64,000 bases of DNA from Nevskiaceae bacterium. Lineage in GTDB: Bacteria > Pseudomonadota > Gammaproteobacteria > Nevskiales > Nevskiaceae. Made by a program: the position numbers and the translations under genes. Positions 1-64,000 of the stretch are shown piece after piece. The notes beneath the pieces were generated by a model. That model was not told the DNA's origin. It searched no databases and was given only the letters and a program-made list of their open reading frames with translations. How positions within the stretch are numbered: the first letter of the stretch is position 1; every line of letters begins with the position of its first letter. The stretch is from positions 1-64,000 of the forward strand of contig SSEB01000007.1 of NCBI GenBank assembly GCA_008012115.1, in the 5' to 3' direction.

Positions 1-1153
<1,153 letters not shown>

Positions 1154-1184
1154 GGGAACCGTTCCTAGATAATTTCCTGTCTGC

Positions 1185-1721
1185 TCAGCGCGCCAGCGCG
1201 TTTTGCAGTCTTTCCAGCTCGCCGCGGACGGAGCCGTCGATGACCAGGTCGCCGGCGCGGATCACGGCGCCCGCGACGAGAGTCTCGTCGGTGTTCCAGA
1301 CAATGGCGACGTCGCGCGTCAGGCGCTTGCGGATCGCGGCGAGCAGTGCGTCCTGCTGGGCCGTGCCGACGGCGGTCGCGGTGGTGACTTCCACCTCGAC
1401 GCGCGACTCGGCCTCGGCACGCAGCGCTTCATACTGCGCCGCGATCTCGGCGGCCGCCTTGAGGCGTCCGTTCTCGACCAGCAGCTTCAGCAGGGCCTGG
1501 CCTTCGCCGGTCAGATCCTTGCCCAGGGCGCCGACGAACACCGCCGCCAGCTCCTGACGCGAGGGCGCCGGGTGCCCGATCAGGTTGCCCAGCTGCGGAC
1601 TGGCGACGCCTGCGGCGATCGCCGCCAGTTGCGCCGACCATTCCTTGAGCTTGCCGCTGGACTGCGCCAGCTCGAAGACGGCCTTGGCGTAGGGACGCGC
1701 TAAAGTGCTGAGATCGGCCAT
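1185..1721 (-). CDS. atpH: ATP synthase F1 subunit delta
   Basis: This 178-residue protein matches the usual length of the delta subunit, the part of the peripheral stalk that ties the b dimer to the top of F1. It starts [19 protein letters not shown], the typical N-terminal helix, and ends in the conserved C-terminal motif region [17 protein letters not shown]. It sits 5 nt downstream of atpF and 31 nt upstream of atpA, so it is co-transcribed. The identification rests on sequence pattern plus operon position. Confidence 0.97.
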
Positions 1722-1726
1722 GGCGC

Positions 1727-2197
1727 TCAGACGCGAGCCGCGAGTTCGTTGAGCACGTCGGCGTGGGCCTTCGGATCAATTTCGCGCTTGAGGATCTTGG
1801 CGGCACCGGCCACGGCCAGCTCGCCCACCTGCTTGCGCAACTGATCCTTGGCCTGAGCCACTTCGCGCTGGGTTTCCTCGCGCGCGGCGCCGACGATGCG
1901 GTCGCCCTCGGCCTTGGCCGTCGCCTTCGCCTGCTCGACAATCTGCACCGCCTGCTTGTTGGCGGCGGCCAGGATGTCCTGCGCCTGGGCGCGAGCCGAC
2001 TTCAGCGCTTCATCGCTGCGCGCCGAGGCGTCCTCCAGCGACTTCATGCCGCGCTCGGCAGCCGCAAGGCCGTCGGCGATGGTCTTCTGACGCTCTTCGA
2101 CCACGCGCATCAGCGGCGGCCAGACGAACCTGGCGGTGAACCAGATGAAGGCGGCAAACACCACCGCCTGCGCCAGCAAGGTCAGATTGATATCCAT
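1727..2197 (-). CDS. atpF: ATP synthase Fo subunit b
   Basis: The 156-residue b subunit forms the dimeric peripheral stalk. A single N-terminal membrane helix (about residues 5-25, [18 protein letters not shown]) is followed by a long charged, Ala/Glu/Lys/Arg-rich helix suited to a coiled coil. Only one b-type gene is present, as in E. coli, rather than a b/b' pair. It lies between atpE (45 nt upstream) and atpH (5 nt downstream). Confidence 0.97.
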
Positions 2198-2242
2198 ACC
2201 TGCACCTGTCTCGTATGTGTCGCGGGTCTGTCGTGAAAACGC

Positions 2243-3837
<1,595 letters not shown>

Positions 3838-3897
3838 TCTTATGAAACTACCTGAGGATTCTTTCAGCCGGGCATGCAGGCGCCTCAGCGGGCGCGC

Positions 3898-3926
3898 AGT
3901 TTACTGATTGCCCCCTTTCAGGTCAA
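3898..3926 (-). promoter_or_regulatory. sigma-70-type promoter of the atp operon
   Basis: Read on the minus strand, TTGACC (3926-3921), a 17-nt spacer and TAAACT (3903-3898) form a near-consensus -35/-10 pair about 60 nt upstream of the atpI start. It is the best match in the parB-atpI gap and probably drives the whole atp operon separately from the rsmG-parAB transcription unit. Confidence 0.7.
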
Positions 3927-4005
3927 CGAAGATTTTACAGCTGTAGAGGAATGCGACGGCCTGCGGTTTGCCCGCGCTACCGGACAGCAATTCGTTCGCA
4001 GGGCA

Positions 4006-4038
4006 TTGTTTTAAAAAATTAATTTTTTCGATAAACAA
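4006..4038. repeat. AT-only palindrome after parB
   Basis: A 16-bp perfect AT palindrome (AAAAAATTAATTTTTT) is flanked by TTGTTT and AAACAA. It lies 45 nt past the parB stop codon. It could act as a weak transcription stop, but lacks a GC stem. It is not a copy of the 110-bp element: the CACCCGCT/AGCGGGTG ends are absent and the spacing is wrong. Confidence 0.4.
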
Positions 4039-4082
4039 TCAAGATTGCCGACCATCTTGGCGTGGCCACAGCACCGGCGCCA

Positions 4083-4925
4083 TCAGCGCAGCGCTTGCAG
4101 CAGGCGGTCGAGTTCCGCCTGGTTCTTGAACGCCACTGTGAGCTTGCCGCGCCCCTTGTCGTTCTGCTGCAACCGCACCGGCAAACCGATCCGCTGGCGC
4201 AGTTCCTGTTCCAGCCGGTGCGGCGCCGCCGCGGCCGGCTTTGCCGTCGCGCCGGGCTTGGCCTGCACCAGGGACTCGGTGGCACGCACCGAGAGCTGTC
4301 CATCGACCACCAGCTTGGCCAGCGAGGACTGCCGCGATCCTTCGACACCCAGCAGCACCTTGGCATGCCCCAGGCTCAGCTTGCCGTCGCGCACCAGGGC
4401 CTGCACGTCCTGGTTGAGCTCCATCAGGCGCAGCAGGTTGCTGACCGTGGCGCGCGAATGGCCCACCGCCTCGGCGCACTGCTGATGCGTCAGGCCACAC
4501 TCCTCGATCAGCTTGTGCAGCGCCTCCGCCTCTTCCAGCGGGTTGAGGTCGGCACGCTGGATGTTCTCGACCAGCGCCACCGCCATGGCGCTGCGCTCAT
4601 CCATGCTGCGCACCACGGCGGGAATCTGCTGCAGGCCGGCGATGCGCGCCGCGCGCCAGCGGCGCTCACCGGCGATGATCTCGTAGCGGTCGGCGCCGGC
4701 AGGCCGCACGACGATGGGCTGCACCACGCCCTGCGCGCGGATCGAGTCGGCGAGCGCGGTCAACGCCGCCTCGTCGAAGTGCCGGCGCGGCTGGTGCCGT
4801 CCGGGTTCGAGACGATCCAGCGCCAGTTCGCGCAGGTCGTCGCCCGGCTCCGCCGCCGGCGCGGTACCCACGCTGCTCAGCAGCGCATCGAGACCGCGAC
4901 CCAACCCTCTTTTCTTCACGCTCAC
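4083..4925 (-). CDS. parB: chromosome-partitioning protein ParB (Spo0J)
   Basis: ParB is the CTP-dependent clamp that loads on parS sites and works with ParA in origin segregation. The 280-residue protein has the CTPase motif GERRWRA (about residue 85), then NIQRADLNPLEEA, then a helix-turn-helix (HQQCAEAVGHSRATVSNLLRL), and a C-terminal dimerisation region. The start is GTG at 4925, and GTGA overlaps the stop of the upstream DJ-1-like gene, so translation is probably coupled. No parS palindrome (TGTTTCACGTGAAACA) was spotted by eye. Confidence 0.97.
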   Translation of the reverse strand: MSVKKRGLGRGLDALLSSVGTAPAAEPGDDLRELALDRLEPGRHQPRRHFDEAALTALADSIRAQGVVQPIVVRPAGADRYEIIAGERRWRAARIAGLQQIPAVVRSMDERSAMAVALVENIQRADLNPLEEAEALHKLIEECGLTHQQCAEAVGHSRATVSNLLRLMELNQDVQALVRDGKLSLGHAKVLLGVEGSRQSSLAKLVVDGQLSVRATESLVQAKPGATAKPAAAAPHRLEQELRQRIGLPVRLQQNDKGRGKLTVAFKNQAELDRLLQALR

Positions 4926-5818
4926 ACTGGTTCCCCTGCAGCCTTGTTGCGGTTACGGTCTTCAAATTCCCTGAGCACGCCGGCAAAAACGCTGGCGAAG
5001 GTGTGGACGTCGCCCGGCCAGCGCGCCGACACGTAGTCGCCGTCGCGCACCACCCAGGCCGGTCGCGCGTCCTCGCGCGAATCGCGGGCCATGCCGGACA
5101 CCTTCAGGAAGCGCGACGGCGCGTCGGCCGGCACGTCGAGGAAGTCCTCCGGTCGCGCCAGCGCCCGCGTCACTTCCTGCTGCACGCCGCGATAGCCCGG
5201 CGCCTCGCCCGGCTGCTCGCCGTAGGTGCGGTAGTAGTCCGGGTCCCAGAAGCGCGCGAAAAAGCGCGTCAGGTCCCAGCCGGACTTCTCCAGCTTCCAG
5301 GTCAGTGCCGTGGTCTTGCGACCATGCAGCACCGACTTGCCGGTTTTCCGCGAGACGCTGCGCGCCGCCAGCACCACGCCGTGACAGACCGCCGCCACCG
5401 GCTTGCCGGCATCGAAACATTCGGCGACGAAAGCCTGCAGCGTCGTGTCCTCAAGATATTCGCGCATGCCCTTGGCATGTCCGCCCGGCAGCAACAGCGC
5501 ATCGCAGGACTGCGGCGAGAGCTGGTCGTAACGCAGCGGTCGCAGATAGTGTTCGTCGCGCTGCATGCGCTGGTAGGCCTCGCGCGCGGGCCGCTGCGCA
5601 CGCAGCATCAGGCCCAGCAGGCGCAGCTTGCGCAAACCCGGCACGAAACCCCAGGCGTCAAGCCCCTCGCCGGAAATCATGATCGGGTCGGCCTGCGCCG
5701 GCGCGCCGTCCGGCGTCGCGAACAGCAGTTCGTGGCCGGCTTCGCGCAGGAGGCTCCAGCTCACGGCGGCTTCGGTGGGATCGAAGTCCCGGCGCGGCAA
5801 CGGCATGAGCACCCGCAT
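4922..5818 (-). CDS. DJ-1/PfpI superfamily protein between parA and parB
   Basis: This 298-residue protein looks like a DJ-1/PfpI (class I glutamine-amidotransferase-like) member. It has the segment DALLLPGGHAKGMREYL followed by the nucleophile elbow AVCHG, placing the reactive Cys at residue 145. Family members include deglycases/glyoxalase III-like enzymes, chaperones and proteases, so the substrate is unknown. The ATG at 5818 lies 17 nt after parA, and its stop overlaps the parB GTG. An intervening enzyme gene inside parAB is unusual. A longer in-frame reading extends upstream through parA but encodes only shadow sequence. Confidence 0.8.
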   Translation of the reverse strand: MRVLMPLPRRDFDPTEAAVSWSLLREAGHELLFATPDGAPAQADPIMISGEGLDAWGFVPGLRKLRLLGLMLRAQRPAREAYQRMQRDEHYLRPLRYDQLSPQSCDALLLPGGHAKGMREYLEDTTLQAFVAECFDAGKPVAAVCHGVVLAARSVSRKTGKSVLHGRKTTALTWKLEKSGWDLTRFFARFWDPDYYRTYGEQPGEAPGYRGVQQEVTRALARPEDFLDVPADAPSRFLKVSGMARDSREDARPAWVVRDGDYVSARWPGDVHTFASVFAGVLREFEDRNRNKAAGEPV

Positions 5819-5835
5819 GGCTGGCGCGCCTCCGC

Positions 5836-6624
5836 TCAGGCGCTGAGCCGGAGCTGGCCGCCGTCGTGGCGGCGCAGCACCTCGCCGGCCAGGGCCAGAT
5901 ACGCCTTGGCGCCGCTGGACTGCGCGTCGTAAATCATCACCGGCAGGCCGTGACTGGGCGCCTCGGCGAGGCGCACGTTGCGCGGCACGATGGTGCGATA
6001 GACCTTGTCGCCGAAATGCTGCACGAGCTGCGCGGATACGTCGTTGGCGAGGTTGTTGCGCGGATCGAACATGGTGCGCAGCACGCCCTCGACCTCGAGC
6101 CGCGGATTGATCACGCGCTTGATCTTGTTGATGGTGTCGACCAGGGCGCTCAGACCTTCCAGCGCGTAGTACTCGCACTGCATCGGCACCAGCACGCCGT
6201 CGGCCGCAACCAGGGCATTGACGGTGAGCTTGGACAGCGCCGGCGGGCAATCCAGCAGGATGTAGTCGAACTGGGCGGCGACCTCGGCCAGCGCGCTCTT
6301 GAGCGCAAAGTCGCCGGCGGCGACGTCGCGCAGCTTGATCTCGGCCTCGGTCATGTCGCCGTTGGCCGGCAGCAGCGAGATGCCGACCGCGGGCAAATGC
6401 TGGATCACCTCCGCCGGACGCGCCTGCTCCAGCAGCACGTCGCGCGCCGTGCGGCGCAGGGCGCTCTTGTCGACACCGACGCCCATGGTGGCGTTGCCCT
6501 GGGCATCGAGATCGACCAGCAGCACGCGCCGCTTGGTCGCGGCCAGCGAGGCGGCGAGGTTGATCGAGGTGGTGGTCTTGCCGACACCGCCCTTCTGGTT
6601 GGCAACCGCGATGATGTAAGTCAT
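5836..6624 (-). CDS. parA: chromosome-partitioning ATPase ParA (Soj)
   Basis: ParA is a deviant-Walker ATPase that binds DNA non-specifically and is driven by ParB. The 262-residue sequence starts with IIAVANQKGGVGKTTTSINL, containing the deviant Walker A loop KGGVGKTT, then LLVDLDAQGN and the Walker B-type DYILLDCPPAL. Its ATG overlaps the rsmG stop by ATGA, so the order rsmG-parA is translationally coupled. The length is typical of chromosomal ParA lacking an N-terminal HTH. Confidence 0.98.
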   Translation of the reverse strand: MTYIIAVANQKGGVGKTTTSINLAASLAATKRRVLLVDLDAQGNATMGVGVDKSALRRTARDVLLEQARPAEVIQHLPAVGISLLPANGDMTEAEIKLRDVAAGDFALKSALAEVAAQFDYILLDCPPALSKLTVNALVAADGVLVPMQCEYYALEGLSALVDTINKIKRVINPRLEVEGVLRTMFDPRNNLANDVSAQLVQHFGDKVYRTIVPRNVRLAEAPSHGLPVMIYDAQSSGAKAYLALAGEVLRRHDGGQLRLSA

Positions 6625-7250
6625 TTTTTAAGTGTGGCAATCACCGCGTGCCGATCCTCGTTGAGGCCCGGCACCCGCAGACGGCGCGTCTCCCTGATCC
6701 CGACGTTCGCCGGGATTCCGGCGATTTCCTGGTCGTCTAGTTTGCCTTTCATCGCCACCCAGACGCCACCGGCAGCGAGCAGATGTGCGGTTTTATCAAA
6801 GAAATCCGCCAGCGATGCGAAGGCGCGGCTGACGATGCAGTCGAAGCCGAGGTCGGGCGCATAGGACTCGACACGACCTTCCACCACCGCCACGTTGGCC
6901 AGTCCCAGGCTGCGTGCGGCATGGCGCATGAACCGCGCCTTCTTGCCGTTGCTGTCCAGCGTCGTCACCGCCAGCGAGGGCTCGGCGATGGCGAGCACCA
7001 GGCCCGGCAGGCCGGCGCCGGCGCCGACGTCCAGCACGCGTCCGTGCACCAGGGGCAGCACGGCCAGCGAATCCAGCAGGTGCTTGACGACCATCTCGGC
7101 GGGATCGCGGATCGCCGTGAGGTTGTAGGCCGCGTTCCACTTGATCAGCTCGTCCTGGTAGGCGAGCAGGCGGCGGCGCGTGTCGCCGGGCAGGTCGAGA
7201 CGCAGATCGCGGAGGCCGGCGTCGAGAATCGCGGCGGGAGAGACGCTCAT
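6621..7250 (-). CDS. rsmG: 16S rRNA (guanine527-N7)-methyltransferase RsmG
   Basis: RsmG (GidB) uses S-adenosylmethionine to methylate G527 of 16S rRNA. The 209-residue protein shows WNAAYNLTAIRDP, then the SAM-binding GRVLDVGAGAGLPGLVLAI and CIVSRAFASL, all signature stretches. The start is at the ATG ending at 7250; the reading can be extended upstream but only with Arg-rich shadow sequence. It heads the rsmG-parA-DJ1-parB unit. The usual upstream partner mnmG is not adjacent here. Confidence 0.97.
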   Translation of the reverse strand: MSVSPAAILDAGLRDLRLDLPGDTRRRLLAYQDELIKWNAAYNLTAIRDPAEMVVKHLLDSLAVLPLVHGRVLDVGAGAGLPGLVLAIAEPSLAVTTLDSNGKKARFMRHAARSLGLANVAVVEGRVESYAPDLGFDCIVSRAFASLADFFDKTAHLLAAGGVWVAMKGKLDDQEIAGIPANVGIRETRRLRVPGLNEDRHAVIATLKK

Positions 7251-7286
7251 GCGGGAGGCAAGCGGGGCGCGCTGGAAAAGGGCGCC

Positions 7287-7292
7287 ATTATA
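7287..7292 (-). promoter_or_regulatory. -10 element upstream of rsmG
   Basis: The minus strand reads TATAAT, a perfect -10 hexamer, 37 nt upstream of the rsmG start codon. No convincing -35 is seen at 17 nt. It is the likely start point for the rsmG-parA-parB transcript. Confidence 0.5.
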
Positions 7293-7355
7293 CGCAGGCC
7301 CCTCTCGCCGCCTGCGCCGGGCGTCGCGAAGCCTGCGGCGGCGCCCCGCACGACC

Positions 7356-7465
7356 CACCCGCTCGTCGGCCTGCGGCTCGCCAGGCAGTTATTTTTTGTC
7401 TATCGATTTAAAAATCGAGTGATAATTTATAACTTTTTGACCCGGCGACAGGCGACTAGCGGGTG
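7356..7465. repeat. 110-bp inverted element, copy 1 (divergent gap)
   Basis: The element runs from CACCCGCT to AGCGGGTG and is exactly 110 bp. GTTAT lies at element positions 33-37 and ATAAC at 74-78, enclosing a 46-nt AT-rich core with the central palindrome CGATTTAAAAATCG. The terminal arms pair over about 16 bp with one mismatch and one bulge. It is the only copy between divergent genes (rsmG and the aldehyde dehydrogenase), so it cannot be solely a terminator. Confidence 0.9.
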
Positions 7466-7545
7466 GCACGACGCAGGGGCCTTTCCGCCCGAAACCGGCT
7501 TATACTTGACCATTCGTTCGATTCTGCGACGCGTGGGGAGAAACT

Positions 7546-9000
7546 ATGAATACTGCCGTTTCCTATTTGCCGAATGCCAACAGCGGCCTGTCCAATGACG
7601 CGGAGATTCGCCGCGTGTTCGAGCGCCAGCGCGAAACCGCGCTGCGGTTGCGCTCATCGACTGCCGACGAGCGCATCGCCAAGATCAAGCGCCTGCGCGA
7701 CACCTTCCTGACGCACCAGGAAGCGTTCCGCGAAGCGGGCTACCAGGACTTCAAGAAGCCGCCGGCGGAAGTGGATCTCACCGAGGTGCTGCCGGTGGTG
7801 GCGGAAGCCAACGACGCCATGCGCAACATCCGCAAGTGGATGAAGCCCACGGGCGTGTGGCCGACCCGCATGATGATGGGCACCAAGGCCTACATCCAGT
7901 ACGAACCCAAGGGCCGCGCCTTGATCATTTCGCCGTGGAACTACCCGGTGAACCTCAGCTTCGGCCCGCTGATCTCGGCCATCGCCGCCGGCAACACCGC
8001 GATCATCAAGCCCTCGGAAATGACGCCGCACACCTCGGCGCTGATGAGCCGGGTGATCCGCGAAATCTTCAGCGAGGACGAGGTCGCCATCTTCGAGGGT
8101 GACGCCAGCGTGTCCACCACCCTGCTGTCGCTGCCCTTCGATCACATCTTCTTCACCGGCTCGCCGGCCATCGGCAAGGTGGTGATGGCCGCCGCCGCCA
8201 AGCACCTCACCAGCGTCACGCTGGAACTGGGCGGCAAGTCGCCGACCGTCATCGACGACACTGCCGACCTCGACCTCGCCGCCAAGACCATCCTCTGGGG
8301 CAAGTTCACCAACAACGGCCAGACCTGCATCGCGCCGGACCACATCTACGTGCACGAGTCGGTGAAGGCGCAATTCGTCGAGCGCTGCAAGGACGTGCTG
8401 GCCAGCACCTACGGCACCACCGGCGACGCGCAGATGAAGAGCCCCTACCTCGCCCGCGTGGTCAACCAGCGCCACACCCAGCGCATCAGCACGCTGCTGC
8501 AGGACGCCAAGCAGCGCGGCGCCAACGTGGTGTTCGGCGGCGACGTCAGCGAAAAGGACTGCTTCATCGCGCCGACGCTGATCGAGAACATCCCGGCGGA
8601 CGCCAAGATCCAGAGCGAGGAAATCTTCGGACCCCTGCTGCCGATCATCAGCTATCGCAATCTCGATGAAGTGCTGGGCGCCATCAACAGCCAGCCCAAG
8701 CCGCTGGCGCTCTACATCTGGAGCCGCAACGAGCGCAACATCGACAAGATCATGAAGAACACCAGTGCCGGCGGCACCTGCATCAACCATTGCGTCGTGC
8801 ACTTCCTGCACCTGGGCCTGCCCTTCGGCGGCGTCAACAACAGCGGCATCGGCAGCGGCCACGGCCATTTCGGTTTCAAGGCCTTCTCGCACGAGCGCGC
8901 CGTGGTGCGCACGCGCTTCATGCTCGCCAAGATGTTCTGGGCGCCGTACACCGACTGGACGATGAAGATCATCAAGCTGGTGATGAAGACCTCGGTCTGA
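7546..9000 (+). CDS. class 3 aldehyde dehydrogenase (coniferyl/fatty-aldehyde type)
   Basis: This NAD(P)-dependent dehydrogenase oxidises aldehydes to acids. The 484-residue protein has the ALDH3-like layout: IISPWNYPVNLSF for cofactor binding, FTGSPAIGKVV, the general base in LELGGKSP, the nucleophile in NNGQTCIAPD and the late motif LPFGGVNNSGIG. The C-terminal tail is hydrophobic and aromatic (KMFWAPYTDW), as in membrane-associated fatty-aldehyde dehydrogenases. Bacterial relatives act on coniferyl or long-chain aldehydes; the substrate here is not decidable. A ribosome site GGGGAGAA precedes the ATG. It is monocistronic and ends at a strong terminator. Confidence 0.9.
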   Translation: MNTAVSYLPNANSGLSNDAEIRRVFERQRETALRLRSSTADERIAKIKRLRDTFLTHQEAFREAGYQDFKKPPAEVDLTEVLPVVAEANDAMRNIRKWMKPTGVWPTRMMMGTKAYIQYEPKGRALIISPWNYPVNLSFGPLISAIAAGNTAIIKPSEMTPHTSALMSRVIREIFSEDEVAIFEGDASVSTTLLSLPFDHIFFTGSPAIGKVVMAAAAKHLTSVTLELGGKSPTVIDDTADLDLAAKTILWGKFTNNGQTCIAPDHIYVHESVKAQFVERCKDVLASTYGTTGDAQMKSPYLARVVNQRHTQRISTLLQDAKQRGANVVFGGDVSEKDCFIAPTLIENIPADAKIQSEEIFGPLLPIISYRNLDEVLGAINSQPKPLALYIWSRNERNIDKIMKNTSAGGTCINHCVVHFLHLGLPFGGVNNSGIGSGHGHFGFKAFSHERAVVRTRFMLAKMFWAPYTDWTMKIIKLVMKTSV

Positions 9001-9016
9001 CGCCGCACCTGCGTCG

Positions 9017-9045
9017 AAAAAAGGCCCGCATTGCGGGCCTTTTTG
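9017..9045. terminator. intrinsic terminator after the aldehyde dehydrogenase
   Basis: An A-run, the GC stem GGCCCGC / GCGGGCC with a short ATT loop and a TTTTT run follow the stop codon of the dehydrogenase by 17 nt. The symmetry allows termination in both directions. Confidence 0.9.
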
Positions 9046-9147
9046 TTGGTGCGGGACAGTGACGTGTGCGCGGCCGGGCGAATGGCGGTGCGCAATCGGC
9101 GTCCGCTGCGGACGCCGTGATGCTGCGGGCCTGGTCTGCTCCCGCGC

Positions 9148-10146
9148 TCAGTGATGCCGCTCGGCGCAGACCAGCTTCTCGATCTGCACGGTGACATGGG
9201 CAATGCCATGCTCGCGGCCGAGATACACCGTGATCTCCTGCGTGATGCGGTCGGCGTCGGCCTCGGCATCGACCTGTGCGTGCAGGGTCAGCATCTTCTT
9301 TTCTGGGCTCAGCATCCAGGCATGGATGTGGTGCACGTCGATGACGCCCGCCACCTGGCCCGGCAGTTCCGCTTCCAGCCGCGAGGCGTCGAAGCCCTCC
9401 GGCGCGCCCTCCAGCAGGACATGCCCGGACTGCCGCGTCAGTTGCCAGGCGCCGCGCAGGATCAGCAGGGCCACCAGCGCCGACAGCAGGGCGTCGACCT
9501 GCATCCAGCCGGTCCACAGGATGACCGCCGCCGCCGCGATGGCGGCAACCGAGCCGAGCAGGTCGCCGAGGACGTGGATCAGGGCGCCACGCATGTTGAG
9601 ATTCTCCTCGGCGCCGCCATGCAGGATGGCGAAGGCGACGAGGTTGACCAGCAGCCCGATCACCGCCACCAGCAGCATCGGCCCCGCCAGCACCGTCACC
9701 GGGTTGAACCAGCGCAGCACCGCCTCGACCACGATCCACAACGACATCGCGATCAGGGTGAAGCCGTTGACGAAGGCCGCCAGCACCTGCACGCGGTCAT
9801 AGCCATAGGAGCGGCGCGCATCGGCCGGGCGGCGGCTGATGCGGATCGCCGCCCAGGCCAGCGCCAGCGAAATGGTGTCGGTGAGCATGTGACCGGCATC
9901 GGCCAGCAGGGTCAGCGAGTGCGACAGGAGGCCGGCGACGATCTCCACCGCCATGAACAGGCCAGTGGCCAGCAGCGCCAGCAACAGCCGCCGCTCGCTG
10001 CCCGTGTGGACGTGCGCATGGCCATGGCCGTGATGGTGATGGCGGTCGTGTGCATGCTCATGATCGTGATCATGGTCGTGGCGGTGCCCATGATCGTGTG
10101 CGTGATCGTGCGGGTGGGCGTGATCGTGGGAATGTGGCGCGGTCAT
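9148..10146 (-). CDS. cation diffusion facilitator metal exporter (ZitB/CzcD type)
   Basis: This 332-residue inner-membrane antiporter exports Zn2+ or a similar divalent ion using the proton gradient. The first 48 residues are extremely His/Asp-rich, a flexible metal-binding tail. Six membrane helices follow, with paired HxxxD metal sites HMLTD in helix 2 and HVLGD in helix 5. A cytoplasmic C-terminal domain (VHHIHAWMLSPEKK) matches the ferredoxin-like fold of the family. It stands alone, with a terminator on either side. Confidence 0.95.
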   Translation of the reverse strand: MTAPHSHDHAHPHDHAHDHGHRHDHDHDHEHAHDRHHHHGHGHAHVHTGSERRLLLALLATGLFMAVEIVAGLLSHSLTLLADAGHMLTDTISLALAWAAIRISRRPADARRSYGYDRVQVLAAFVNGFTLIAMSLWIVVEAVLRWFNPVTVLAGPMLLVAVIGLLVNLVAFAILHGGAEENLNMRGALIHVLGDLLGSVAAIAAAAVILWTGWMQVDALLSALVALLILRGAWQLTRQSGHVLLEGAPEGFDASRLEAELPGQVAGVIDVHHIHAWMLSPEKKMLTLHAQVDAEADADRITQEITVYLGREHGIAHVTVQIEKLVCAERHH

Positions 10147-10204
10147 GCGGAACTGCCGGTCGAACGAGGGCGCGACGATAGCATCCTTCGAATCAGAGCC
10201 GCAT

Positions 10205-10234
10205 AAAAAACAGGGCCGGGTTGCCCCGGCCCTG
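10205..10234 (-). terminator. intrinsic terminator after the beta-helix/cytochrome gene
   Basis: A 10-bp GC stem (CAGGGCCGGG / CCCGGCCCTG, TTGC loop) is followed on the minus strand by TTTTTTA. It lies 20 nt beyond the stop of the fusion gene and insulates the CDF exporter gene. Confidence 0.9.
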
Positions 10235-10254
10235 GATGCGGACTTTGCGGTTGC

Positions 10255-13200
10255 CTACGGGCCGCTCAACGGCACCATCATGCTGATCGGCAGCGGCACG
10301 CCCTTGGCCTCGCAGGTGTTGGCGTTCGGATCGGCATAGGTGCTGACCACGCTGTTGACCCACTGGTTGACCAGGCTCACGAACTCGCTGTCCTGCACCG
10401 TGCGCGCCAGCGGCGGCATGCGGATGCCCGGCTGCACCGACGACACGCGATACGGCAGCACCGAGTGCGAGGCGTCGCCCGGCTGGATGTCGTAGTTGCC
10501 GACATCCGCCGCGCGACCCGCCGCGATCGGCGGCTTGCAGATGCCGTGGCCCTCGCCCATGTGCTTGTTGTCGGCCGCGAAGGCATCGAAGGCATCCAGT
10601 GACAGGCCGGAGTTCTGCGCGCCGCCCGCCGGGTTGTGGCAGTGCATGCAGTTCACTTCCATGAACACGCGCACGCGCTTGTGGATGTCGCCCGGCGAGT
10701 TGGGCGTCTCGCCGGTATCGCCCGGCACGTTCCACTTCGGCATGTACTCGAGCTTGGACGGATCATCCGGCAGGTCCAGCAGGCCCTTGCTCTGCAGGTA
10801 GGCGAGCTGGTTGGCGGTGCTGCCATCCTCGTAGGCGTGCAGCTTGTTCATGTTGCGCACCTTCGGGCCGATGGGCGCGGCACCCGGCTCGCGGTCATCG
10901 CCGGCGTGGCACTGCAGGCAGGCGCCGGCGTTGGGCACGCCGTAGTGATCGACCGTGCCGCTGTAGTGCAGGCGCTTGCCGTTGGCGTCGACCGCGGCCG
11001 GATCGGGATCGTCGTAGTCGTAGCTCACCGCCACCGCGTCGCCTTCCAGCTTGAGCGCCGCCTGCGTGAGATTGCCGTTGGCGTCCTTCTGCCACTCGTA
11101 GGGCAGGCCGACCCAGGCGATCTTGCCGCTGGCGTCACGGCGCTTGATCAGGAGGCGCGTCTCGATCACGTCATCCTTGCCGTTCTTGCGGAAGGCGAAG
11201 GTCTTGGCGAACACCGTGCCGACCGGGAAGCCCAGCGTGGCGGTGTTGCAGTTGTAGATCGTGATGGTGTCGCAGCGGTTGTGATCTTCGTAGGTCGCTT
11301 TCTGCACCTTGCCGCTGCCGTCCGGCGGCAGGAACAGGAAGCGGTACTTCACCGCGTAGTCGGAGAACAGGATCGTATTGAGATCGTAGGGCACGCCAAA
11401 GCCGCTGGCGCCCTGCGTCGGATCGGTGTTGCTCTTGAACAGGCCGTAGTTCGACAGCAGCGGGCAGTTGAAGCGCGCCAGCGCGTCGTAATTGATCTTG
11501 CCCGCCTCGCCGGCGGCGCAGACCTGCGCCAGCTGCGCGTCGCTGGGATGCGGATCGTTGGCGGGATTGGGCGCGAAACTGCCCAGCCGCGGCGCCAGCT
11601 GCGTGGCAATCAACCCCGCGCTCAGGGTCGGACAGTCCTGCGGCTGGTTGTGATCCACCGGCGCCAGGTTGGCGGGGTTGGTGGGGTCCGCCGTGCCGAA
11701 GTGCACGTTGAGATAGTCGTCCACCAGCTGCGTCGTGGGCTGGGTCTTCTTGAACGTGTTGCCCTGGATGCACAGGCCGTTCTCGGGCAGCTTGAGCGCG
11801 CCCTGATCGTTGAACTTCCACTTGTTGTACTTGCAGCTCGGCATCGGATCGTAGATGTAGAGATTCGGACGGCCGCGCTCGTCGGTGCGCGGCTCGTAGC
11901 GATCCACGTCCTGGGCATCCGGCTGGTTGAGCGGCACGCCGTAGTGATCCTTCGGATAGTCGTTGCAGCTGTTGGGTGCGTCCTGCGCGCCGTCCCAGAT
12001 GATCTGGGCCGACTTGCCGGCGTTCTTGGCCACCAGCACCGCCGGCAGCAGCGTGGCGTTGTTGCTCACGCACAGCGGGTTGTTGAGGTCGCTGATGCTG
12101 GGCAGGCCGGCGACGATGCCACCCAGGGGATCGGGCAGCGGTGTCGGCAGCGCCACCGGCAGGCCATTGAGCAGGCCGTGGCAGCTGTCCTTGGACAGGT
12201 CCGGCGTCTGCGGGCTGCCGCCGTTGTCGGTGAAGGTGTTGTTGTAGACGTGGATGCCTTCGGGGAAGAAATCGTAGTTGGTGGCCGGCTCGTTGGCGTC
12301 GGCGAGACCGTAGTTGACGATGATCAGGCCCGAGGTGTTGTTGTTGTAGACATCGTTGTCATGCAATTCCAGCTGGTCGGAGGCCAGCACCAGCATGCCG
12401 GTGCCCGAGGGCACGTCGCCGACGATGGCGCCGCGCGGCGCGAAGCTCGGCACGTTGTTGTTGTAGGACCTGTTGTAGTGCACGACGTTCTTCTCGCCGA
12501 ACTGCGCGCGGCCCGGCAGATCGAACACCAGGAAGCCGCCGACGTTGTCGTGCGCCACGTTGTGGATGAACTCGGCACGGTAGGTGTTCTCGAACTCGAA
12601 ACCGGCGACGTTGTGATACGCCTCGGTGAACTGCACGAGGATGTCGTTGGACTGGCCAACGTAGACGCCGGCATCCGATGAACCCACCGAGATCGAGTTC
12701 TCGATGAAGATATGGTGGCTCAGCACCGGGTAGAACGCGTAGGAGCCGTTGTTGACCCAGCTCTTCATGCTGGCGTCGTAGTTGGGGCACGTGGGCCGCG
12801 TCGGGCACTGATCGTCGGTATTGCTCCAGCCGACCTTGACGCCGCGCACGGTGACGTAGTCGGAGCGGAAGATGCGCAGGCCATTGCCCGGCGCGTCGTA
12901 CAGCGTCAGGTCCTGCACGACGATGCCGGTGACGCGGTTGATGTTGATGCCGTCCTGCGAGTCGCTGTTCTTGAACGACAGCACGGTCTTGTCGATGCCG
13001 GCACCCTTGATGGTGATGCCGCGCTTGCCGGTCAGCGTCAGGCCGGTGGTGAAGTCGAATTCACCCGCGCAAAACTGGATGGTGTCGCCCTCGTGGGCGT
13101 CGAACACCGCGATCAGCGCGTCCTTCTGGAAGGTGTTCGGGTCGCAGATCAGGTAGGTCTTGCCGCCGCCCCCCTTGCCCGCGGCAAAAGCCGCTGCGGC

Positions 13201-13314
13201 ATCGGCCGCCTGTGTTGCCGGCCCCACCGACGCGCTGCGGCTGCAGCCCGCCAGTGCCATGACGGCCGCCAGTGCCGCCGCCCAAACCCGGATGCCGCGA
13301 AAATCCTGTCGCAT
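10255..13314 (-). CDS. lipoprotein fusing a parallel beta-helix to an SO_2930-type diheme cytochrome c
   Basis: The 1019-residue protein starts with a lipoprotein signal (lipobox LAGC near residue 23). Residues about 50-370 form a right-handed beta-helix of repeated turns (GITIKGAGIDKTVL, VTGIVVQDLTLYDAPG). The C-terminal half carries two haem c sites, CLQCH at 799-803 and CMHCH at 889-893. From memory, TIGRFAM families TIGR03805 (beta-helix) and TIGR03806 (cytochrome) are described as gene neighbours that are sometimes fused, with unknown function; this gene fits that description. It is a single-gene unit ending at a terminator. The electron partner is unknown. Confidence 0.87.
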   Translation of the reverse strand: MRQDFRGIRVWAAALAAVMALAGCSRSASVGPATQAADAAAAFAAGKGGGGKTYLICDPNTFQKDALIAVFDAHEGDTIQFCAGEFDFTTGLTLTGKRGITIKGAGIDKTVLSFKNSDSQDGININRVTGIVVQDLTLYDAPGNGLRIFRSDYVTVRGVKVGWSNTDDQCPTRPTCPNYDASMKSWVNNGSYAFYPVLSHHIFIENSISVGSSDAGVYVGQSNDILVQFTEAYHNVAGFEFENTYRAEFIHNVAHDNVGGFLVFDLPGRAQFGEKNVVHYNRSYNNNVPSFAPRGAIVGDVPSGTGMLVLASDQLELHDNDVYNNNTSGLIIVNYGLADANEPATNYDFFPEGIHVYNNTFTDNGGSPQTPDLSKDSCHGLLNGLPVALPTPLPDPLGGIVAGLPSISDLNNPLCVSNNATLLPAVLVAKNAGKSAQIIWDGAQDAPNSCNDYPKDHYGVPLNQPDAQDVDRYEPRTDERGRPNLYIYDPMPSCKYNKWKFNDQGALKLPENGLCIQGNTFKKTQPTTQLVDDYLNVHFGTADPTNPANLAPVDHNQPQDCPTLSAGLIATQLAPRLGSFAPNPANDPHPSDAQLAQVCAAGEAGKINYDALARFNCPLLSNYGLFKSNTDPTQGASGFGVPYDLNTILFSDYAVKYRFLFLPPDGSGKVQKATYEDHNRCDTITIYNCNTATLGFPVGTVFAKTFAFRKNGKDDVIETRLLIKRRDASGKIAWVGLPYEWQKDANGNLTQAALKLEGDAVAVSYDYDDPDPAAVDANGKRLHYSGTVDHYGVPNAGACLQCHAGDDREPGAAPIGPKVRNMNKLHAYEDGSTANQLAYLQSKGLLDLPDDPSKLEYMPKWNVPGDTGETPNSPGDIHKRVRVFMEVNCMHCHNPAGGAQNSGLSLDAFDAFAADNKHMGEGHGICKPPIAAGRAADVGNYDIQPGDASHSVLPYRVSSVQPGIRMPPLARTVQDSEFVSLVNQWVNSVVSTYADPNANTCEAKGVPLPISMMVPLSGP

Positions 13315-13452
13315 GCCCGCTCCCCCTGAACGATATTTGGAATGCCGAACCGCTCTGGGGCGGCCTTGTAATGCGCGGGAAGCTAACAGACGAGCCGGGT
13401 TGCGGCAGTAGTAAAACCGCGCCGGGGCTCATAAAAATCCCGCAAAGGCTGG

Positions 13453-13562
13453 CACCCGCTCTGCGGTCTCGCACCGTGACGTGAGTTATTAATTATCTAT
13501 TTATTTTAAATTCTATAGATTAATTGTCACAACAACTCGCACGCACCCCGGCAGAGCGGGTG
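13453..13562. repeat. 110-bp inverted element, copy 2
   Basis: Exactly 110 bp between CACCCGCT and AGCGGGTG, with a perfect 12-bp terminal pair (CACCCGCTCTGC) extended outward by GG/CC. GTTAT is at positions 33-37; the right partner is degenerate (GTCAC). It lies in the 293-bp gap between the inositol-phosphatase gene and the fusion cytochrome gene, both on the minus strand. Confidence 0.9.
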
Positions 13563-13608
13563 CCACCACTCCAGGTAACGGGCGCCGTCGCGCGGCGTTG
13601 ACGCGCCT

Positions 13609-14415
13609 TTACGACTTGAGCGCGAGGCCGGCGAACTGGCGGTGCAGGCGGCCGTTGGTGGCCAGCACCGTGGTGGTGTCGAGGCCGATCGGTCCACCGT
13701 TGAGATCGGTGAAGGTGCCGCCGGCCTCGCGCACGATCACCGCCAGCGCGGCGATGTCGAGAATGTTGACGTCGGACTCGACGATGGCGTCGATCTTGCC
13801 GTTGGCCAGCATGTGGTAGTGCAGGAAATCGCCGTAGCCGCGGATGCGGTGCAGTTGCGGAATCAGGCGGCCCAGTTCGGCCCACTGCGGCGACTTGGCC
13901 AGCCGGCCGATGTTGCCGGTGGACAGCGTCGCCTTGTCCAGCGTCTCCACCTCGCTCACCTGCAGGCGCTCCTCGCCCAGCCAGGCGCCGCGGCCCTTCT
14001 CGGCGAACACGATCTCGCCGCGCCCGTCGTTCCAGCACGGCGCATAGGACACGCCCAGGATCAGTTCACCCGAGCGCTCCTCGGGGCGCGAGAGGTCGCG
14101 CCGCATCAGCGCGATCTGCACCGAGAAGATCGGATAGCCGCGCACGAAGGCCTTGGTGCCGTCGATGGGATCGATCAGCCACAGGTACTCGGCGTCGGCC
14201 TGCTCGCGGCCGGTCTCCTCGCCGTAATAGCCGTGCGTGGGAAAGCACTTCTTCAGCGTGGCCTTGATCGCCTTCTCGGCGGCGACATCCACCTCGGTCA
14301 CCGGGCTGGCGTCGGCCTTGTAGCTCACCGCGAAATTGCCGCGGTAGGCCTTGCGGATGACCACGGCGGCGGCCTGGGCGGCGTCGAGGGCGGCGGGCAG
14401 GAATTCGCAGGACAT
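13609..14415 (-). CDS. inositol-monophosphatase-family phosphatase (HisN/SuhB-like)
   Basis: This 268-residue enzyme belongs to the metal-dependent inositol monophosphatase superfamily. The catalytic motifs are present: HGYYGEETG, the metal-binding LIDPIDGTKAF, and the late SDVNILDIAALAVIVREAGG. Substrates in the family include inositol phosphate, histidinol phosphate, PAP and fructose bisphosphate. The DPIDGTKAFVRGYP version resembles histidinol-phosphate phosphatase HisN, but this is not conclusive and no his genes are near. It is divergent from the btuB riboswitch region. Confidence 0.85.
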   Translation of the reverse strand: MSCEFLPAALDAAQAAAVVIRKAYRGNFAVSYKADASPVTEVDVAAEKAIKATLKKCFPTHGYYGEETGREQADAEYLWLIDPIDGTKAFVRGYPIFSVQIALMRRDLSRPEERSGELILGVSYAPCWNDGRGEIVFAEKGRGAWLGEERLQVSEVETLDKATLSTGNIGRLAKSPQWAELGRLIPQLHRIRGYGDFLHYHMLANGKIDAIVESDVNILDIAALAVIVREAGGTFTDLNGGPIGLDTTTVLATNGRLHRQFAGLALKS

Positions 14416-14496
14416 GGAGCTAACCTTCGGTAGGGGGCGTCAATGATACCGGCCCTCTACTGCAAACGCAGTGCAACGTCGCATCGGTGGCGCGCG

Positions 14497-14502
14497 TACA
14501 AT
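14497..14502 (+). promoter_or_regulatory. -10 element of the btuB transcript
   Basis: TACAAT lies 8 nt before the first riboswitch base (14511), so transcription would begin right at the aptamer. No strong -35 is seen, which may mean an activator or a weak promoter. Confidence 0.5.
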
Positions 14503-14510
14503 GCGCGCGC

Positions 14511-14665
14511 CACAGGTGTCTCGCCGCGAGGCGAGGTGAAACGGGAAGCGAGTGAAACGCTCGCACTGCCCCCGCAACGGTAAATGGGAAGAAGCGGCCA
14601 CACGCCACTGGAGCGATCCGGGAAGGCGCCGCGGAAAAGCCCATGAGTCCGGAGACCGGCCTGTG
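14511..14665 (+). ncRNA. cobalamin riboswitch aptamer
   Basis: The leader has the complete adenosylcobalamin aptamer pattern: closing stem CACAGG (14511) with CCTGTG (ending 14665), GAAACGGGAAGCGAGTGAAA, then CACTGCCCCCGCAACGGTAA, the B12 box GCCACTGG (14604-14611), GGGAAGGCG and GAGTCCGGAGACC. High cobalamin would repress the downstream btuB. The strand and spacing fit: aptamer end to ATG is about 50 nt. Confidence 0.95.
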
Positions 14666-14683
14666 TCCACCCACCGTCACAAG

Positions 14684-14708
14684 CACCACGGGGACGTGGT
14701 GAGGGAGA
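14684..14708 (+). promoter_or_regulatory. riboswitch expression platform at the btuB ribosome site
   Basis: A 7-bp hairpin (CACCACG, GGGA loop, CGTGGTG) directly abuts the ribosome-binding sequence AGGGAGA. Upstream CCACCGTCAC (14671-14680) can pair alternatively with GTGGTG. No T-run follows, so control is probably at translation initiation rather than termination. This is inferred from the sequence only. Confidence 0.6.
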
Positions 14709-14714
14709 CCCTTC

Positions 14715-16529
<1,815 letters not shown>

Positions 16530-16566
16530 ACCTGCGCCGGGCAGCGGCAGCGGCGCCCGGCGACGT

Positions 16567-16676
16567 CACCCGCTGTCGATGGTTTGCCTGGGAAAATCGT
16601 TATTAATTATCTATCAAATTTTTATTTGATATATATTTTTAAACAACTCTTCCCGGCCAACTATCGACAGCGGGTG
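16567..16676. repeat. 110-bp inverted element, copy 3 (best terminal pairing)
   Basis: Exactly 110 bp. The terminal arms pair perfectly over 14 bp (CACCCGCTGTCGAT with its complement) and continue with few mismatches to about 22 bp. GTTAT is at 33-37 and TAAAC at 74-78. The left arm has TTGCCTGGGAAAATC, shared with the reverse complements of copies 6 and 7. It separates btuB from the adenosyltransferase gene. Confidence 0.92.
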
Positions 16677-16722
16677 GCGCTTTTTCCGGCTGTTACACTG
16701 CAAAAAATCATCGGCACTGCAC

Positions 16723-17262
16723 ATGGGTCATCGTCTCAGCAAGATCGTCACCCGCACCGGCGACCAGGGCACCACGGGCCTGGCCACCGGCGACCGCGTC
16801 GAGAAATCCTCGGCACGCATCCACGCCATCGGCGAGGTGGACGAACTCAACTGCCATCTCGGCGTGGTGCTGGCGCATGCGTTGCCGGAGACGGTGCGTG
16901 CGCCGCTGGCGCGCATCCAGAACGAGTTGTTCAACCTCGGCGGCGAACTGGCGATGCCGCCGGCGATGCTGATCGGCGAGGCCGACGTGGCGCGGCTGGA
17001 GGCGGACGTGGAGGCGCTCAACGCGCACCTGCCGCCGCTGAAGGAATTCGTGCTGCCCGGCGGCAATGCGCCGGCCGCAGCCGCGCATCTCGCGCGCGCG
17101 GTGGCGCGGCGCGTCGAGCGCGCGCTGTGGACGCTCAACGCCGAAGCGCCACTCAACGAGTTCGCACCGCGATATGCCAACCGCCTGTCCGACCTGCTGT
17201 TCGTGATCGCGCGCACGCTGGCGCGCGCCGACGGCGGCCAGGAAGTGAGCTGGTCGCGCTGA
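16723..17262 (+). CDS. PduO-type ATP:cob(I)alamin adenosyltransferase
   Basis: This enzyme moves the adenosyl group of ATP onto cob(I)alamin to make coenzyme B12. The 179-residue protein begins with the family signature KIVTRTGDQGTTGLATGDRV and has the conserved region RAVARRVERALWTLN and NRLSDLLFVIARTL. It follows btuB, so the pair covers B12 import and activation. No riboswitch precedes it; the 193-bp gap is mostly the 110-bp element copy 3. No clear ribosome site is seen before the ATG at 16723. Confidence 0.93.
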   Translation: MGHRLSKIVTRTGDQGTTGLATGDRVEKSSARIHAIGEVDELNCHLGVVLAHALPETVRAPLARIQNELFNLGGELAMPPAMLIGEADVARLEADVEALNAHLPPLKEFVLPGGNAPAAAAHLARAVARRVERALWTLNAEAPLNEFAPRYANRLSDLLFVIARTLARADGGQEVSWSR

Positions 17263-17274
17263 CACCCGGCGCGC

Positions 17275-19674
17275 TCAGCGCGCCTGCCGGATCGCCATCA
17301 CCGCCTGGTTGCGCAGGGTGCGCAGCAGGGCCAGTTCCTTTTCCGAGACGGTGATCGCGCCCGCGCGCTCGTGATCGGCGTAGATCATCGCCACCGGCAC
17401 GCCCTTGACGCAGACCGGGAACACGATGAACGTCGGCGCATCCACCTGCTGCAGATACCACGCCGGCAGATGACGCCGCACCTTGTCGGCGGCGGCATCG
17501 TGAATCAGCACGTCGGCGTCCCGGGACAACACCAGGTTGAACAGGTCGGTGCCGGCGAGGTTGAAGGCGAACGCCGGCAGCACCTCGTCGACACGCTCGC
17601 CGTAGCCGAAGCGCGCGCCCATGCGGTTGCTGCGGCCGTCGCGCAGGCAGATCAGCACGCGCCGCACGCCGATGGCGCGGAAAATGGTCTCGGCGATGAT
17701 GCGCAGCAGGTCGTTGACGTTGAGGTCTTCGATCAGCGCCTGGCTGATGTCCTGGATGCCGGCGGCGAGAATCTCCAGGCCCTGCTGTTCACTCGTGGCG
17801 CCGGTCGCCGCGGGCTCTCCGGCGGGCGGCATCTCGAGGCGCGTGGTGGCCGCCAGTGCGCTCTCGCCGTCCGCGGTCACCGGTGATGCGGTCGACGTCG
17901 CCGGCGCAGCGGTCGCCGGACTCGCGGCGCGCAGCAGGCTGTCGCCGATGCGGGTCTTGCGCAGGTTGACGTTGAGTGTGGTCGCGAGGTCGGACAGGCC
18001 CTTCGACGACTGCTCCAGCACCTGCGTCAGCGATTCCTTGCCCAGCGGCACCACCTCGCCATAACGCTGCGCGATGCCGTTCAGCGCCGCGGCGCGGCCC
18101 TCGGCCGCCGGCTGTTCCAGCGCACCCCGCAGCTCGCCCGCCATCGCACTCAGCAGCCTCAGCTTTTCGTCGGCCGTTTTCGGCGCGGTCACGCGCCCGG
18201 CCGGCAGGCGCCGCATGCCGTTGACGATGGAATCCGGAAACCCCCAGTGCCGCGCGATGCCGATGCCCAGGTCCTGGTAGCTGATGCCCAGCACGCGGCG
18301 CGCGGCGGCATCCTCGTCGCAGCGCTCGTTGGACACGATGCGGCCGATGGTGTCCGCCTCTTCCGGGAAATAGTAGTGCGCCAGCAGGCGGCCCAGGTTG
18401 TGGAAGACCGCGCAGATGTAGACCAGCTCGGTGTCGTTCATGCGCAGGCGCGCGCCCAGTTCGGCGGCGATGATCGCGCTGAGGTTGGCGCCGAGAAACT
18501 CCTCCTGCAGGGTGCCGGCCTGCTTCTTGTCCTTGAGATGCTCGAACAGCAGCAGCGAGGTCGCCACGCCGCTGACCGCGCTCAGCCCCATCATCACCAC
18601 CGCGCGCGACACGGTGTTGATGCCGTTGCCGGCGCGCATCGGGTAATAGGCGGAGTTGACCAGACGCAGGATCTTGTTGGTCAGCGCGACGTCCTTGAGG
18701 ATGACGTTCGACAACTGGTTGACGTCGCCCTTGTCGGTGCGGGTCATGCGCTGGATCGCGCCGATGGCCGAGGACATCGCCGGGAAATCGCTCTTGAGCT
18801 TCATGCGCCGCAGCAGGAACTCCAGCGTGCTCTGGGCGCTGTCGCTGGCCGTCTTGGCGCCCGCGTCCGTCGCCGGATTCAGGTACGCCGCCAGCGCGTC
18901 GCGCATCTGCTCGGCCGTCTGGAAGCGCAGCGCCGGGTCCTTGGCGGCGGCACGCAGCACGATCTCATGCAGGCCATCGGCGATATGCGCCATCACCGCC
19001 GGCGGAAAGACCAGCGGCGCGTTGGCGATGCGGTGCATGGCCTCGAAGGTGTTGCCGGCGTCGACGGCGCGCGCGCCGGTCAGCATCTCGTACAGCATGA
19101 GGCCGGCGGAGAACACATCGTATTGCGGCGTCACCAGCCGTCGGGCGATGTACTCCGGCGCCATGTAGGACGGCGTGCCGATGTACACATCCTCGGCGCC
19201 GGCGCTGCGCGAGGCCGGCGTGGCGATGCCGAAATCCATCACCCGCGGCTGTCCGTCGCGGTCGATCAGGATGTTGCTGGGCTTGAGGTCGCGGTGAATC
19301 ACGCCGGCAGCGTGCGCGTGGGCGATGGCGTCGAGGATCTGCCGCATGATCGCGGCGGCGCGCGGCGCGTCGATCGCGCCCTCGTCGCGGATCAGGCGGT
19401 CCAGCGTGCGTCCCTCGACGTACTCGAACACCAGGTAGACCTGGCCCTGATGCTCGCCGGCCTCGTAGATCGGCACGATCCGGGGATGCTGCAGGCGGCT
19501 GGCGGTGCGCGCCTCGCGCAGCAGGCTGTCTCGCTGCATCTGCGCATCGGGCCGCAGGCGCAGCAGCTTGAGCGCGACGTCGCGCTGAAGAAGGGTATCG
19601 TGCGCCAGATAGACGGCGCTCTGCCCGCCCTTGCCCAGCAGCCGGCCGAGTTCGAATTTTCCGATCTTCTGCAT
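17275..19674 (-). CDS. serine/threonine kinase with HDOD and GAF domains
   Basis: This 799-residue signalling protein begins with a Hanks-type kinase: Gly loop GKGGQSAVYLA, Lys36 in VALKLL, HRDLKPSN at 127-134, DFG at 147-149 and GTPSYMAPE at 166-174, all catalytic residues intact. An HDOD domain follows (about 293-490: DVALTNKILRLVNSAYYP). An Ala/Pro-rich linker leads to a C-terminal GAF domain (about 640-795). No membrane segment is present, so it is cytoplasmic. I started at MQKIGKFELG (19674); a 14-codon upstream extension is less likely. It converges with the adenosyltransferase gene, 12 nt apart. Ligand and targets are unknown. Confidence 0.9.
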   Translation of the reverse strand: MQKIGKFELGRLLGKGGQSAVYLAHDTLLQRDVALKLLRLRPDAQMQRDSLLREARTASRLQHPRIVPIYEAGEHQGQVYLVFEYVEGRTLDRLIRDEGAIDAPRAAAIMRQILDAIAHAHAAGVIHRDLKPSNILIDRDGQPRVMDFGIATPASRSAGAEDVYIGTPSYMAPEYIARRLVTPQYDVFSAGLMLYEMLTGARAVDAGNTFEAMHRIANAPLVFPPAVMAHIADGLHEIVLRAAAKDPALRFQTAEQMRDALAAYLNPATDAGAKTASDSAQSTLEFLLRRMKLKSDFPAMSSAIGAIQRMTRTDKGDVNQLSNVILKDVALTNKILRLVNSAYYPMRAGNGINTVSRAVVMMGLSAVSGVATSLLLFEHLKDKKQAGTLQEEFLGANLSAIIAAELGARLRMNDTELVYICAVFHNLGRLLAHYYFPEEADTIGRIVSNERCDEDAAARRVLGISYQDLGIGIARHWGFPDSIVNGMRRLPAGRVTAPKTADEKLRLLSAMAGELRGALEQPAAEGRAAALNGIAQRYGEVVPLGKESLTQVLEQSSKGLSDLATTLNVNLRKTRIGDSLLRAASPATAAPATSTASPVTADGESALAATTRLEMPPAGEPAATGATSEQQGLEILAAGIQDISQALIEDLNVNDLLRIIAETIFRAIGVRRVLICLRDGRSNRMGARFGYGERVDEVLPAFAFNLAGTDLFNLVLSRDADVLIHDAAADKVRRHLPAWYLQQVDAPTFIVFPVCVKGVPVAMIYADHERAGAITVSEKELALLRTLRNQAVMAIRQAR

Positions 19675-19794
19675 GGCCGGTCGCGGTACGCACCCAGGGA
19701 GCCCGGCCTGTCGCACAACGCCGGTACCCTGATATCGGCCGCGCCCGGAAAACCTGAATCAGCTGGGACCTGCGGCCCGACCGCCGCAGCCACG

Positions 19795-19825
19795 AAAAAG
19801 GCCGGGCAGTGCCCGGCCTTTTTTC
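19795..19825. terminator. bidirectional terminator after the acyl-CoA dehydrogenase
   Basis: The GC stem GGCCGGGC / GCCCGGCC is flanked by AAAAA and TTTTTT. It lies 15 nt past the stop of the acyl-CoA dehydrogenase on the minus strand and separates it from the kinase gene. Confidence 0.9.
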
Positions 19826-19839
19826 AAACTCGCAACGGC

Positions 19840-21627
<1,788 letters not shown>

Positions 21628-21768
21628 AGAAACTCTCCGGATTTGCTAGGAAAAGACGGGCGCGGTAGGCCGCGACCTGGGAAAAATGGCGGGCTAGCCT
21701 ACCCCAAACGGACGACACTACGCACGCCTCCGCCGTATGGACGCGGCAGCGTCACCAACCCGATGATT

Positions 21769-22944
21769 TCACAGACTTTTGCCAGCCGCAGTCGCCGAGG
21801 CCCAGGCCCACTGGAAATTGAAGCCGCCGAGATGGCCGGTGACGTCCAGCACTTCGCCGATGAAGTACAGGCCCGGCACCCGCTGCGACATCAGCGTCGC
21901 CGACGACACTTCGTCGGTGCTGACGCCGCCCAGCGTCACCTCCGCCGTGCGATAGCCCTCGGTGCCGCTGGCGACCATCGGCCAGGCTTCGAGCGCGGCG
22001 GCGATATCCGCCAGCTCCGCCGGCCGGTACTGGCGCATCGGCTTGCTGCCGAAACGCAGCTCGCACAGGCGCTGCGCCAGCCGCTTGGGCAGCAGCTCCG
22101 CCAGCACCGTGCGGAATTCCGCCGCCGGCCGCTCGCGCTGCAGGGCCTGCAACAGCGGCAGCGCTTCCCGGTCCGGCAACAGGTTGTAGGTCAGTTCGGC
22201 GCCGGGCTGCCAGTACGAGGAAATCTGCAGGGTGCAGGGCCCGGAGATGCCGCGATGCGTGAACAGCAGGCCGGCGCGGAAGCGCTGGCGGCCGCTGCGG
22301 CTCTCCGCCGGAAGGGCAACGCCGCTGAGATCCTGGTAGTGCTCGAGGCGCGTGCCGCTGAGTGTCAGCGGCACCAGGGCCGCGCGCGTCGGCAGCACGG
22401 TGTGACCGAACTGCCGCGCCAGCTGGTAGCCGAGCCCGGTGGCGCCCATGCTGGGAATCGACAGGCCGCCGGTGGCCACCACCAGCGCGGCGGCGCTGAT
22501 GGCCCCGAGCGCTGTGTCGACGACGAAGTCCTCGCTCTCGCGCCGCACCGAACGCACCGCGCAGTTGACCTCGATGCGCACGCCGGCCGCCGCGCATTCG
22601 TCCAGCAACAGACGCACGATCTGCTTGGAGGACTCGTCGCAGAACAGCTGGCCCAGTTCCTTCTCGTGGTAGGCGATGCCATGACGCTCGACCAGGGCGA
22701 TGAAATCGCGCGGCGTGTAGCGCGCCAGGGCCGACTTGCAGAAGTGCGGATTGGCCGAGATGAAATTCGCCGGCGTAGTGTGCAGGTTGGTGAAATTGCA
22801 GCGGCCGCCGCCGGACATCAGGATTTTCTTGCCGACGCGGTTGGCATGCTCGACCACCAGCACGCGACGACCACGCGCGCCTGCCACCGCGGCGCACATC
22901 AGGCCGGCGGCACCGCCGCCGATGACCACGACGTCGTAGCGCAT
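21769..22944 (-). CDS. HI0933/YhiN-family FAD-dependent oxidoreductase
   Basis: This 391-residue flavoprotein starts with the dinucleotide fold DVVVIGGGAAGLMCA and has the family signature GKKILMSGGGRCNFTN. The C-terminal FAD motif GLYFIGEVLDVTGHLGGFNFQWAW is also diagnostic. The physiological reaction of the family is unsettled (BaiN-type bile acid reduction in one group). I used the ATG at 22944, which places the FAD motif at the N-terminus. It is the last gene of the ampD-ampE-btuF-like operon, 19 nt downstream of btuF. Confidence 0.92.
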   Translation of the reverse strand: MRYDVVVIGGGAAGLMCAAVAGARGRRVLVVEHANRVGKKILMSGGGRCNFTNLHTTPANFISANPHFCKSALARYTPRDFIALVERHGIAYHEKELGQLFCDESSKQIVRLLLDECAAAGVRIEVNCAVRSVRRESEDFVVDTALGAISAAALVVATGGLSIPSMGATGLGYQLARQFGHTVLPTRAALVPLTLSGTRLEHYQDLSGVALPAESRSGRQRFRAGLLFTHRGISGPCTLQISSYWQPGAELTYNLLPDREALPLLQALQRERPAAEFRTVLAELLPKRLAQRLCELRFGSKPMRQYRPAELADIAAALEAWPMVASGTEGYRTAEVTLGGVSTDEVSSATLMSQRVPGLYFIGEVLDVTGHLGGFNFQWAWASATAAGKSL

Positions 22945-22963
22945 GCCGTCGCGACGCGGCGGT

Positions 22964-23785
22964 TCAGCCACTGGCGCGTGCGCGCGCCAGCACGCCGCAG
23001 AGCTGCTCGACCCCGTCGAGCACGCGTGGCGAGGGCCGCGCCAGCAGACTGGCATCCACCGCGTAGAGCCGCTGGCGACGCACCACGTCCGACTGCGGAA
23101 ACGCCTGCCAGTAGCGGCGGATGTCGTCGGCGCGATCTTCCTCGCCGTACACCACCACCTCCGGCGCGGCGGCCAGCACCGCCTCCTTGCTCAACGGCGC
23201 CGCGATCTGCGGCATGTCGGCAAAGACGTTGACACCACCGCATAGCGAAATCGCCTCGCTGATCGGGCTCAGCCGGTTGACGCTGAACGCCGGATCGGCC
23301 TCGATCTGGTACATCACGCGCAGCGGGCGGGCGCCGCGGTAGCGCTCACGCAACGCCGCCAGACGCTGACGATAGGCGGCCGCAGCAGCACGCGCCGCAA
23401 CGGGCGTGCCGAGCAGGTCGCCGACGCGCTCGATGGCGGCCGCCACGTCGGCCAGGCCGCGAATCGCCACCGGCTCCACCCGCAGGCCCAGCCCCGACAG
23501 ACGCTCGAGGATTTCCTGCGGTGTCCCGCCGGTCCAGGCCAGGACCAGGTCCGGGTGCAGCGCCGTCAACGCCTCGGCATTGACGGCGAAGGCATCGCCA
23601 ACACGCGGCAGCTTCGCTGCCTGCGGCGGGTAGTCGGTATAGGTCACGGCACCGACCAGGCGGTCACAAGCACCGGCGGCGCAGGCCAGTTCCGCCAGGT
23701 GTGGCGCCAGCACGACGACGCGCTCGGCAGCGTCGGCAAGCCCGGTGCAGACCGCCAGCAGCAGCGCCCAGACGATCCGCGTCAT
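22964..23785 (-). CDS. BtuF-like periplasmic cobalamin-binding protein
   Basis: This 273-residue protein has a signal peptide (MTRIVWALLLAVCTGLADA) and the class III binding-protein fold: ERVVVLAPHLAELACAAGA, GDAFAVNAEALTALHPDLVLAW. It resembles BtuF, which hands cobalamin to the BtuCD transporter. No BtuC or BtuD gene is in the window. It overlaps ampE by ATGA. Cobalamin specificity is supported by family resemblance and the separate btuB locus; a haem or siderophore ligand cannot be excluded. Confidence 0.82.
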   Translation of the reverse strand: MTRIVWALLLAVCTGLADAAERVVVLAPHLAELACAAGACDRLVGAVTYTDYPPQAAKLPRVGDAFAVNAEALTALHPDLVLAWTGGTPQEILERLSGLGLRVEPVAIRGLADVAAAIERVGDLLGTPVAARAAAAAYRQRLAALRERYRGARPLRVMYQIEADPAFSVNRLSPISEAISLCGGVNVFADMPQIAAPLSKEAVLAAAPEVVVYGEEDRADDIRRYWQAFPQSDVVRRQRLYAVDASLLARPSPRVLDGVEQLCGVLARARASG

Positions 23786-24654
23786 TGCATCAGCGCGCCG
23801 GTGGCGAAGAAGGCGAAGAAAGCCAGCAGCACCAGCAGGGCGCGCCGCTGCATGCGCAGCACCTCGCCCAGGCTCTCTTCGAGATTTGCCGGCACGGCGA
23901 CGGCGCCGTCCGCCTCCTCGGCGCTCAACGATGCCGCCGGCACTTCGGCCAGGATCGCCCAGGTGCCGGTGCGCCATTGCTCCATCGCTCCGAAAGCGTG
24001 GTTGCGCCAGGCGCGCAGCGCATCGTCGAGGCTGCCGGCCAGTCCGTACAGCAGCGCGGTGACGCGCGCGGGAATCCAGGCCAGCAGATCGTGCAGGGTT
24101 TCCGCCGCGCGCGCGGCGCGGGAGTCCGGCACCTGCTCGTTCAGCGCGCGCGGCAGGCGGCTGGCGAGGCGATAGAGCAACGCGCCGACCGGGCCTGCGG
24201 CGAAGAACCACAGCAGCACGCCGAACAGGCGTTCATGCGACTGGATGAACAGCGCGCCGATCAGGGTGCGGCGGGTCGGGTCGGCATGCGGCCCGCGCAA
24301 CAGGGCACGCGACAGTTGCAAGGCGGCCTCGCGATCGCCGCGCGCGCGCGCCTCCAGCAGGCTGTGCACGTCCTCGGACAGGTCGCGCGGCCCGAGGCAG
24401 AACAACAGGACGCCGCCGGAGACGATGAGGTCGAGGAAGGGACTGTCGATCAGCCCTCGCGCGTAGTACAGCGCTGCCAGCGGCGGTGCCAGCAGCAGCG
24501 CCGGCGCCCACGACGAGGCCCAGAGACGCGGCAGCGGCAGGATCGCCCGCAGCGCGCGCATGTAACCGAGAAACAGCACCGGCCGCCCCCACCACGCGTA
24601 GTGGCCGAGCGCGCGCTCCAGTACCAGCGCCAGCAAGATGCCGAGAAAGGTCAT
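23782..24654 (-). CDS. ampE: AmpE-type regulatory membrane protein
   Basis: AmpE is an inner-membrane protein classically paired with AmpD in the beta-lactamase-regulation locus; its activity is unclear. The 290-residue protein has several membrane segments (MTFLGILLALVLERALG, a C-terminal LLVLLAFFAFFATGALM) and the stretch LLAWIPARVTALLYGLAGSL that matches AmpE. AmpE is distantly related to CobD/CbiB, which is of note because a BtuF-like gene follows. Overlap with ampD is ATGA at 24651-24654. Confidence 0.88.
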   Translation of the reverse strand: MTFLGILLALVLERALGHYAWWGRPVLFLGYMRALRAILPLPRLWASSWAPALLLAPPLAALYYARGLIDSPFLDLIVSGGVLLFCLGPRDLSEDVHSLLEARARGDREAALQLSRALLRGPHADPTRRTLIGALFIQSHERLFGVLLWFFAAGPVGALLYRLASRLPRALNEQVPDSRAARAAETLHDLLAWIPARVTALLYGLAGSLDDALRAWRNHAFGAMEQWRTGTWAILAEVPAASLSAEEADGAVAVPANLEESLGEVLRMQRRALLVLLAFFAFFATGALMQ

Positions 24655-25247
24655 GCGTCGAGTCCCGCGAGATAGCGTGGCCAGTCGAACCGGGGGCCGG
24701 GATCGGTCTTGCGGCCGGGCGCGATGTCGGAGTGTCCCACAATCCGGTCGCGCGCGAGCCGCGGGTAAGCCCGCAGCAACGCTCGCGTGACGCGCGTCAG
24801 GCGCCGGTACTGCGCCTGCGTGAACGGCTTGCGGTCGCAGCCTTCCAGCTCGATGCCGATGGAGAAATCGTTGCAGCGCTCGCGGCCGCGGTACTGCGAT
24901 TTGCCGGCATGCCAGGCGCGCTGGTCGAACGCCACGTACTGCGTCAGGGCGCCGTCGCGGCGAATCAGGCAGTGGGCCGAGACCTTGAGATCGCGCAGGC
25001 TGGCGAAATACGGATGCGCGGCGTGATCGAGGCGGTTGAGGAACAAGTCATCGATCCAGGGGCCGCCGAAGCGGTCCGGCGGCAGGCTGATGGCATGAAT
25101 CACCAGCAGAGAGACATCCGCGGGATCGGGCCGCTCGTCGAAGTTGGGCGACGGCAGCCAGCGCGCGCCACGCAGACGCTGCGTGGCGGGATCGACCGCG
25201 ACGCGACCCGCGGAACCGGCCGCTGCTTTTGGCGTCTGAGCATTCAT
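24651..25247 (-). CDS. ampD: 1,6-anhydro-N-acetylmuramyl-L-alanine amidase AmpD
   Basis: AmpD is the cytoplasmic zinc amidase that trims recycled anhydromuropeptides and so keeps the inducer of AmpR low. The protein shows LLVIHAISLPPDRFGG, VSAHCLIRRDGALTQYV, RAWHAGKS, GIELEG and GHSDIAPGRKTDPG, with the zinc His residues present. The start is uncertain: ATG at 25247 (198 residues, used here) follows a TATATC box by only 4 nt, suggesting a leaderless message; ATGs at 25268 and 25286 are alternatives. It heads a four-gene operon and is divergent from the M16 protease. Confidence 0.92.
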   Translation of the reverse strand: MNAQTPKAAAGSAGRVAVDPATQRLRGARWLPSPNFDERPDPADVSLLVIHAISLPPDRFGGPWIDDLFLNRLDHAAHPYFASLRDLKVSAHCLIRRDGALTQYVAFDQRAWHAGKSQYRGRERCNDFSIGIELEGCDRKPFTQAQYRRLTRVTRALLRAYPRLARDRIVGHSDIAPGRKTDPGPRFDWPRYLAGLDA

Positions 25248-25285
25248 TGCCGATATATTCTGCGGCATCACCTCCGGGGGAACCA

Positions 25286-28039
25286 ATGAGACGCCATTTT
25301 CTCGCCGCGCTGGCGGCGCTTTGCGCCTTTTCCGCCCAGGCCGTCCCTGCGGCGCCGCGCGAGGCGCTGCCCGACATCGTCATCCCCTACCAGAAGTTCG
25401 TGCTCGGCAACGGCCTGACCCTGATCGTGCACGAGGATCACAAGGCGCCGATCGTCGCGGTCAACGTCTGGTACCACGTCGGCAGCAAGGACGAGCGCCC
25501 TGGCCGCACCGGCTTCGCGCATCTGTTCGAACACCTGATGTTCAACGGCTCCGAGCACTACGACGACGACTACTTCCGTCCGCTGGAACCGGCCGGCGCC
25601 ACCAAGATGAACGGCACCACCTGGTACGACCGCACCACCTACTTCGAGAACGTGCCGACCTCGGCGCTGGACCTCGCGCTGTGGCTGGAATCCGATCGCA
25701 TGGGGCACCTGGTCGGCGCCATCGACCAGAAGAAGCTCGACGAGCAGCGCGGCGTCGTGCAGAACGAGAAGCGCCAGGACGAAAACCAGCCCTACGGCAA
25801 GGTCGACGAGGTGATCGCCGCCAACACCTATCCGGCGGGCCATCCGTATTCCTGGACCACCATCGGCTCCATGGAGGACCTCAACGCCGCCTCGCTGGAC
25901 GACGTCAAGGACTGGTTCAAGACCTGGTACGGGGCCGCCAACGCGGTGCTGGTGATCGCCGGCGACGTCGATACCGAGGCGGTGAAGAAGAAGGTGGAGC
26001 TGTACTTCGGCGACATCGCCCCCGGCCCGACGGTGAAGCATCAGCAGGCCTGGGTCGCCAAGATGAGCGGCACGCACCGCGCGACGATGGCCGACCGCGT
26101 GCCGCAGGCGCGGCTCTACAAGACCTGGAACATCCCCGGCATCGCCACGCGCGACTTCACCCTGCTCGACATGGCCAGCGACGTGCTGGCCGGCGGCAAG
26201 AACAGCCGCCTGTACAAGCGGCTGGTTTACGACGACCAGATCGCCACCGACGTCTCGGCCTCGATCGGCCCGTTCGAGATCGGCTCGCAATTCCAGATCA
26301 CCGCCACCGCCAAGCCGGGCGTGCCGCTGGCGCGCATCGAGCAGGCGGTGGATGAAGAGCTGGCGCGCTTTCTCAAGGACGGTCCCACCGCTGAGGAACT
26401 GACGCGCGCGCGCAGCACCGAATACGCCGCCTTCGTGCGCAGCGCCGAGCGCGTCGATGGCTTCGGCGGCAAGTCGTACATCCTGGCGCAGAGCCAGGTC
26501 TATGGCGGCAGCCCGGACCACTACCAGCAGCGGCTGCACTGGATGCGCGATGCCCGCGCCGCCGATCTGCGCGACGTGGCGCGGCAGTGGCTCTCCGACG
26601 GCGTGTTCGTGCTCGAGGTCGCGCCCTTCCCCGAGTACGCCGCGGCCAGCACCGGCGCCGACCGCAGCCAGCTGCCCGCCACCACCACGCCGCCGGCGCT
26701 GTCCCTGCCGCCGCTGCAGCGCGACACGCTGTCCAACGGCCTCAAGCTGGTACTCGCCGAGCGCCACAGCGCACCGGTGGTGCAGCTGCAGCTGATTGTC
26801 GATGCCGGCTATGCCGCCGACAGCCTGGCCAAGCCCGGCACCGCCAAGTTCGCACTGGGCATGATCGACGAGGGCACGCGGACGCGCGATTCGCTGCAGA
26901 TCGCGGCGCGCGCCGAGGAACTGGGCGCGCAGGTCGGCGCCGGCTCGACGCTGGATACTTCGTACATCTCGCTCAACGCGCTGACGCCCAGGCTCGGCGA
27001 TTCACTGGAACTGTTCAGCGACATCCTGCTCAACCCGACCTTCCCGGACAAGGAGATCGCGCGCATCAAGCCGCAGTTCGCCGCCGCCATCCGCCAGGAG
27101 CGCTCGCAGCCCTACGGCATCGCCTCGCGCATCTATCCACGTCTGATCTACGGCGAGGGCCATGCCTATGCCAATCCGCTGTCGGGCAACGGCACCGAGG
27201 ACAGCATCAACTCGATGACGCGCGATGAACTGCAGGCCTTCTACCGCCGCTGGGTGCGGCCGGACAACGCCACGCTGCTGATCGTCGGCGACACCACCCT
27301 GGCGCAGATCAAGCCGATGCTGGAAGCGCGCCTGCGCGACTGGCGGGCGCCGGCTGAACCGCTGCCGCAGAAGAATCTGGCCACGGCGACGCTGCCGGAC
27401 AAACCGCGCGTGTTCCTGGTCAACCGCACGGGCGCCGAGCAATCGCTGATCCTGGCGGCGGAGCTGGCGCCGCCGCGCAGCGACCCCGATCACCTGGCGA
27501 TGGTGACGGTCAACACCGCGCTGGGCGGCAACTTCGTGTCGCGCATGAACATGAACCTGCGCGAGGACAAGCACTGGGCCTACGGCGCCTTCACCGTGCT
27601 GAACAACGCCAAGGGCCAGCGGCCGTTCTTCGCCTACGCGCCGGTGCAGACCGACAAGACCGCGCCGGCGATGCAGGAAGTGCAGAAGGAACTGCGCGAC
27701 CTGATCGGCGGCAGGCCGCTGAGCGGCGAGGAACTCAACTTCGCGCGCGACAGCATCGCGCTGAGCCTGCCGGGCGAAAACGAGAGCGCCAGCGACATCG
27801 CCGCGTCCTACGCCAACATCCTGACCTATCACCTGCCGGACACCTACTACAACGACATCGTCGGCCAGTTGCAGGCGCTGACGCCGGAGCGTCTGCAGGC
27901 GGTGGCATCGCGGCTGGTGCATCCGGATGCGCTGACCTGGATCGTGGTCGGCGACCTCGCCAAGATCGAGGAGCCGATCCGCAAACTCGGCATCGGCGAG
28001 GTCAAGGTGCTCGACAGCGAGGGCCGCGTGCTGCGCTGA
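25286..28039 (+). CDS. secreted M16-family (insulinase-type) zinc protease
   Basis: This 917-residue protein is a two-lobe M16 peptidase. It has a signal peptide (cleavage near AQAVPA), the inverted zinc motif HLFEH at residues 79-83 with the third ligand Glu about residue 161, and a second M16 domain in the C-terminal half (LSNGLKLVLAERHSAPVVQL) that lacks the motif, as is normal. The start ATG at 25286 is preceded by GGGGGAA; a longer reading from 25229 would destroy the signal peptide. It probably degrades peptides in the periplasm. It is monocistronic. Confidence 0.95.
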   Translation: MRRHFLAALAALCAFSAQAVPAAPREALPDIVIPYQKFVLGNGLTLIVHEDHKAPIVAVNVWYHVGSKDERPGRTGFAHLFEHLMFNGSEHYDDDYFRPLEPAGATKMNGTTWYDRTTYFENVPTSALDLALWLESDRMGHLVGAIDQKKLDEQRGVVQNEKRQDENQPYGKVDEVIAANTYPAGHPYSWTTIGSMEDLNAASLDDVKDWFKTWYGAANAVLVIAGDVDTEAVKKKVELYFGDIAPGPTVKHQQAWVAKMSGTHRATMADRVPQARLYKTWNIPGIATRDFTLLDMASDVLAGGKNSRLYKRLVYDDQIATDVSASIGPFEIGSQFQITATAKPGVPLARIEQAVDEELARFLKDGPTAEELTRARSTEYAAFVRSAERVDGFGGKSYILAQSQVYGGSPDHYQQRLHWMRDARAADLRDVARQWLSDGVFVLEVAPFPEYAAASTGADRSQLPATTTPPALSLPPLQRDTLSNGLKLVLAERHSAPVVQLQLIVDAGYAADSLAKPGTAKFALGMIDEGTRTRDSLQIAARAEELGAQVGAGSTLDTSYISLNALTPRLGDSLELFSDILLNPTFPDKEIARIKPQFAAAIRQERSQPYGIASRIYPRLIYGEGHAYANPLSGNGTEDSINSMTRDELQAFYRRWVRPDNATLLIVGDTTLAQIKPMLEARLRDWRAPAEPLPQKNLATATLPDKPRVFLVNRTGAEQSLILAAELAPPRSDPDHLAMVTVNTALGGNFVSRMNMNLREDKHWAYGAFTVLNNAKGQRPFFAYAPVQTDKTAPAMQEVQKELRDLIGGRPLSGEELNFARDSIALSLPGENESASDIAASYANILTYHLPDTYYNDIVGQLQALTPERLQAVASRLVHPDALTWIVVGDLAKIEEPIRKLGIGEVKVLDSEGRVLR

Positions 28040-28074
28040 GGCCCGGCGCGCGTCGGGAGACGCCGCAATCGCAC

Positions 28075-28184
28075 CACCCGCTCTGCCGGCAATAATCCGG
28101 TAGAGTGTTATTTAATATTTAACGAATTTAAATTCGTTAAATATTTTAAAACATCTTGTCGCCGCTTTCGGTGCAGAGCGGGTG
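28075..28184. repeat. 110-bp inverted element, copy 4 (near-perfect AT core)
   Basis: Exactly 110 bp with a 12-bp terminal pair (CACCCGCTCTGC). The 46-nt core is an almost perfect AT palindrome centred on AATTTAAATT. GTTAT is at 33-37 and AAAAC at 74-78. It lies between the converging M16 protease and small membrane-protein genes. Confidence 0.92.
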
Positions 28185-28217
28185 GCATCCAGGCCGTGCT
28201 GGCCGCAGCGCGGGCAC

Positions 28218-28247
28218 AAAAAAACCGCCGGCTCGCGCCGGCGGTTT
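28218..28247 (-). terminator. intrinsic terminator of the small membrane-protein gene
   Basis: An 11-bp stem (AAACCGCCGGC / GCCGGCGGTTT) is followed on the minus strand by a run of seven T. It is 20 nt past the stop codon at 28268. Confidence 0.9.
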
Positions 28248-28267
28248 GGGATGCGATGCTGCAGGGT

Positions 28268-28561
28268 TCAATCCATGTGGCCCAGCGGGCGACGGAAGGT
28301 GAATGCGGCCGGCTCGGCCACCAGTTTCTTGGCGGGCTCCGCCGGGGGCACGCCCATCACGATCGACAGCGGCAGTTGCGCGATGAACAGACCGGCGCCG
28401 ATCACGGTGGCCACCAGGCTCACCGGGCGCACGATCAACAGGTCGGCCGCCATCGCCGTTGCCGACGGCTCGTCATTGATGACGCCACGGGGATCGTCGG
28501 CGAAGGCCGCGGCGGACGAGAACGTCAACGCGGCAGCGAGCAGGGCAGTGGTGAGCTTCAT
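28268..28561 (-). CDS. small exported protein with one membrane segment, unknown function
   Basis: This 97-residue protein has a signal peptide (MKLTTALLAAALTFSSAAAFA) and one further hydrophobic stretch (LVATVIGAGLFIAQLPLSIVMG), followed by a Pro/Ala/Lys-rich tail. I do not recognise a named family. Relatives are often auto-annotated as transporter components without support. It has its own terminator and is divergent from trmL. Confidence 0.75.
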   Translation of the reverse strand: MKLTTALLAAALTFSSAAAFADDPRGVINDEPSATAMAADLLIVRPVSLVATVIGAGLFIAQLPLSIVMGVPPAEPAKKLVAEPAAFTFRRPLGHMD

Positions 28562-28651
28562 GGCGTCCCCAGGGGTTTTTCAAGCACGTCAGCAGCTTAG
28601 GCAGCATTCCCAAAGCTGTCAATCAAGTGCGGGACGCTTATAGTGGCACGC

Positions 28652-29110
28652 ATGCTCCATGTCGCGCTCTACCAGCCGGAAATTCCGCCCAACACCGGCA
28701 ACGTCATCCGCCTCTGCGCCAACACCGGCGCCGCCCTGCACCTGATCCACCCGCTGGGTTTTCGCATGGACGACCGCGACCTGCGCCGCGCCGGGCTCGA
28801 CTATCACGAGTACGCCGAGGTGCGGCAGCACGCCTCGCTCGACGCCCTGCTCGGCACGCTGCCGGGCGCGCGGCTGCTGGCCTTCACCACCAAGGCCAGC
28901 ACACGGCATGACGCGCTGAGCTACCAGGATGGCGACGTGCTGCTGTTCGGCCCGGAGAGCCGCGGCTTGCCCGACGAGGTGCTGGCGCGCCTGCCCGAGG
29001 GTCAGCGCCTGCGCATTCCGATGCGGCCGGGCAACCGCAGCCTCAACCTGTCGAACGCGGTGGCGGTGGCGGTGTACGAGGCCTGGCGGCAGCGCGATTT
29101 CGCCGCCTGA
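28652..29110 (+). CDS. trmL: tRNA (cytidine34/uridine34-2'-O)-methyltransferase TrmL
   Basis: TrmL (YibK) methylates the wobble nucleotide ribose of tRNA-Leu isoacceptors. The 152-residue SPOUT enzyme starts MLHVALYQPEIPPNTGNVI and has the knot motifs LFGPESRGLP and IPMRPGNRSLNLSNAV. The ATG at 28652 matches the family start; a GTG three codons upstream is in frame. TATAGT ends 7 nt before the ATG, so the mRNA may be leaderless. It converges with gpsA (8 nt), as part of a locus conserved in gammaproteobacteria. Confidence 0.96.
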   Translation: MLHVALYQPEIPPNTGNVIRLCANTGAALHLIHPLGFRMDDRDLRRAGLDYHEYAEVRQHASLDALLGTLPGARLLAFTTKASTRHDALSYQDGDVLLFGPESRGLPDEVLARLPEGQRLRIPMRPGNRSLNLSNAVAVAVYEAWRQRDFAA

Positions 29111-29118
29111 GCACCGCG

Positions 29119-30144
29119 TTATTCGGACTCGGCCTTCTGTGGCCGCGTCGCCAGCAGGCGCACCGCCTGCACCGGCGAAATCTGGCCCTGCAGCACGAGG
29201 CTCACTGCTTCGGTGATCGGCATCTGCACGCCGAGCTTGCGCGCCAGCGCCAGCACCGTCGGGGCGGCCTTCACCCCCTCGACCACCTGCTGAATCTCCT
29301 GGATCGCCTCGGGCACGCTCTTGCCCTGCGCCAGCAGCAGGCCCATGCGGCGGTTGCGCGACTGGTTGTCGGTGCAGGTCAGCACCAGGTCGCCCATGCC
29401 GGACAGGCCCATCAACGTTTCAGGTTTCGCGCCCAGTGCCTCGCCCAGCCGCATGATCTCGGCGAGGCCGCGGGTGATGATGGCGGCGCGGGTGTTGGCG
29501 CCGAGGTTGAGGCCGTCGGCGATGCCGACGCCGATGGCCATCACGTTCTTGGCGGCGCCGCCGATCTCGACGCCCGGCAGGTCGTCGGCGGTGTAGGCGC
29601 GGAAGCCATCGCCGTGGAACAGGCTGGCGAGCTTTTCGGCGAACGCCTCGTCGCGCGAGGCGATGGTCACCGCCGTCGGCAGGCCGATGCCGAGTTCCTT
29701 GGCGAAGGTCGGGCCGGAAATCACCGCCAGCGGATGCGTGGTGCCGACGGCGTCCTCGATCACCTCGTGCACCAGCTTGCCGGTGCCGGGCTCCAGGCCT
29801 TTGCAGGCGCAGGCGATGCCCTGCCCCGGCCGCAGCCAGGGCTTGATCGTGTTGAGAGTCTCGCGCAGCGCATGACTGGGCGTGGACACCAGCAGGTCTT
29901 CGGCGCCGGTCACCGCGGCGTGGAGATCGGACAGCGCCTCCAGCTTCACCGGAAAGGCGCAGCCCGGCAGGTACTGCCGGTTCTCGCGCGACGCCTGCAT
30001 CGCCGCCATGCGCGCGGCATCTCGCCCCCACAACAGCGTCTGCGAACCGCGACGCGCCAGGTGGACCGCCAGCGCGGTGCCGAAAGAGCCGGCACCGAGG
30101 ACCGCGATGGCGGCGCTAGTTGAGCTTGGCGGCGGCTGCGGCAT
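29119..30144 (-). CDS. gpsA: glycerol-3-phosphate dehydrogenase [NAD(P)+]
   Basis: GpsA reduces dihydroxyacetone phosphate to sn-glycerol 3-phosphate for phospholipid synthesis. The 341-residue protein has the NAD fold IAVLGAGSFGTALAVHLA, the substrate motif GPTFAKELGIGLPTAV, the catalytic Lys in GGAAKNVMAIGVGI and GLSGMGDLVLTCT. The start at 30144 overlaps the 3' end of secB by 29 nt; no better start exists downstream before the NAD motif. It is the last gene of yibN-grxC-secB-gpsA. Confidence 0.97.
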   Translation of the reverse strand: MPQPPPSSTSAAIAVLGAGSFGTALAVHLARRGSQTLLWGRDAARMAAMQASRENRQYLPGCAFPVKLEALSDLHAAVTGAEDLLVSTPSHALRETLNTIKPWLRPGQGIACACKGLEPGTGKLVHEVIEDAVGTTHPLAVISGPTFAKELGIGLPTAVTIASRDEAFAEKLASLFHGDGFRAYTADDLPGVEIGGAAKNVMAIGVGIADGLNLGANTRAAIITRGLAEIMRLGEALGAKPETLMGLSGMGDLVLTCTDNQSRNRRMGLLLAQGKSVPEAIQEIQQVVEGVKAAPTVLALARKLGVQMPITEAVSLVLQGQISPVQAVRLLATRPQKAESE

Positions 30145-30601
30145 GATCGGCCTTTCCGGCCTGCGCGCGCTGCTGATGCTCCAGGTACAGCGCGTCGAAG
30201 TTGATCGGCTGCAACAGCAACTGCGGGAAGCCGCCGCGCTGCACGAGATCGGCCACCGCTTCGCGCGCGAACGGGAACAGCAGGCCCGGGCAGTAGCCGC
30301 CCAGCACCGTGCCGAGTTCGGCCTCGGCGAAGCCGGCAATGGTGAAGACGCCGGCCTGGTGCACTTCCACCAGGAAGCCCACGTCCTCGCCGAGCTTGGC
30401 GGTGACCGTCACCGACAGCACCATGTTGTAGGCGTCGTTGCCCAGCGGCGCGACCTGCGTGTTGACCTGCACGTCGAGCTGCGGCTGCCACTGGCGCGTG
30501 AACACCTGCGGCGCCAGCGGCACTTCCAGCGACGCGTCCTTGAGGTAGATCTTCTGCAGCAGGACCTGTCGGTCCGCCGGGTTGTTCGGGTTCTCAGCCA
30601 T
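30116..30601 (-). CDS. secB: protein-export chaperone SecB
   Basis: SecB is the tetrameric chaperone that keeps preproteins unfolded and passes them to SecA. The 161-residue acidic protein shows IYLKDASLEVPLAPQVF, the conserved GGYCPGLLFPFAREAVADLV and FPQLLLQPINFDALY, all hallmark stretches. A good ribosome site (AGGAAAC) precedes the ATG. It lies 18 nt downstream of grxC. Confidence 0.98.
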   Translation of the reverse strand: MAENPNNPADRQVLLQKIYLKDASLEVPLAPQVFTRQWQPQLDVQVNTQVAPLGNDAYNMVLSVTVTAKLGEDVGFLVEVHQAGVFTIAGFAEAELGTVLGGYCPGLLFPFAREAVADLVQRGGFPQLLLQPINFDALYLEHQQRAQAGKADHAAAAAKLN

Positions 30602-30619
30602 GTTTCCTGATCGTTGTTC

Positions 30620-30874
30620 TTAGTCTTTGAGCAGCGGATCGAGACCGCCGGCGCGGTTGAGCGCCGAGAGGTCGTCATAACCGCCGACGTGCGTATCGCC
30701 GACGAAAATCTGCGGCACGGTACGGCGCCCGGTGATGCGCGTCATCTCCTCGCGCCGCGCGGCGTCCTCGTCGACGCGGACTTCCTCCACGGCGACGCCC
30801 TTCTGCTGCAGCAGGCGCTTGGCCATCGTGCAGAACGGGCAGATGCCCGTCGTATACATCCGCACCCGTTTCAT
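30620..30874 (-). CDS. grxC: glutaredoxin 3
   Basis: This 84-residue thiol-disulfide oxidoreductase uses glutathione to reduce protein disulfides. The redox motif is CPFC (the usual form is CPYC), and the glutathione-binding TVPQIFVGDTHVGGYDDL is intact. The gene order rhodanese-glutaredoxin-secB-gpsA is conserved with E. coli. Confidence 0.97.
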   Translation of the reverse strand: MKRVRMYTTGICPFCTMAKRLLQQKGVAVEEVRVDEDAARREEMTRITGRRTVPQIFVGDTHVGGYDDLSALNRAGGLDPLLKD

Positions 30875-30901
30875 GCGTGCGACTCCGACACCACGGTTCC
30901 T

Positions 30902-31327
30902 TTACTTGGCCGTCACCGGCAGGCTGCTGGCGATCCAGCCGTTGATACCGCCGCTGAGGGGATACGCCTCGGCGAAGCCATTCTTGCGCAGTTTCTCCAC
31001 CGCCGTCACGCTGCTGGGGCCCATTGCGCAATAGACCAGCACCGGCCGCGATTTCTCGCGGGCGATCTGACCGATCTGCTCCTCGAGCTTGGTCAGCGGC
31101 AGATTGACCGCGTTGAGCAGGTGCCCGCGCTTGAAATCCGCCGCCGGCCGCACGTCGATGATCAGCGGGTCGCGGTCGTTGATCAGGCGCACCGCCGCCA
31201 TCGCGCCGAGGCGCTTGCCGCCGGTGAGGTGGCCGTGGATCTCGTTGGCGATCAGCAGCGCGATCACCACGCCGAGCGCGACGAACAGCAGCAGATGGTT
31301 TGAGACGAATTGCAGATAGGCTTGCAT
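30902..31327 (-). CDS. yibN: membrane-anchored rhodanese-like protein YibN
   Basis: The 141-residue protein has one N-terminal membrane helix (LLLFVALGVVIALLIANEI) and a cytoplasmic rhodanese domain. The active loop reads VYCAMGPSS, with Cys in place, so sulfurtransferase activity is plausible. The start (31327) is only 37 nt from the divergent envC start, so the two promoters must overlap or lie inside the opposite gene. It heads the secB operon. Confidence 0.93.
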   Translation of the reverse strand: MQAYLQFVSNHLLLFVALGVVIALLIANEIHGHLTGGKRLGAMAAVRLINDRDPLIIDVRPAADFKRGHLLNAVNLPLTKLEEQIGQIAREKSRPVLVYCAMGPSSVTAVEKLRKNGFAEAYPLSGGINGWIASSLPVTAK

Positions 31328-31364
31328 TGCGATGAACGGTCGAAAACTCCTTTACCATTATCGC

Positions 31365-32513
31365 ATGATCCGTTTGCTGCCACTGATCGCCGCCCTGCTG
31401 CTGGCGCTGCCCGCGCTGGCGCAGGACAACGACGCCCGCCTGCGCCAGTCCAGCGAGGAGCTCAAGCGCGTGCAGGGCAAGATCGAGGCGCTGAACCAGA
31501 AAATCGAAAACGAGCGCGGTCGCCAGGACAGCCTGCGGCAGGAGCTGGAGAGCACCGAAAAGCAGATCCAGGACACCAAGGGCCGGCTGCGCGAGATCGC
31601 CGGCCTGCTCGGCGAGCAGCAGCGCAAGATCCGCGCCACGCGCGACGAACAGGCCCGCGTCGAGCGCAGCCTCAACGACGCCAAGCACGCGCTGGCGCAG
31701 CAGATCCGCGCCGCCTACATGATCGGCGAGCGCGGCCAGATCCGCCTGCTGCTCAACCAGGACAACGCCCAGAAGATGGACCGCGTCTCGACCTATTACG
31801 ACTATCTCAACCGCGCGCGCACCGACTACGTGGTCAGGATTCACGATCAGTTCGACAAGCTCTCGACCCTGCAGGATCGCCTGTCGCAGCAGAACGCCGA
31901 CCTGCTCCGGCTCAAGGATCGCCAGCAGAAGACGCTGGCGGCGCTGGAAACCACCCGCTCGGCCCGTGGCGAGACCATCCGCGCGATCAACGAGCGCATC
32001 AGCAACGAGCTCGACGAGATCAAGCAGCTGCGCGCCAACGAGCAGCAGATCCAGTCGCTGCTCAAGTCGCTGCGCGAGGCGCTGGCCAACCTGTCCACCG
32101 ACTTCGGCGACGCCCGGCCTTTTCCCAAGATGAAGGGGCGGCTGCCGTGGCCGATCCGCGGCAAGCTGCTGGCGAGCTTCGGCGAGGCCAAGGCCGGCGG
32201 ACGCCTGAGCTGGAACGGCCTCTGGATCGACGCGCCGGAAGGCGCGCCGGTGCGCGCCGTGGCCGGCGGTCGCGTCGCCTACGTCGGCTGGCTGCAGCGC
32301 TACGGCCTGATCATCATCCTCGAGCACGAGGGCGGCTACTTCTCGCTCTACGGCCACAACGACAGCGTCGACCGGCAGGTCGGCGAGCAGGTGCATCCGG
32401 GCGACACCATCGCCAGGGTCGGCAGCACCGGCGGCTACGAACAGCCCGGCCTCTACTTCGAGATCCGCCAGGGCACCGAGCCGATCAATCCCAAGCTCTG
32501 GCTCGGAAAATAG
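31365..32513 (+). CDS. envC: EnvC-type murein hydrolase activator
   Basis: EnvC sits in the periplasm at the division septum and activates amidases AmiA/AmiB. The 382-residue protein has a signal peptide (LLLALPALA), a long coiled coil (about residues 25-250) and a C-terminal LytM/M23 domain ending YFEIRQGTEPINPKLWLG. The domain is degenerate: the first zinc-ligand site reads SWNGLWID without His, as in E. coli EnvC, so it should be an activator, not a hydrolase. I chose the ATG at 31365, just after a CATTAT box. An earlier in-frame ATG at 31332 would mask the signal. Confidence 0.93.
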   Translation: MIRLLPLIAALLLALPALAQDNDARLRQSSEELKRVQGKIEALNQKIENERGRQDSLRQELESTEKQIQDTKGRLREIAGLLGEQQRKIRATRDEQARVERSLNDAKHALAQQIRAAYMIGERGQIRLLLNQDNAQKMDRVSTYYDYLNRARTDYVVRIHDQFDKLSTLQDRLSQQNADLLRLKDRQQKTLAALETTRSARGETIRAINERISNELDEIKQLRANEQQIQSLLKSLREALANLSTDFGDARPFPKMKGRLPWPIRGKLLASFGEAKAGGRLSWNGLWIDAPEGAPVRAVAGGRVAYVGWLQRYGLIIILEHEGGYFSLYGHNDSVDRQVGEQVHPGDTIARVGSTGGYEQPGLYFEIRQGTEPINPKLWLGK

Positions 32514-32525
32514 GCCGCGGAACGC

Positions 32526-32635
32526 CACCCGCTCCCGACCGGAGCGCCGGAAAGCTTGTTACCTAATATTTAATGAAAAATGAATCGATCAATATTCATT
32601 AACAGCTCTGCCGACTCCGCCGGACACGGCGGGTG
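32526..32635. repeat. 110-bp inverted element, copy 5 (most diverged)
   Basis: Exactly 110 bp from CACCCGCT to GGCGGGTG; the altered right end still pairs by a T-G wobble. GTTAC is at 33-37 and TTAAC at 74-78. The arms pair with bulges rather than continuously. It starts 12 nt after the envC stop and separates envC from ctpA. Confidence 0.85.
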
Positions 32636-32729
32636 CCTCCTGCGACGTTGCTCCGGCATGCCGTGAACGCGCCTCGGCGGCGGCGGTCTATGTGCTATCT
32701 TCAAAACCCTACTGAAAACACCCTCCTTC

Positions 32730-34070
32730 ATGTCTCTTTTTTCCCGCACCTCCATCGCCCTGGCGGCTGGCGTCGTCCTCGGCGCGTCCATCACCCTCAC
32801 CCACGGCGTGTTCGCCGACAAGGACAAGAATGTCGACACGCTGCCGGTCAAGGACCTGCAGACCTTCGTCGAGATTCTCAACCGCGTGAAGTCCGACTAC
32901 GTTGAACCGGTGGACGACAAGACGCTGCTGGAGAACGCGGTGCGCGGCATGCTCGCCGGCCTCGATCCGCACTCGGCGTATCTGGACAAGGACGAGTTCA
33001 AGGACATGAACATCGTCACCACCGGCAAGTTCGGTGGCCTGGGAATCGAGGTGCAGATGCAGGACGGCTTCGTGCGCGTGGTGTCGCCGATCGACGACAC
33101 GCCGGCGGCCAAGGCCGGCGTCAAGCCGGGCGACCTCATCGTCAAGATCGACGACACGCCGGTGAAGGGCCTGACGCTGACCGACGCCGTGCAGAAGATG
33201 CGTGGCGCGCCCGGCTCCAAGATCCAGCTGACCCTGGTGCGCGAAGGTGCCGACAAGCCGCTGGTGCTCGACCTCAAGCGTGACGTGATCGCCGTGGCCA
33301 GCGTGCGCAGCCGCATGCTCGAACCGGGACTGGGCTATCTGCGCATCAGCAGCTTCACCGTCGACACCGGCGACAGCCTCAACAAGGAACTGCTCAAGCT
33401 CAAGAAGGACGCCGGCGGCGACCTCAAGGGCCTGGTGCTGGACCTGCGCAACAACCCGGGCGGCGTGCTCGATGCCGCGGTGAAAGTCTCCGACGCCTTC
33501 ATCGACAAGGGCACCATCGTCAGCATCAAGGGTCGCGATCCGGCCAACACCCGCGAGTTCACCGCCACCCCGGGCGACCTGCTCAACGGCCATCCGCTGG
33601 TGGTGCTGGTCAACGGCGGCTCGGCCTCGGCCTCGGAAATCGTCGCCGGCGCGCTGCAGGACGACAAGCGCGCGGTGCTGATGGGCTCGCGCACCTTCGG
33701 CAAGGGCTCGGTGCAGACCATCATGCCGCTGCAGAACGATGCCGCGATCAAGCTGACCACGGCGCGCTACTACACGCCCTCCGGCCGCTCGATCCAGGCC
33801 GAGGGCATCGAGCCCGACGTCACGCTGCGTTCGCTCAAGGTGGCCAAGGACGATCAGCAGGATGGCCTGCTGGAGCCGATCAAGGAAGCCGACCTCAAGG
33901 GCAGCCTGCACAACGAGAACGAGAAGAAGGAGGCCGCCGCCAAGGCGGCAGCCGATGCCAAGGACAAGGACAAGAAGGCCAAGGATCAGCAGCAGCTCGC
34001 CGAGAGCGACTACCAGCTCTACGAGGCGCTGAACCTGCTCAAGGGCCTGGTCATCGCCCGCGGCAACTGA
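32730..34070 (+). CDS. ctpA: C-terminal processing protease (S41, CtpA/Prc type)
   Basis: This 446-residue periplasmic protease trims C-termini of envelope proteins. It has an N-terminal signal/anchor ([16 protein letters not shown]), a PDZ domain (about 85-175: [20 protein letters not shown]) and the S41 catalytic Ser in [16 protein letters not shown] with Lys in [11 protein letters not shown] Lys/Ala/Asp-rich tail ([19 protein letters not shown]) ends the protein. In E. coli-like loci ctpA-type genes follow envC, as here. No ribosome site is evident. Confidence 0.96.
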
Positions 34071-34088
34071 GCCTGCGCAAGCGCAACG

Positions 34089-34114
34089 AAAAGGCCCGCT
34101 GAGCGGGCCTTTTT
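34089..34114. terminator. bidirectional terminator between ctpA and ubiB
   Basis: A stem of AAAAGGCCCGCT with its complement GCGGGCCTTTTT sits between the converging genes, 19 nt after ctpA and 11 nt from the end of ubiB. It serves both strands. Confidence 0.92.
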
Positions 34115-34124
34115 CTTGGGTCAT

Positions 34125-35759
34125 TCACGGGCGGTTGCTGAACGCGCGCAGCCAGCACAACGCGCCGACCAGGCCAAAGGCCCACGACCACACCGGCACG
34201 CCTGCGGCCAGCACCGGCCGGTAGCCGTCGAGGCCGAACATCAGCGCGGCGCTGACCATGCAGGCGCTGCCGGCCAGCACGAAGACGTTGCGCCGGTTGG
34301 CGCGCCGCACTTCTTCCTTCAGCTCCAGCAGCAGGCGCCGGTTGCCGGCGCCGCCGCCCAGACCCTCGCCGCGTTCGAGCTGCAGCAGGGCGCGGTGCGC
34401 CAGTTGCGGCAGCGTGTCCGCCAGCGCCGGGAATCCGGCGCGCGCTTTCTCCAGCATCGCCGCCGGGCCGATGCGATTGCGCATCCACTCTTCCATGATC
34501 GGCTTGGCGGTCTTCCACAGGTCGAGCTCGTCGTAGAGCTGGCGACCCAGGCCCTCGATGTTGAGCAGGGTTTTCTGCAGCAGCACCAGCTGCGGCTGCA
34601 CCTGGTAGTTGAAGCGCCGCGCCACCTGGAACAGGCGCAGCAGGAAGAAGCCGAAGGAAATGTCCTTGAGCGGCCGCTGGAAGATCGGCTCGCAGATGGT
34701 GCGGATCGCCGCCTCGAACTCCTCGACGCGCGTGCCCTCCGGCACCCATTCGCTCTCGACGTGCAGCTCGGCAACGCGGCGGTAGTCGCGGTTGAAGAAG
34801 GCCAGGAAATTCTCGGCCAGGTAACGCTGGTCGCTGGGGGTGAGCATGCCGACGATGCCGAAATCCACCGCCAGATAACTCGGCTTCCTGGGATTGCTGG
34901 CATCCACGAAGATGTTGCCCGGATGCATGTCGGCGTGGAAGAAATTGTCGCGGAAGGTCTGCTTGAAGAAGATCTCGACGCCACGCTCGGCCAGCACCTT
35001 GAAATCGACGCCCAGGCCGCGCAGGCGGTCAAGCTCGCGGATCGAGATGCCGTGGATGCGCTCCATCACCAGCACATCCGGCCGCGTGTAGTCCCACAGC
35101 ACCACCGGGTGGTAGATCAGCTCCGAGCCCAGCCAGTTGCGGCGCAGCAGCGAGGCGTTGGCGCCTTCGCGCATCAGGTCCAGCTCGTCGAAGATCACCT
35201 TCTCGTATTCGTCGACGATGGCGCGCGGACGGATGCGGCGGGCGTCCTCGGAGAACTTCTCGGCCAGTTCCGCCAGCGTGTGCAGCAGCTGGATGTCGCT
35301 GCGGATCACGTGCTCGATGCCCGGCCGCAGCACCTTCACCACCACCTCCAAGCCCGGATCGCCTTCGCCCTGGGGCTTGAGCCGCGCGGCATGCACCTGC
35401 GCCACCGAAGCCGAGGCCATCGGTACGGTCTGGAATTCGCCGAACACGTCGTCGATGCGCCTGCCCAGCGAGCGTTCGACGATGGCGCGTGCCTCGTCGC
35501 CCGGGAACGGCGGCACCTGGTCCTGCAGCTTGGCCAGTTCGCCGGCGATGTCGGCCGGGATGATGTCGGGGCGTGTCGACAGTGCCTGCCCCAGCTTGAC
35601 GAACACCGGGCCCAGTTCGGTCAGCGCCTCGCGCAGGCGCTCGCCGCGGGGACGCGTGCCGCGCGGCTTGCCGTCGGCAAACTCCATCAGGCCGTATTTG
35701 CGCACGGCGCGATGGATCTGCCACAGCCGTCGCAGGCGGCCGGCGGAGAGCTGGCTCAT
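34125..35759 (-). CDS. ubiB: ubiquinone biosynthesis accessory kinase-like protein UbiB
   Basis: UbiB is a membrane-bound atypical kinase/ATPase needed for ubiquinone synthesis. The 544-residue protein has the KxGQ motif in FVKLGQALSTRPDIIP, the ABC1 core FFHADMHPGNIFVD and VDFGIVGML, and two C-terminal membrane helices. It overlaps ubiJ by ATGA and is the third gene of ubiE-ubiJ-ubiB, the gammaproteobacterial order. No tatABC genes follow. Confidence 0.97.
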   Translation of the reverse strand: MSQLSAGRLRRLWQIHRAVRKYGLMEFADGKPRGTRPRGERLREALTELGPVFVKLGQALSTRPDIIPADIAGELAKLQDQVPPFPGDEARAIVERSLGRRIDDVFGEFQTVPMASASVAQVHAARLKPQGEGDPGLEVVVKVLRPGIEHVIRSDIQLLHTLAELAEKFSEDARRIRPRAIVDEYEKVIFDELDLMREGANASLLRRNWLGSELIYHPVVLWDYTRPDVLVMERIHGISIRELDRLRGLGVDFKVLAERGVEIFFKQTFRDNFFHADMHPGNIFVDASNPRKPSYLAVDFGIVGMLTPSDQRYLAENFLAFFNRDYRRVAELHVESEWVPEGTRVEEFEAAIRTICEPIFQRPLKDISFGFFLLRLFQVARRFNYQVQPQLVLLQKTLLNIEGLGRQLYDELDLWKTAKPIMEEWMRNRIGPAAMLEKARAGFPALADTLPQLAHRALLQLERGEGLGGGAGNRRLLLELKEEVRRANRRNVFVLAGSACMVSAALMFGLDGYRPVLAAGVPVWSWAFGLVGALCWLRAFSNRP

Positions 35760-36364
35760 GCCGAGCGCTCCAATTTTTCCAGCCGCGCCTCGAAACGGTC
35801 GACGCGATCGCGCAGGCTATCGACCTCGTCCATCCATTCGGCCGCGTCGCTGGCGCGCGCCAGGTCGCGGGTCTCCTCGCGCAGGTACTCGGCGGTGTCC
35901 AGCGTCAGCGTGTCGGCGGCACGGCGGCCCCAGCCGAGGAATTTCTGCAGACCCTGGTTGAGACGATGCGCGGCGGTGCCGCCAAAGAACTTGGCCAGCA
36001 GTTCCTCGGGATCGAATCCGACGCGCGCCAGCATGCGGTTGAAGCGCGCCAGCAGCTCAGTATCGCCGTCGACATCGAGCCCGGCGGGAACGCCACCGGC
36101 GCCGCTCGCGGTTTTCCAGGCGAGCCGCAGCAGCAGCGTCGGCGGGCCGCTGACGGTGACGTCGGCCGCGCGCTCGCTGTCCTGCAGCACGCGCACGCCG
36201 CCGCCGTGGAATTCGATCACGAAGGTCCAGCCCAGGCCCAGCAGGCGCAGCGCGATGCCGCGGCCCGACAAGGTCGCGCACTCGTCGAGCACCTCGGGTT
36301 CGAGCGCGAGGTAGCGGTTGAGCGCGACCTCAAGCCCGGCGCACAACAGGGCCGGCGCGCTCAC
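35756..36364 (-). CDS. ubiJ: ubiquinone biosynthesis accessory factor UbiJ
   Basis: UbiJ organises the soluble ubiquinone-biosynthesis complex through an SCP2 lipid-binding domain. This 202-residue protein begins LCAGLEVALNRYLALEPE, has the SCP2-like core ADVTVSGPPTLLLRLAW, and ends in a charged coiled-coil (VDSLRDRVDRFEARLEKLE). The family is weakly conserved; position between ubiE (25 nt) and ubiB (overlap) makes the call firm. Confidence 0.93.
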   Translation of the reverse strand: MSAPALLCAGLEVALNRYLALEPEVLDECATLSGRGIALRLLGLGWTFVIEFHGGGVRVLQDSERAADVTVSGPPTLLLRLAWKTASGAGGVPAGLDVDGDTELLARFNRMLARVGFDPEELLAKFFGGTAAHRLNQGLQKFLGWGRRAADTLTLDTAEYLREETRDLARASDAAEWMDEVDSLRDRVDRFEARLEKLERSA

Positions 36365-36389
36365 TGCGGCGCCTCGTGGATCGGTGTGC

Positions 36390-37148
36390 TCATTCGAGGC
36401 GGAAACCCCGGTGCACCGCGACGATGCCGCCGGTGAGGTTGTAGACCTGTACGCGCGACAGACCGGCGCCTTCCATCATGCCCTTGAGGGTCTGCTGATC
36501 CGGATGCATGCGGATGGACTCGGCGAGATAACGGTAGGAGTCCGCGTCGTTCGCCACCAGCTTGCCCATCAGCGGCAGCAGCCGGAAGGAATACTGGTCG
36601 TAGAGTTTCGACAGCGGCTGGCTCAGCGGCCTGGAGAACTCCAGCACCATGAGCCTTCCGCCCGGCTTGAGGCAGCGCGTCATCGAGCGCAGGGCGGCAT
36701 CCTTGTCGGTGACGTTGCGCAGGCCGAAGCCGATGGTGATGAGGTCGAAGCTGCCGTCCGGAAACGGCAGCTTCTCGGCATTGAGCTGCGCCACCGGCAC
36801 CTCGACGATGCCCTTGTCGGCCAGCCGCGCACGGCCCTCCTGGAGCATCGCCGCATTGATGTCGGACAGCACCACCATGCCCTTGGGGCCCACCTGGCGC
36901 GCGAATTCGCGGGTCAGGTCGCCGGTGCCGCCGGCCACGTCCAGCACTTTCTCGCCGGGGCGCACGCCGGCCAGATCGATGGCGAAGCGTTTCCAGATGC
37001 GGTGAACGCCCATCGACATCAGGTCGTTCATCAGGTCGTACTTGTGGGCCACCGAGGTGAACACGCCGGCGACGCGCTTCTGCTTGTCGCCGACAGGCAC
37101 CTGCTCGTAGCCGAAATGGGTGTAGCCGGGTTTGTTCTCGGACGACAT
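36390..37148 (-). CDS. ubiE: ubiquinone/menaquinone C-methyltransferase UbiE
   Basis: UbiE adds the C-methyl group of ubiquinone and menaquinone using SAM. The 252-residue protein shows [20 protein letters not shown], the SAM motif [16 protein letters not shown], and GFGLRNVTD plus LMVLEFSRP, all signatures. The start is ATG at 37148 (MSSENK); longer readings are shadow. The minus strand has TACAAT at 37183-37178, a probable -10. Confidence 0.97.
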
Positions 37149-37263
37149 GGATCGATCTGGAAGCGCGCGGATGCGCCATTGTAAGGCCTGCGCCTGCCGG
37201 CAGGGTTTTGCGTTTGCCCCAGGTCTGTGGCAAAAGTCAGCGCCCGCATTGTCCAGACGCCGC

Positions 37264-37575
37264 ATGCCCGCTCCCATTCGCCCCGTGCCCCTGCTTGCGC
37301 TGTGCGCCGCCCTGCTTGCCGCCGCCTGCGCCGAGCAGCCCCGGCGCGCGGCGCCCAACAGCCTCTACCACCGCACCCTGGCGGAGTTCCAGAAGGCCGA
37401 CATCGACCACGACGAGCAACTCACCGCGGACGAGTTCAAGGCCGGCCTGCCGGAACTGGCCGACCATTTCGGCGAGGTCGACACCGATGGCAATGGCAAG
37501 GTCAATTTCGCGGAGCTGTGGTCCTACGTGCAGTACCGCTACGTCAGCCGCCAGCAGCCGCCGCGCGAGCGGTAA
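37264..37575 (+). CDS. small EF-hand lipoprotein
   Basis: This 103-residue protein has a lipoprotein-like signal ([13 protein letters not shown], lipobox slightly non-standard with Ala at -3) and two consecutive EF-hand loops, [13 protein letters not shown] and [13 protein letters not shown], with all usual Ca2+ ligand positions occupied. It is probably a periplasmic Ca2+-binding protein. Function is unknown. It is divergent from ubiE and stands alone. The start ATG at 37264 was chosen to keep the signal peptide at the N-terminus. Confidence 0.82.
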
Positions 37576-37689
37576 CGACGCCGCTGACGCTTGCGGGACG
37601 CTTCATCGGGCCGGGCCATGCCGCGCGGCGCGATGCGCCGCAGGGGCCGCTGTCATGGCCTGCCGCGGACGCGAGGACTTCCGCAGCGC

Positions 37690-38100
37690 TCAGGGCGCGG
37701 AGGGGATGTATTTCCGGGGCAGCGCCGCGAGCTTGGTGACGTCGCGGTCGCGCGACATGCCGACCTCGGCGAGCCGCTCCAGGTAGCGTGCCCAGTTCTT
37801 CTCGCGATGCTGGCCGAGCTGCTCGAACACATCCCAGGAATACAGCCCGGTGTCGTGGCCGTCGTCGAAGCGCAGGCGCACGGCGTAGCGGCCCACCGGC
37901 TCGATGGCGGCGATGTTCACCTCGCGCTTGCCGCCCACCAGCATCGGTTCGACCAGGCCGTGGCCCTGCAGCTCGGCGCTGGGCGAAAACACGCGCAGGT
38001 ATTCGCAGGGCAATTCGTAGCGGCGGCCGTCGGCGTAGCCGAGTTCCAGCACGCGCGAAGCGCGATGCAGGCGGATGGTGGTCGGTGCGGCGGCTTTCAT
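37690..38100 (-). CDS. DUF971 (GBBH-like N-terminal domain) protein
   Basis: The 136-residue protein is a stand-alone DUF971 domain, related to the N-terminal Zn-binding domain of gamma-butyrobetaine hydroxylase. Recognisable parts are LHRASRVLELGYADGRRYELPCEYLRVF and AVRLRFDDGHDTGLYSWDVF. Such genes often lie between hslVU and ubiE in gammaproteobacteria, as here, although an Old Yellow Enzyme gene and a 110-bp element now separate it from hslU. Biochemical role is unknown; an iron-sulfur link has been suggested for the family. Confidence 0.88.
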   Translation of the reverse strand: MKAAAPTTIRLHRASRVLELGYADGRRYELPCEYLRVFSPSAELQGHGLVEPMLVGGKREVNIAAIEPVGRYAVRLRFDDGHDTGLYSWDVFEQLGQHREKNWARYLERLAEVGMSRDRDVTKLAALPRKYIPSAP

Positions 38101-38146
38101 GTCGCGATTATGCGCGGACGGCGTCGCGCGGCGCAGCGGAAACCGT

Positions 38147-38256
38147 CACCCGCTCTCCCGCCCAGCGTCGATAGAATTGTTATGTTTTATTTATTGAATT
38201 TAAATTTAATAAATAAAATATAACATATTACCCAGGGAAAATGCCCCGAGCGGGTG
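38147..38256. repeat. 110-bp inverted element, copy 6
   Basis: Exactly 110 bp. The core is a long AT palindrome with GTTATG and CATAAC-like ends (GTTAT at 33-37, ATAAC at 74-78) and centre GAATTTAAATTT. The base just outside the ends pairs T-A here, unlike other copies. The right arm contains CCCAGGGAAAATG. It splits the DUF971 gene from the Old Yellow Enzyme-hslU cluster. Confidence 0.92.
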
Positions 38257-38281
38257 AGCGAAAAACGGCGCCGCAGACCGC

Positions 38282-39376
38282 CTACAGCGCCGGATAATCC
38301 GTGTAGCCCTCGGCGCCCGGCTTGTAAAAAGTCTTGGGATTGGGCTCGTTGAGCGGCGCATCCAGCAACAAGCGCTTCGGCAGATCGGGATTGGCGAGAA
38401 ACGGCCGGCCAAACGCCACCGCGTCGACCGCACCGCGCTCGACCGCGTCCAGCGCCATCGCGCGGGTGTAGCCGTTGTTGGCGATGTAGGTGCCACCGAA
38501 ACGTTGGCGCGCACCGGCAAAATCGAAGCCGCTCTTGGTGTGTTCGACCTGGGTGTTGCCTTCGATGAAGTGGATGAAGGCGATCTTGCGCGCGGCGAGT
38601 TGATCTACCAGCGCACCGTAGACGGCCTCAGTGTTGGAGTCGAGCGGGCAGTTGTTGGCGAGCGTCACCGGCGACAGGCGGATGCCGACGCGATCCGCGC
38701 CGAACACCTCGATGGCCGCGTCCACCGCCGCCAGCGTGAACCTGAGACGGTTGGCGATGCTGCCGCCATATTCGTCGGTGCGCCGATTGGTCGAGTCGCG
38801 CAGGAACTGTTCGAGCAAATAGCCGTTGGCGGCGTGAATCTCGACGCCGTCGAAACCGGCGTTCTTCGCCGTCTGCGCGGCATGGCGGTAATCGGCGACG
38901 ATGCCGGCGACCTCGTGCGTCTCCAGCGCGCGCGGCGTCACCTGCGCCATCTTGCCGTTCTGCGTGGTCGTGAACAGCCCGGCGTTGATGGCCGACGGCG
39001 CCACCGGCAGCGCGCCGCCGGGTTGCAGATCGGGATGCGAGATGCGGCCAACGTGCCAGAGCTGCGCGACGATTTTTCCGCCCTTGGCATGCACCGCGTC
39101 GGTGATCGCGCGCCAGCCGGCTTCCTGTTCCCTGGTGTAGATGCCGGGCGCGCCCATGTAGCCCTTGCCCTGCGGCGAAATCTGCGTCGCCTCGCTGACG
39201 ATCAGGCCCGCGCCGGCGCGCTGCACGTAGTACTCGACGTTGAGCGCGTTGGGCGCATCGGTGCCCGGCGTCGAGCGGCAGCGCGTCAGCGGCGCCATGA
39301 ACACGCGGTTGGCGCAGTCGATGGCGCCGACTTTCACGGTGGTGAACAGACGCGCGGAAATCTTGCCTTCGGCCAT
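38282..39376 (-). CDS. Old Yellow Enzyme family ene-reductase (NemA-like)
   Basis: This 364-residue FMN enzyme reduces activated C=C bonds, such as N-ethylmaleimide or nitro-esters, using NAD(P)H. The TIM-barrel signatures are present: MAPLTRCRS, AQLWHVGRIS, the substrate-binding pair in VEIHAANGYLLEQFL, and DEYGGSIANRLRF. It begins 23 nt downstream of hslU on the same strand, so it is probably co-transcribed with heat-shock protease genes, which is unusual. Confidence 0.94.
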   Translation of the reverse strand: MAEGKISARLFTTVKVGAIDCANRVFMAPLTRCRSTPGTDAPNALNVEYYVQRAGAGLIVSEATQISPQGKGYMGAPGIYTREQEAGWRAITDAVHAKGGKIVAQLWHVGRISHPDLQPGGALPVAPSAINAGLFTTTQNGKMAQVTPRALETHEVAGIVADYRHAAQTAKNAGFDGVEIHAANGYLLEQFLRDSTNRRTDEYGGSIANRLRFTLAAVDAAIEVFGADRVGIRLSPVTLANNCPLDSNTEAVYGALVDQLAARKIAFIHFIEGNTQVEHTKSGFDFAGARQRFGGTYIANNGYTRAMALDAVERGAVDAVAFGRPFLANPDLPKRLLLDAPLNEPNPKTFYKPGAEGYTDYPAL

Positions 39377-39399
39377 GATCGTTCCAGTTGAATGACAGC

Positions 39400-40758
39400 T
39401 CAGAGAATGTAGCGGCTCAGATCCTCGTCGCCGGCCAGCTGCTGCAGCTTGCCGTCGACGTAAGCGGCGTCGATGGTGATGGTGCTGCCGGACTTGTCCG
39501 GCGCCTCGTAGGCGATCTCTTCCATCAACCGCTCCATCACCGTGTGCAGGCGACGCGCGCCGATATTCTCGGTGCGCTCGTTGACCTGCCAGGCGGTCTC
39601 GGCGATGCGGCGCAGGCCGTCGGGCGCGAACTCCACCGTCACGCCTTCGGTCGCCATCAGCGCCTTGTACTGCTCCTGCAGCGAGAAGTTGGGCTCGCTG
39701 AGGATGCGCACGAAGTCCTCGGCCTTGAGCGCGTCCAGCTCGACGCGGATCGGCAGGCGACCCTGCAACTCCGGAATCAGGTCGCTGGGCTTGGCCATGT
39801 GGAAGGCGCCGCTGGCGATGAACAGGATGTGATCGGTCTTGATCGCGCCGTGCTTGGTGGTGACGGTGCTGCCCTCGACCAGGGGCAACAGGTCGCGCTG
39901 CACGCCTTCGCGCGAGACATCGGCGCCGACGTATTCGCTGCGCTTGCAGACCTTGTCGATCTCGTCGATGAAGACGATGCCGTTCTCCTCGACGTTCTGC
40001 AGCGCCTCGGTCTTGATCGCCTCCTCGTCCACCAGCTTGGCGGCCTCCTCGTCGGTGGCCTGCCGCAGCGCTTCCTTGACCTTCATCTTCTTGGTGCGCG
40101 TCTTGCCGTTGCCGAGATTGGCGAACATCGACTGCAGCTGGCTGGTCATCTCCTCCATGCCCGGCGGACCCATCAGCGATACGCTGGGCGCGGCCGCGGT
40201 GAGCTTGATCTCGATTTCGGTGTCGTCGAGCTGGCCTTCGCGCAGGCGCTTGCGGAACACCTGGCGCGCGGCACTGTTCTCGGACTGACGCTGCGTCGAC
40301 GCCTCGCCAAAATCCTTGGGCGGCGGCAGCAGCACGTCGAGGATACGCTCCTCGGCCGCCAGTTCCGCCTTGCTGCGCATGCGGCGCATGGCCTGCTCGC
40401 GAGCCTGCTTGATGGCGGCGTCGACCAGGTCGCGGATGATGCTGTCGACATCCTTGCCGACGTAGCCGACCTCGGTGAACTTGGTCGCCTCCACCTTCAC
40501 GAACGGCGCGTTGGCGAGCTTGGCCAGGCGGCGCGCGATCTCGGTCTTGCCGACGCCGGTGGGGCCGATCATCAGGATGTTCTTGGGATGAATCTCGCCA
40601 CGCAAGGCGCCGGCCACCTGCTGGCGGCGCCAGCGGTTGCGCAGCGCGATGGCCACGGCGCGCTTGGCGGCCTGCTGGCCGACGATGTGCTTGTCCAGTT
40701 CCTGGACGATTTCACGCGGCGTCATCGTCGCCAGCACGGTGTTTGCGGTTTCGGTCAT
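39400..40758 (-). CDS. hslU: ATP-dependent protease ATPase subunit HslU
   Basis: HslU is the AAA+ unfoldase that feeds HslV. The 452-residue protein begins [24 protein letters not shown], has Walker [15 protein letters not shown], the pore loop [12 protein letters not shown], Walker [11 protein letters not shown] and the C-terminal LSRYIL that docks into HslV. The start at 40758 follows hslV by 7 nt. Confidence 0.98.
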
Positions 40759-40765
40759 TGCGGGA

Positions 40766-41308
40766 TCAAACGTCGATCGTTTCGATCGTGAGGTTGTGAT
40801 TGGTGTAGATGCAGATGTCGGCCGCGATGTGCAACGCCTTCTCGACGATCTCGCGCGCCGGCAGCTGCGTGCTCTCGACCAGGGCGCGGGCGGCGGCGGT
40901 GGCGAAGGAACCGCCGGAGCCGATGGCGATGACGCCATGCGCTTCCGGCTCCATCACATCGCCATTGCCGGAAATCATCAGCGACGTCTCCTTGTCGGCA
41001 ACGATCAGCAGCGCCTCCAGCCGGCGCAGGGCGCGGTCGCTGCGCCAGTCCTTGGCCATCTCCACCGCGGCGCGGGTGAGATTGCCGCCGTGCTTCTCGA
41101 GCTTGCCTTCGAAGCGCTCGAACAGCGTGAAGGCGTCGGCAGTGCCGCCGGCGAAGCCGGCCATGACGCTGCCGTTATAGAGCCGGCGCACCTTGCGGGC
41201 ATTGCCCTTGACGCGGGTGTTGCCCATCGACACCTGGCCATCGCCGCCGAGCGCCACCTGGTTGCCGCGGCGCACGCACAGGATCGTGGTGCCATCGAAT
41301 TGTTTCAT
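40766..41308 (-). CDS. hslV: ATP-dependent protease peptidase subunit HslV
   Basis: HslV is the proteasome-like peptidase of the HslUV machine. The reading MKQFDG then [21 protein letters not shown] shows a 6-residue propeptide before the catalytic Thr, which must be removed for activity; E. coli HslV needs only Met removal. The protein is 180 residues. The start ATG at 41308 has a fair ribosome site, and a heat-shock-like promoter lies at 41338-41365. Confidence 0.98.
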
Positions 41309-41337
41309 GGGAGATCCGTCCTTTGACTGCCAGCGAT

Positions 41338-41365
41338 GGTGGGGGCGCCCGCCACCCGATTCAAG
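41338..41365 (-). promoter_or_regulatory. sigma-32-like heat-shock promoter of hslVU
   Basis: On the minus strand CTTGAAT (41365-41359), a 14-nt spacer and CCCCACC (41344-41338) match the sigma-32 pattern CTTGAAA / CCCCATN in 6 of 7 and 5 of 6 defined positions. It is 30 nt upstream of the hslV start, where such a promoter is expected. Confidence 0.65.
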
Positions 41366-41390
41366 TCCGAAAACGCAGTCGCCGGGCAAC

Positions 41391-41419
41391 AAAAAAGGCA
41401 CAGCTCGCGCTGTGCCTTT
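41391..41419 (-). terminator. intrinsic terminator of the Ala/Pro-rich lipoprotein gene
   Basis: An 11-bp stem (AAAGGCACAGC / GCTGTGCCTTT) is followed by TTTTTT on the minus strand. It ends the lipoprotein transcript about 70 nt past its stop and separates it from the hslV promoter. Confidence 0.9.
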
Positions 41420-41488
41420 CTGAACTTCGGAAGACTGGCGCTTAAGTCGCCAGCACCTTCCGCTCCGCCGGACGGCGGAACGAAAAGC

Positions 41489-41761
41489 TTACTTCTTCGG
41501 CTCTTCCTTCTTCGCTTCGGTGGCAGCCGGGGCCGGAGCAGCGGCCGGGGCAGCAGCCGGAGCGGCGGCGGCGTCGGCAGCCGGAGCAGCAGCTGCCGGG
41601 GCGGCGGCAGCGTCAGCAGCCGGCTGGGCAGCGGCCGGAGCCGGGGCAGCTTCAGCGGCCGGAGCCGGAGCAGCGGCCGGGGCAGCTTCTTCCTTCTTGC
41701 CGCAGGCGGCGAGGGCGAGGACGGAGGCCAGGCCCAGAGCGATCACGAGATTACGGTTCAT
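41489..41761 (-). CDS. small Ala/Pro-rich lipoprotein
   Basis: The 90-residue product has a lipoprotein signal (VIALGLASVLALAAC, lipobox LAAC) and then almost only Ala, Pro, Glu and Lys in repeats such as PAADAAAAPAAA, ending KKEEPKK. It is low-complexity and probably an extended envelope linker. Function is unknown. The start ATG at 41761 (MNRNLVIAL) was chosen. It has its own promoter-like sequence and terminator, so it is likely well expressed. Confidence 0.8.
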   Translation of the reverse strand: MNRNLVIALGLASVLALAACGKKEEAAPAAAPAPAAEAAPAPAAAQPAADAAAAPAAAAPAADAAAAPAAAPAAAPAPAATEAKKEEPKK

Positions 41762-41835
41762 TGACAAACACTCCATGGAGAATTGGATCCAAAAGTTTCA
41801 TCAGCGCCGCTTTACCGGAGCTGATAAACCGACGC

Positions 41836-41863
41836 ATTATCCTGATTTTTTTGCACCGCACAA
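41836..41863 (-). promoter_or_regulatory. promoter of the lipoprotein gene
   Basis: The minus strand reads TTGTGC (41863-41858), 16-nt spacer, GATAAT (41841-41836), about 75 nt upstream of the lipoprotein ATG. The -35 overlaps one arm of a small hairpin, CCGCACA/TGTGCGG at 41856-41874. Confidence 0.5.
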
Positions 41864-41887
41864 GATGTGTGCGGAAGTATCTAACGC

Positions 41888-42802
41888 TTATTCAGGTTTT
41901 CGCTTGGCGCGCGGATGCGCGCGGTCATAAACCTTGGCCAGATGCTTCCAGTCGAGGTGGGTATAGATCTGCGTCGTCGACAGGTTGGCGTGACCCAGCA
42001 GTTCCTGAACCCCGCGCAGATCGCCGCTGTTCTCCAGCAGGTGCGTGGCGAAGGAGTGGCGCAGCCGGTGCGGATGCAGGTTCGCATTCAGCCCGCGCCT
42101 TTGCGCCCAGCGCTTGACCGCGATACCGATGCTGGCGCGCGACAGCCGCCGGCCGCGCGCGCCGGTGAACAGCGCGCGCTCGTCCGCCGCCGCGTGCTGC
42201 GGCCGCAGCTGCAGCCAGGCGTCGAGCGCCGTCCGGGCGGCGCTCCCGATCATCACCACGCGCTCCTTGCCGCCCTTGCCGAACACGCGCAGCTCGCTCA
42301 CGCCACCCTCGAGTTGCGCCGCGTCCAGCGCATGCAGTTCGGACAGGCGCAGGCCGGCGGAGTAGAACAGCTCGACGATCGCGCTGTCGCGCAGATCGCT
42401 CTCGCCCTCCGGCGGAAGATTGAGCGCCCGCGAAAGCTCGTCGGCGCTGACCACGCCCGGCAGCCGCCGTCGGAACTTGGGCCCGCGCACGCCCACCGCC
42501 GGATTCGCCTGCATGCGGCCGCGGCGCAGTTGCTGGCGGAAGAAGCCGCGCAAGGTCGAGAGATAGCGGTGCAGGGAACCCGGTTGTCGTCCCTCGCGAT
42601 GCTGCGCGGCGACGAATGCACGCACGGCGTGCACGTCCACCCGCGTCAACTCGGAGATGCGCGCCTTCTCGCACCACGCCGCGAACTGCGTGAGGTCGCG
42701 CCGGCTGGCGCCGATGGTATTGGCCGAGTAGCGCTTTTCGTAGCGCAGGTAATCGCAGTATTCGTCGATGAGCGCCGTGAACGCCGCCGGCGATTCGCCC
42801 AT
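41888..42802 (-). CDS. xerC: tyrosine recombinase XerC
   Basis: XerC acts with XerD at dif to resolve chromosome dimers. The 304-residue protein has an N-terminal SAM-like core-binding domain and a catalytic domain with the Arg of SAGLRLSEL, the HxxR of HPHRLRHSFATHLL and the nucleophile Tyr in LSTTQIYTHL. The start at 42802 follows the DUF484 gene by 8 nt, the order known from E. coli (dapF-DUF484-xerC). Confidence 0.96.
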   Translation of the reverse strand: MGESPAAFTALIDEYCDYLRYEKRYSANTIGASRRDLTQFAAWCEKARISELTRVDVHAVRAFVAAQHREGRQPGSLHRYLSTLRGFFRQQLRRGRMQANPAVGVRGPKFRRRLPGVVSADELSRALNLPPEGESDLRDSAIVELFYSAGLRLSELHALDAAQLEGGVSELRVFGKGGKERVVMIGSAARTALDAWLQLRPQHAAADERALFTGARGRRLSRASIGIAVKRWAQRRGLNANLHPHRLRHSFATHLLENSGDLRGVQELLGHANLSTTQIYTHLDWKHLAKVYDRAHPRAKRKPE

Positions 42803-42810
42803 ACCGGCGG

Positions 42811-43518
42811 TCAGACGCGCGCGCGAACCGCCGCGGACAGCAGCTCCGCAGTCAGTTCCAGGAACAGCTTGCCCTGGCGCGGCTGGAAACGCTCGGGATC
42901 GTGGCTGCCCAGCGCCAGCATGCCCAGGTTTTTCTCTTTCTCCAGCGGCACGATGGCGGCGGACTGCGGCAGCGGCTCGGCCTTGGGGAACAGCAGTCGC
43001 GCCTTGGCCTCGCCGATCGGGCCGCATTCCACCAGCCGCGTGCGGAAGAAGTTCTCGAAGGCCTTGCCGATCTTGCCCTCGGGCTCGACCGACGTCAGTC
43101 CCTCGATGTCATGCCGTTTGTAGAACGTGGGGCTGAGGCCCACGAACACCTCATCGACGCCGAAGTCCTCGCGCATGCACTGGCGAAGACCCGCCACCAC
43201 GCCCGCAAGCGACGGCGCACGAATCAGCGTACGCGCCAGCTTGTGCACGTTGTCGGAGCGCTTCTCGTTGTCGCGGGCAGCATCCAGCAGACGCTCCAGG
43301 CGGTCTTCCAGGCGCTGGTTCTTGGCGCGCAGGATGTCCACCTGTCGCTCGATCAGCGATACCGCCGAGCCGGCGGCATGCTTGAGCTCGATGTCCTCGA
43401 GCAGCTCGGGATGTCGCGAAAGGTAGTCGGGATGCGCCTTCAGATAGGCCGCGACTTCGGCTTCGTCCAGCGCCGGCGCCGCCACCCGCTCGCTCTTCTT
43501 GTTCTTCAGCTCTGCCAC
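42811..43518 (-). CDS. DUF484 family protein
   Basis: This 235-residue protein of the DUF484/YigA family has an N-terminal helical part ([18 protein letters not shown]), a coiled coil ([21 protein letters not shown]) and a GAF-like C-terminal half. Its biochemical role is not established. I start at GTG 43518 (reads [11 protein letters not shown]), which overlaps the dapF stop by 13 nt; a longer upstream reading is dapF shadow. Confidence 0.93.
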
Positions 43519-44351
43519 TCGATCTCCCCGGAGAAGACGGTTTCGGCGGGCCCGGTCATCCAGACCGGCTGCCCCTCGCCCGCCCATTCGATTTTCAGCA
43601 CGCCGCCGCGCACGCGCACGTCGACGCGTTCCGCCAGTCGCCCCCACAGACGTCCAGCAACCACGGCCGCGCAGGCCCCGCTGCCGCAGGCCAGCGTCTC
43701 GCCGGCACCGCGCTCGTAGACGCGCAGCGCAGCATGCGCGGAATCGTCGATCTGCAGGAAGCCGACATTCACGCTCTGCGGAAAAGCCGCCTGCGCCTGC
43801 AGCGCGCGCCCCAGGCGTTCGACCGGCGCACGCTCGACATCCTCGACCGCGATCACCGCGTGGGGATTGCCCATGCTCACTGCGGCAAACACGACACGCT
43901 CGCCATCGGGCAGGGTCAGTTCATAAAGACCCGCGCGCTGATCCGCGCGAAACGGCACCTCGCCCGGCGTCAGCCGCGGCACGCCCATGTTGACGCGCAC
44001 CTCGCCGCCCTCGACGCGGCGCAGTTCCAGCACGCTGGAACTGGTGCGGACGCGGATCGGGTTCTTGTCGCTCAGCCCGTGCTCGTGCACGAAGCGCGCG
44101 AAGCAGCGCGAGCCGTTGCCGCACTGCCCGACCTCGGAGCCATCGGCATTGAAAATGCGGTAATTGAAATCGACATCGGGCGTCGATGGCGGCTCCACCA
44201 CCAGCACCTGATCGCAACCGATGCCGAAGCGGCGGTCGGTCAGGCGGGTCAGCAGCTGCGGCGTCGGGCGGAACGGCGCACGTGTCGCGTCGATCACGAC
44301 GAAATCGTTGCCGGCGCCCTGCATCTTGGTGAACGGGAGCTTCATACGCAT
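43506..44351 (-). CDS. dapF: diaminopimelate epimerase
   Basis: DapF interconverts LL- and meso-diaminopimelate for lysine and peptidoglycan synthesis. The 281-residue enzyme starts [17 protein letters not shown] and has both active-site cysteines: [13 protein letters not shown] (Cys77) and [11 protein letters not shown] second ATG two codons in (44345) is equally possible. It is the first gene of the dapF-DUF484-xerC operon. Confidence 0.98.
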
Positions 44352-44418
44352 AGTCTAAAGGAGCCGCCGCCGGCCGGTGGACTTTTTCCGGCAATCGGCG
44401 GGTATACAATCACCGCAC

Positions 44419-44706
44419 ATGCACTTGCGCGTCATCAGAAAATCCCTGCTGATCATGGCCTTGGCCTTGGGCCAATGGCTGGTGCTGGCGCATGCGCTGC
44501 AGCACCCGGCGCTGGCCCAGGATCAGGCCTGCCAGCTGTGCCTGCACGCTCCCGTCCTGGACGGCGGCGCCGTGCCGCCACCACCACCGGTGCTGACGGC
44601 GCTGCCGCCCCCGCAGGACGAGATCACTGCGCTCCTGGTCCGTCGGCCGCCGCCGGTCGCCGCCTGCCGTCATCCGATCCGGGGGCCGCCCACGCTCGCC
44701 GCCTGA
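44419..44706 (+). CDS. small exported Cys/His protein heading the metal-uptake cluster
   Basis: The 95-residue protein has a hydrophobic signal-like start (LLIMALALGQWLVLAHA) and a CQLCLH motif soon after, then a Pro-rich tail. It resembles short proteins found before zinc ABC-transport genes, but I cannot name the family. TACAAT ends 8 nt before the ATG, so the transcript could be nearly leaderless. The cluster continues with an outer-membrane protein 57 nt downstream. Confidence 0.65.
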   Translation: MHLRVIRKSLLIMALALGQWLVLAHALQHPALAQDQACQLCLHAPVLDGGAVPPPPPVLTALPPPQDEITALLVRRPPPVAACRHPIRGPPTLAA

Positions 44707-44763
44707 AACCCGCACCTGCCCGGCCGCCGCGCGGCCGTCGTTGACGTTTCTCCGGACGAGATC

Positions 44764-46119
44764 ATGCTGAAACCCGTTTTGATGCCCCTGGGGCTGACCG
44801 TCGTGCTGAGCACGCCGGTCCAGGCCGCCGCACCCGCTTCACAGGATCAGGAGCTGCGCGAACTCCGCGCCCAGATTCAGCAGTTGCAGCAGGAGTACGA
44901 CCAGCGCCTCAAGGCCCTGGAGCAACGCCTGCAACAGGCCGAAGCGCAGGCGGCCGCCCCGCCGCCGCCGCCGCCGCCGCCGCCGCCAGTGACCACCGCG
45001 CAGAACGGCAACGCCTTCAATCCCAAGATCAGCCTGATCATGAACGGCACCTATGCGCATGACAGCAGCAGCGCGCCGGCCACCGTCCCCGGTTTCCTGC
45101 TCGGTGACGAGGCGACGCCCGGCCCCTCGGGCGTCTCGCTGGGCGAGACGGAGCTGGCGATCGAATCCAACGTCGATGACCAGTTTCACGGCTGGGCGGC
45201 CCTGTCGGTAAAGCCGGAGGGCGGCATCGGCGTCGAGGAAGCCTACGTCAACACGCTGGCCTTGCCCGCCGGTTTTGCCCTGAAGTTCGGCCGCTTCTTC
45301 TCCGACATCGGCTATCAGAACCATCAGCACGCCCATGCCTGGGAGTTTGTCGACGCGCCGCTGGCCTACCGCACGATGCTCGGCAACCAGTTCGGCGACG
45401 ATGGCCTGCAGATCCGCTGGCTGGCGCCGACCGACCTGTTCCTCGAGTTCGGCAGCGAACTGCTGCGTGGCGGCGCTTTCCCGGCCGGCGGCGAGCGCCG
45501 CGACGGCATCAAGGCCTGGACCGCGTTTGCCCACGTCGGCGGCGACGCCGGCAGCGGCGGCTCCTGGCGCCTGGGCCTGTCGCACCTGCACGCCAATGCC
45601 GACCGGCGTCCGGACGGCGGCGGCATCGCCACCGATTTCACCGGCACCAGTCGCCTGAGCATTCTCGATGCGGTGTACAAGTGGGCGCCGGACGGCAACC
45701 CCGAGGTCACCAACTTCGTTGCGCAAGCGGAGTTCTTCTACCGCAGCGAGGGCGGCACGGTGGTCAACGATCCCAGTGGCGCCGCCGACACCAGCCTCTA
45801 CAACGGCCATCAGCGCGGCTTCTACGTGCAGGGCGTGTATCAGTTCATGCCGCGCTGGCGCGTCGGCCTGCGCTACGACCGGCTCGGCGCCAGCAATACC
45901 CTGAGCAACGCCGTGCCGGGCACCACACTGCAGACCCTGGCCGACAATGGCGGCAGCCCGCAGCGCTACAGCGTGATGACGGATTTCTCCAACAGCGAGT
46001 TCAGCCGCTTCCGCCTGCAGTTCAACCGCGACCAGTCACGGCCCGGACAGGCCGTCGACAACCAGGTCTTCCTGCAATACATCTTCAGTCTGGGCTCGCA
46101 CCCGGCACACCAGTTCTAG
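44764..46119 (+). CDS. porin-like outer-membrane protein with coiled-coil and poly-Pro linker
   Basis: This 451-residue protein has a signal peptide, a coiled coil (about residues 28-62, ELRELRAQIQQLQQEYDQ), a run of eleven prolines, and then a beta-barrel-like domain (GETELAIESNVDDQFHGWA) ending in NQVFLQYIFSLGSHPAHQF. No TonB box or plug is present, so it is more like a porin than a receptor. It precedes a metal-binding protein gene by 8 nt and probably gives outer-membrane passage for the same ion. Confidence 0.72.
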   Translation: MLKPVLMPLGLTVVLSTPVQAAAPASQDQELRELRAQIQQLQQEYDQRLKALEQRLQQAEAQAAAPPPPPPPPPPVTTAQNGNAFNPKISLIMNGTYAHDSSSAPATVPGFLLGDEATPGPSGVSLGETELAIESNVDDQFHGWAALSVKPEGGIGVEEAYVNTLALPAGFALKFGRFFSDIGYQNHQHAHAWEFVDAPLAYRTMLGNQFGDDGLQIRWLAPTDLFLEFGSELLRGGAFPAGGERRDGIKAWTAFAHVGGDAGSGGSWRLGLSHLHANADRRPDGGGIATDFTGTSRLSILDAVYKWAPDGNPEVTNFVAQAEFFYRSEGGTVVNDPSGAADTSLYNGHQRGFYVQGVYQFMPRWRVGLRYDRLGASNTLSNAVPGTTLQTLADNGGSPQRYSVMTDFSNSEFSRFRLQFNRDQSRPGQAVDNQVFLQYIFSLGSHPAHQF

Positions 46120-46127
46120 GAACAGCC

Positions 46128-47045
46128 ATGAAAAACACCCTCGCCGTGATGCTGGCGCTGACCGCGGGCGCGCTGGCGCTGCCGGCGCAAGGCGCCCTCA
46201 AAGTCTTCGCCTGCGAACCGGAATGGGCCGCGCTGACCCAGGAACTGGGCGGCAACGACGTGGACGTCTACGCCGCCACCACCGCGCTGCAGGACGTGCA
46301 CAAGATCCAGCCGCGCCCCAGTCTCATCGCCCGTTACCACCAGGCTGACCTCGTCGTCTGCACCGGCGCGGAGCTGGAGATCGGCTGGCTGCCGCCGCTG
46401 GCGGAGAAGGGCAACAACCCGAAAGTGAACCCCGGCGCGCCCGGCTATTTCGAGGCCAGCCACTTCGTCAGCATGCTGGAAGTGCCGGCGCGGCTGGATC
46501 GCAGCGAAGGCGATGTCCACCCTTACGGCAATCCGCACATCCAGACCGCGCCCGACAACATCGCCGCCGTCGCCAAAGGCCTGACCGACAAGCTCGCCGA
46601 AGTCGATGCCGCGCATGCCGCGGCCTATCGTCAGCGCTACGCGCAGTTCAGCGCCAAGTGGACGACGGCAATGCAGAAGTGGGCCGCCAAGGCCAAACCG
46701 CTCAATGGCATCGCCGTGGTCAGCGCGCACAAGGCCTGGGCCTACCTCTACCGCTGGCTGGGCATCACCGAGGTGGCGACGCTGGAGCCCAAGCCCGGCA
46801 TCCCCCCCAGCGCCGCGCACCTGGAGGAAGTGCTGTCCGGTCTCAAGATACATCCGGCGAAGATGGTGGTGTTTGCCACTTACCAGGATCGCCGCCCGGC
46901 GGACTGGCTGTCGCAGCACGCCGGCATCCCGGCGGCGGAACTGCCGTTCTCGGTCGGTGGCACGGCCGGTGCCGATGACCTGTTCGGCCTGTTCGATGTC
47001 ACCGTCGATCGCCTGCTGGTCGCCAACGGAGCCGCCAAGCCGTGA
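46128..47045 (+). CDS. ZnuA-like periplasmic metal-binding protein
   Basis: The 305-residue cluster A-I binding protein delivers Zn2+ or Mn2+ to an ABC-3 permease. A signal peptide (LALTAGALALPAQG) precedes ALKVFACEPEWAALTQEL. Three expected His ligands are visible in DVHKIQPRPS, GNPHIQTAP and VVSAHKAWAY. Zn is favoured by the absence of an obvious Mn-type Asp/Glu set, but this is inference. It overlaps the permease gene by ATGA-like 4 nt (GTGA). No classical His-rich loop is present. Confidence 0.87.
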   Translation: MKNTLAVMLALTAGALALPAQGALKVFACEPEWAALTQELGGNDVDVYAATTALQDVHKIQPRPSLIARYHQADLVVCTGAELEIGWLPPLAEKGNNPKVNPGAPGYFEASHFVSMLEVPARLDRSEGDVHPYGNPHIQTAPDNIAAVAKGLTDKLAEVDAAHAAAYRQRYAQFSAKWTTAMQKWAAKAKPLNGIAVVSAHKAWAYLYRWLGITEVATLEPKPGIPPSAAHLEEVLSGLKIHPAKMVVFATYQDRRPADWLSQHAGIPAAELPFSVGGTAGADDLFGLFDVTVDRLLVANGAAKP

Positions 47046-47812
47046 GCGCCAGCGATCTGCATTTCGACTGGTCGCTGCTCGGCGCGCCGCTGGTGGCGGG
47101 CCTGCTGGTGGTGACGACGCACGTGCTACTCGGCCGCAAGGTGCTGGAGCGCGGCATCATCTTCATCGACCTGACCATCGCGCAGGTCGCGGCGCTGGGC
47201 GTCATCATCGCCGGCACCGTCGGCTTCGCGCCGGACGAAGGCGGCGGCTGGCGCTCGCAGGTAGCGGCGGGAGTCGCCGCGCTCTGCGCTGCGGCGCTGC
47301 TGACCTGGACCGAACACCGCTTCCGCAAGCTGCAGGAGGCGCTGATCGGCAGCCTCTACGTGCTGTCGGCCAGCGTCGCCATCCTGGTGCTGACCGGCAA
47401 TCCGCACGGCGCCGAGCATATCCAGGAACTGCTCGCCGGCCAGATCCTCTGGACCAATTTCGCCCAGCTGGTGCCGGTGGCGCTGCTCTACGCGGCGGTG
47501 CTGGCCATCTGGTTCCTGTGGGCGCGCACGCGGCCCTGGGCGTTCTATTTCCTGTTTGCGGCGGTGGTCACCGCCTCGGTGCAGGTGGTCGGCGTCTACC
47601 TGGTGTTCGCCACGCTGATCCTGCCGGCGCTGGCGACGCACGGCCTCGACGAGCGTCGCGGCCTGCCGCTGGGCTACGCCATCGGCGCCGGCGGCTACGC
47701 CCTGGGCCTGTGGCTGTCGGTGCCGTTCGATTTTCCTGCCGGCCCTTTCATCGTGGTCGCGCTCGCCTCGCTGGTGCTGATCACCGCGACAGTGCGGCGC
47801 TGGCTTGGGTAA
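47042..47812 (+). CDS. ABC-3 family metal-ion permease (ZnuB-like)
   Basis: The 256-residue protein has eight hydrophobic segments and the family stretches VLERGIIFIDLTIAQVAALG and VVGVYLVFATLILPALAT. It is translated from GTG or ATG overlapping the ZnuA-like stop. No ATP-binding subunit is found in this cluster, so the ATPase must be encoded elsewhere. Confidence 0.9.
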   Translation: MSASDLHFDWSLLGAPLVAGLLVVTTHVLLGRKVLERGIIFIDLTIAQVAALGVIIAGTVGFAPDEGGGWRSQVAAGVAALCAAALLTWTEHRFRKLQEALIGSLYVLSASVAILVLTGNPHGAEHIQELLAGQILWTNFAQLVPVALLYAAVLAIWFLWARTRPWAFYFLFAAVVTASVQVVGVYLVFATLILPALATHGLDERRGLPLGYAIGAGGYALGLWLSVPFDFPAGPFIVVALASLVLITATVRRWLG

Positions 47813-47840
47813 GCTAGTCGCGACAGGGCGTGGCGGCAGG

Positions 47841-48260
47841 ATGCCGCGGGGGCGGATCGTGGAGAAGGTCGTTCACAAGGGCGGCTGCCATTGCGGCGCC
47901 GTGCGTTTCGAGCTGCGCGCGCCGGCGCGCATCACGGTGCAGCGCTGCAACTGCTCGATGTGCGCGCGCACCGGCTTCGAGCACCTGATCGTGCCGGCGG
48001 CGGACTTCACGCTGCTGCGCGGCGCCGAGCAGCTCACCACCTACACCTTCAACACGGGCGTCGCCCGTCACCTGTTCTGCAAGGTTTGCGGCATCAAGTC
48101 GTTCTACGTGCCGCGTTCGAATCCCGACGGCTACTCGGTCAACCTGCGCTGCCTCGACGCCGGCAGCGTCGAACAGGTGACGTATGAGGATTTCGACGGA
48201 CAGAACTGGGAGAAGGCCGGGCACACGCTGGCCGGCCTGAGCAAGGGAGAGCGCGCATGA
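47841..48260 (+). CDS. GFA-domain (CENP-V/glutathione-dependent formaldehyde-activating) protein
   Basis: This zinc-binding protein of about 139 residues has the GFA cysteine pattern GGCHCGAVRF, RCNCSMCARTGF and LFCKVCGIKSFYVPRSNPDG. Family members bind Zn and are rarely proven formaldehyde-glutathione synthases, so function is open. Start is uncertain: ATG 47841 (used), GTG 47859, or TTG 47805 overlapping the permease. It is linked to the next gene by an ATGA overlap. Confidence 0.85.
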   Translation: MPRGRIVEKVVHKGGCHCGAVRFELRAPARITVQRCNCSMCARTGFEHLIVPAADFTLLRGAEQLTTYTFNTGVARHLFCKVCGIKSFYVPRSNPDGYSVNLRCLDAGSVEQVTYEDFDGQNWEKAGHTLAGLSKGERA

Positions 48261-48652
48261 GGCACCTGTACCCGATCGTGGCGACGCCGGCGCTGGCGGA
48301 GTGCCGCGCCTTCTACGTCAAGCTGCTCAACGCCCGCGTGCTGTTCCAGAAAGAGTGGTATCTGCACCTGTCGATCGAGGGCTGGGAGATCGGCTTCCTG
48401 CATCCCATGCAGCCGACGCGCCTGCCGATGTTCCGCCACGCCACGCTCTCGCGCGGCCTGTGCCTGGCGCTGGAGGTGAAGGACGTGCAGTCCACCTACG
48501 ACGAGTTCCTCGCCAAGGGCGTCGAGATCCTCGGCCGCCTGGAAACCTTCGACACCGGCGAAAAAGGCTTCTCGGTGCTGGACCCGGCCGGCATCGTGCT
48601 CAACATCGTCGAGCGCCACGCCGATGAGCTGCCGGCGATGCTGGAGTTGTGA
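48257..48652 (+). CDS. VOC-superfamily (glyoxalase/dioxygenase-like) protein
   Basis: The 131-residue protein has the beta-alpha-beta-beta-beta repeat of the vicinal oxygen chelate fold (YPIVATPALAECRAFYVKLL, RGLCLALEVKDVQSTYDEF, KGFSVLDPAGIVLNIVE). Metal ligands are not all evident. Substrate unknown. It overlaps the GFA gene and is followed, 28 nt later, by element copy 7. Confidence 0.82.
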   Translation: MRHLYPIVATPALAECRAFYVKLLNARVLFQKEWYLHLSIEGWEIGFLHPMQPTRLPMFRHATLSRGLCLALEVKDVQSTYDEFLAKGVEILGRLETFDTGEKGFSVLDPAGIVLNIVERHADELPAMLEL

Positions 48653-48680
48653 CGGGCCCCGCGCGGGCCTGCGGCAGTGC

Positions 48681-48790
48681 CACCCGCTGTTGGCAAAAAC
48701 AGTATTTGAATCGTTATATTTTATTTATAGATTAAAAATTTGATAAATAAAATATAACGACTTTCCCAGGCAATGGCCGCCGAGCGGGTG
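48681..48790. repeat. 110-bp inverted element, copy 7
   Basis: Exactly 110 bp. Terminal arms pair over 10 bp counting GC/GC just outside (GCCACCCGCT with AGCGGGTGGC). GTTAT at 33-37 and ATAAC at 74-78 bound a core with TATTTTATTTAT and its complement. Its reverse complement shares ATTGCCTGGGAAAGTCGTTA with copy 3 at the same offset. It separates the VOC gene from the actin-like gene. Confidence 0.92.
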
Positions 48791-48882
48791 GCGGCTTTTC
48801 CACCTTCTGCGGCGTGTCGGCGGCTTTGACCGCCCCGGGTGGCCATGCTAGAAAACCTCACGAAAACAAGCGGGAGTGCACC

Positions 48883-49893
48883 GTGAAAGTGCTGGGCGCG
48901 GATATCGGTTTCGGCTACACGAAGGCCACGGACGGGCGGCAGTTCCAGATCTTCAAGTCGGTGGTCGGCGAGGCCACCGAAATCCAGTTCGCCGAGGCGC
49001 TGCTGCCCGGTGCCGCCGCCCAGCCGCGTCATATCGAGTACGGCGGCCAGGGTTATTTCGTCGGCGAGCTGGCGGAAACCCAGAGCCGCGGCCGCGGTTT
49101 CACGCTGGACCAGAACCAGTTCCTGATCCAGTACGCCAAGACGCTGGCGCTGGTGGCGCTGGCGCCGTTCGCTGACGACGGCGACCCGGTGCGCCTGGTC
49201 ACCGGCCTGCCGATCAATTTCTTCCGCCGCCACAAGGACGGCCTGACCACGCTGCTGCAGAACCGCCACCAGGTGACGCTGGTGCTGCCCAATGGCGAGC
49301 GCAAGGACAAGACCATCCTGATCGACCGTGTGCGCGTGATCCCGCAGCCCTTCGGCAGCATGTTCAACCTGATGCTCAACGACTTCGGCAAGCCGTCGAG
49401 CCAGCGCTTTCTCGGCGAGAAGATCGGCATCATCGACATCGGCTTCCGCACCGCCGACTACACAATCAGCGACAAGACCAAGTTCTCCGAGCGCGGCAGC
49501 ATGAGCAGCGACTCCGGCATCTCCGCCGCCTACACCGCCATCGCCAACCTGCTGCAGGAAAAGAGCGGCGTGAGCATCGAGCTGTACCGGCTCTACGAGG
49601 CGGTGACGCGGGGCAACATCAAGATCAAGGGCAAGCGCTTCGATCTCACCGGCGTGGTGCAGCAGGCGTTCCAGCAACTGGCCACGCGCATCGCCACCGA
49701 GGTCAACCGCCTGTGGGCCGATGACTGGGACATCGATGCCATCGTCATCACCGGCGGCGGCGGCGCGGCCCTGGCGCCGCTGCTGACGCCGCTGCTGGAA
49801 GGCGAGGTGCTGCCGATGCCGTCCGACACCGACGCGCGCCTCAACAACGTCACCGGCTACTGGAAATACGGCAACCACCTCTGGCCGGCCTGA
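48883..49893 (+). CDS. ParM/Alp-type actin-like ATPase, orphan
   Basis: This 336-residue protein has the actin-fold nucleotide motifs: phosphate-1 GADIGFGYTKATDG, phosphate-2 IGIIDIGFRTADYTI, and adenosine motif DAIVITGGGGAALAPLL. It resembles plasmid segregation ParM/Alp and archaeal Ta0583-type proteins rather than MreB. It starts at GTG 48883 with GGGAG 6 nt before. No ParR-like adaptor gene or iteron centromere is adjacent, and it is surrounded by chromosomal genes, so a plasmid role is unlikely. Function is unknown. Confidence 0.85.
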   Translation: MKVLGADIGFGYTKATDGRQFQIFKSVVGEATEIQFAEALLPGAAAQPRHIEYGGQGYFVGELAETQSRGRGFTLDQNQFLIQYAKTLALVALAPFADDGDPVRLVTGLPINFFRRHKDGLTTLLQNRHQVTLVLPNGERKDKTILIDRVRVIPQPFGSMFNLMLNDFGKPSSQRFLGEKIGIIDIGFRTADYTISDKTKFSERGSMSSDSGISAAYTAIANLLQEKSGVSIELYRLYEAVTRGNIKIKGKRFDLTGVVQQAFQQLATRIATEVNRLWADDWDIDAIVITGGGGAALAPLLTPLLEGEVLPMPSDTDARLNNVTGYWKYGNHLWPA

Positions 49894-49905
49894 GCCGGCG
49901 CGGCC

Positions 49906-50601
49906 TCAGCGCTGCGGCAGCGGATTGCCGCAGCGCAGGTTGGCCGGCACCGCCACGTCCATCAGCTTCGGATCGGGCAACTTCAGGTTGTTCATGATCG
50001 CGGCGTATTCGGCCGCGGTCTTCACCTGCAGGCGCGGATTCCAGCGCTTCTCCTCGCCGATGCTGGAGACCGTCCAGCCCTTGTAGTCGTGTCCCGGGTA
50101 CACCAGCGTCGCCTCGGGAAGGCGGAACAGCTTGTTGACGATGGAATCCCAGGACTTCTCCGGATCGCCGTTCTGGAAATCGGTGCGGCCGGTGCCGCGG
50201 ATCAGCAGCACGTCACCGGTGAACACGCGGTCGTCCATCAGCAGGCTGTAGGACTCATCGGTGTGCCCCGGCGTGTACAGCGCCTGCAGCACCAGTCCGT
50301 CGAGCCGCAGGCGTTCGCCATCCTTGAACCGCATCGACACGCAATCGGCGCGGCTCTGCTCGCCCATCCATGTCGTGCAGGCGGTGGCGTCCCGCAGCGC
50401 GCCGAGCGCGGTGACATGGTCGGCGTGCGTGTGGGTGTCCACCGCCATCACCAGGCGCAGGTCGAGCTGCTCGACCAGTTGCAGATACTGCGCGGTGTTC
50501 TCTTTCACCGGATCGACCAGCAGGGCTTCGCCGCCCGGCCGCGACGCCAGCAGATAGGTGTAGGTGCTCGACGCGTGGTCGAAGAGTTGTCTGAAAATCA
50601 T
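49906..50601 (-). CDS. ETHE1/Blh-like persulfide dioxygenase
   Basis: The 231-residue metallo-beta-lactamase-fold enzyme oxidises glutathione persulfide to sulfite. Metal ligands are visible: H57, H59, D61 and H62 in THTHADH, H113 in PGHTDES, D130 in TGDVLL and H171 in PGHDYKG. The ETHE1-type segment GRTDFQNGD supports the single-iron persulfide dioxygenase group. It is the third gene of CsoR-TauE-ETHE1, 10 nt after the exporter. Confidence 0.9.
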   Translation of the reverse strand: MIFRQLFDHASSTYTYLLASRPGGEALLVDPVKENTAQYLQLVEQLDLRLVMAVDTHTHADHVTALGALRDATACTTWMGEQSRADCVSMRFKDGERLRLDGLVLQALYTPGHTDESYSLLMDDRVFTGDVLLIRGTGRTDFQNGDPEKSWDSIVNKLFRLPEATLVYPGHDYKGWTVSSIGEEKRWNPRLQVKTAAEYAAIMNNLKLPDPKLMDVAVPANLRCGNPLPQR

Positions 50602-50611
50602 CGTCGTCTCC

Positions 50612-51442
50612 TCAGATCCAGCCGCCGGCGCGCGCCGCCATGCCCAGCGCCACCGCCAGCATCAGTACCGCAAAACCCTGCTGCAGGCGCGGTCCGGCGA
50701 TCCGCGGCGCCAGCGCGTGTCCGCCCAGCATGCCCAGCAAGGCGCCCGCCACGAACGGCAGCGCCACCATCCACGGCAGCACCCGCCCTTGCAGGAGCGC
50801 GCCGGCGAAGGTGCCCAGACTGGTCAGGGCAATGGCCATGAGCGAGGTCGCCACCGCCGAATGCATCGACAGCTCTGTCGCCGCGCGCAGGGCTGGCACG
50901 ATCACGAAGCCACCGCCGACGCCGAGCAGCCCCGACAGCACGCCGGTGACGGCACCGATCAGCGCGATCACGACGGCGCTGATGCGCGTCCAGACGATGC
51001 GCCCGGTCTCGGGATCGAGCCGGCACAGCGGCCCGCGCGCGCGGCTGCCGTCGCCCGCCACCGCCGCACGAACCACCACGCTTTCCTCCGGCGCACGCAG
51101 CGCGCGCAAGAACATGCGCGCTGCCACGAGCGCGAGCACGACGGCGAACGCCAGCAGCAAGGTGCGCTGCGGCAGAGCATCCGCCAGGCGCAGTCCGAAC
51201 TGGGCGGTCGCCACGCCGATGGACGCCATCAGCGCAGCAGCGCGGTAACGCACGTAGCTCTTGCGCCAGGCGAGATAGCTGCCCAGCGCCGCGGCGGCGG
51301 CCACCGCCAGCAGCGCCACCGGCACCGCCTGCGTCATCGGCCAGTGCAGCGCCGCCATCAGCAGCGGCACCGCCAGCACCGAACCGCCGGCGCCGGTCAG
51401 GCCCAGCACCAGGCCGACCGCGATGCCCAGGAGCAGGCCCAT
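50612..51442 (-). CDS. TauE/SafE-family sulfite/anion exporter
   Basis: This 276-residue membrane protein has two repeated halves starting GLTGAGGSVLAVPLLMAAL and GLLGVGGGFVIVPAL, the TauE/SafE signature. In sulfide-oxidation operons it is thought to export sulfite, the product of the dioxygenase encoded next. It begins 1 nt after the CsoR-type gene. Confidence 0.9.
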   Translation of the reverse strand: MGLLLGIAVGLVLGLTGAGGSVLAVPLLMAALHWPMTQAVPVALLAVAAAAALGSYLAWRKSYVRYRAAALMASIGVATAQFGLRLADALPQRTLLLAFAVVLALVAARMFLRALRAPEESVVVRAAVAGDGSRARGPLCRLDPETGRIVWTRISAVVIALIGAVTGVLSGLLGVGGGFVIVPALRAATELSMHSAVATSLMAIALTSLGTFAGALLQGRVLPWMVALPFVAGALLGMLGGHALAPRIAGPRLQQGFAVLMLAVALGMAARAGGWI

Positions 51443-51443
51443 G

Positions 51444-51716
51444 TCAGCCGTAGCGCGCCAGCAGGTCGGTCATGTGCGACAGCCGCGCCTGTGCCTGCGT
51501 ACCCTTGATGCCCAGCGCCGCCAGTTCGCGCTGGGTCATGCACGCGACGAGATCGTAAAAGGCCTTGTCCAGCGCCTTGCGGGCGGCGGCAAGTTGCTGT
51601 GCCACCTTCTCGCAGTCCTCCTCGCGCTCGACCATGCCGGCCACGGCCCGCACCTGGCCCTCGGCGCGCTTGAGACGCGCCAGCACCTGCGCCTTGCTCT
51701 GGTCCCAATCCGACAT
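51444..51716 (-). CDS. CsoR-family transcriptional regulator, sulfide-type context
   Basis: The 90-residue all-helical protein belongs to the CsoR/RcnR/FrmR/CstR family (VLARLKRAEGQVRAVAGM). Cysteines are at 35 and 59; Cys35 is the universal position, but the second Cys is next to, not at, the usual 60 or 64 positions, and His60 is Met. Copper or nickel sensing looks unlikely; the operon suggests persulfide sensing by a Cys-Cys bridge. It is divergent from a YeeE-type pair, with a palindrome between. Confidence 0.86.
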   Translation of the reverse strand: MSDWDQSKAQVLARLKRAEGQVRAVAGMVEREEDCEKVAQQLAAARKALDKAFYDLVACMTQRELAALGIKGTQAQARLSHMTDLLARYG

Positions 51717-51753
51717 GTTTGCGGCTCCTTGATGAACGGCGGTTTCATTATAT

Positions 51754-51770
51754 ACTATACGGGGTATAGT
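51754..51770. promoter_or_regulatory. CsoR-family operator over divergent -10 boxes
   Basis: ACTATAC-GGG-GTATAGT is a 17-bp inverted repeat with 7-bp arms and a G-rich centre, the pattern bound by RcnR/FrmR/CsoR proteins. TATAGT on each strand (51765-51770 plus; 51759-51754 minus) can serve as -10 boxes for the two divergent operons, so binding would repress both. Confidence 0.8.
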
Positions 51771-51787
51771 TCAATGAGAATGACGGC

Positions 51788-52210
51788 ATGAACCTCTGGA
51801 TGTCCTTCTTTGGCGGCACCCTGATCGGTCTCGCGGCGCTGTCGATGTATGCGCTGAACGGCCGCATCGCCGGCATCAGCGGCATTCTCGGTGGCGCCTT
51901 CTGGGAACGCGGCATGGAGCGGCGATGGCGTCTCGCCTTTCTGTTGAGCCTGATCGCCGGCGGCTGGATCGCACGCGGCGGTGCGATGCCCTCGCCGTGG
52001 CACGGCGCGTCCTCCGGGACCGCATTGCTGATCGCCAGCGGCTTGCTGGTCGGCTTCGGCACGCGCATCGGCAATGGCTGCACCAGCGGCCACGGGGTCT
52101 GTGGCCTGGCCCGACAATCGCCGCGTTCGCTGGCCAGTGTGCTGGTGTTCATGGCCATCGGCATGGCGACCGCGACCCTGTTGCGGCCGCTGCTGACAGG
52201 AGGGCACTGA
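51788..52210 (+). CDS. YeeE/YedE-type sulfur transporter half 1 (PmpA-like)
   Basis: The 140-residue membrane protein has the YeeE signature GNGCTSGHGVCGLAR with two conserved cysteines, plus GFGTRIGNG. Full-length YeeE carries two such halves; here they are split into two genes. Such proteins move thiosulfate or persulfide-type sulfur. It starts 17 nt after the palindromic operator and is divergent from the CsoR gene. Confidence 0.9.
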   Translation: MNLWMSFFGGTLIGLAALSMYALNGRIAGISGILGGAFWERGMERRWRLAFLLSLIAGGWIARGGAMPSPWHGASSGTALLIASGLLVGFGTRIGNGCTSGHGVCGLARQSPRSLASVLVFMAIGMATATLLRPLLTGGH

Positions 52211-52211
52211 C

Positions 52212-52622
52212 ATGCGCCTGCTCCTGACCAGTATCGTCGCCGGCCTGCTCTTTGGCGCAGGCCTGATGCTGTCCGGCATGGCCGATCCCGGCAATGTCTT
52301 GGGCTTTCTGACCGTGGGACCGGACTGGAATCCATCGCTGGCCTTGGTCATGGGCGGCGCATTGCTGGTCACGGCGCCCGGCTTCGCCTGGGTCCATCGC
52401 CGTGGTCGGCTCCTGGACGGTCGGTCGTTTACACCGGTAGCGCACGGCGCCATCGACGGGCGCCTGCTGGCGGGCGCCGCGCTGTTCGGACTCGGCTGGG
52501 GCCTGAGCGGCTACTGCCCGGGGCCAGCGGTCGTGTCTGCCGGACTGGGGCACACCGACGCCCTGCTGCTGTTGCCGGCCCTGGTGACGGGCGCCTGGCT
52601 GGCACGTCTCCTGGATCGCTAG
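52212..52622 (+). CDS. YeeE/YedE-type sulfur transporter half 2 (PmpB/DUF6691-like)
   Basis: The 136-residue partner has four hydrophobic segments and the second YeeE motif GLGWGLSGYCPGPAVV with its conserved Cys. Its ATG is 1 nt after the stop of half 1, so the two are translated together and should form one transporter. It completes the divergent sulfide-response arrangement. Confidence 0.9.
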   Translation: MRLLLTSIVAGLLFGAGLMLSGMADPGNVLGFLTVGPDWNPSLALVMGGALLVTAPGFAWVHRRGRLLDGRSFTPVAHGAIDGRLLAGAALFGLGWGLSGYCPGPAVVSAGLGHTDALLLLPALVTGAWLARLLDR

Positions 52623-52677
52623 CCTCGAAGGCGGGCATACCGCTTACAATCCGGCGTCCCTCTTCCAACAGGCTCTC

Positions 52678-54204
52678 ATGGACGCCAAAGTCATCGCTGC
52701 TGCGCAGGCGGCCTTTCCCGCCGGCAACAACATCACGCTGGGCGCGGTCGTGCACAAAGACGAATGCGATCCGCATCCGATCGTCGGCATCCCGCTGTCG
52801 ATGATGAACCGTCATGGCCTGATCTCCGGCGCCACCGGCACCGGCAAGACCAAAACCCTGCAACTGCTCGCCGAGCAGCTCTCGAATGCCGGTGTTCCGG
52901 TGTTCCTGGCCGACGTGAAGGGCGATGTCTCCGGCATTGCCGCCGCCGGCGAGGCCAGCGACCGCACCACCCAGCGCGCCAAGGAGACCGGCTACAACTG
53001 GCACGGCGCCGCCGCGCCGGTGGAGTTCCTGTCGCTGTCCGGCAAGCGCGGCGCACAGCTGCGCGCCACCGTGTCCTCGTTCGGTCCGCTGCTGCTCTCC
53101 AAGATCCTGGGACTCAACGACACGCAGACCAGCGTGCTGACCCTGGTGTTCAAGTACTGCGACGACAAGCAACTGCTGCTGCTCGACTTCGCCGACCTGC
53201 GCGCGGTGCTGCAGTATTTATCGGAGGAGGGCGCCGCCGACCTCAAGGACTACGGCGCCATCTCCAAGCAGAGCGTGTCAGTGCTGCTGCGGCAGATGGT
53301 GCAGCTGGAAATGGCCGGTGCCGCACAGTTTTTCGGCGAGCCGGAATTCGATCTCAACGACCTGATCCAGTTCGAGCGCGACGGCCGTGGCCTGGTCAGC
53401 GTGCTGGAGCTGTCGGACGTGCAGGACAAACCTGTTCTGTTTTCCACTTTCATGCTGTGGATGCTGGCAACGCTCTACAACCACCTGCCGGAAGTCGGCG
53501 ACGCCGACAAGCCCAAGCTGGTGTTCTTCTTCGACGAGGCGCACCTGCTGTTCAAGGACGCCAGCGCCGCGCTGCTGGATGAAGTCGAGAAAGTGGTGCG
53601 CCTGATTCGCTCCAAGGGCGTCGGCATCTTCTTCGTCACGCAGAATCCGCGTGACGTGCCGCAGACCGTGCTGGGCCAGTTGGGCCACAAGGTGCAACAC
53701 GCGCTGCGTGCGTTCACGCCCGACGACGAGGCAGCGATGAAGTCCGCCGCGCGCACCTTCCCCAAGACCGATTTCTACGACGTGCAGGAAACGCTGACGA
53801 CACTGGGTATCGGTGAGGCGCTGGTCACCGTGCTGACGGCCAAGGGCGTACCGACGCCACCGTTCGCCACCCGCATCGTGCCGCCGGCCACGCGCATGGG
53901 GCCGCTGACCGACGCGGAACTGGCCCAGCGCACGCAGACGTCTCAGGTGAAGAAGTACGCCGTGGCCATCGACCGCGAATCGGCGCGCGAGAAGCTGATG
54001 GCACGTGCCACGGGAACGACGCCGTCCGCGGCGCCCAGTGCAACCTCGGGACCGGCGGCCAAGCCGGCGCCCGCAGCACCCAGTGCCTGGGACAGTTTCA
54101 TCAATTCCCCGGTCGTGCAGCAGGCCGCGCGCCAGGCCGCACGCACCGCCACCAGCGCCATCACGCGCGGCCTGATGCAGTCGCTGATGAAAAGCCTGAA
54201 GTAG
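52678..54204 (+). CDS. HerA/YjgR-type helicase-like ATPase (DUF853)
   Basis: This 508-residue cytoplasmic ATPase has Walker A GATGTGKTKTLQLL, Walker B region LVFFFDEAHLLF and IFFVTQNPRDVP, and an Ala/Pro-rich linker before a C-terminal helix that ends RGLMQSLMKSLK. It matches the DUF853/YjgR group related to HerA and FtsK motors; no function is established. TACAAT at about 52641-52646 is a likely -10. It is monocistronic. Confidence 0.93.
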   Translation: MDAKVIAAAQAAFPAGNNITLGAVVHKDECDPHPIVGIPLSMMNRHGLISGATGTGKTKTLQLLAEQLSNAGVPVFLADVKGDVSGIAAAGEASDRTTQRAKETGYNWHGAAAPVEFLSLSGKRGAQLRATVSSFGPLLLSKILGLNDTQTSVLTLVFKYCDDKQLLLLDFADLRAVLQYLSEEGAADLKDYGAISKQSVSVLLRQMVQLEMAGAAQFFGEPEFDLNDLIQFERDGRGLVSVLELSDVQDKPVLFSTFMLWMLATLYNHLPEVGDADKPKLVFFFDEAHLLFKDASAALLDEVEKVVRLIRSKGVGIFFVTQNPRDVPQTVLGQLGHKVQHALRAFTPDDEAAMKSAARTFPKTDFYDVQETLTTLGIGEALVTVLTAKGVPTPPFATRIVPPATRMGPLTDAELAQRTQTSQVKKYAVAIDRESAREKLMARATGTTPSAAPSATSGPAAKPAPAAPSAWDSFINSPVVQQAARQAARTATSAITRGLMQSLMKSLK

Positions 54205-54216
54205 TCGCGATACCTC

Positions 54217-54251
54217 AAAAAAAAGAAACGGGCCGCATTGCGGCCCGTTTC
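54217..54251 (-). terminator. terminator of the TetR-fadE unit
   Basis: An 11-bp stem (AAACGGGCCGC / GCGGCCCGTTT) followed by TTCTTTTTTTT on the minus strand lies 18 nt past the fadE stop. It can also catch the YjgR transcript from the other side. Confidence 0.9.
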
Positions 54252-54268
54252 CGTTACAGCGCCTGCCA

Positions 54269-56749
54269 TCAGGCGACGCGTGCGCGCTGGTCTTCCATCG
54301 CCGGCGTATCGTCGGCATCCAGTGCCGAGTAGTCGCCGGCGAGATAGGCCTTGGGAAAATCGTCGGTCATGATCACGTCGAAACGCACCTGGTCGTAGGC
54401 TGCCGCTGCATTGGCCTCGGCCACCGTCAGCAGCTTGCGCTGCACCGCGTCTGCCAGTTTGTCGGCCACGCTCTCGCCGCTGAGCTCTCCCTTGGCCGCG
54501 AGGCGATAGAACTTGGCGTAGGCCGGTTCGGTCTCCTGCGACACCGCCCAGGCATGCTCCATGCGGCCGATGGGATCGTCCTTGCCGCCGTTCTTGAACA
54601 CCAGCCAGGAAATGCGGTCGCGCACATCGGTCTGCTCCAGGATCAGGTCGGCGATCTTCGCATTCAGGTCGTCGCTGACCGGGCGGAAGTGATTGCCGAT
54701 CGGGAACACCACTGCGCGCATCACCAGTCGCGCCCACGCCACCGGGAAATTGGCGATGAACTCCTCGAAGGCCTTGGCGATTTCATGGAGCGCGTGGTCC
54801 AGCGCCCAGCGCGCATGCGCCAACTCGGCCTCGGACTTGCTGCCTTCCAGGTAATACTTGACCACCGACGACGCAATGTAGAGCTGCGACAGTACGTCAC
54901 CGAGGCGCGCCGACAGACGCTCCTTGAACTTGAGCTTGCCGCCAAGCACGCCCATGGTCAGGTCGGAAACGAAGGCCAGCGCCGACGAGAAGCGCTCCAG
55001 GTCGCGGAAGTACGGCGCCATCTCGCCGCTCACCGGGCTGCTGGCCAGGCGCGCACCGGTCAGCGCCAGCGTCATCGAGCGCACCGCACGGTTGACCGAA
55101 AAGCCGATGTGGCCGAACAGCAACTGATCGAACTTCACCAGATCGTTTTCGCGGGCCGCTTCCATCTCGGGGAACACGTACTCATGGCAGCGGATCGCGC
55201 CCTGGCCGAAGATCATCAGGTTGCGGGTGAGGATATTGGCGCCCTCGACGGTAATCGCCACCGGCGCCGCCTTGTAGCCGGTCGCCATGAAGTTGCGCGG
55301 GCCCTGCTGGATGCCGCGCCCGGCCATCACGTCCATGCCGTCGGTGACGATTTTCCGCATCAGCTCGGTCATGTGGTACTTGGCGATGGCGGTCACCACC
55401 GACGGCGCGCAGTGATCGACCGCCGAGGCGGTGAGCACGCGCATCGCTTCCAGCGTGTAGCCGAATCCGGCGATGCGGCCGGTGGCCTCCTGCACGCCTT
55501 CGAACTTGCCGATCGAGACCTTGAACTGACGACGCATGCGCGCATACGAGCCGGTGGTGCGGTAGGCGATCTGCCCGGCCGCGGCCGACAACGCCGGCAG
55601 CGAGATGCCACGACCCGCCGACAGGCACTCGACCAGCATGCGCCAGCCCTTGCCGGCCATCGCCGGGCCGCCGATGATCCAGTCAATCGGGATGAACACG
55701 TCGCGGCCCTGGATGGTGCCGTTCATGAAGGCCGCGCCCGGGTAGTGGCGACGGCCGATGTGCATGCCCTTGTGCTTGGCCGGCACCAGGGCGCAGGTGA
55801 TGCCGTAGTCGCTCTTGTCCTTGTCGCCGAGCAGTCCCTCGGGATCGCGCAGCTTGAAGGCCAGACCGACCACCGTGGCGACCGGCGCCAGGGTGATGTA
55901 GCGCTTGGAGAAATTCAGCTTGAGGCCTAGTACCCGCTGGCCTTCGTGCTCGCCGTAGCAGACCACGCCACTGTCGGGCATGGCGGTGGCGTCGGAGCCC
56001 ACCTCAGGGCCGGTAAGACCGAAACAGGGAATCTCGCTGCCGTCGACGAGGCCGGGCAACCACTTCTTCTTCTGCTCATCGGTGCCGTAGTGCATCAACA
56101 GTTCGCCGGGGCCCAGCGAGTTGGGCACCATCACCGTCACCGCCATGGCGATGGACTTGGTGGCGAGCTTGGTCACCACCGCCGACTGCGCATTGGCGGA
56201 AAAACCCAGACCGCCGTATTCCTTCTTGATCAGCATCGACAGGAACTTCTTCTCGCGGATGAACTTCCACACTTCCGGCGGCAGATCCTTGCGCTCGAAC
56301 TCGATGTGCCAGTCGTCGCACATGCGGCACAGCTCCTCGCACTCGTTATCGAGAAAGGACTGCTCTTCCGGCGTCAGCGCGGTGTACTTGAAGTCCAGCA
56401 GCTTCTTCCAGTCCGGACGACCGCGGAACATTTCCGCCTCCCACCAGACATCGCCGGCTTCGAGGGCCTCACGTTCGGTGCTGGACATTTCCGGCAGCAC
56501 TTTCTTGAACACGCCGAGCACCGGGCCGGTGATCACCGCGCGCCGCAGCGGCTTGAGATTCAGCAGCAGGGCCAGCGCGACGTAGACGGCGCCGCCGACC
56601 GTGAACGCGGTCGCGCCGACCGCACCCGTCGCCTTGAGCGCGATCAGCAGCAGTCCGAACGCCGCGGTCCACAGCAGCAGGGGGGCGCCGGCATAGGCCA
56701 GCACCCAGAACGCTGCGATGGCGAGGAGGACGATAGTGGAAGTGGACAT
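54269..56749 (-). CDS. fadE: acyl-CoA dehydrogenase FadE
   Basis: FadE does the first, FAD-dependent step of fatty acid beta-oxidation. At 826 residues it has the long form with an N-terminal membrane pair (IVLLAIAAFWVLAYAGAP and LLLWTAAFGLLLIALK), a central catalytic part (FGLTGPEVGSDATAMPD, IEGANILTRNLMIFGQG-like) and a DUF1974-type C-terminus. It lies 24 nt downstream of the TetR-family gene, so it is probably in the same operon and autoregulated with it. Confidence 0.95.
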   Translation of the reverse strand: MSTSTIVLLAIAAFWVLAYAGAPLLLWTAAFGLLLIALKATGAVGATAFTVGGAVYVALALLLNLKPLRRAVITGPVLGVFKKVLPEMSSTEREALEAGDVWWEAEMFRGRPDWKKLLDFKYTALTPEEQSFLDNECEELCRMCDDWHIEFERKDLPPEVWKFIREKKFLSMLIKKEYGGLGFSANAQSAVVTKLATKSIAMAVTVMVPNSLGPGELLMHYGTDEQKKKWLPGLVDGSEIPCFGLTGPEVGSDATAMPDSGVVCYGEHEGQRVLGLKLNFSKRYITLAPVATVVGLAFKLRDPEGLLGDKDKSDYGITCALVPAKHKGMHIGRRHYPGAAFMNGTIQGRDVFIPIDWIIGGPAMAGKGWRMLVECLSAGRGISLPALSAAAGQIAYRTTGSYARMRRQFKVSIGKFEGVQEATGRIAGFGYTLEAMRVLTASAVDHCAPSVVTAIAKYHMTELMRKIVTDGMDVMAGRGIQQGPRNFMATGYKAAPVAITVEGANILTRNLMIFGQGAIRCHEYVFPEMEAARENDLVKFDQLLFGHIGFSVNRAVRSMTLALTGARLASSPVSGEMAPYFRDLERFSSALAFVSDLTMGVLGGKLKFKERLSARLGDVLSQLYIASSVVKYYLEGSKSEAELAHARWALDHALHEIAKAFEEFIANFPVAWARLVMRAVVFPIGNHFRPVSDDLNAKIADLILEQTDVRDRISWLVFKNGGKDDPIGRMEHAWAVSQETEPAYAKFYRLAAKGELSGESVADKLADAVQRKLLTVAEANAAAAYDQVRFDVIMTDDFPKAYLAGDYSALDADDTPAMEDQRARVA

Positions 56750-56773
56750 GGCAGTCTCCAGAACAGAACAGTC

Positions 56774-57424
56774 TTACGGGGTACCCGCACGGCGCATGGG
56801 AACGACGTGCGGATGCTCGGGCGCGCCGTCTGCCGCCACCTCGCGCGGGATCAGCGTCGTAATCATCAATCTCAGGTATTCGTTGAACTCGGCGCCCTGC
56901 GGCATCGCGTCCGGCGTGTCGCGACGGATCTGCAGGTTGCCCATGAAGGTGGCGTAGGCAAAGCGCGCCCAGTGCCGCGCCTGGCTTTCGCTGAAGCCGA
57001 GGTCGCGGTAACAGTCGCGCAGGTAATTCATCCGCGCCTCGGAAACGCGCCGCACGTATTCGTTGACCACGGGATGGTCCTCGCCCGCCGCAATCGCCAG
57101 GTACAGCCGGCCGGCGCGGTAACTGGCGTTGGCCTGCTTGAACACGTTGACGATGCGTTCATAGGGATCGGAGGTCGGCTCGATGCGCGCGAGGATGTCG
57201 ACCGTCTCACTCTTTTCCCAAAGGTCCAACGCGGCGCGGATCAGTTCGCCGCGGCTGTTGAAATGCCAGTAGAAGCTGCCCTTGGTCACGCCCAGCTTGC
57301 GCGCCAGCGGCTCCACCGCCACGGCATCGAGTCCACCGGTGGCGATGGCCTCTAGCGCGGCATCGGCCCAGGCATTGGCGGTCAGGTTCTGTCGGGCTTC
57401 GCTGGCAGCGGATGGGGCGGGCAT
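56774..57424 (-). CDS. TetR-family regulator of fadE
   Basis: The 216-residue protein has an N-terminal helix-turn-helix (VEPLARKLGVTKGSFYWHFNSRGELIRAALD) and a variable ligand domain. It starts at ATG 57424. Three similar palindromes (57446, 57478, 57563) lie upstream, the first overlapping its own promoter region, so autoregulation is likely. The ligand is presumably an acyl-CoA, since fadE follows, but this is inference. Confidence 0.92.
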   Translation of the reverse strand: MPAPSAASEARQNLTANAWADAALEAIATGGLDAVAVEPLARKLGVTKGSFYWHFNSRGELIRAALDLWEKSETVDILARIEPTSDPYERIVNVFKQANASYRAGRLYLAIAAGEDHPVVNEYVRRVSEARMNYLRDCYRDLGFSESQARHWARFAYATFMGNLQIRRDTPDAMPQGAEFNEYLRLMITTLIPREVAADGAPEHPHVVPMRRAGTP

Positions 57425-57445
57425 GGTCGGCTCGGGTCGTGCAGG

Positions 57446-57464
57446 CCATACGCCTGCGTATTGG
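57446..57464. promoter_or_regulatory. TetR operator candidate 1
   Basis: CCATACGC-CT-GCGTATTGG is a palindrome with one extra T. It is 22 nt upstream of the regulator start. The same pattern CCATACGC-NN-GCGTA recurs twice in this gap. Confidence 0.7.
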
Positions 57465-57477
57465 GCGCGAACTCTAA

Positions 57478-57495
57478 CAATACGCACACGTATGG
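57478..57495. promoter_or_regulatory. TetR operator candidate 2
   Basis: CAATACGC-AC-ACGTATGG is a variant of the same inverted repeat, 13 bp after candidate 1, so the two centres lie about 32 bp or three helical turns apart. Confidence 0.65.
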
Positions 57496-57562
57496 TTCAA
57501 GCCCGCGGCGCAAATCTGCTGTATTAGATTTTGTTTTTCAAAGATATTTTTTAGATGATCGG

Positions 57563-57582
57563 CCATACGCCAGCGTACCTGG
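57563..57582. promoter_or_regulatory. TetR operator candidate 3
   Basis: CCATACGC-CA-GCGTACCTGG is the third copy, on the far side of an AT-rich stretch (about 57518-57555). It lies nearer the divergent acylase gene, so the regulator may control that gene too. Confidence 0.6.
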
Positions 57583-57714
57583 ACCGTGGCCGCAGCCGTT
57601 AGCCTGCGATGGACGTGGGCCGATCGGGGCACCGCCGGCGCACCGGCGGTGCCCTAGCGCGCGGAGGCGGCTATAGTGACGACAGCGTCATAAAAAACAT
57701 TTCGAGGAGAACGC

Positions 57715-60156
57715 ATGTTTCGTCTACGCCTGGCCGGCCTCGCGCTGGCAGTATTGCTTGTCGGCGCCTGCAGCCGCAGTTCCACGCCCACGGCCCAGAG
57801 CAGCGGTCATTACGACGTCGTCCTGACGCGCACCACGCTCGGCATCCCGCACATCAAGGCCAATGATTTCGGCAGCATGGGCTACGGCTATGGCTACGCC
57901 TTCGCCGAGGACAATCTCTGCGTGCTGCAGGAGGATCTTCTGACCATCCGCGGCGAGCGCGCCAAGTACCTCGGCCGCAACGGCAGCTACACCATCGTGC
58001 CCAACGGCGTCACCGCCGATAACGTCACCAGCGACTTTTTCTGGAAGTTCGTCGCCACCGACCAGGTGGTGAACAACCTGCGCGCCAAGGCACTGCCGGA
58101 ATTGCGCGATGCCACCAGCGGGTTTGTCGCTGGCTACAACCGCTATATCCGCGAGCTCAAGGCCGGCCAGCACCCCGGCCGCCATGCCGGCTGTGCGGAC
58201 GCCGCCTGGCTGTCGCCGATCACCGACGCCGACATGTATCGCCGCTATTTCCGGCTGGCGATCATCGCCAGCTCATCGGCGCTGATCGGTCCGATCGTCG
58301 ACGCGCAGCCGCCCTCGGGCCTTGCCGCCAAGGCGAAGGCGCCTTCGAAAACGCAGATCGCGCAGGCGCTGCAATCGTCGACCAACCCGCTGCGGAACCT
58401 CGGCAGCCATGCCGCCTTCGCGAGCAACATGTACGCCTTCGGCAAGGACGCCACCGCCAACGGCACGCCCCTGCTCTGGGGCAACCCGCATTTTCCGTGG
58501 ACCGGCACCGAGCGCCTGTATCTCGCCCACGCCACCATCCCCGGCAAGCTCGACATCATGGGGGCTTCGCTCTACGGCGTACCGGCGGTGCTGATCGGCT
58601 TCACTGACCAATTCGCCTGGAGCCACACCGTCTCCACCGCCTGGCGCTTCACGATTTACGAACTGACGCTGGACCCCACCGATCCCACCAAGTACCTCTA
58701 CGACGGCGCCTCGCGCGCGATGACCGCCGTGCCGGTCGCCATCGATATCAAGGAGAGCGATGGCAGCATCAGCCACGCGACCAAGACGCTGTACCGCTCG
58801 CACTACGGGCCGATGCTGGCGATCAGCGCCAGCGGCGTGCCCATCCTGGGCTGGACCAACGCCAAGGCCTACACCCTGCGCGATGCCAATGCCGAGAACG
58901 ACCGCCTGATCAACCAGTTCGCGCTCTGGGACCAGGCCAAGTCGCTGGATGAATTCAAGGCCCTGCACAAGAGCGTGCTCGGCGTGCCCTGGGTCAACAC
59001 CGTCGCCACCGGCCCTGGCGGCAAGGCGTACTACGGCGATGTCACCGTGGTGCCCAACGTCACCGACGCGCAGAACCAGCAGTGCGCCTCGGCGCTGCAG
59101 CCGGCCATCCAGCAACTCGATCCGGGCCTGCCGCTGCTCGATGGTTCGCGCTCCGCCTGCGAGTGGGGCACCGACGCCGACGCGCCCGCACCCGGCATCT
59201 TCGGCCCCTCGCACCTGCCGACGCTGGAGCGTGACGACTTCGTGCACAACTGCAACGACAGCTACTGGTTGACCAACCCGGCGCAGCCGCTTACCGGCTA
59301 CGCCCGCATCATCGGCGACGAGAACACCGCGCGAACGCTGCGCACGCGCCTGTGCATCCTGCAGGCCCAGCGCCGCCTCGCCGGCACCGATGGACGTCCC
59401 GGTAACAAGATGGACCAGGCGACGCTGGAGGACATCGGCCTGTCCAGCCAGATCTACTCGGCCGAACTGGCGCAGAGCGGTGTCATCGCCAGCCTCTGCG
59501 CCCTGCCCAGCGTGCCGAGCAGCAGCGGCCCGGTGAACACCGCCGACGCCTGCGCGGCACTGAAAAACTGGGACGGTCACGACAACCTCGACTCCAAGGG
59601 CGGCCATCTCTGGCGCGAGTTCTGGCGCAACGTCTCCGGCGGGCCGCTGCCAGTGCAGCTCGCCGCGCTCAACAACAGCTACTTTCTGACGCCGTTCTCC
59701 AGCAGCGACCCGGTCAACACGCCCAACACGCTCAACGTGGCGCTGCCGACGGTGCAAACCGCCTTCGGCGACGCCATCAACACGGTCACCGCCTCGGGCC
59801 ATCCCTTCGACGCGACGCTGGGCTCGCTGCAGCATCCCTGCTGCATCGACAAGAGCATCCCGATCTTCGGCGGCGAGGATTTCGAGGGCGCCTTCACCGT
59901 GGTCGACGGCACCAACAAGCTCGACGCCGACGGCTATCGCGTGCCCTACGGCAACAGCTATATCCAGGCCGTGACCTGGGACGCCAACGGCGTGGTCGCG
60001 GACGCTTTCGTCACTTACTCCGAGTCCACCGACCCGGCCAATCCGCACTTTTCCGACTACACCAAGGAGTACTCGGCCAAGCGCTGGCACCGCCTGCCCT
60101 TCCACGCCGCCGACGTGCAGGCGCAGCAGATCAGCCAGCAGCACCTGACCGAGTAG
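57715..60156 (+). CDS. penicillin-acylase-family (AHL-acylase-like) lipoprotein
   Basis: The 813-residue protein is an Ntn-hydrolase that should self-cleave into two chains. It has a lipobox-like VGAC (Cys19), an alpha-chain part (residues 20-230) and a beta chain beginning at a Ser: candidates are S231 in GSHAAF and S237 in ASNMYAFG, followed by LLWGNPHFPW typical of PvdQ/aculeacin-acylase relatives. Substrates in the family are N-acyl homoserine lactones and acyl-peptides. A strong ribosome site GAGGAG precedes the ATG. It may share regulation with the TetR-fadE unit. Confidence 0.85.
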   Translation: MFRLRLAGLALAVLLVGACSRSSTPTAQSSGHYDVVLTRTTLGIPHIKANDFGSMGYGYGYAFAEDNLCVLQEDLLTIRGERAKYLGRNGSYTIVPNGVTADNVTSDFFWKFVATDQVVNNLRAKALPELRDATSGFVAGYNRYIRELKAGQHPGRHAGCADAAWLSPITDADMYRRYFRLAIIASSSALIGPIVDAQPPSGLAAKAKAPSKTQIAQALQSSTNPLRNLGSHAAFASNMYAFGKDATANGTPLLWGNPHFPWTGTERLYLAHATIPGKLDIMGASLYGVPAVLIGFTDQFAWSHTVSTAWRFTIYELTLDPTDPTKYLYDGASRAMTAVPVAIDIKESDGSISHATKTLYRSHYGPMLAISASGVPILGWTNAKAYTLRDANAENDRLINQFALWDQAKSLDEFKALHKSVLGVPWVNTVATGPGGKAYYGDVTVVPNVTDAQNQQCASALQPAIQQLDPGLPLLDGSRSACEWGTDADAPAPGIFGPSHLPTLERDDFVHNCNDSYWLTNPAQPLTGYARIIGDENTARTLRTRLCILQAQRRLAGTDGRPGNKMDQATLEDIGLSSQIYSAELAQSGVIASLCALPSVPSSSGPVNTADACAALKNWDGHDNLDSKGGHLWREFWRNVSGGPLPVQLAALNNSYFLTPFSSSDPVNTPNTLNVALPTVQTAFGDAINTVTASGHPFDATLGSLQHPCCIDKSIPIFGGEDFEGAFTVVDGTNKLDADGYRVPYGNSYIQAVTWDANGVVADAFVTYSESTDPANPHFSDYTKEYSAKRWHRLPFHAADVQAQQISQQHLTE

Positions 60157-60262
60157 GAATCCTCCTGCGCGGCGGCGCGTCTGCCGCGCGGCGACAGCCG
60201 CCGCGGCAGGCGCCATAATCCGATGCCGGGCAGTGACGCCCGGCATCGCCTCGAGGATCGCC

Positions 60263-60724
60263 ATGCGCCTTCGCGCCATCACCGTGTTGTCGCTGCTCGC
60301 CTGCGCTGGCCTGGCGCAGGCCGAGGTCTACAAGTGGGTAGACGACAAGGGCAAGACTCACTACAGCGACCACGAACCGGCCGCGAGTCTCGGCGGCGCG
60401 CCGAACGCGCAGATCGTCGACGGCATTCCGATGGCGGTGCAGCAGAAAATCCGCGACGCGGCGATGCAGGGCATCGACGTCGACCACATCAAGGGCAGCG
60501 AGCGCAACTGCCAGATCACCGGCAAGGCCGCCTCGCGCGCGCTGCTGCTGGCCTTCATCCGCCAGCTCAACGCCGCCGGCATCGGCGACTTGAAAAACGA
60601 ACTGCCGCCCGAGAGCGGCCCCACCGACGCCAAGGGCCGCGTGATCGCGCACGGACCCGAGCGCTTCGACCTGCATTACCTGCTCGACAACGACCTGCTG
60701 CAGTCGCTCAAGGCGCCGCGCTGA
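60263..60724 (+). CDS. exported DUF4124-domain protein
   Basis: This 153-residue protein has a signal peptide (VLSLLACAGLAQA) followed at once by the DUF4124 signature EVYKWVDDKGKTHYSDHEP. The rest is unassigned. Such proteins are common, uncharacterised and periplasmic. The start ATG at 60263 has GAGG 7 nt before. It is followed by a 309-bp gap. Confidence 0.85.
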   Translation: MRLRAITVLSLLACAGLAQAEVYKWVDDKGKTHYSDHEPAASLGGAPNAQIVDGIPMAVQQKIRDAAMQGIDVDHIKGSERNCQITGKAASRALLLAFIRQLNAAGIGDLKNELPPESGPTDAKGRVIAHGPERFDLHYLLDNDLLQSLKAPR

Positions 60725-60793
60725 GACGCACGCCGCCGGCCGCTCCCCACGGTCATGGCCGGTTTCGGGGCCGCTCCAAGGGCTGAACCCCCG

Positions 60794-60903
60794 CACCCGC
60801 TGTCCTCGCCGGGCTCCTCGTGGACGTGATAAATTATTTTATGTTTTAAAATTTAGTTAATGCTTTAAAACAGTCTGGTGCACGCGATTGGCAACAGCGG
60901 GTG
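60794..60903. repeat. 110-bp inverted element, copy 8
   Basis: Exactly 110 bp with a 10-bp terminal pair (CACCCGCTGT with ACAGCGGGTG). GTGAT at 33-37 and AAAAC at 74-78. The 46-nt core has the centre GTTTTAAAATTT. It fills most of the 309-bp gap (60725-61033) between the DUF4124 and unknown genes; I see nothing else in the gap. Confidence 0.9.
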
Positions 60904-61033
60904 ACGCCTTCGGGCGCACCGGCATGCCAGTCATCGTCGCCCGGCCACCGCTGAAGAACGCTGCAGGCGGCCGGCGCGCACCTGGCGCGCGAATTGCAAC
61001 GCTCCTGATGTCGTTCAGCGCAGGAGACCCGTC

Positions 61034-61720
61034 ATGGATTCACCCGACTTCGCCGCTGTTGCCGCGCTCACGCTGGAACAGCGCGATCTGCTCTTTCTCT
61101 TCGAGCATTTCCCGGTGCCCGGCGTCGATGCCGTGGAAGCCGCGCGGCGCGTCATGGCGCAGCCCAGCACCATCGACTCGCTGCTGGAAAGCGACTACGT
61201 GCAAAACGCCATCCTCGACCGTAGCCAGGCCTGGCTGAACGTCTCGCCCAAGCTGTATTTCAACGTGATGCTGCGGCGGGCGCTGCCCGGACAGCGCCAA
61301 CCGCAGGAACGCCGCACCCTGCACTACCTCGCCAACCTGCTCGGCCTGTTCGTCCATGCCGAACGCCTGCACCGCGTGCAGCGCGACGACGCCGCGCGCT
61401 ACGACTACCTCGTCGACCTGATGCAGGAAGCGCAGGCTGCCGGCCACCAGCGTCGTTTTCTCGTCCTGTCGCACATCGGCAACTACGCGCTGTTCCTCGC
61501 CGGCTACTGCCGGCAGTGGATCGAGCACCGCCACCGCTACTTCCACCGGCCGCTGCCGCTCGACTATTACCGCAACATGAGTCGCGCGCATTTCGCCTCC
61601 GCCGCCAAGCATGAGCTGGCCGACACCTACGGCCTGCGCCCGGTGTTCGCGCAACTGGCGACGCGCTTCGATTACTACCGCGACGGCATCGAGCGCATGG
61701 CCGGCGCCGCCGCGCACTGA
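61034..61720 (+). CDS. conserved-looking protein of unknown function
   Basis: The 228-residue protein has no signal peptide or obvious membrane helix; one hydrophobic stretch (FLVLSHIGNYALFLAGYC) is flanked by polar segments. It is rich in Arg, His, Tyr and Leu (HRHRYFHRPLPLDYYRNM). I do not recognise a family. Codon pattern and GC3 look like the neighbours, and GGAGACCC precedes the ATG, so it is a real gene. It may be a helical cytoplasmic protein. Confidence 0.75.
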   Translation: MDSPDFAAVAALTLEQRDLLFLFEHFPVPGVDAVEAARRVMAQPSTIDSLLESDYVQNAILDRSQAWLNVSPKLYFNVMLRRALPGQRQPQERRTLHYLANLLGLFVHAERLHRVQRDDAARYDYLVDLMQEAQAAGHQRRFLVLSHIGNYALFLAGYCRQWIEHRHRYFHRPLPLDYYRNMSRAHFASAAKHELADTYGLRPVFAQLATRFDYYRDGIERMAGAAAH

Positions 61721-61775
61721 CACAAGCCGCGCCCCGGCGAACCCGCCGTGCCGGCTGCTGGTCTATAGTGGCGCC

Positions 61776-62177
61776 ATGCGCCGCCTGCCCGTCCTCGTCC
61801 TGATCCTCAGCCTGCTGTTCCAGGGCATGAGCGCGGCGTGGGCGAGCATGCCGCTTGCGCGGCCCATCGCGGTACACGCGCACGCGCCGATGCGCGCACA
61901 TGCCACGGCGCAGGACGCGGCGATGCCCTGCCATCATCACCACGCCGCCGCGCCCGCAGTCCAGGCCGACTCCGGCCACGCTGCGACGACGCACGACTGC
62001 TGCCGTACCGGCTGTCACTGTCCGCACGCCTGCAGCAGCATCGCGGTGACGCTGCCCACCGCCTTGCCGGTGCATCACGCCGACGCCCGCGATGCGCTCG
62101 CGGGCATGCCGGCGGCGCAGCCCCTGGCCGACGCGCACACCCACAGCCTGCTGAGGCCGCCGACCGTCTCCGCCTGA
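61776..62177 (+). CDS. CopL-like His/Cys-rich copper-resistance protein
   Basis: This 133-residue protein has a signal peptide (LVLILSLLFQGMSAAWA) and a His/Met/Cys-rich mature part (MPCHHHHAAAP, DCCRTGCHCPHACSS), the pattern of CopL, which heads the copLAB operon in Xanthomonas and is needed for Cu-induced expression. TATAGT ends 6 nt before the ATG, so a leaderless message is possible. Two copper-related genes follow in the same direction. Confidence 0.7.
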   Translation: MRRLPVLVLILSLLFQGMSAAWASMPLARPIAVHAHAPMRAHATAQDAAMPCHHHHAAAPAVQADSGHAATTHDCCRTGCHCPHACSSIAVTLPTALPVHHADARDALAGMPAAQPLADAHTHSLLRPPTVSA

Positions 62178-62245
62178 TCGCCGCCGCCCTCGCGGGCGCC
62201 CTTGGCACGTCTGCCGTGCCGCATCACGATCATGGAGTCGCGGAC

Positions 62246-63640
62246 ATGTTTTCCCTTTCCTTGCGCCAGCCGCTCGCGGCGGCGCTCATCCTGCTGGCCC
62301 TCGGCGGCTGCGCCGCCGTGCCGACGGGCGGCGACGATGCCGACCTGCGCCGGCTGGTGGCCGAACACGGCGGCCTGCGCCTGCCGCCGCCCGATACCGA
62401 CACCCAGGCACGCGTCGCCGAACTGCTGGCATGGCCGCTCGATGGCCCACGCGCCGTCGCCGTCGCGCTGCTGCGCAACCCGGCGCTGCGCGCCGAGTAC
62501 GCGCGCCTGGGCCTGGCGCAGGCCGACGTGCTCGACGCCAGCCGCCTGAGCAATCCCACGCTGAGCCTCGCCGCCCTGCAGCCGCAGCGCAGCGGCGAGG
62601 TCCTGCGCCTCGACTACGGCCTGGTACAGAACTTCACCGACCTGCTGTTCCTGCGCAGTCGTCAGCGTCTTGCCGGCGAAGCGCTGCAGCGCACGCGGCT
62701 GGAGGCGGGCGCACGCATCCAGTCGCTGGCCTTCGAGGTCGATGCCGCGCGTCTGCGCCTGGCCGCCGCCCTGCGCAGCGCCGCCATGCGCGAGCGCGCC
62801 GCACAGGCGGCGGAAACCTCCGCCGCGCTGGCGCAGCGTTTCCACGACGCCGGCAATCTCGACCTGCTGGCGCTGCGCCGGGAGCAGGCTGCGGCGACGC
62901 AGGCGCGGCTCGACGCCGACGCGGCGACCAGCGACGCCGCAATCGACCGCAGCGCCCTGCAACGGCTGCTCGGCCTGCGCGACGATGAAGCCTGGCAGGC
63001 GGATCGCGCGCTACCGCTGCCCGCCACCAGCGAGGCGCCGCTCGACGCATTGCAGCGACAGGCCGCAGCCCAGCGCCTCGACCTTGCCGCCCTGCGCCGC
63101 AATCTCGACGCGATTGCGCAGGCGCAGTCGCTGGCGGCGCGATGGCGCTGGCTGCCGCTGCTGGAGGTCGGCGTGCAGGGCGAGCGCGACAGCGACGGCA
63201 GCCACCTGATCGGTCCCAGCCTGGTGCTGCAACTGCCCCTGTTCAATCGCGGTGAAGCGGCGCGCGCGCGGCTGCAGGCGCTGGATCAGCAGGCGCATGC
63301 AGACCTCGCCGCGCAGGAGCTGGTCGCCGCTGGCGAGGTGCGCGACGCCCTTGCGCGCGTGCAGTCGATGCGGCGGCGCGTGTCGCGCTACCGGGAAGCG
63401 CTGCTGCCGCAGCGCGAGGACGTCGTCGCGCAATTGCAGACACGGCAGAACTACATGCTGATCGGACAGTTCGAGGTGCTGCAGGCGCGGCAGCAACAGT
63501 TCGAGGGCTATCAGGCCTATCTCGACGCGCTGCGCGACTACGGCCTGGCGCGCATCGATCTGGCGCGCGCCACCGGCGCCGCACTGCCGGACGAAGCCGC
63601 GGCCACCACGGCCGAGCCCGACCTGCCCCCAATACCCTGA
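62246..63640 (+). CDS. TolC-family outer-membrane factor lipoprotein
   Basis: The 464-residue protein has a lipobox (LALGGC) and two repeated halves of the TolC-type fold: NPALRAEYARLGLAQADVLDA and the coiled segments rich in Ala/Arg/Gln. It belongs to the outer-membrane-factor family that works with RND or other efflux pumps. Placement after the CopL-like gene and before a multicopper oxidase suggests copper export. The ATG at 62246 has GGAG about 10 nt before. Confidence 0.85.
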   Translation: MFSLSLRQPLAAALILLALGGCAAVPTGGDDADLRRLVAEHGGLRLPPPDTDTQARVAELLAWPLDGPRAVAVALLRNPALRAEYARLGLAQADVLDASRLSNPTLSLAALQPQRSGEVLRLDYGLVQNFTDLLFLRSRQRLAGEALQRTRLEAGARIQSLAFEVDAARLRLAAALRSAAMRERAAQAAETSAALAQRFHDAGNLDLLALRREQAAATQARLDADAATSDAAIDRSALQRLLGLRDDEAWQADRALPLPATSEAPLDALQRQAAAQRLDLAALRRNLDAIAQAQSLAARWRWLPLLEVGVQGERDSDGSHLIGPSLVLQLPLFNRGEAARARLQALDQQAHADLAAQELVAAGEVRDALARVQSMRRRVSRYREALLPQREDVVAQLQTRQNYMLIGQFEVLQARQQQFEGYQAYLDALRDYGLARIDLARATGAALPDEAAATTAEPDLPPIP

Positions 63641-63649
63641 GACACCACC

Positions 63650-64000
63650 ATGATCAACCGCAGAAATCTGTTGAACCTGATCGGCTGGGGCGGCGGCGCT
63701 GCGCTGGCCGCCACCACCACCCGCAGCCTGGCCGCAGCAGACCGCGACGTGATGACGACGACCGTCGGCACGCCGCAACCCTGGACGCGCACCGTCACGC
63801 CCAATGGCTGGACGCTGCCGCATCGCATGAAGGATGGTGTCAAGGAATTCCACCTCGTTGCGGAAGAAGTCGCGCATGAGTTCGCGCCGGGCTGCACCGC
63901 CAAGTGTTGGGGCTACAACGGCAGCACGCCGGGACCGACGATCGAAGCGGTCGAAGGCGACCGCGTGCGCATCTACGTCACCAACCGCCTGCCGGAAGCG
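63650..64000 (+). CDS. CopA-like multicopper oxidase (3' part beyond window)
   Basis: The visible 117 codons begin MINRRNLLNLIGWGGG, a possible twin-arginine signal, and continue to WGYNGSTPGPTIEAVEGD, the N-terminal cupredoxin motif of multicopper oxidases. It starts 9 nt after the TolC-like gene and is probably a periplasmic Cu(I) oxidase. The remaining domains and His-Cys-His ligands are off the window. Confidence 0.85.
   Translation, partial: MINRRNLLNLIGWGGGAALAATTTRSLAAADRDVMTTTVGTPQPWTRTVTPNGWTLPHRMKDGVKEFHLVAEEVAHEFAPGCTAKCWGYNGSTPGPTIEAVEGDRVRIYVTNRLPEA

What the first reader, a model, noticed from the sequence alone, without database searches (positions are those of the whole stretch)
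7356..60903. Family of eight 110-bp symmetrical intergenic elements with invariant length and geometry
Copies at 7356-7465, 13453-13562, 16567-16676, 28075-28184, 32526-32635, 38147-38256, 48681-48790 and 60794-60903 were read base by base. Each is exactly 110 bp from CACCCGCT to AGCGGGTG (one copy ends GGCGGGTG). Taken as 16 inverted 55-bp halves, CACCCGC is present in 16/16, the next T in 15/16, and GT at half-position 33-34 in 16/16. Positions 1-32 form the outer arm and 33-78 an AT-rich core bounded by GTTAT/ATAAC. Much of the rest differs between copies. No copy touches a gene and density is about one per 8 kb. Constant length with low sequence identity is unlike a decaying MITE and suggests a structural rule (cruciform, RNA hairpin or a protein that measures both ends). 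I know no described family with this 32-46-32 plan.
Basis: seen in the sequence. Interest (0 to 1): 0.93.

Follow-up and report, generated by a model that had tools for sequence, protein, structure and literature searches.

The report
Evenly spaced DNA-wrapping chromosome stations
A bacterium of the genus Stenotrophobium carries more than 300 copies of an exactly measured 110-base mirror-symmetric DNA site, placed between genes about every 8,000 bases, which likely serve as docking stations where a protein complex would wrap the DNA and organise the chromosome.

Summary
All eight copies are exactly 110 bp; the genome holds 336 end pairs, 60 relatives hold 0-4 each, chance level. In 863 kb, 103 of 105 profile hits are 110 bp, two are 109. 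(1) The site continues outside the 110 bp: both flanks carry A/T peaks every 10.6 bp, phase-locked to the element, strong to -45 (0 of 2000 shuffles), the signature of DNA wrapped on protein. (2) Spacing is far too even for chance: means 8.4 and 8.1 kb, CV 0.51 and 0.32, null about 0.9. (3) The arms do not covary within a copy, so no RNA hairpin or long cruciform; only half-positions 45-50 match. In those 863 kb: no clear target duplication, no recent copies, one orphan half-site. In S. rhamnosiphilum, 4 of 4 testable diverged AT cores lie at junctions that carry an element here; 14 of 18 such junctions have none. Best reading: evenly spaced docking sites for a DNA-wrapping complex, gyrase-like; the protein is unidentified.

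The parts
7356..7465 (.). element copy 1, between rsmG (minus strand) and an aldehyde-dehydrogenase-like gene; AT island at the same junction in S. rhamnosiphilum and three Solimonas
13453..13562 (.). element copy 2
16567..16676 (.). element copy 3 (one of the 2 of 103 copies typed with the TTTTSCCTRGGGRAAA motif in both arms)
28075..28184 (.). element copy 4
32526..32635 (.). element copy 5 (right end GGCGGGTG)
38147..38256 (.). element copy 6, arm motif on the right only
48681..48790 (.). element copy 7, arm motif on the right only
60794..60903 (.). element copy 8
7356..7363 (+). left anchor box CACCCGCT of copy 1 (example)
   Evidence: profile; CACCCGC in 193 of 206 halves
7388..7433 (.). 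46-bp AT-rich core of copy 1 (example)
7458..7465 (-). right anchor box of copy 1 (example)
7311..7355 (.). left phased flank of copy 1 (example; the signal is seen in the average of 206 flanks, not on one copy)
7466..7510 (.). right phased flank of copy 1 (example; same caveat)
38226..38240 (-). one-sided arm motif of copy 6
48760..48774 (-). one-sided arm motif of copy 7

Best explanation
The repeats are dyad-symmetric, fixed-geometry DNA sites, present more than 300 times and spaced about 8 kb apart between genes, that likely act as docking stations for a DNA-wrapping protein complex (DNA gyrase is the best-fitting known enzyme, though not proven) and would pin or relieve supercoils station by station. 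Shown: exact length, symmetry, absence of arm pairing, helically phased flanks, even spacing, and some gene-junction positions shared with relatives. Inferred: a protein reads the two CACCCGCT anchors (centres 102 bp apart) and the GT and AT contacts at half-positions 33-34 and 43-44; the DNA outside bends around it with A/T inward every 10.6 bp; the 46-bp AT-rich middle is the flexible or easily unwound segment; a dimer may read the matched half-sites at 45-50; an optional second factor may sit on the one-sided TTTTSCCTRGGGRAAA motif. Untested: the identity of the protein, and whether the 8-kb intervals are supercoil domains.
For: Length: 103 of 105 profile hits are 110 bp; best score on reversed sequence not above 0. 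Flanks: A/T power at 10.5 bp in -45..-5 is 0.142 against a null maximum of 0.012 (0 of 2000 circular shifts), weaker at -86..-46 (0.0096 vs 0.0087); random intergenic anchors reach at most 0.013 in 2000 draws; amplitudes 0.119, 0.117, 0.121 and similar phase on motif-bearing, opposite and motif-less sides; also present in 41 flanks in predicted coding sequence; the flank profile correlates with that of 15 diverged islands of S. rhamnosiphilum (r 0.45, p 0.009 for the outer 40 bp). Spacing: CV 0.51 (72 copies) and 0.32 (25 copies), below each of 5000 random draws from roomy junctions. Tandem copies sit nearer the upstream gene's 3' end (median 31 bp) than the next start (78 bp). Place: 4 of 4 testable diverged islands (scores 33-51, reversed-sequence control up to 32) fall at junctions with an element, 0 at the 108 junctions without. 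Gyrase: E. coli gyrase sites are symmetric with a 36-bp centre and two 47-bp flanks of 10.75-bp GC periodicity (passages of PMC6379681); other bacterial gyrases show 10-11 bp periodicity (passages of PMC12324340). A 910-codon frame with six GyrA C-terminal repeat matches is present.
Against: The phased region reaches about 100 bp from the dyad (weakly further), beyond the 65 bp of the published gyrase motif; near-invariant CACCCGCT and GT boxes are unlike that degenerate motif; gyrase is universal but the full site was found in none of 368 other class genomes, so a dedicated sequence-specific protein is probably needed. By eye the A/T phase shifts by a few bp across CACCCGCT, so one continuous wrap is not certain. 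14 of 18 element junctions matched in S. rhamnosiphilum have no island at my cut-off (two of these hold a weaker one, scores 18 and 19), so the sites are not indispensable there. Signals at -127..-87 are mixed. No binding, expression or contact data exist here.
Confidence: 0.55

Rival explanations
1. An old mobile repeat family (MITE- or REPIN-like), spread by a transposase and now frozen, whose fixed length is the transposase's requirement.
For: Hundreds of intergenic inverted-repeat copies in one lineage; a REP-associated tyrosine transposase gene (NCBIfam NF047646, 84.7 bits, cut-off 80) is present, 1.1 kb from one element; two near-identical neighbouring copies exist on contig C3.
Against: No clear target duplication in 103 copies (largest excesses: 8 observed vs 5.1 expected at 4 bp, 2 vs 0.6 at 5 bp; none of 6-12 bp); highest pairwise identity among 103 copies is 83 of 110 bases; one unpaired half-site in 863 kb; most frequent 16-mer there has 15 copies; even spacing, whereas REPINs fit a random model in extragenic space, with common compensatory changes and singlets (passages of PMC3116915); no element flanks the transposase gene.
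Confidence: 0.15
2. Two-way transcription insulators or terminators between transcription units.
For: 104 of 105 copies are intergenic and tandem copies lie close to gene 3' ends; some diverged AT cores in relatives adjoin terminator-like hairpins, judged by eye.
Against: 18 of 104 intergenic copies lie between divergent genes; arms do not pair; no Rfam family over its gathering score at the eight window copies; termination does not predict even 8-kb spacing or phased flanks running into coding sequence.
Confidence: 0.12
3. A dedicated recombination, replication or segregation site (Xer/dif-, matS- or parS-like) used many times.
For: Symmetric site with fixed spacing between boxes and an AT-rich middle; even distribution along the contigs read.
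Against: Known sites of this kind are one to a few dozen per chromosome and much shorter (recalled, no call).
Confidence: 0.08
4. Supercoil-driven cruciforms extruded from the AT core.
For: Core half-positions 35-55 match within copies more than shuffled (0.633 vs 0.604; 0 of 1000 column shuffles and 2 of 1000 whole-arm shuffles as high; also on 60 copies).
Against: The excess is confined to positions 45-50 (0.566 vs 0.468, 0 of 1000); 35-44 and 51-55 show none, which suits a dimer's half-sites better than a stem.
Confidence: 0.05

Closest known systems
E. coli gyrase sites (Topo-Seq motif, Mu strong gyrase site, BIME-2)
   Same: Dyad symmetry, central segment flanked on both sides by A/T-G/C periodicity of 10-11 bp; intergenic repeats that bind gyrase exist (BIME-2) (passages of PMC6379681)
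   Different: Here near-invariant boxes at fixed places, an AT-rich 46-bp centre, phasing to about 100 bp from the dyad, hundreds of evenly spaced copies
REPINs (REP doublets, linked to RAYT transposases)
   Same: Inverted conserved ends with a less conserved spacer of set length, hundreds of extragenic copies; a RAYT gene is present
   Different: No arm covariation, one unpaired half in 863 kb, no abundant 16-mer, even spacing, RAYT gene not flanked by the element
MITEs
   Same: Short, inverted terminal boxes, multi-copy, no gene
   Different: No clear target duplication, no near-identical copies and no length decay in the part read; some positions shared with other species
Nucleosome positioning signal (recalled; compared to the gyrase motif in PMC6379681)
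   Same: A/T periodicity of about 10.5 bp over some 150-200 bp
   Different: Bacterium; anchored by sequence-specific boxes; one site per 8 kb

Membership tests
Gyrase strong sites | symmetric site with 10-11 bp A/T-G/C periodicity in both flanks | tested here: met
Gyrase strong sites | about 130-bp extent (36-bp centre plus two 47-bp flanks) | tested here: not met
   phasing strong to -45, i.e. about 100 bp from the dyad, weaker to -86
Gyrase strong sites | gyrase binds and cleaves it | not testable with these tools
   needs Topo-Seq or footprinting
REPIN | long hairpin with compensatory changes across the arms | tested here: not met
   60 copies; 103 copies
REPIN | random placement in extragenic space | tested here: not met
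REPIN | RAYT transposase in the genome | tested here: met
   one gene
REPIN | RAYT gene flanked by the repeat | tested here: not met
   nearest element 1.1 kb away across another gene; a pair of 16-nt repeats, 81% alike and possibly chance, lies beside it instead
MITE | target-site duplication | tested here: not met
   103 copies, 2-12 bp; small excess at 4 and 5 bp (8 vs 5.1, 2 vs 0.6)
MITE | groups of near-identical recent copies | tested here: not met
   103 copies in 863 kb, maximum 83 of 110; one close neighbouring pair lies outside that part, C3:65967 and C3:67354
MITE | transposase-bearing element with the same ends | tested here: inconclusive
   one unpaired half-site in 863 kb of 3.25 Mb; the rest was not scanned for halves
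Structured RNA / terminator | base-paired arms or a known RNA family | tested here: not met
   miRNA-model hits far below their cut-offs at copy 3 probably reflect its palindrome
Chi-like recombination signal | over-represented short motif on its own | tested here: not met
   CACCCGCT: 20 in the window, 15 in elements, 5 elsewhere; 4.0 expected; window only

The most novel reading that the evidence does not exclude
A bacterial chromosome is organised by hundreds of hard-wired, nucleosome-like wrapping stations placed at near-regular 8-kb intervals: a fixed-geometry cis element that sets topological domains by sequence rather than by transcription.
Probability: 0.42. Interest if true: 0.96.

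Novelty: categorically new. Interest (0 to 1): 0.87.

Why it matters
Bacterial supercoil domains of about 10 kb are usually treated as having no fixed sequence boundaries (recalled). A genome with several hundred equal-geometry, evenly spaced, helically phased sites would make that directly testable: candidate boundaries can be read from sequence, deleted one by one, and used to fish out the protein. It would also be a class of intergenic repeat kept by selection on spacing and shape rather than by copying.

Tried and rejected
MITE: no clear target duplication, no recent copies, no length decay in the part read. REPIN: RAYT present but arms, singlets, 16-mers and spacing do not fit. RNA hairpin or known RNA. 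Whole-core cruciform: matching limited to positions 45-50. Chi: AGCGGGTGG resembles E. coli Chi (letters recalled) but the box is not over-represented outside elements in the window. Orientation by gene direction: the one-sided motif is on the upstream-gene side in 13 and the downstream side in 22 of 35 tandem cases, no clear link. Bidirectional-promoter reading of the core: considered by eye only. H-NS as the core binder: no Pfam H-NS match in the window's genome, S. rhamnosiphilum or G027, though one in G004, which has core-like islands. Phage and plasmid collections: no match with one copy (copy 3) as query; viral contigs: none with the strict pattern. Literature: eight searches of the held open-access library; in the rows listed I saw no paper describing this family; subscription papers are not held, so absence from print is not claimed.

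Limits: the model search of relatives scored only 34 candidates per genome, so absence elsewhere is weak; it gave matches in 8 of 100 genomes, of which G087 and G090 are distant and probably chance. The alignment behind the model and searches uses 60 of 101 usable copies: I left out eight low-scoring or imperfect ones and all copies after locus L030. Reversed-sequence control scores for core-only hits reach 32 (G001), 36 (G027) and 35 (G004), so many weaker hits listed there may be chance. Results against my reading: 14 of 18 matched junctions lack the island in the sister species; Solimonas terrae (L129) shows no island in its locus; far-flank signals at -127..-87 are mixed (A/T p 0.001, A p 0.0005, T p 0.80, A-minus-T p 0.12); other genera gave only 2 usable islands each.

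Full report
Observation. Chance gives 0.01 such end pairs in the window. The genome (3.25 Mb, 24 contigs) holds 336 pairs of CACCCGCY...RGCGGGTG within 96-124 bp, with 0 for the reversed pattern, 341 for the CACCCGCW...WGCGGGTG variant at 104-114 bp and 312 for the strict form with GT and AC at the core edges. Sixty relatives have 0-4 of the first pattern, as many as the reversed control (0-4). In 863 kb read in full, 88 of 102 end pairs up to 400 bp long are exactly 110. A half-site profile finds 105 elements there: 88 exact-ended, 15 of 110 bp with an imperfect end, two of 109 bp; the best score on reversed sequence is not above 0.

Anatomy. A two-component fit shows that one arm, and only one, carries TTTTSCCTRGGGRAAA at half-positions 17-31 in 59 of 103 copies, both in 2, none in 42, where independence predicts 9.6 with both. 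Its side is not clearly tied to gene direction in 35 tandem cases.

Wrapping signal. Outside the element A/T content rises and falls with a period of 10.6 bp, in phase with the element, on both sides. Power at 10.5 bp for -45..-5 is 0.142 against a null maximum of 0.012 in 2000 circular shifts; at -86..-46 it is 0.0096 against 0.0087; further out it is mixed. Random intergenic anchors never exceed 0.013. The signal is present in 41 flanks that are predicted coding sequence (0.090 against a null maximum of 0.056) and has the same amplitude (0.119, 0.117, 0.121) on motif-bearing, opposite and motif-less sides. That is how DNA bent around protein looks, as in gyrase sites, whose published motif has two 47-bp flanks of 10.75-bp period around a 36-bp centre (PMC6379681, passages read).

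Not a hairpin. Arms pair no better than shuffled partners in 60 aligned copies (44.7% vs 44.1%), and arm identity within copies is 0.337 vs 0.345 in all 103. The core does show within-copy matching (71.5% vs 68.5%, 0 of 500, 60 copies), but in all 103 copies it is confined to half-positions 45-50 (0.566 vs 0.468, 0 of 1000; 35-44 and 51-55 none). This suits a dimer reading matched half-sites.

Placement. With a simple gene caller, 104 of 105 copies are intergenic: 65 tandem, 21 convergent, 18 divergent; 12 overlap a predicted gene end slightly. Spacing is strikingly even: 72 copies on 599 kb, mean 8374 bp, CV 0.51; 25 copies on 200 kb, mean 8061 bp, CV 0.32. Random choices among intergenic places give about 0.9 and never came as low in 2000 draws or in 5000 draws from roomy junctions. 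Intervals under 3 kb number 4 (19.6 expected) on the first contig and 0 (7.4 expected) on the second. The two long gaps on the first contig (25 and 27 kb) are lower in GC (0.615 and 0.637; contig 0.664) and have 13 and 8 intergenic regions of at least 100 bp, so they do not lack room; acquired DNA is a possible cause (inference).

Relatives. The window's genome shares its genus with G001, which a contig of identical length shows to be Stenotrophobium rhamnosiphilum GT1R17. G001 has one exact-ended copy, 108 bp long, and diverged AT cores bounded by GT and AC; among 32 core hits in 800 kb the commonest core length is 45 (13), then 46 (8), and hits below about 33 overlap the reversed control. 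Where both flanking genes could be matched, 4 junctions have an element here and a core there, 14 an element only, 0 a core only, 108 neither. At the junction of window copy 1 an AT island is also found in three Solimonas loci (L126, L127, L169), while 28 loci L128-L155 (Nevskia, Stagnimonas, Panacagrimonas, Solimonas terrae and others) hold no AT island at all. The flank phasing of 15 G001 islands correlates with that of the window's genome. So the core appears older than the anchor boxes, and at least some positions are inherited. The strict form was found in none of 368 other class genomes and in no viral contig.

Interpretation. A site of fixed geometry, symmetric, helically phased well beyond its boxes, evenly spaced and partly inherited in place is best read as a station for a DNA-wrapping complex with a chromosome-scale role. 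The roughly 8-kb interval is close to the 10-kb supercoil domains named in the abstract of PMC3420936 (seen in the listing). Gyrase fits the periodic flanks but not the invariant boxes nor the longer reach, so I hold gyrase specifically at about one in three and a dedicated architectural protein as the equal or better alternative. Three HU/IHF-type genes and a GyrA with its C-terminal repeats are present; no H-NS family member was found.

Mobile-element readings fail most tests done here, though an ancient mobile origin cannot be excluded. The pattern is strong and is not explained by the families compared.

Noticed in passing
window 14497-14678: Cobalamin riboswitch (Rfam RF00174, 114 bits); a cob(I)yrinic acid adenosyltransferase domain is encoded at 16723-17259.
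   Followed up: no
window 48814-49890: Actin-like protein (Pfam ALP_N and MreB-like_C) directly right of element copy 7; possibly a segregation filament.
   Followed up: no
G000:C20:52427-53176 (L018:12427-13176): Single REP-associated tyrosine transposase gene, overlapping the next gene, with a pair of similar 16-nt repeats beside it.
   Followed up: partly
G000:C20:144168-169503 and 536997-564160: The two long element-free gaps are lower in GC; proteins scanned there include an RND-type pump, a porin, a TonB receptor, an MMPL protein, a monooxygenase-like protein and a cellulase.
   Followed up: partly
G000:C3:65967-66075 and 67354-67463: Two nearly identical neighbouring copies, one 109 and one 110 bp, probably a local duplication.
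   Followed up: no
L112, L101, L115: By eye, AT cores in S. rhamnosiphilum, a second genus and Solimonas sit directly beside terminator-like hairpins.
   Followed up: no
window genome and S. rhamnosiphilum: No match to the Pfam H-NS family, although two of four other relatives searched have one.
   Followed up: no
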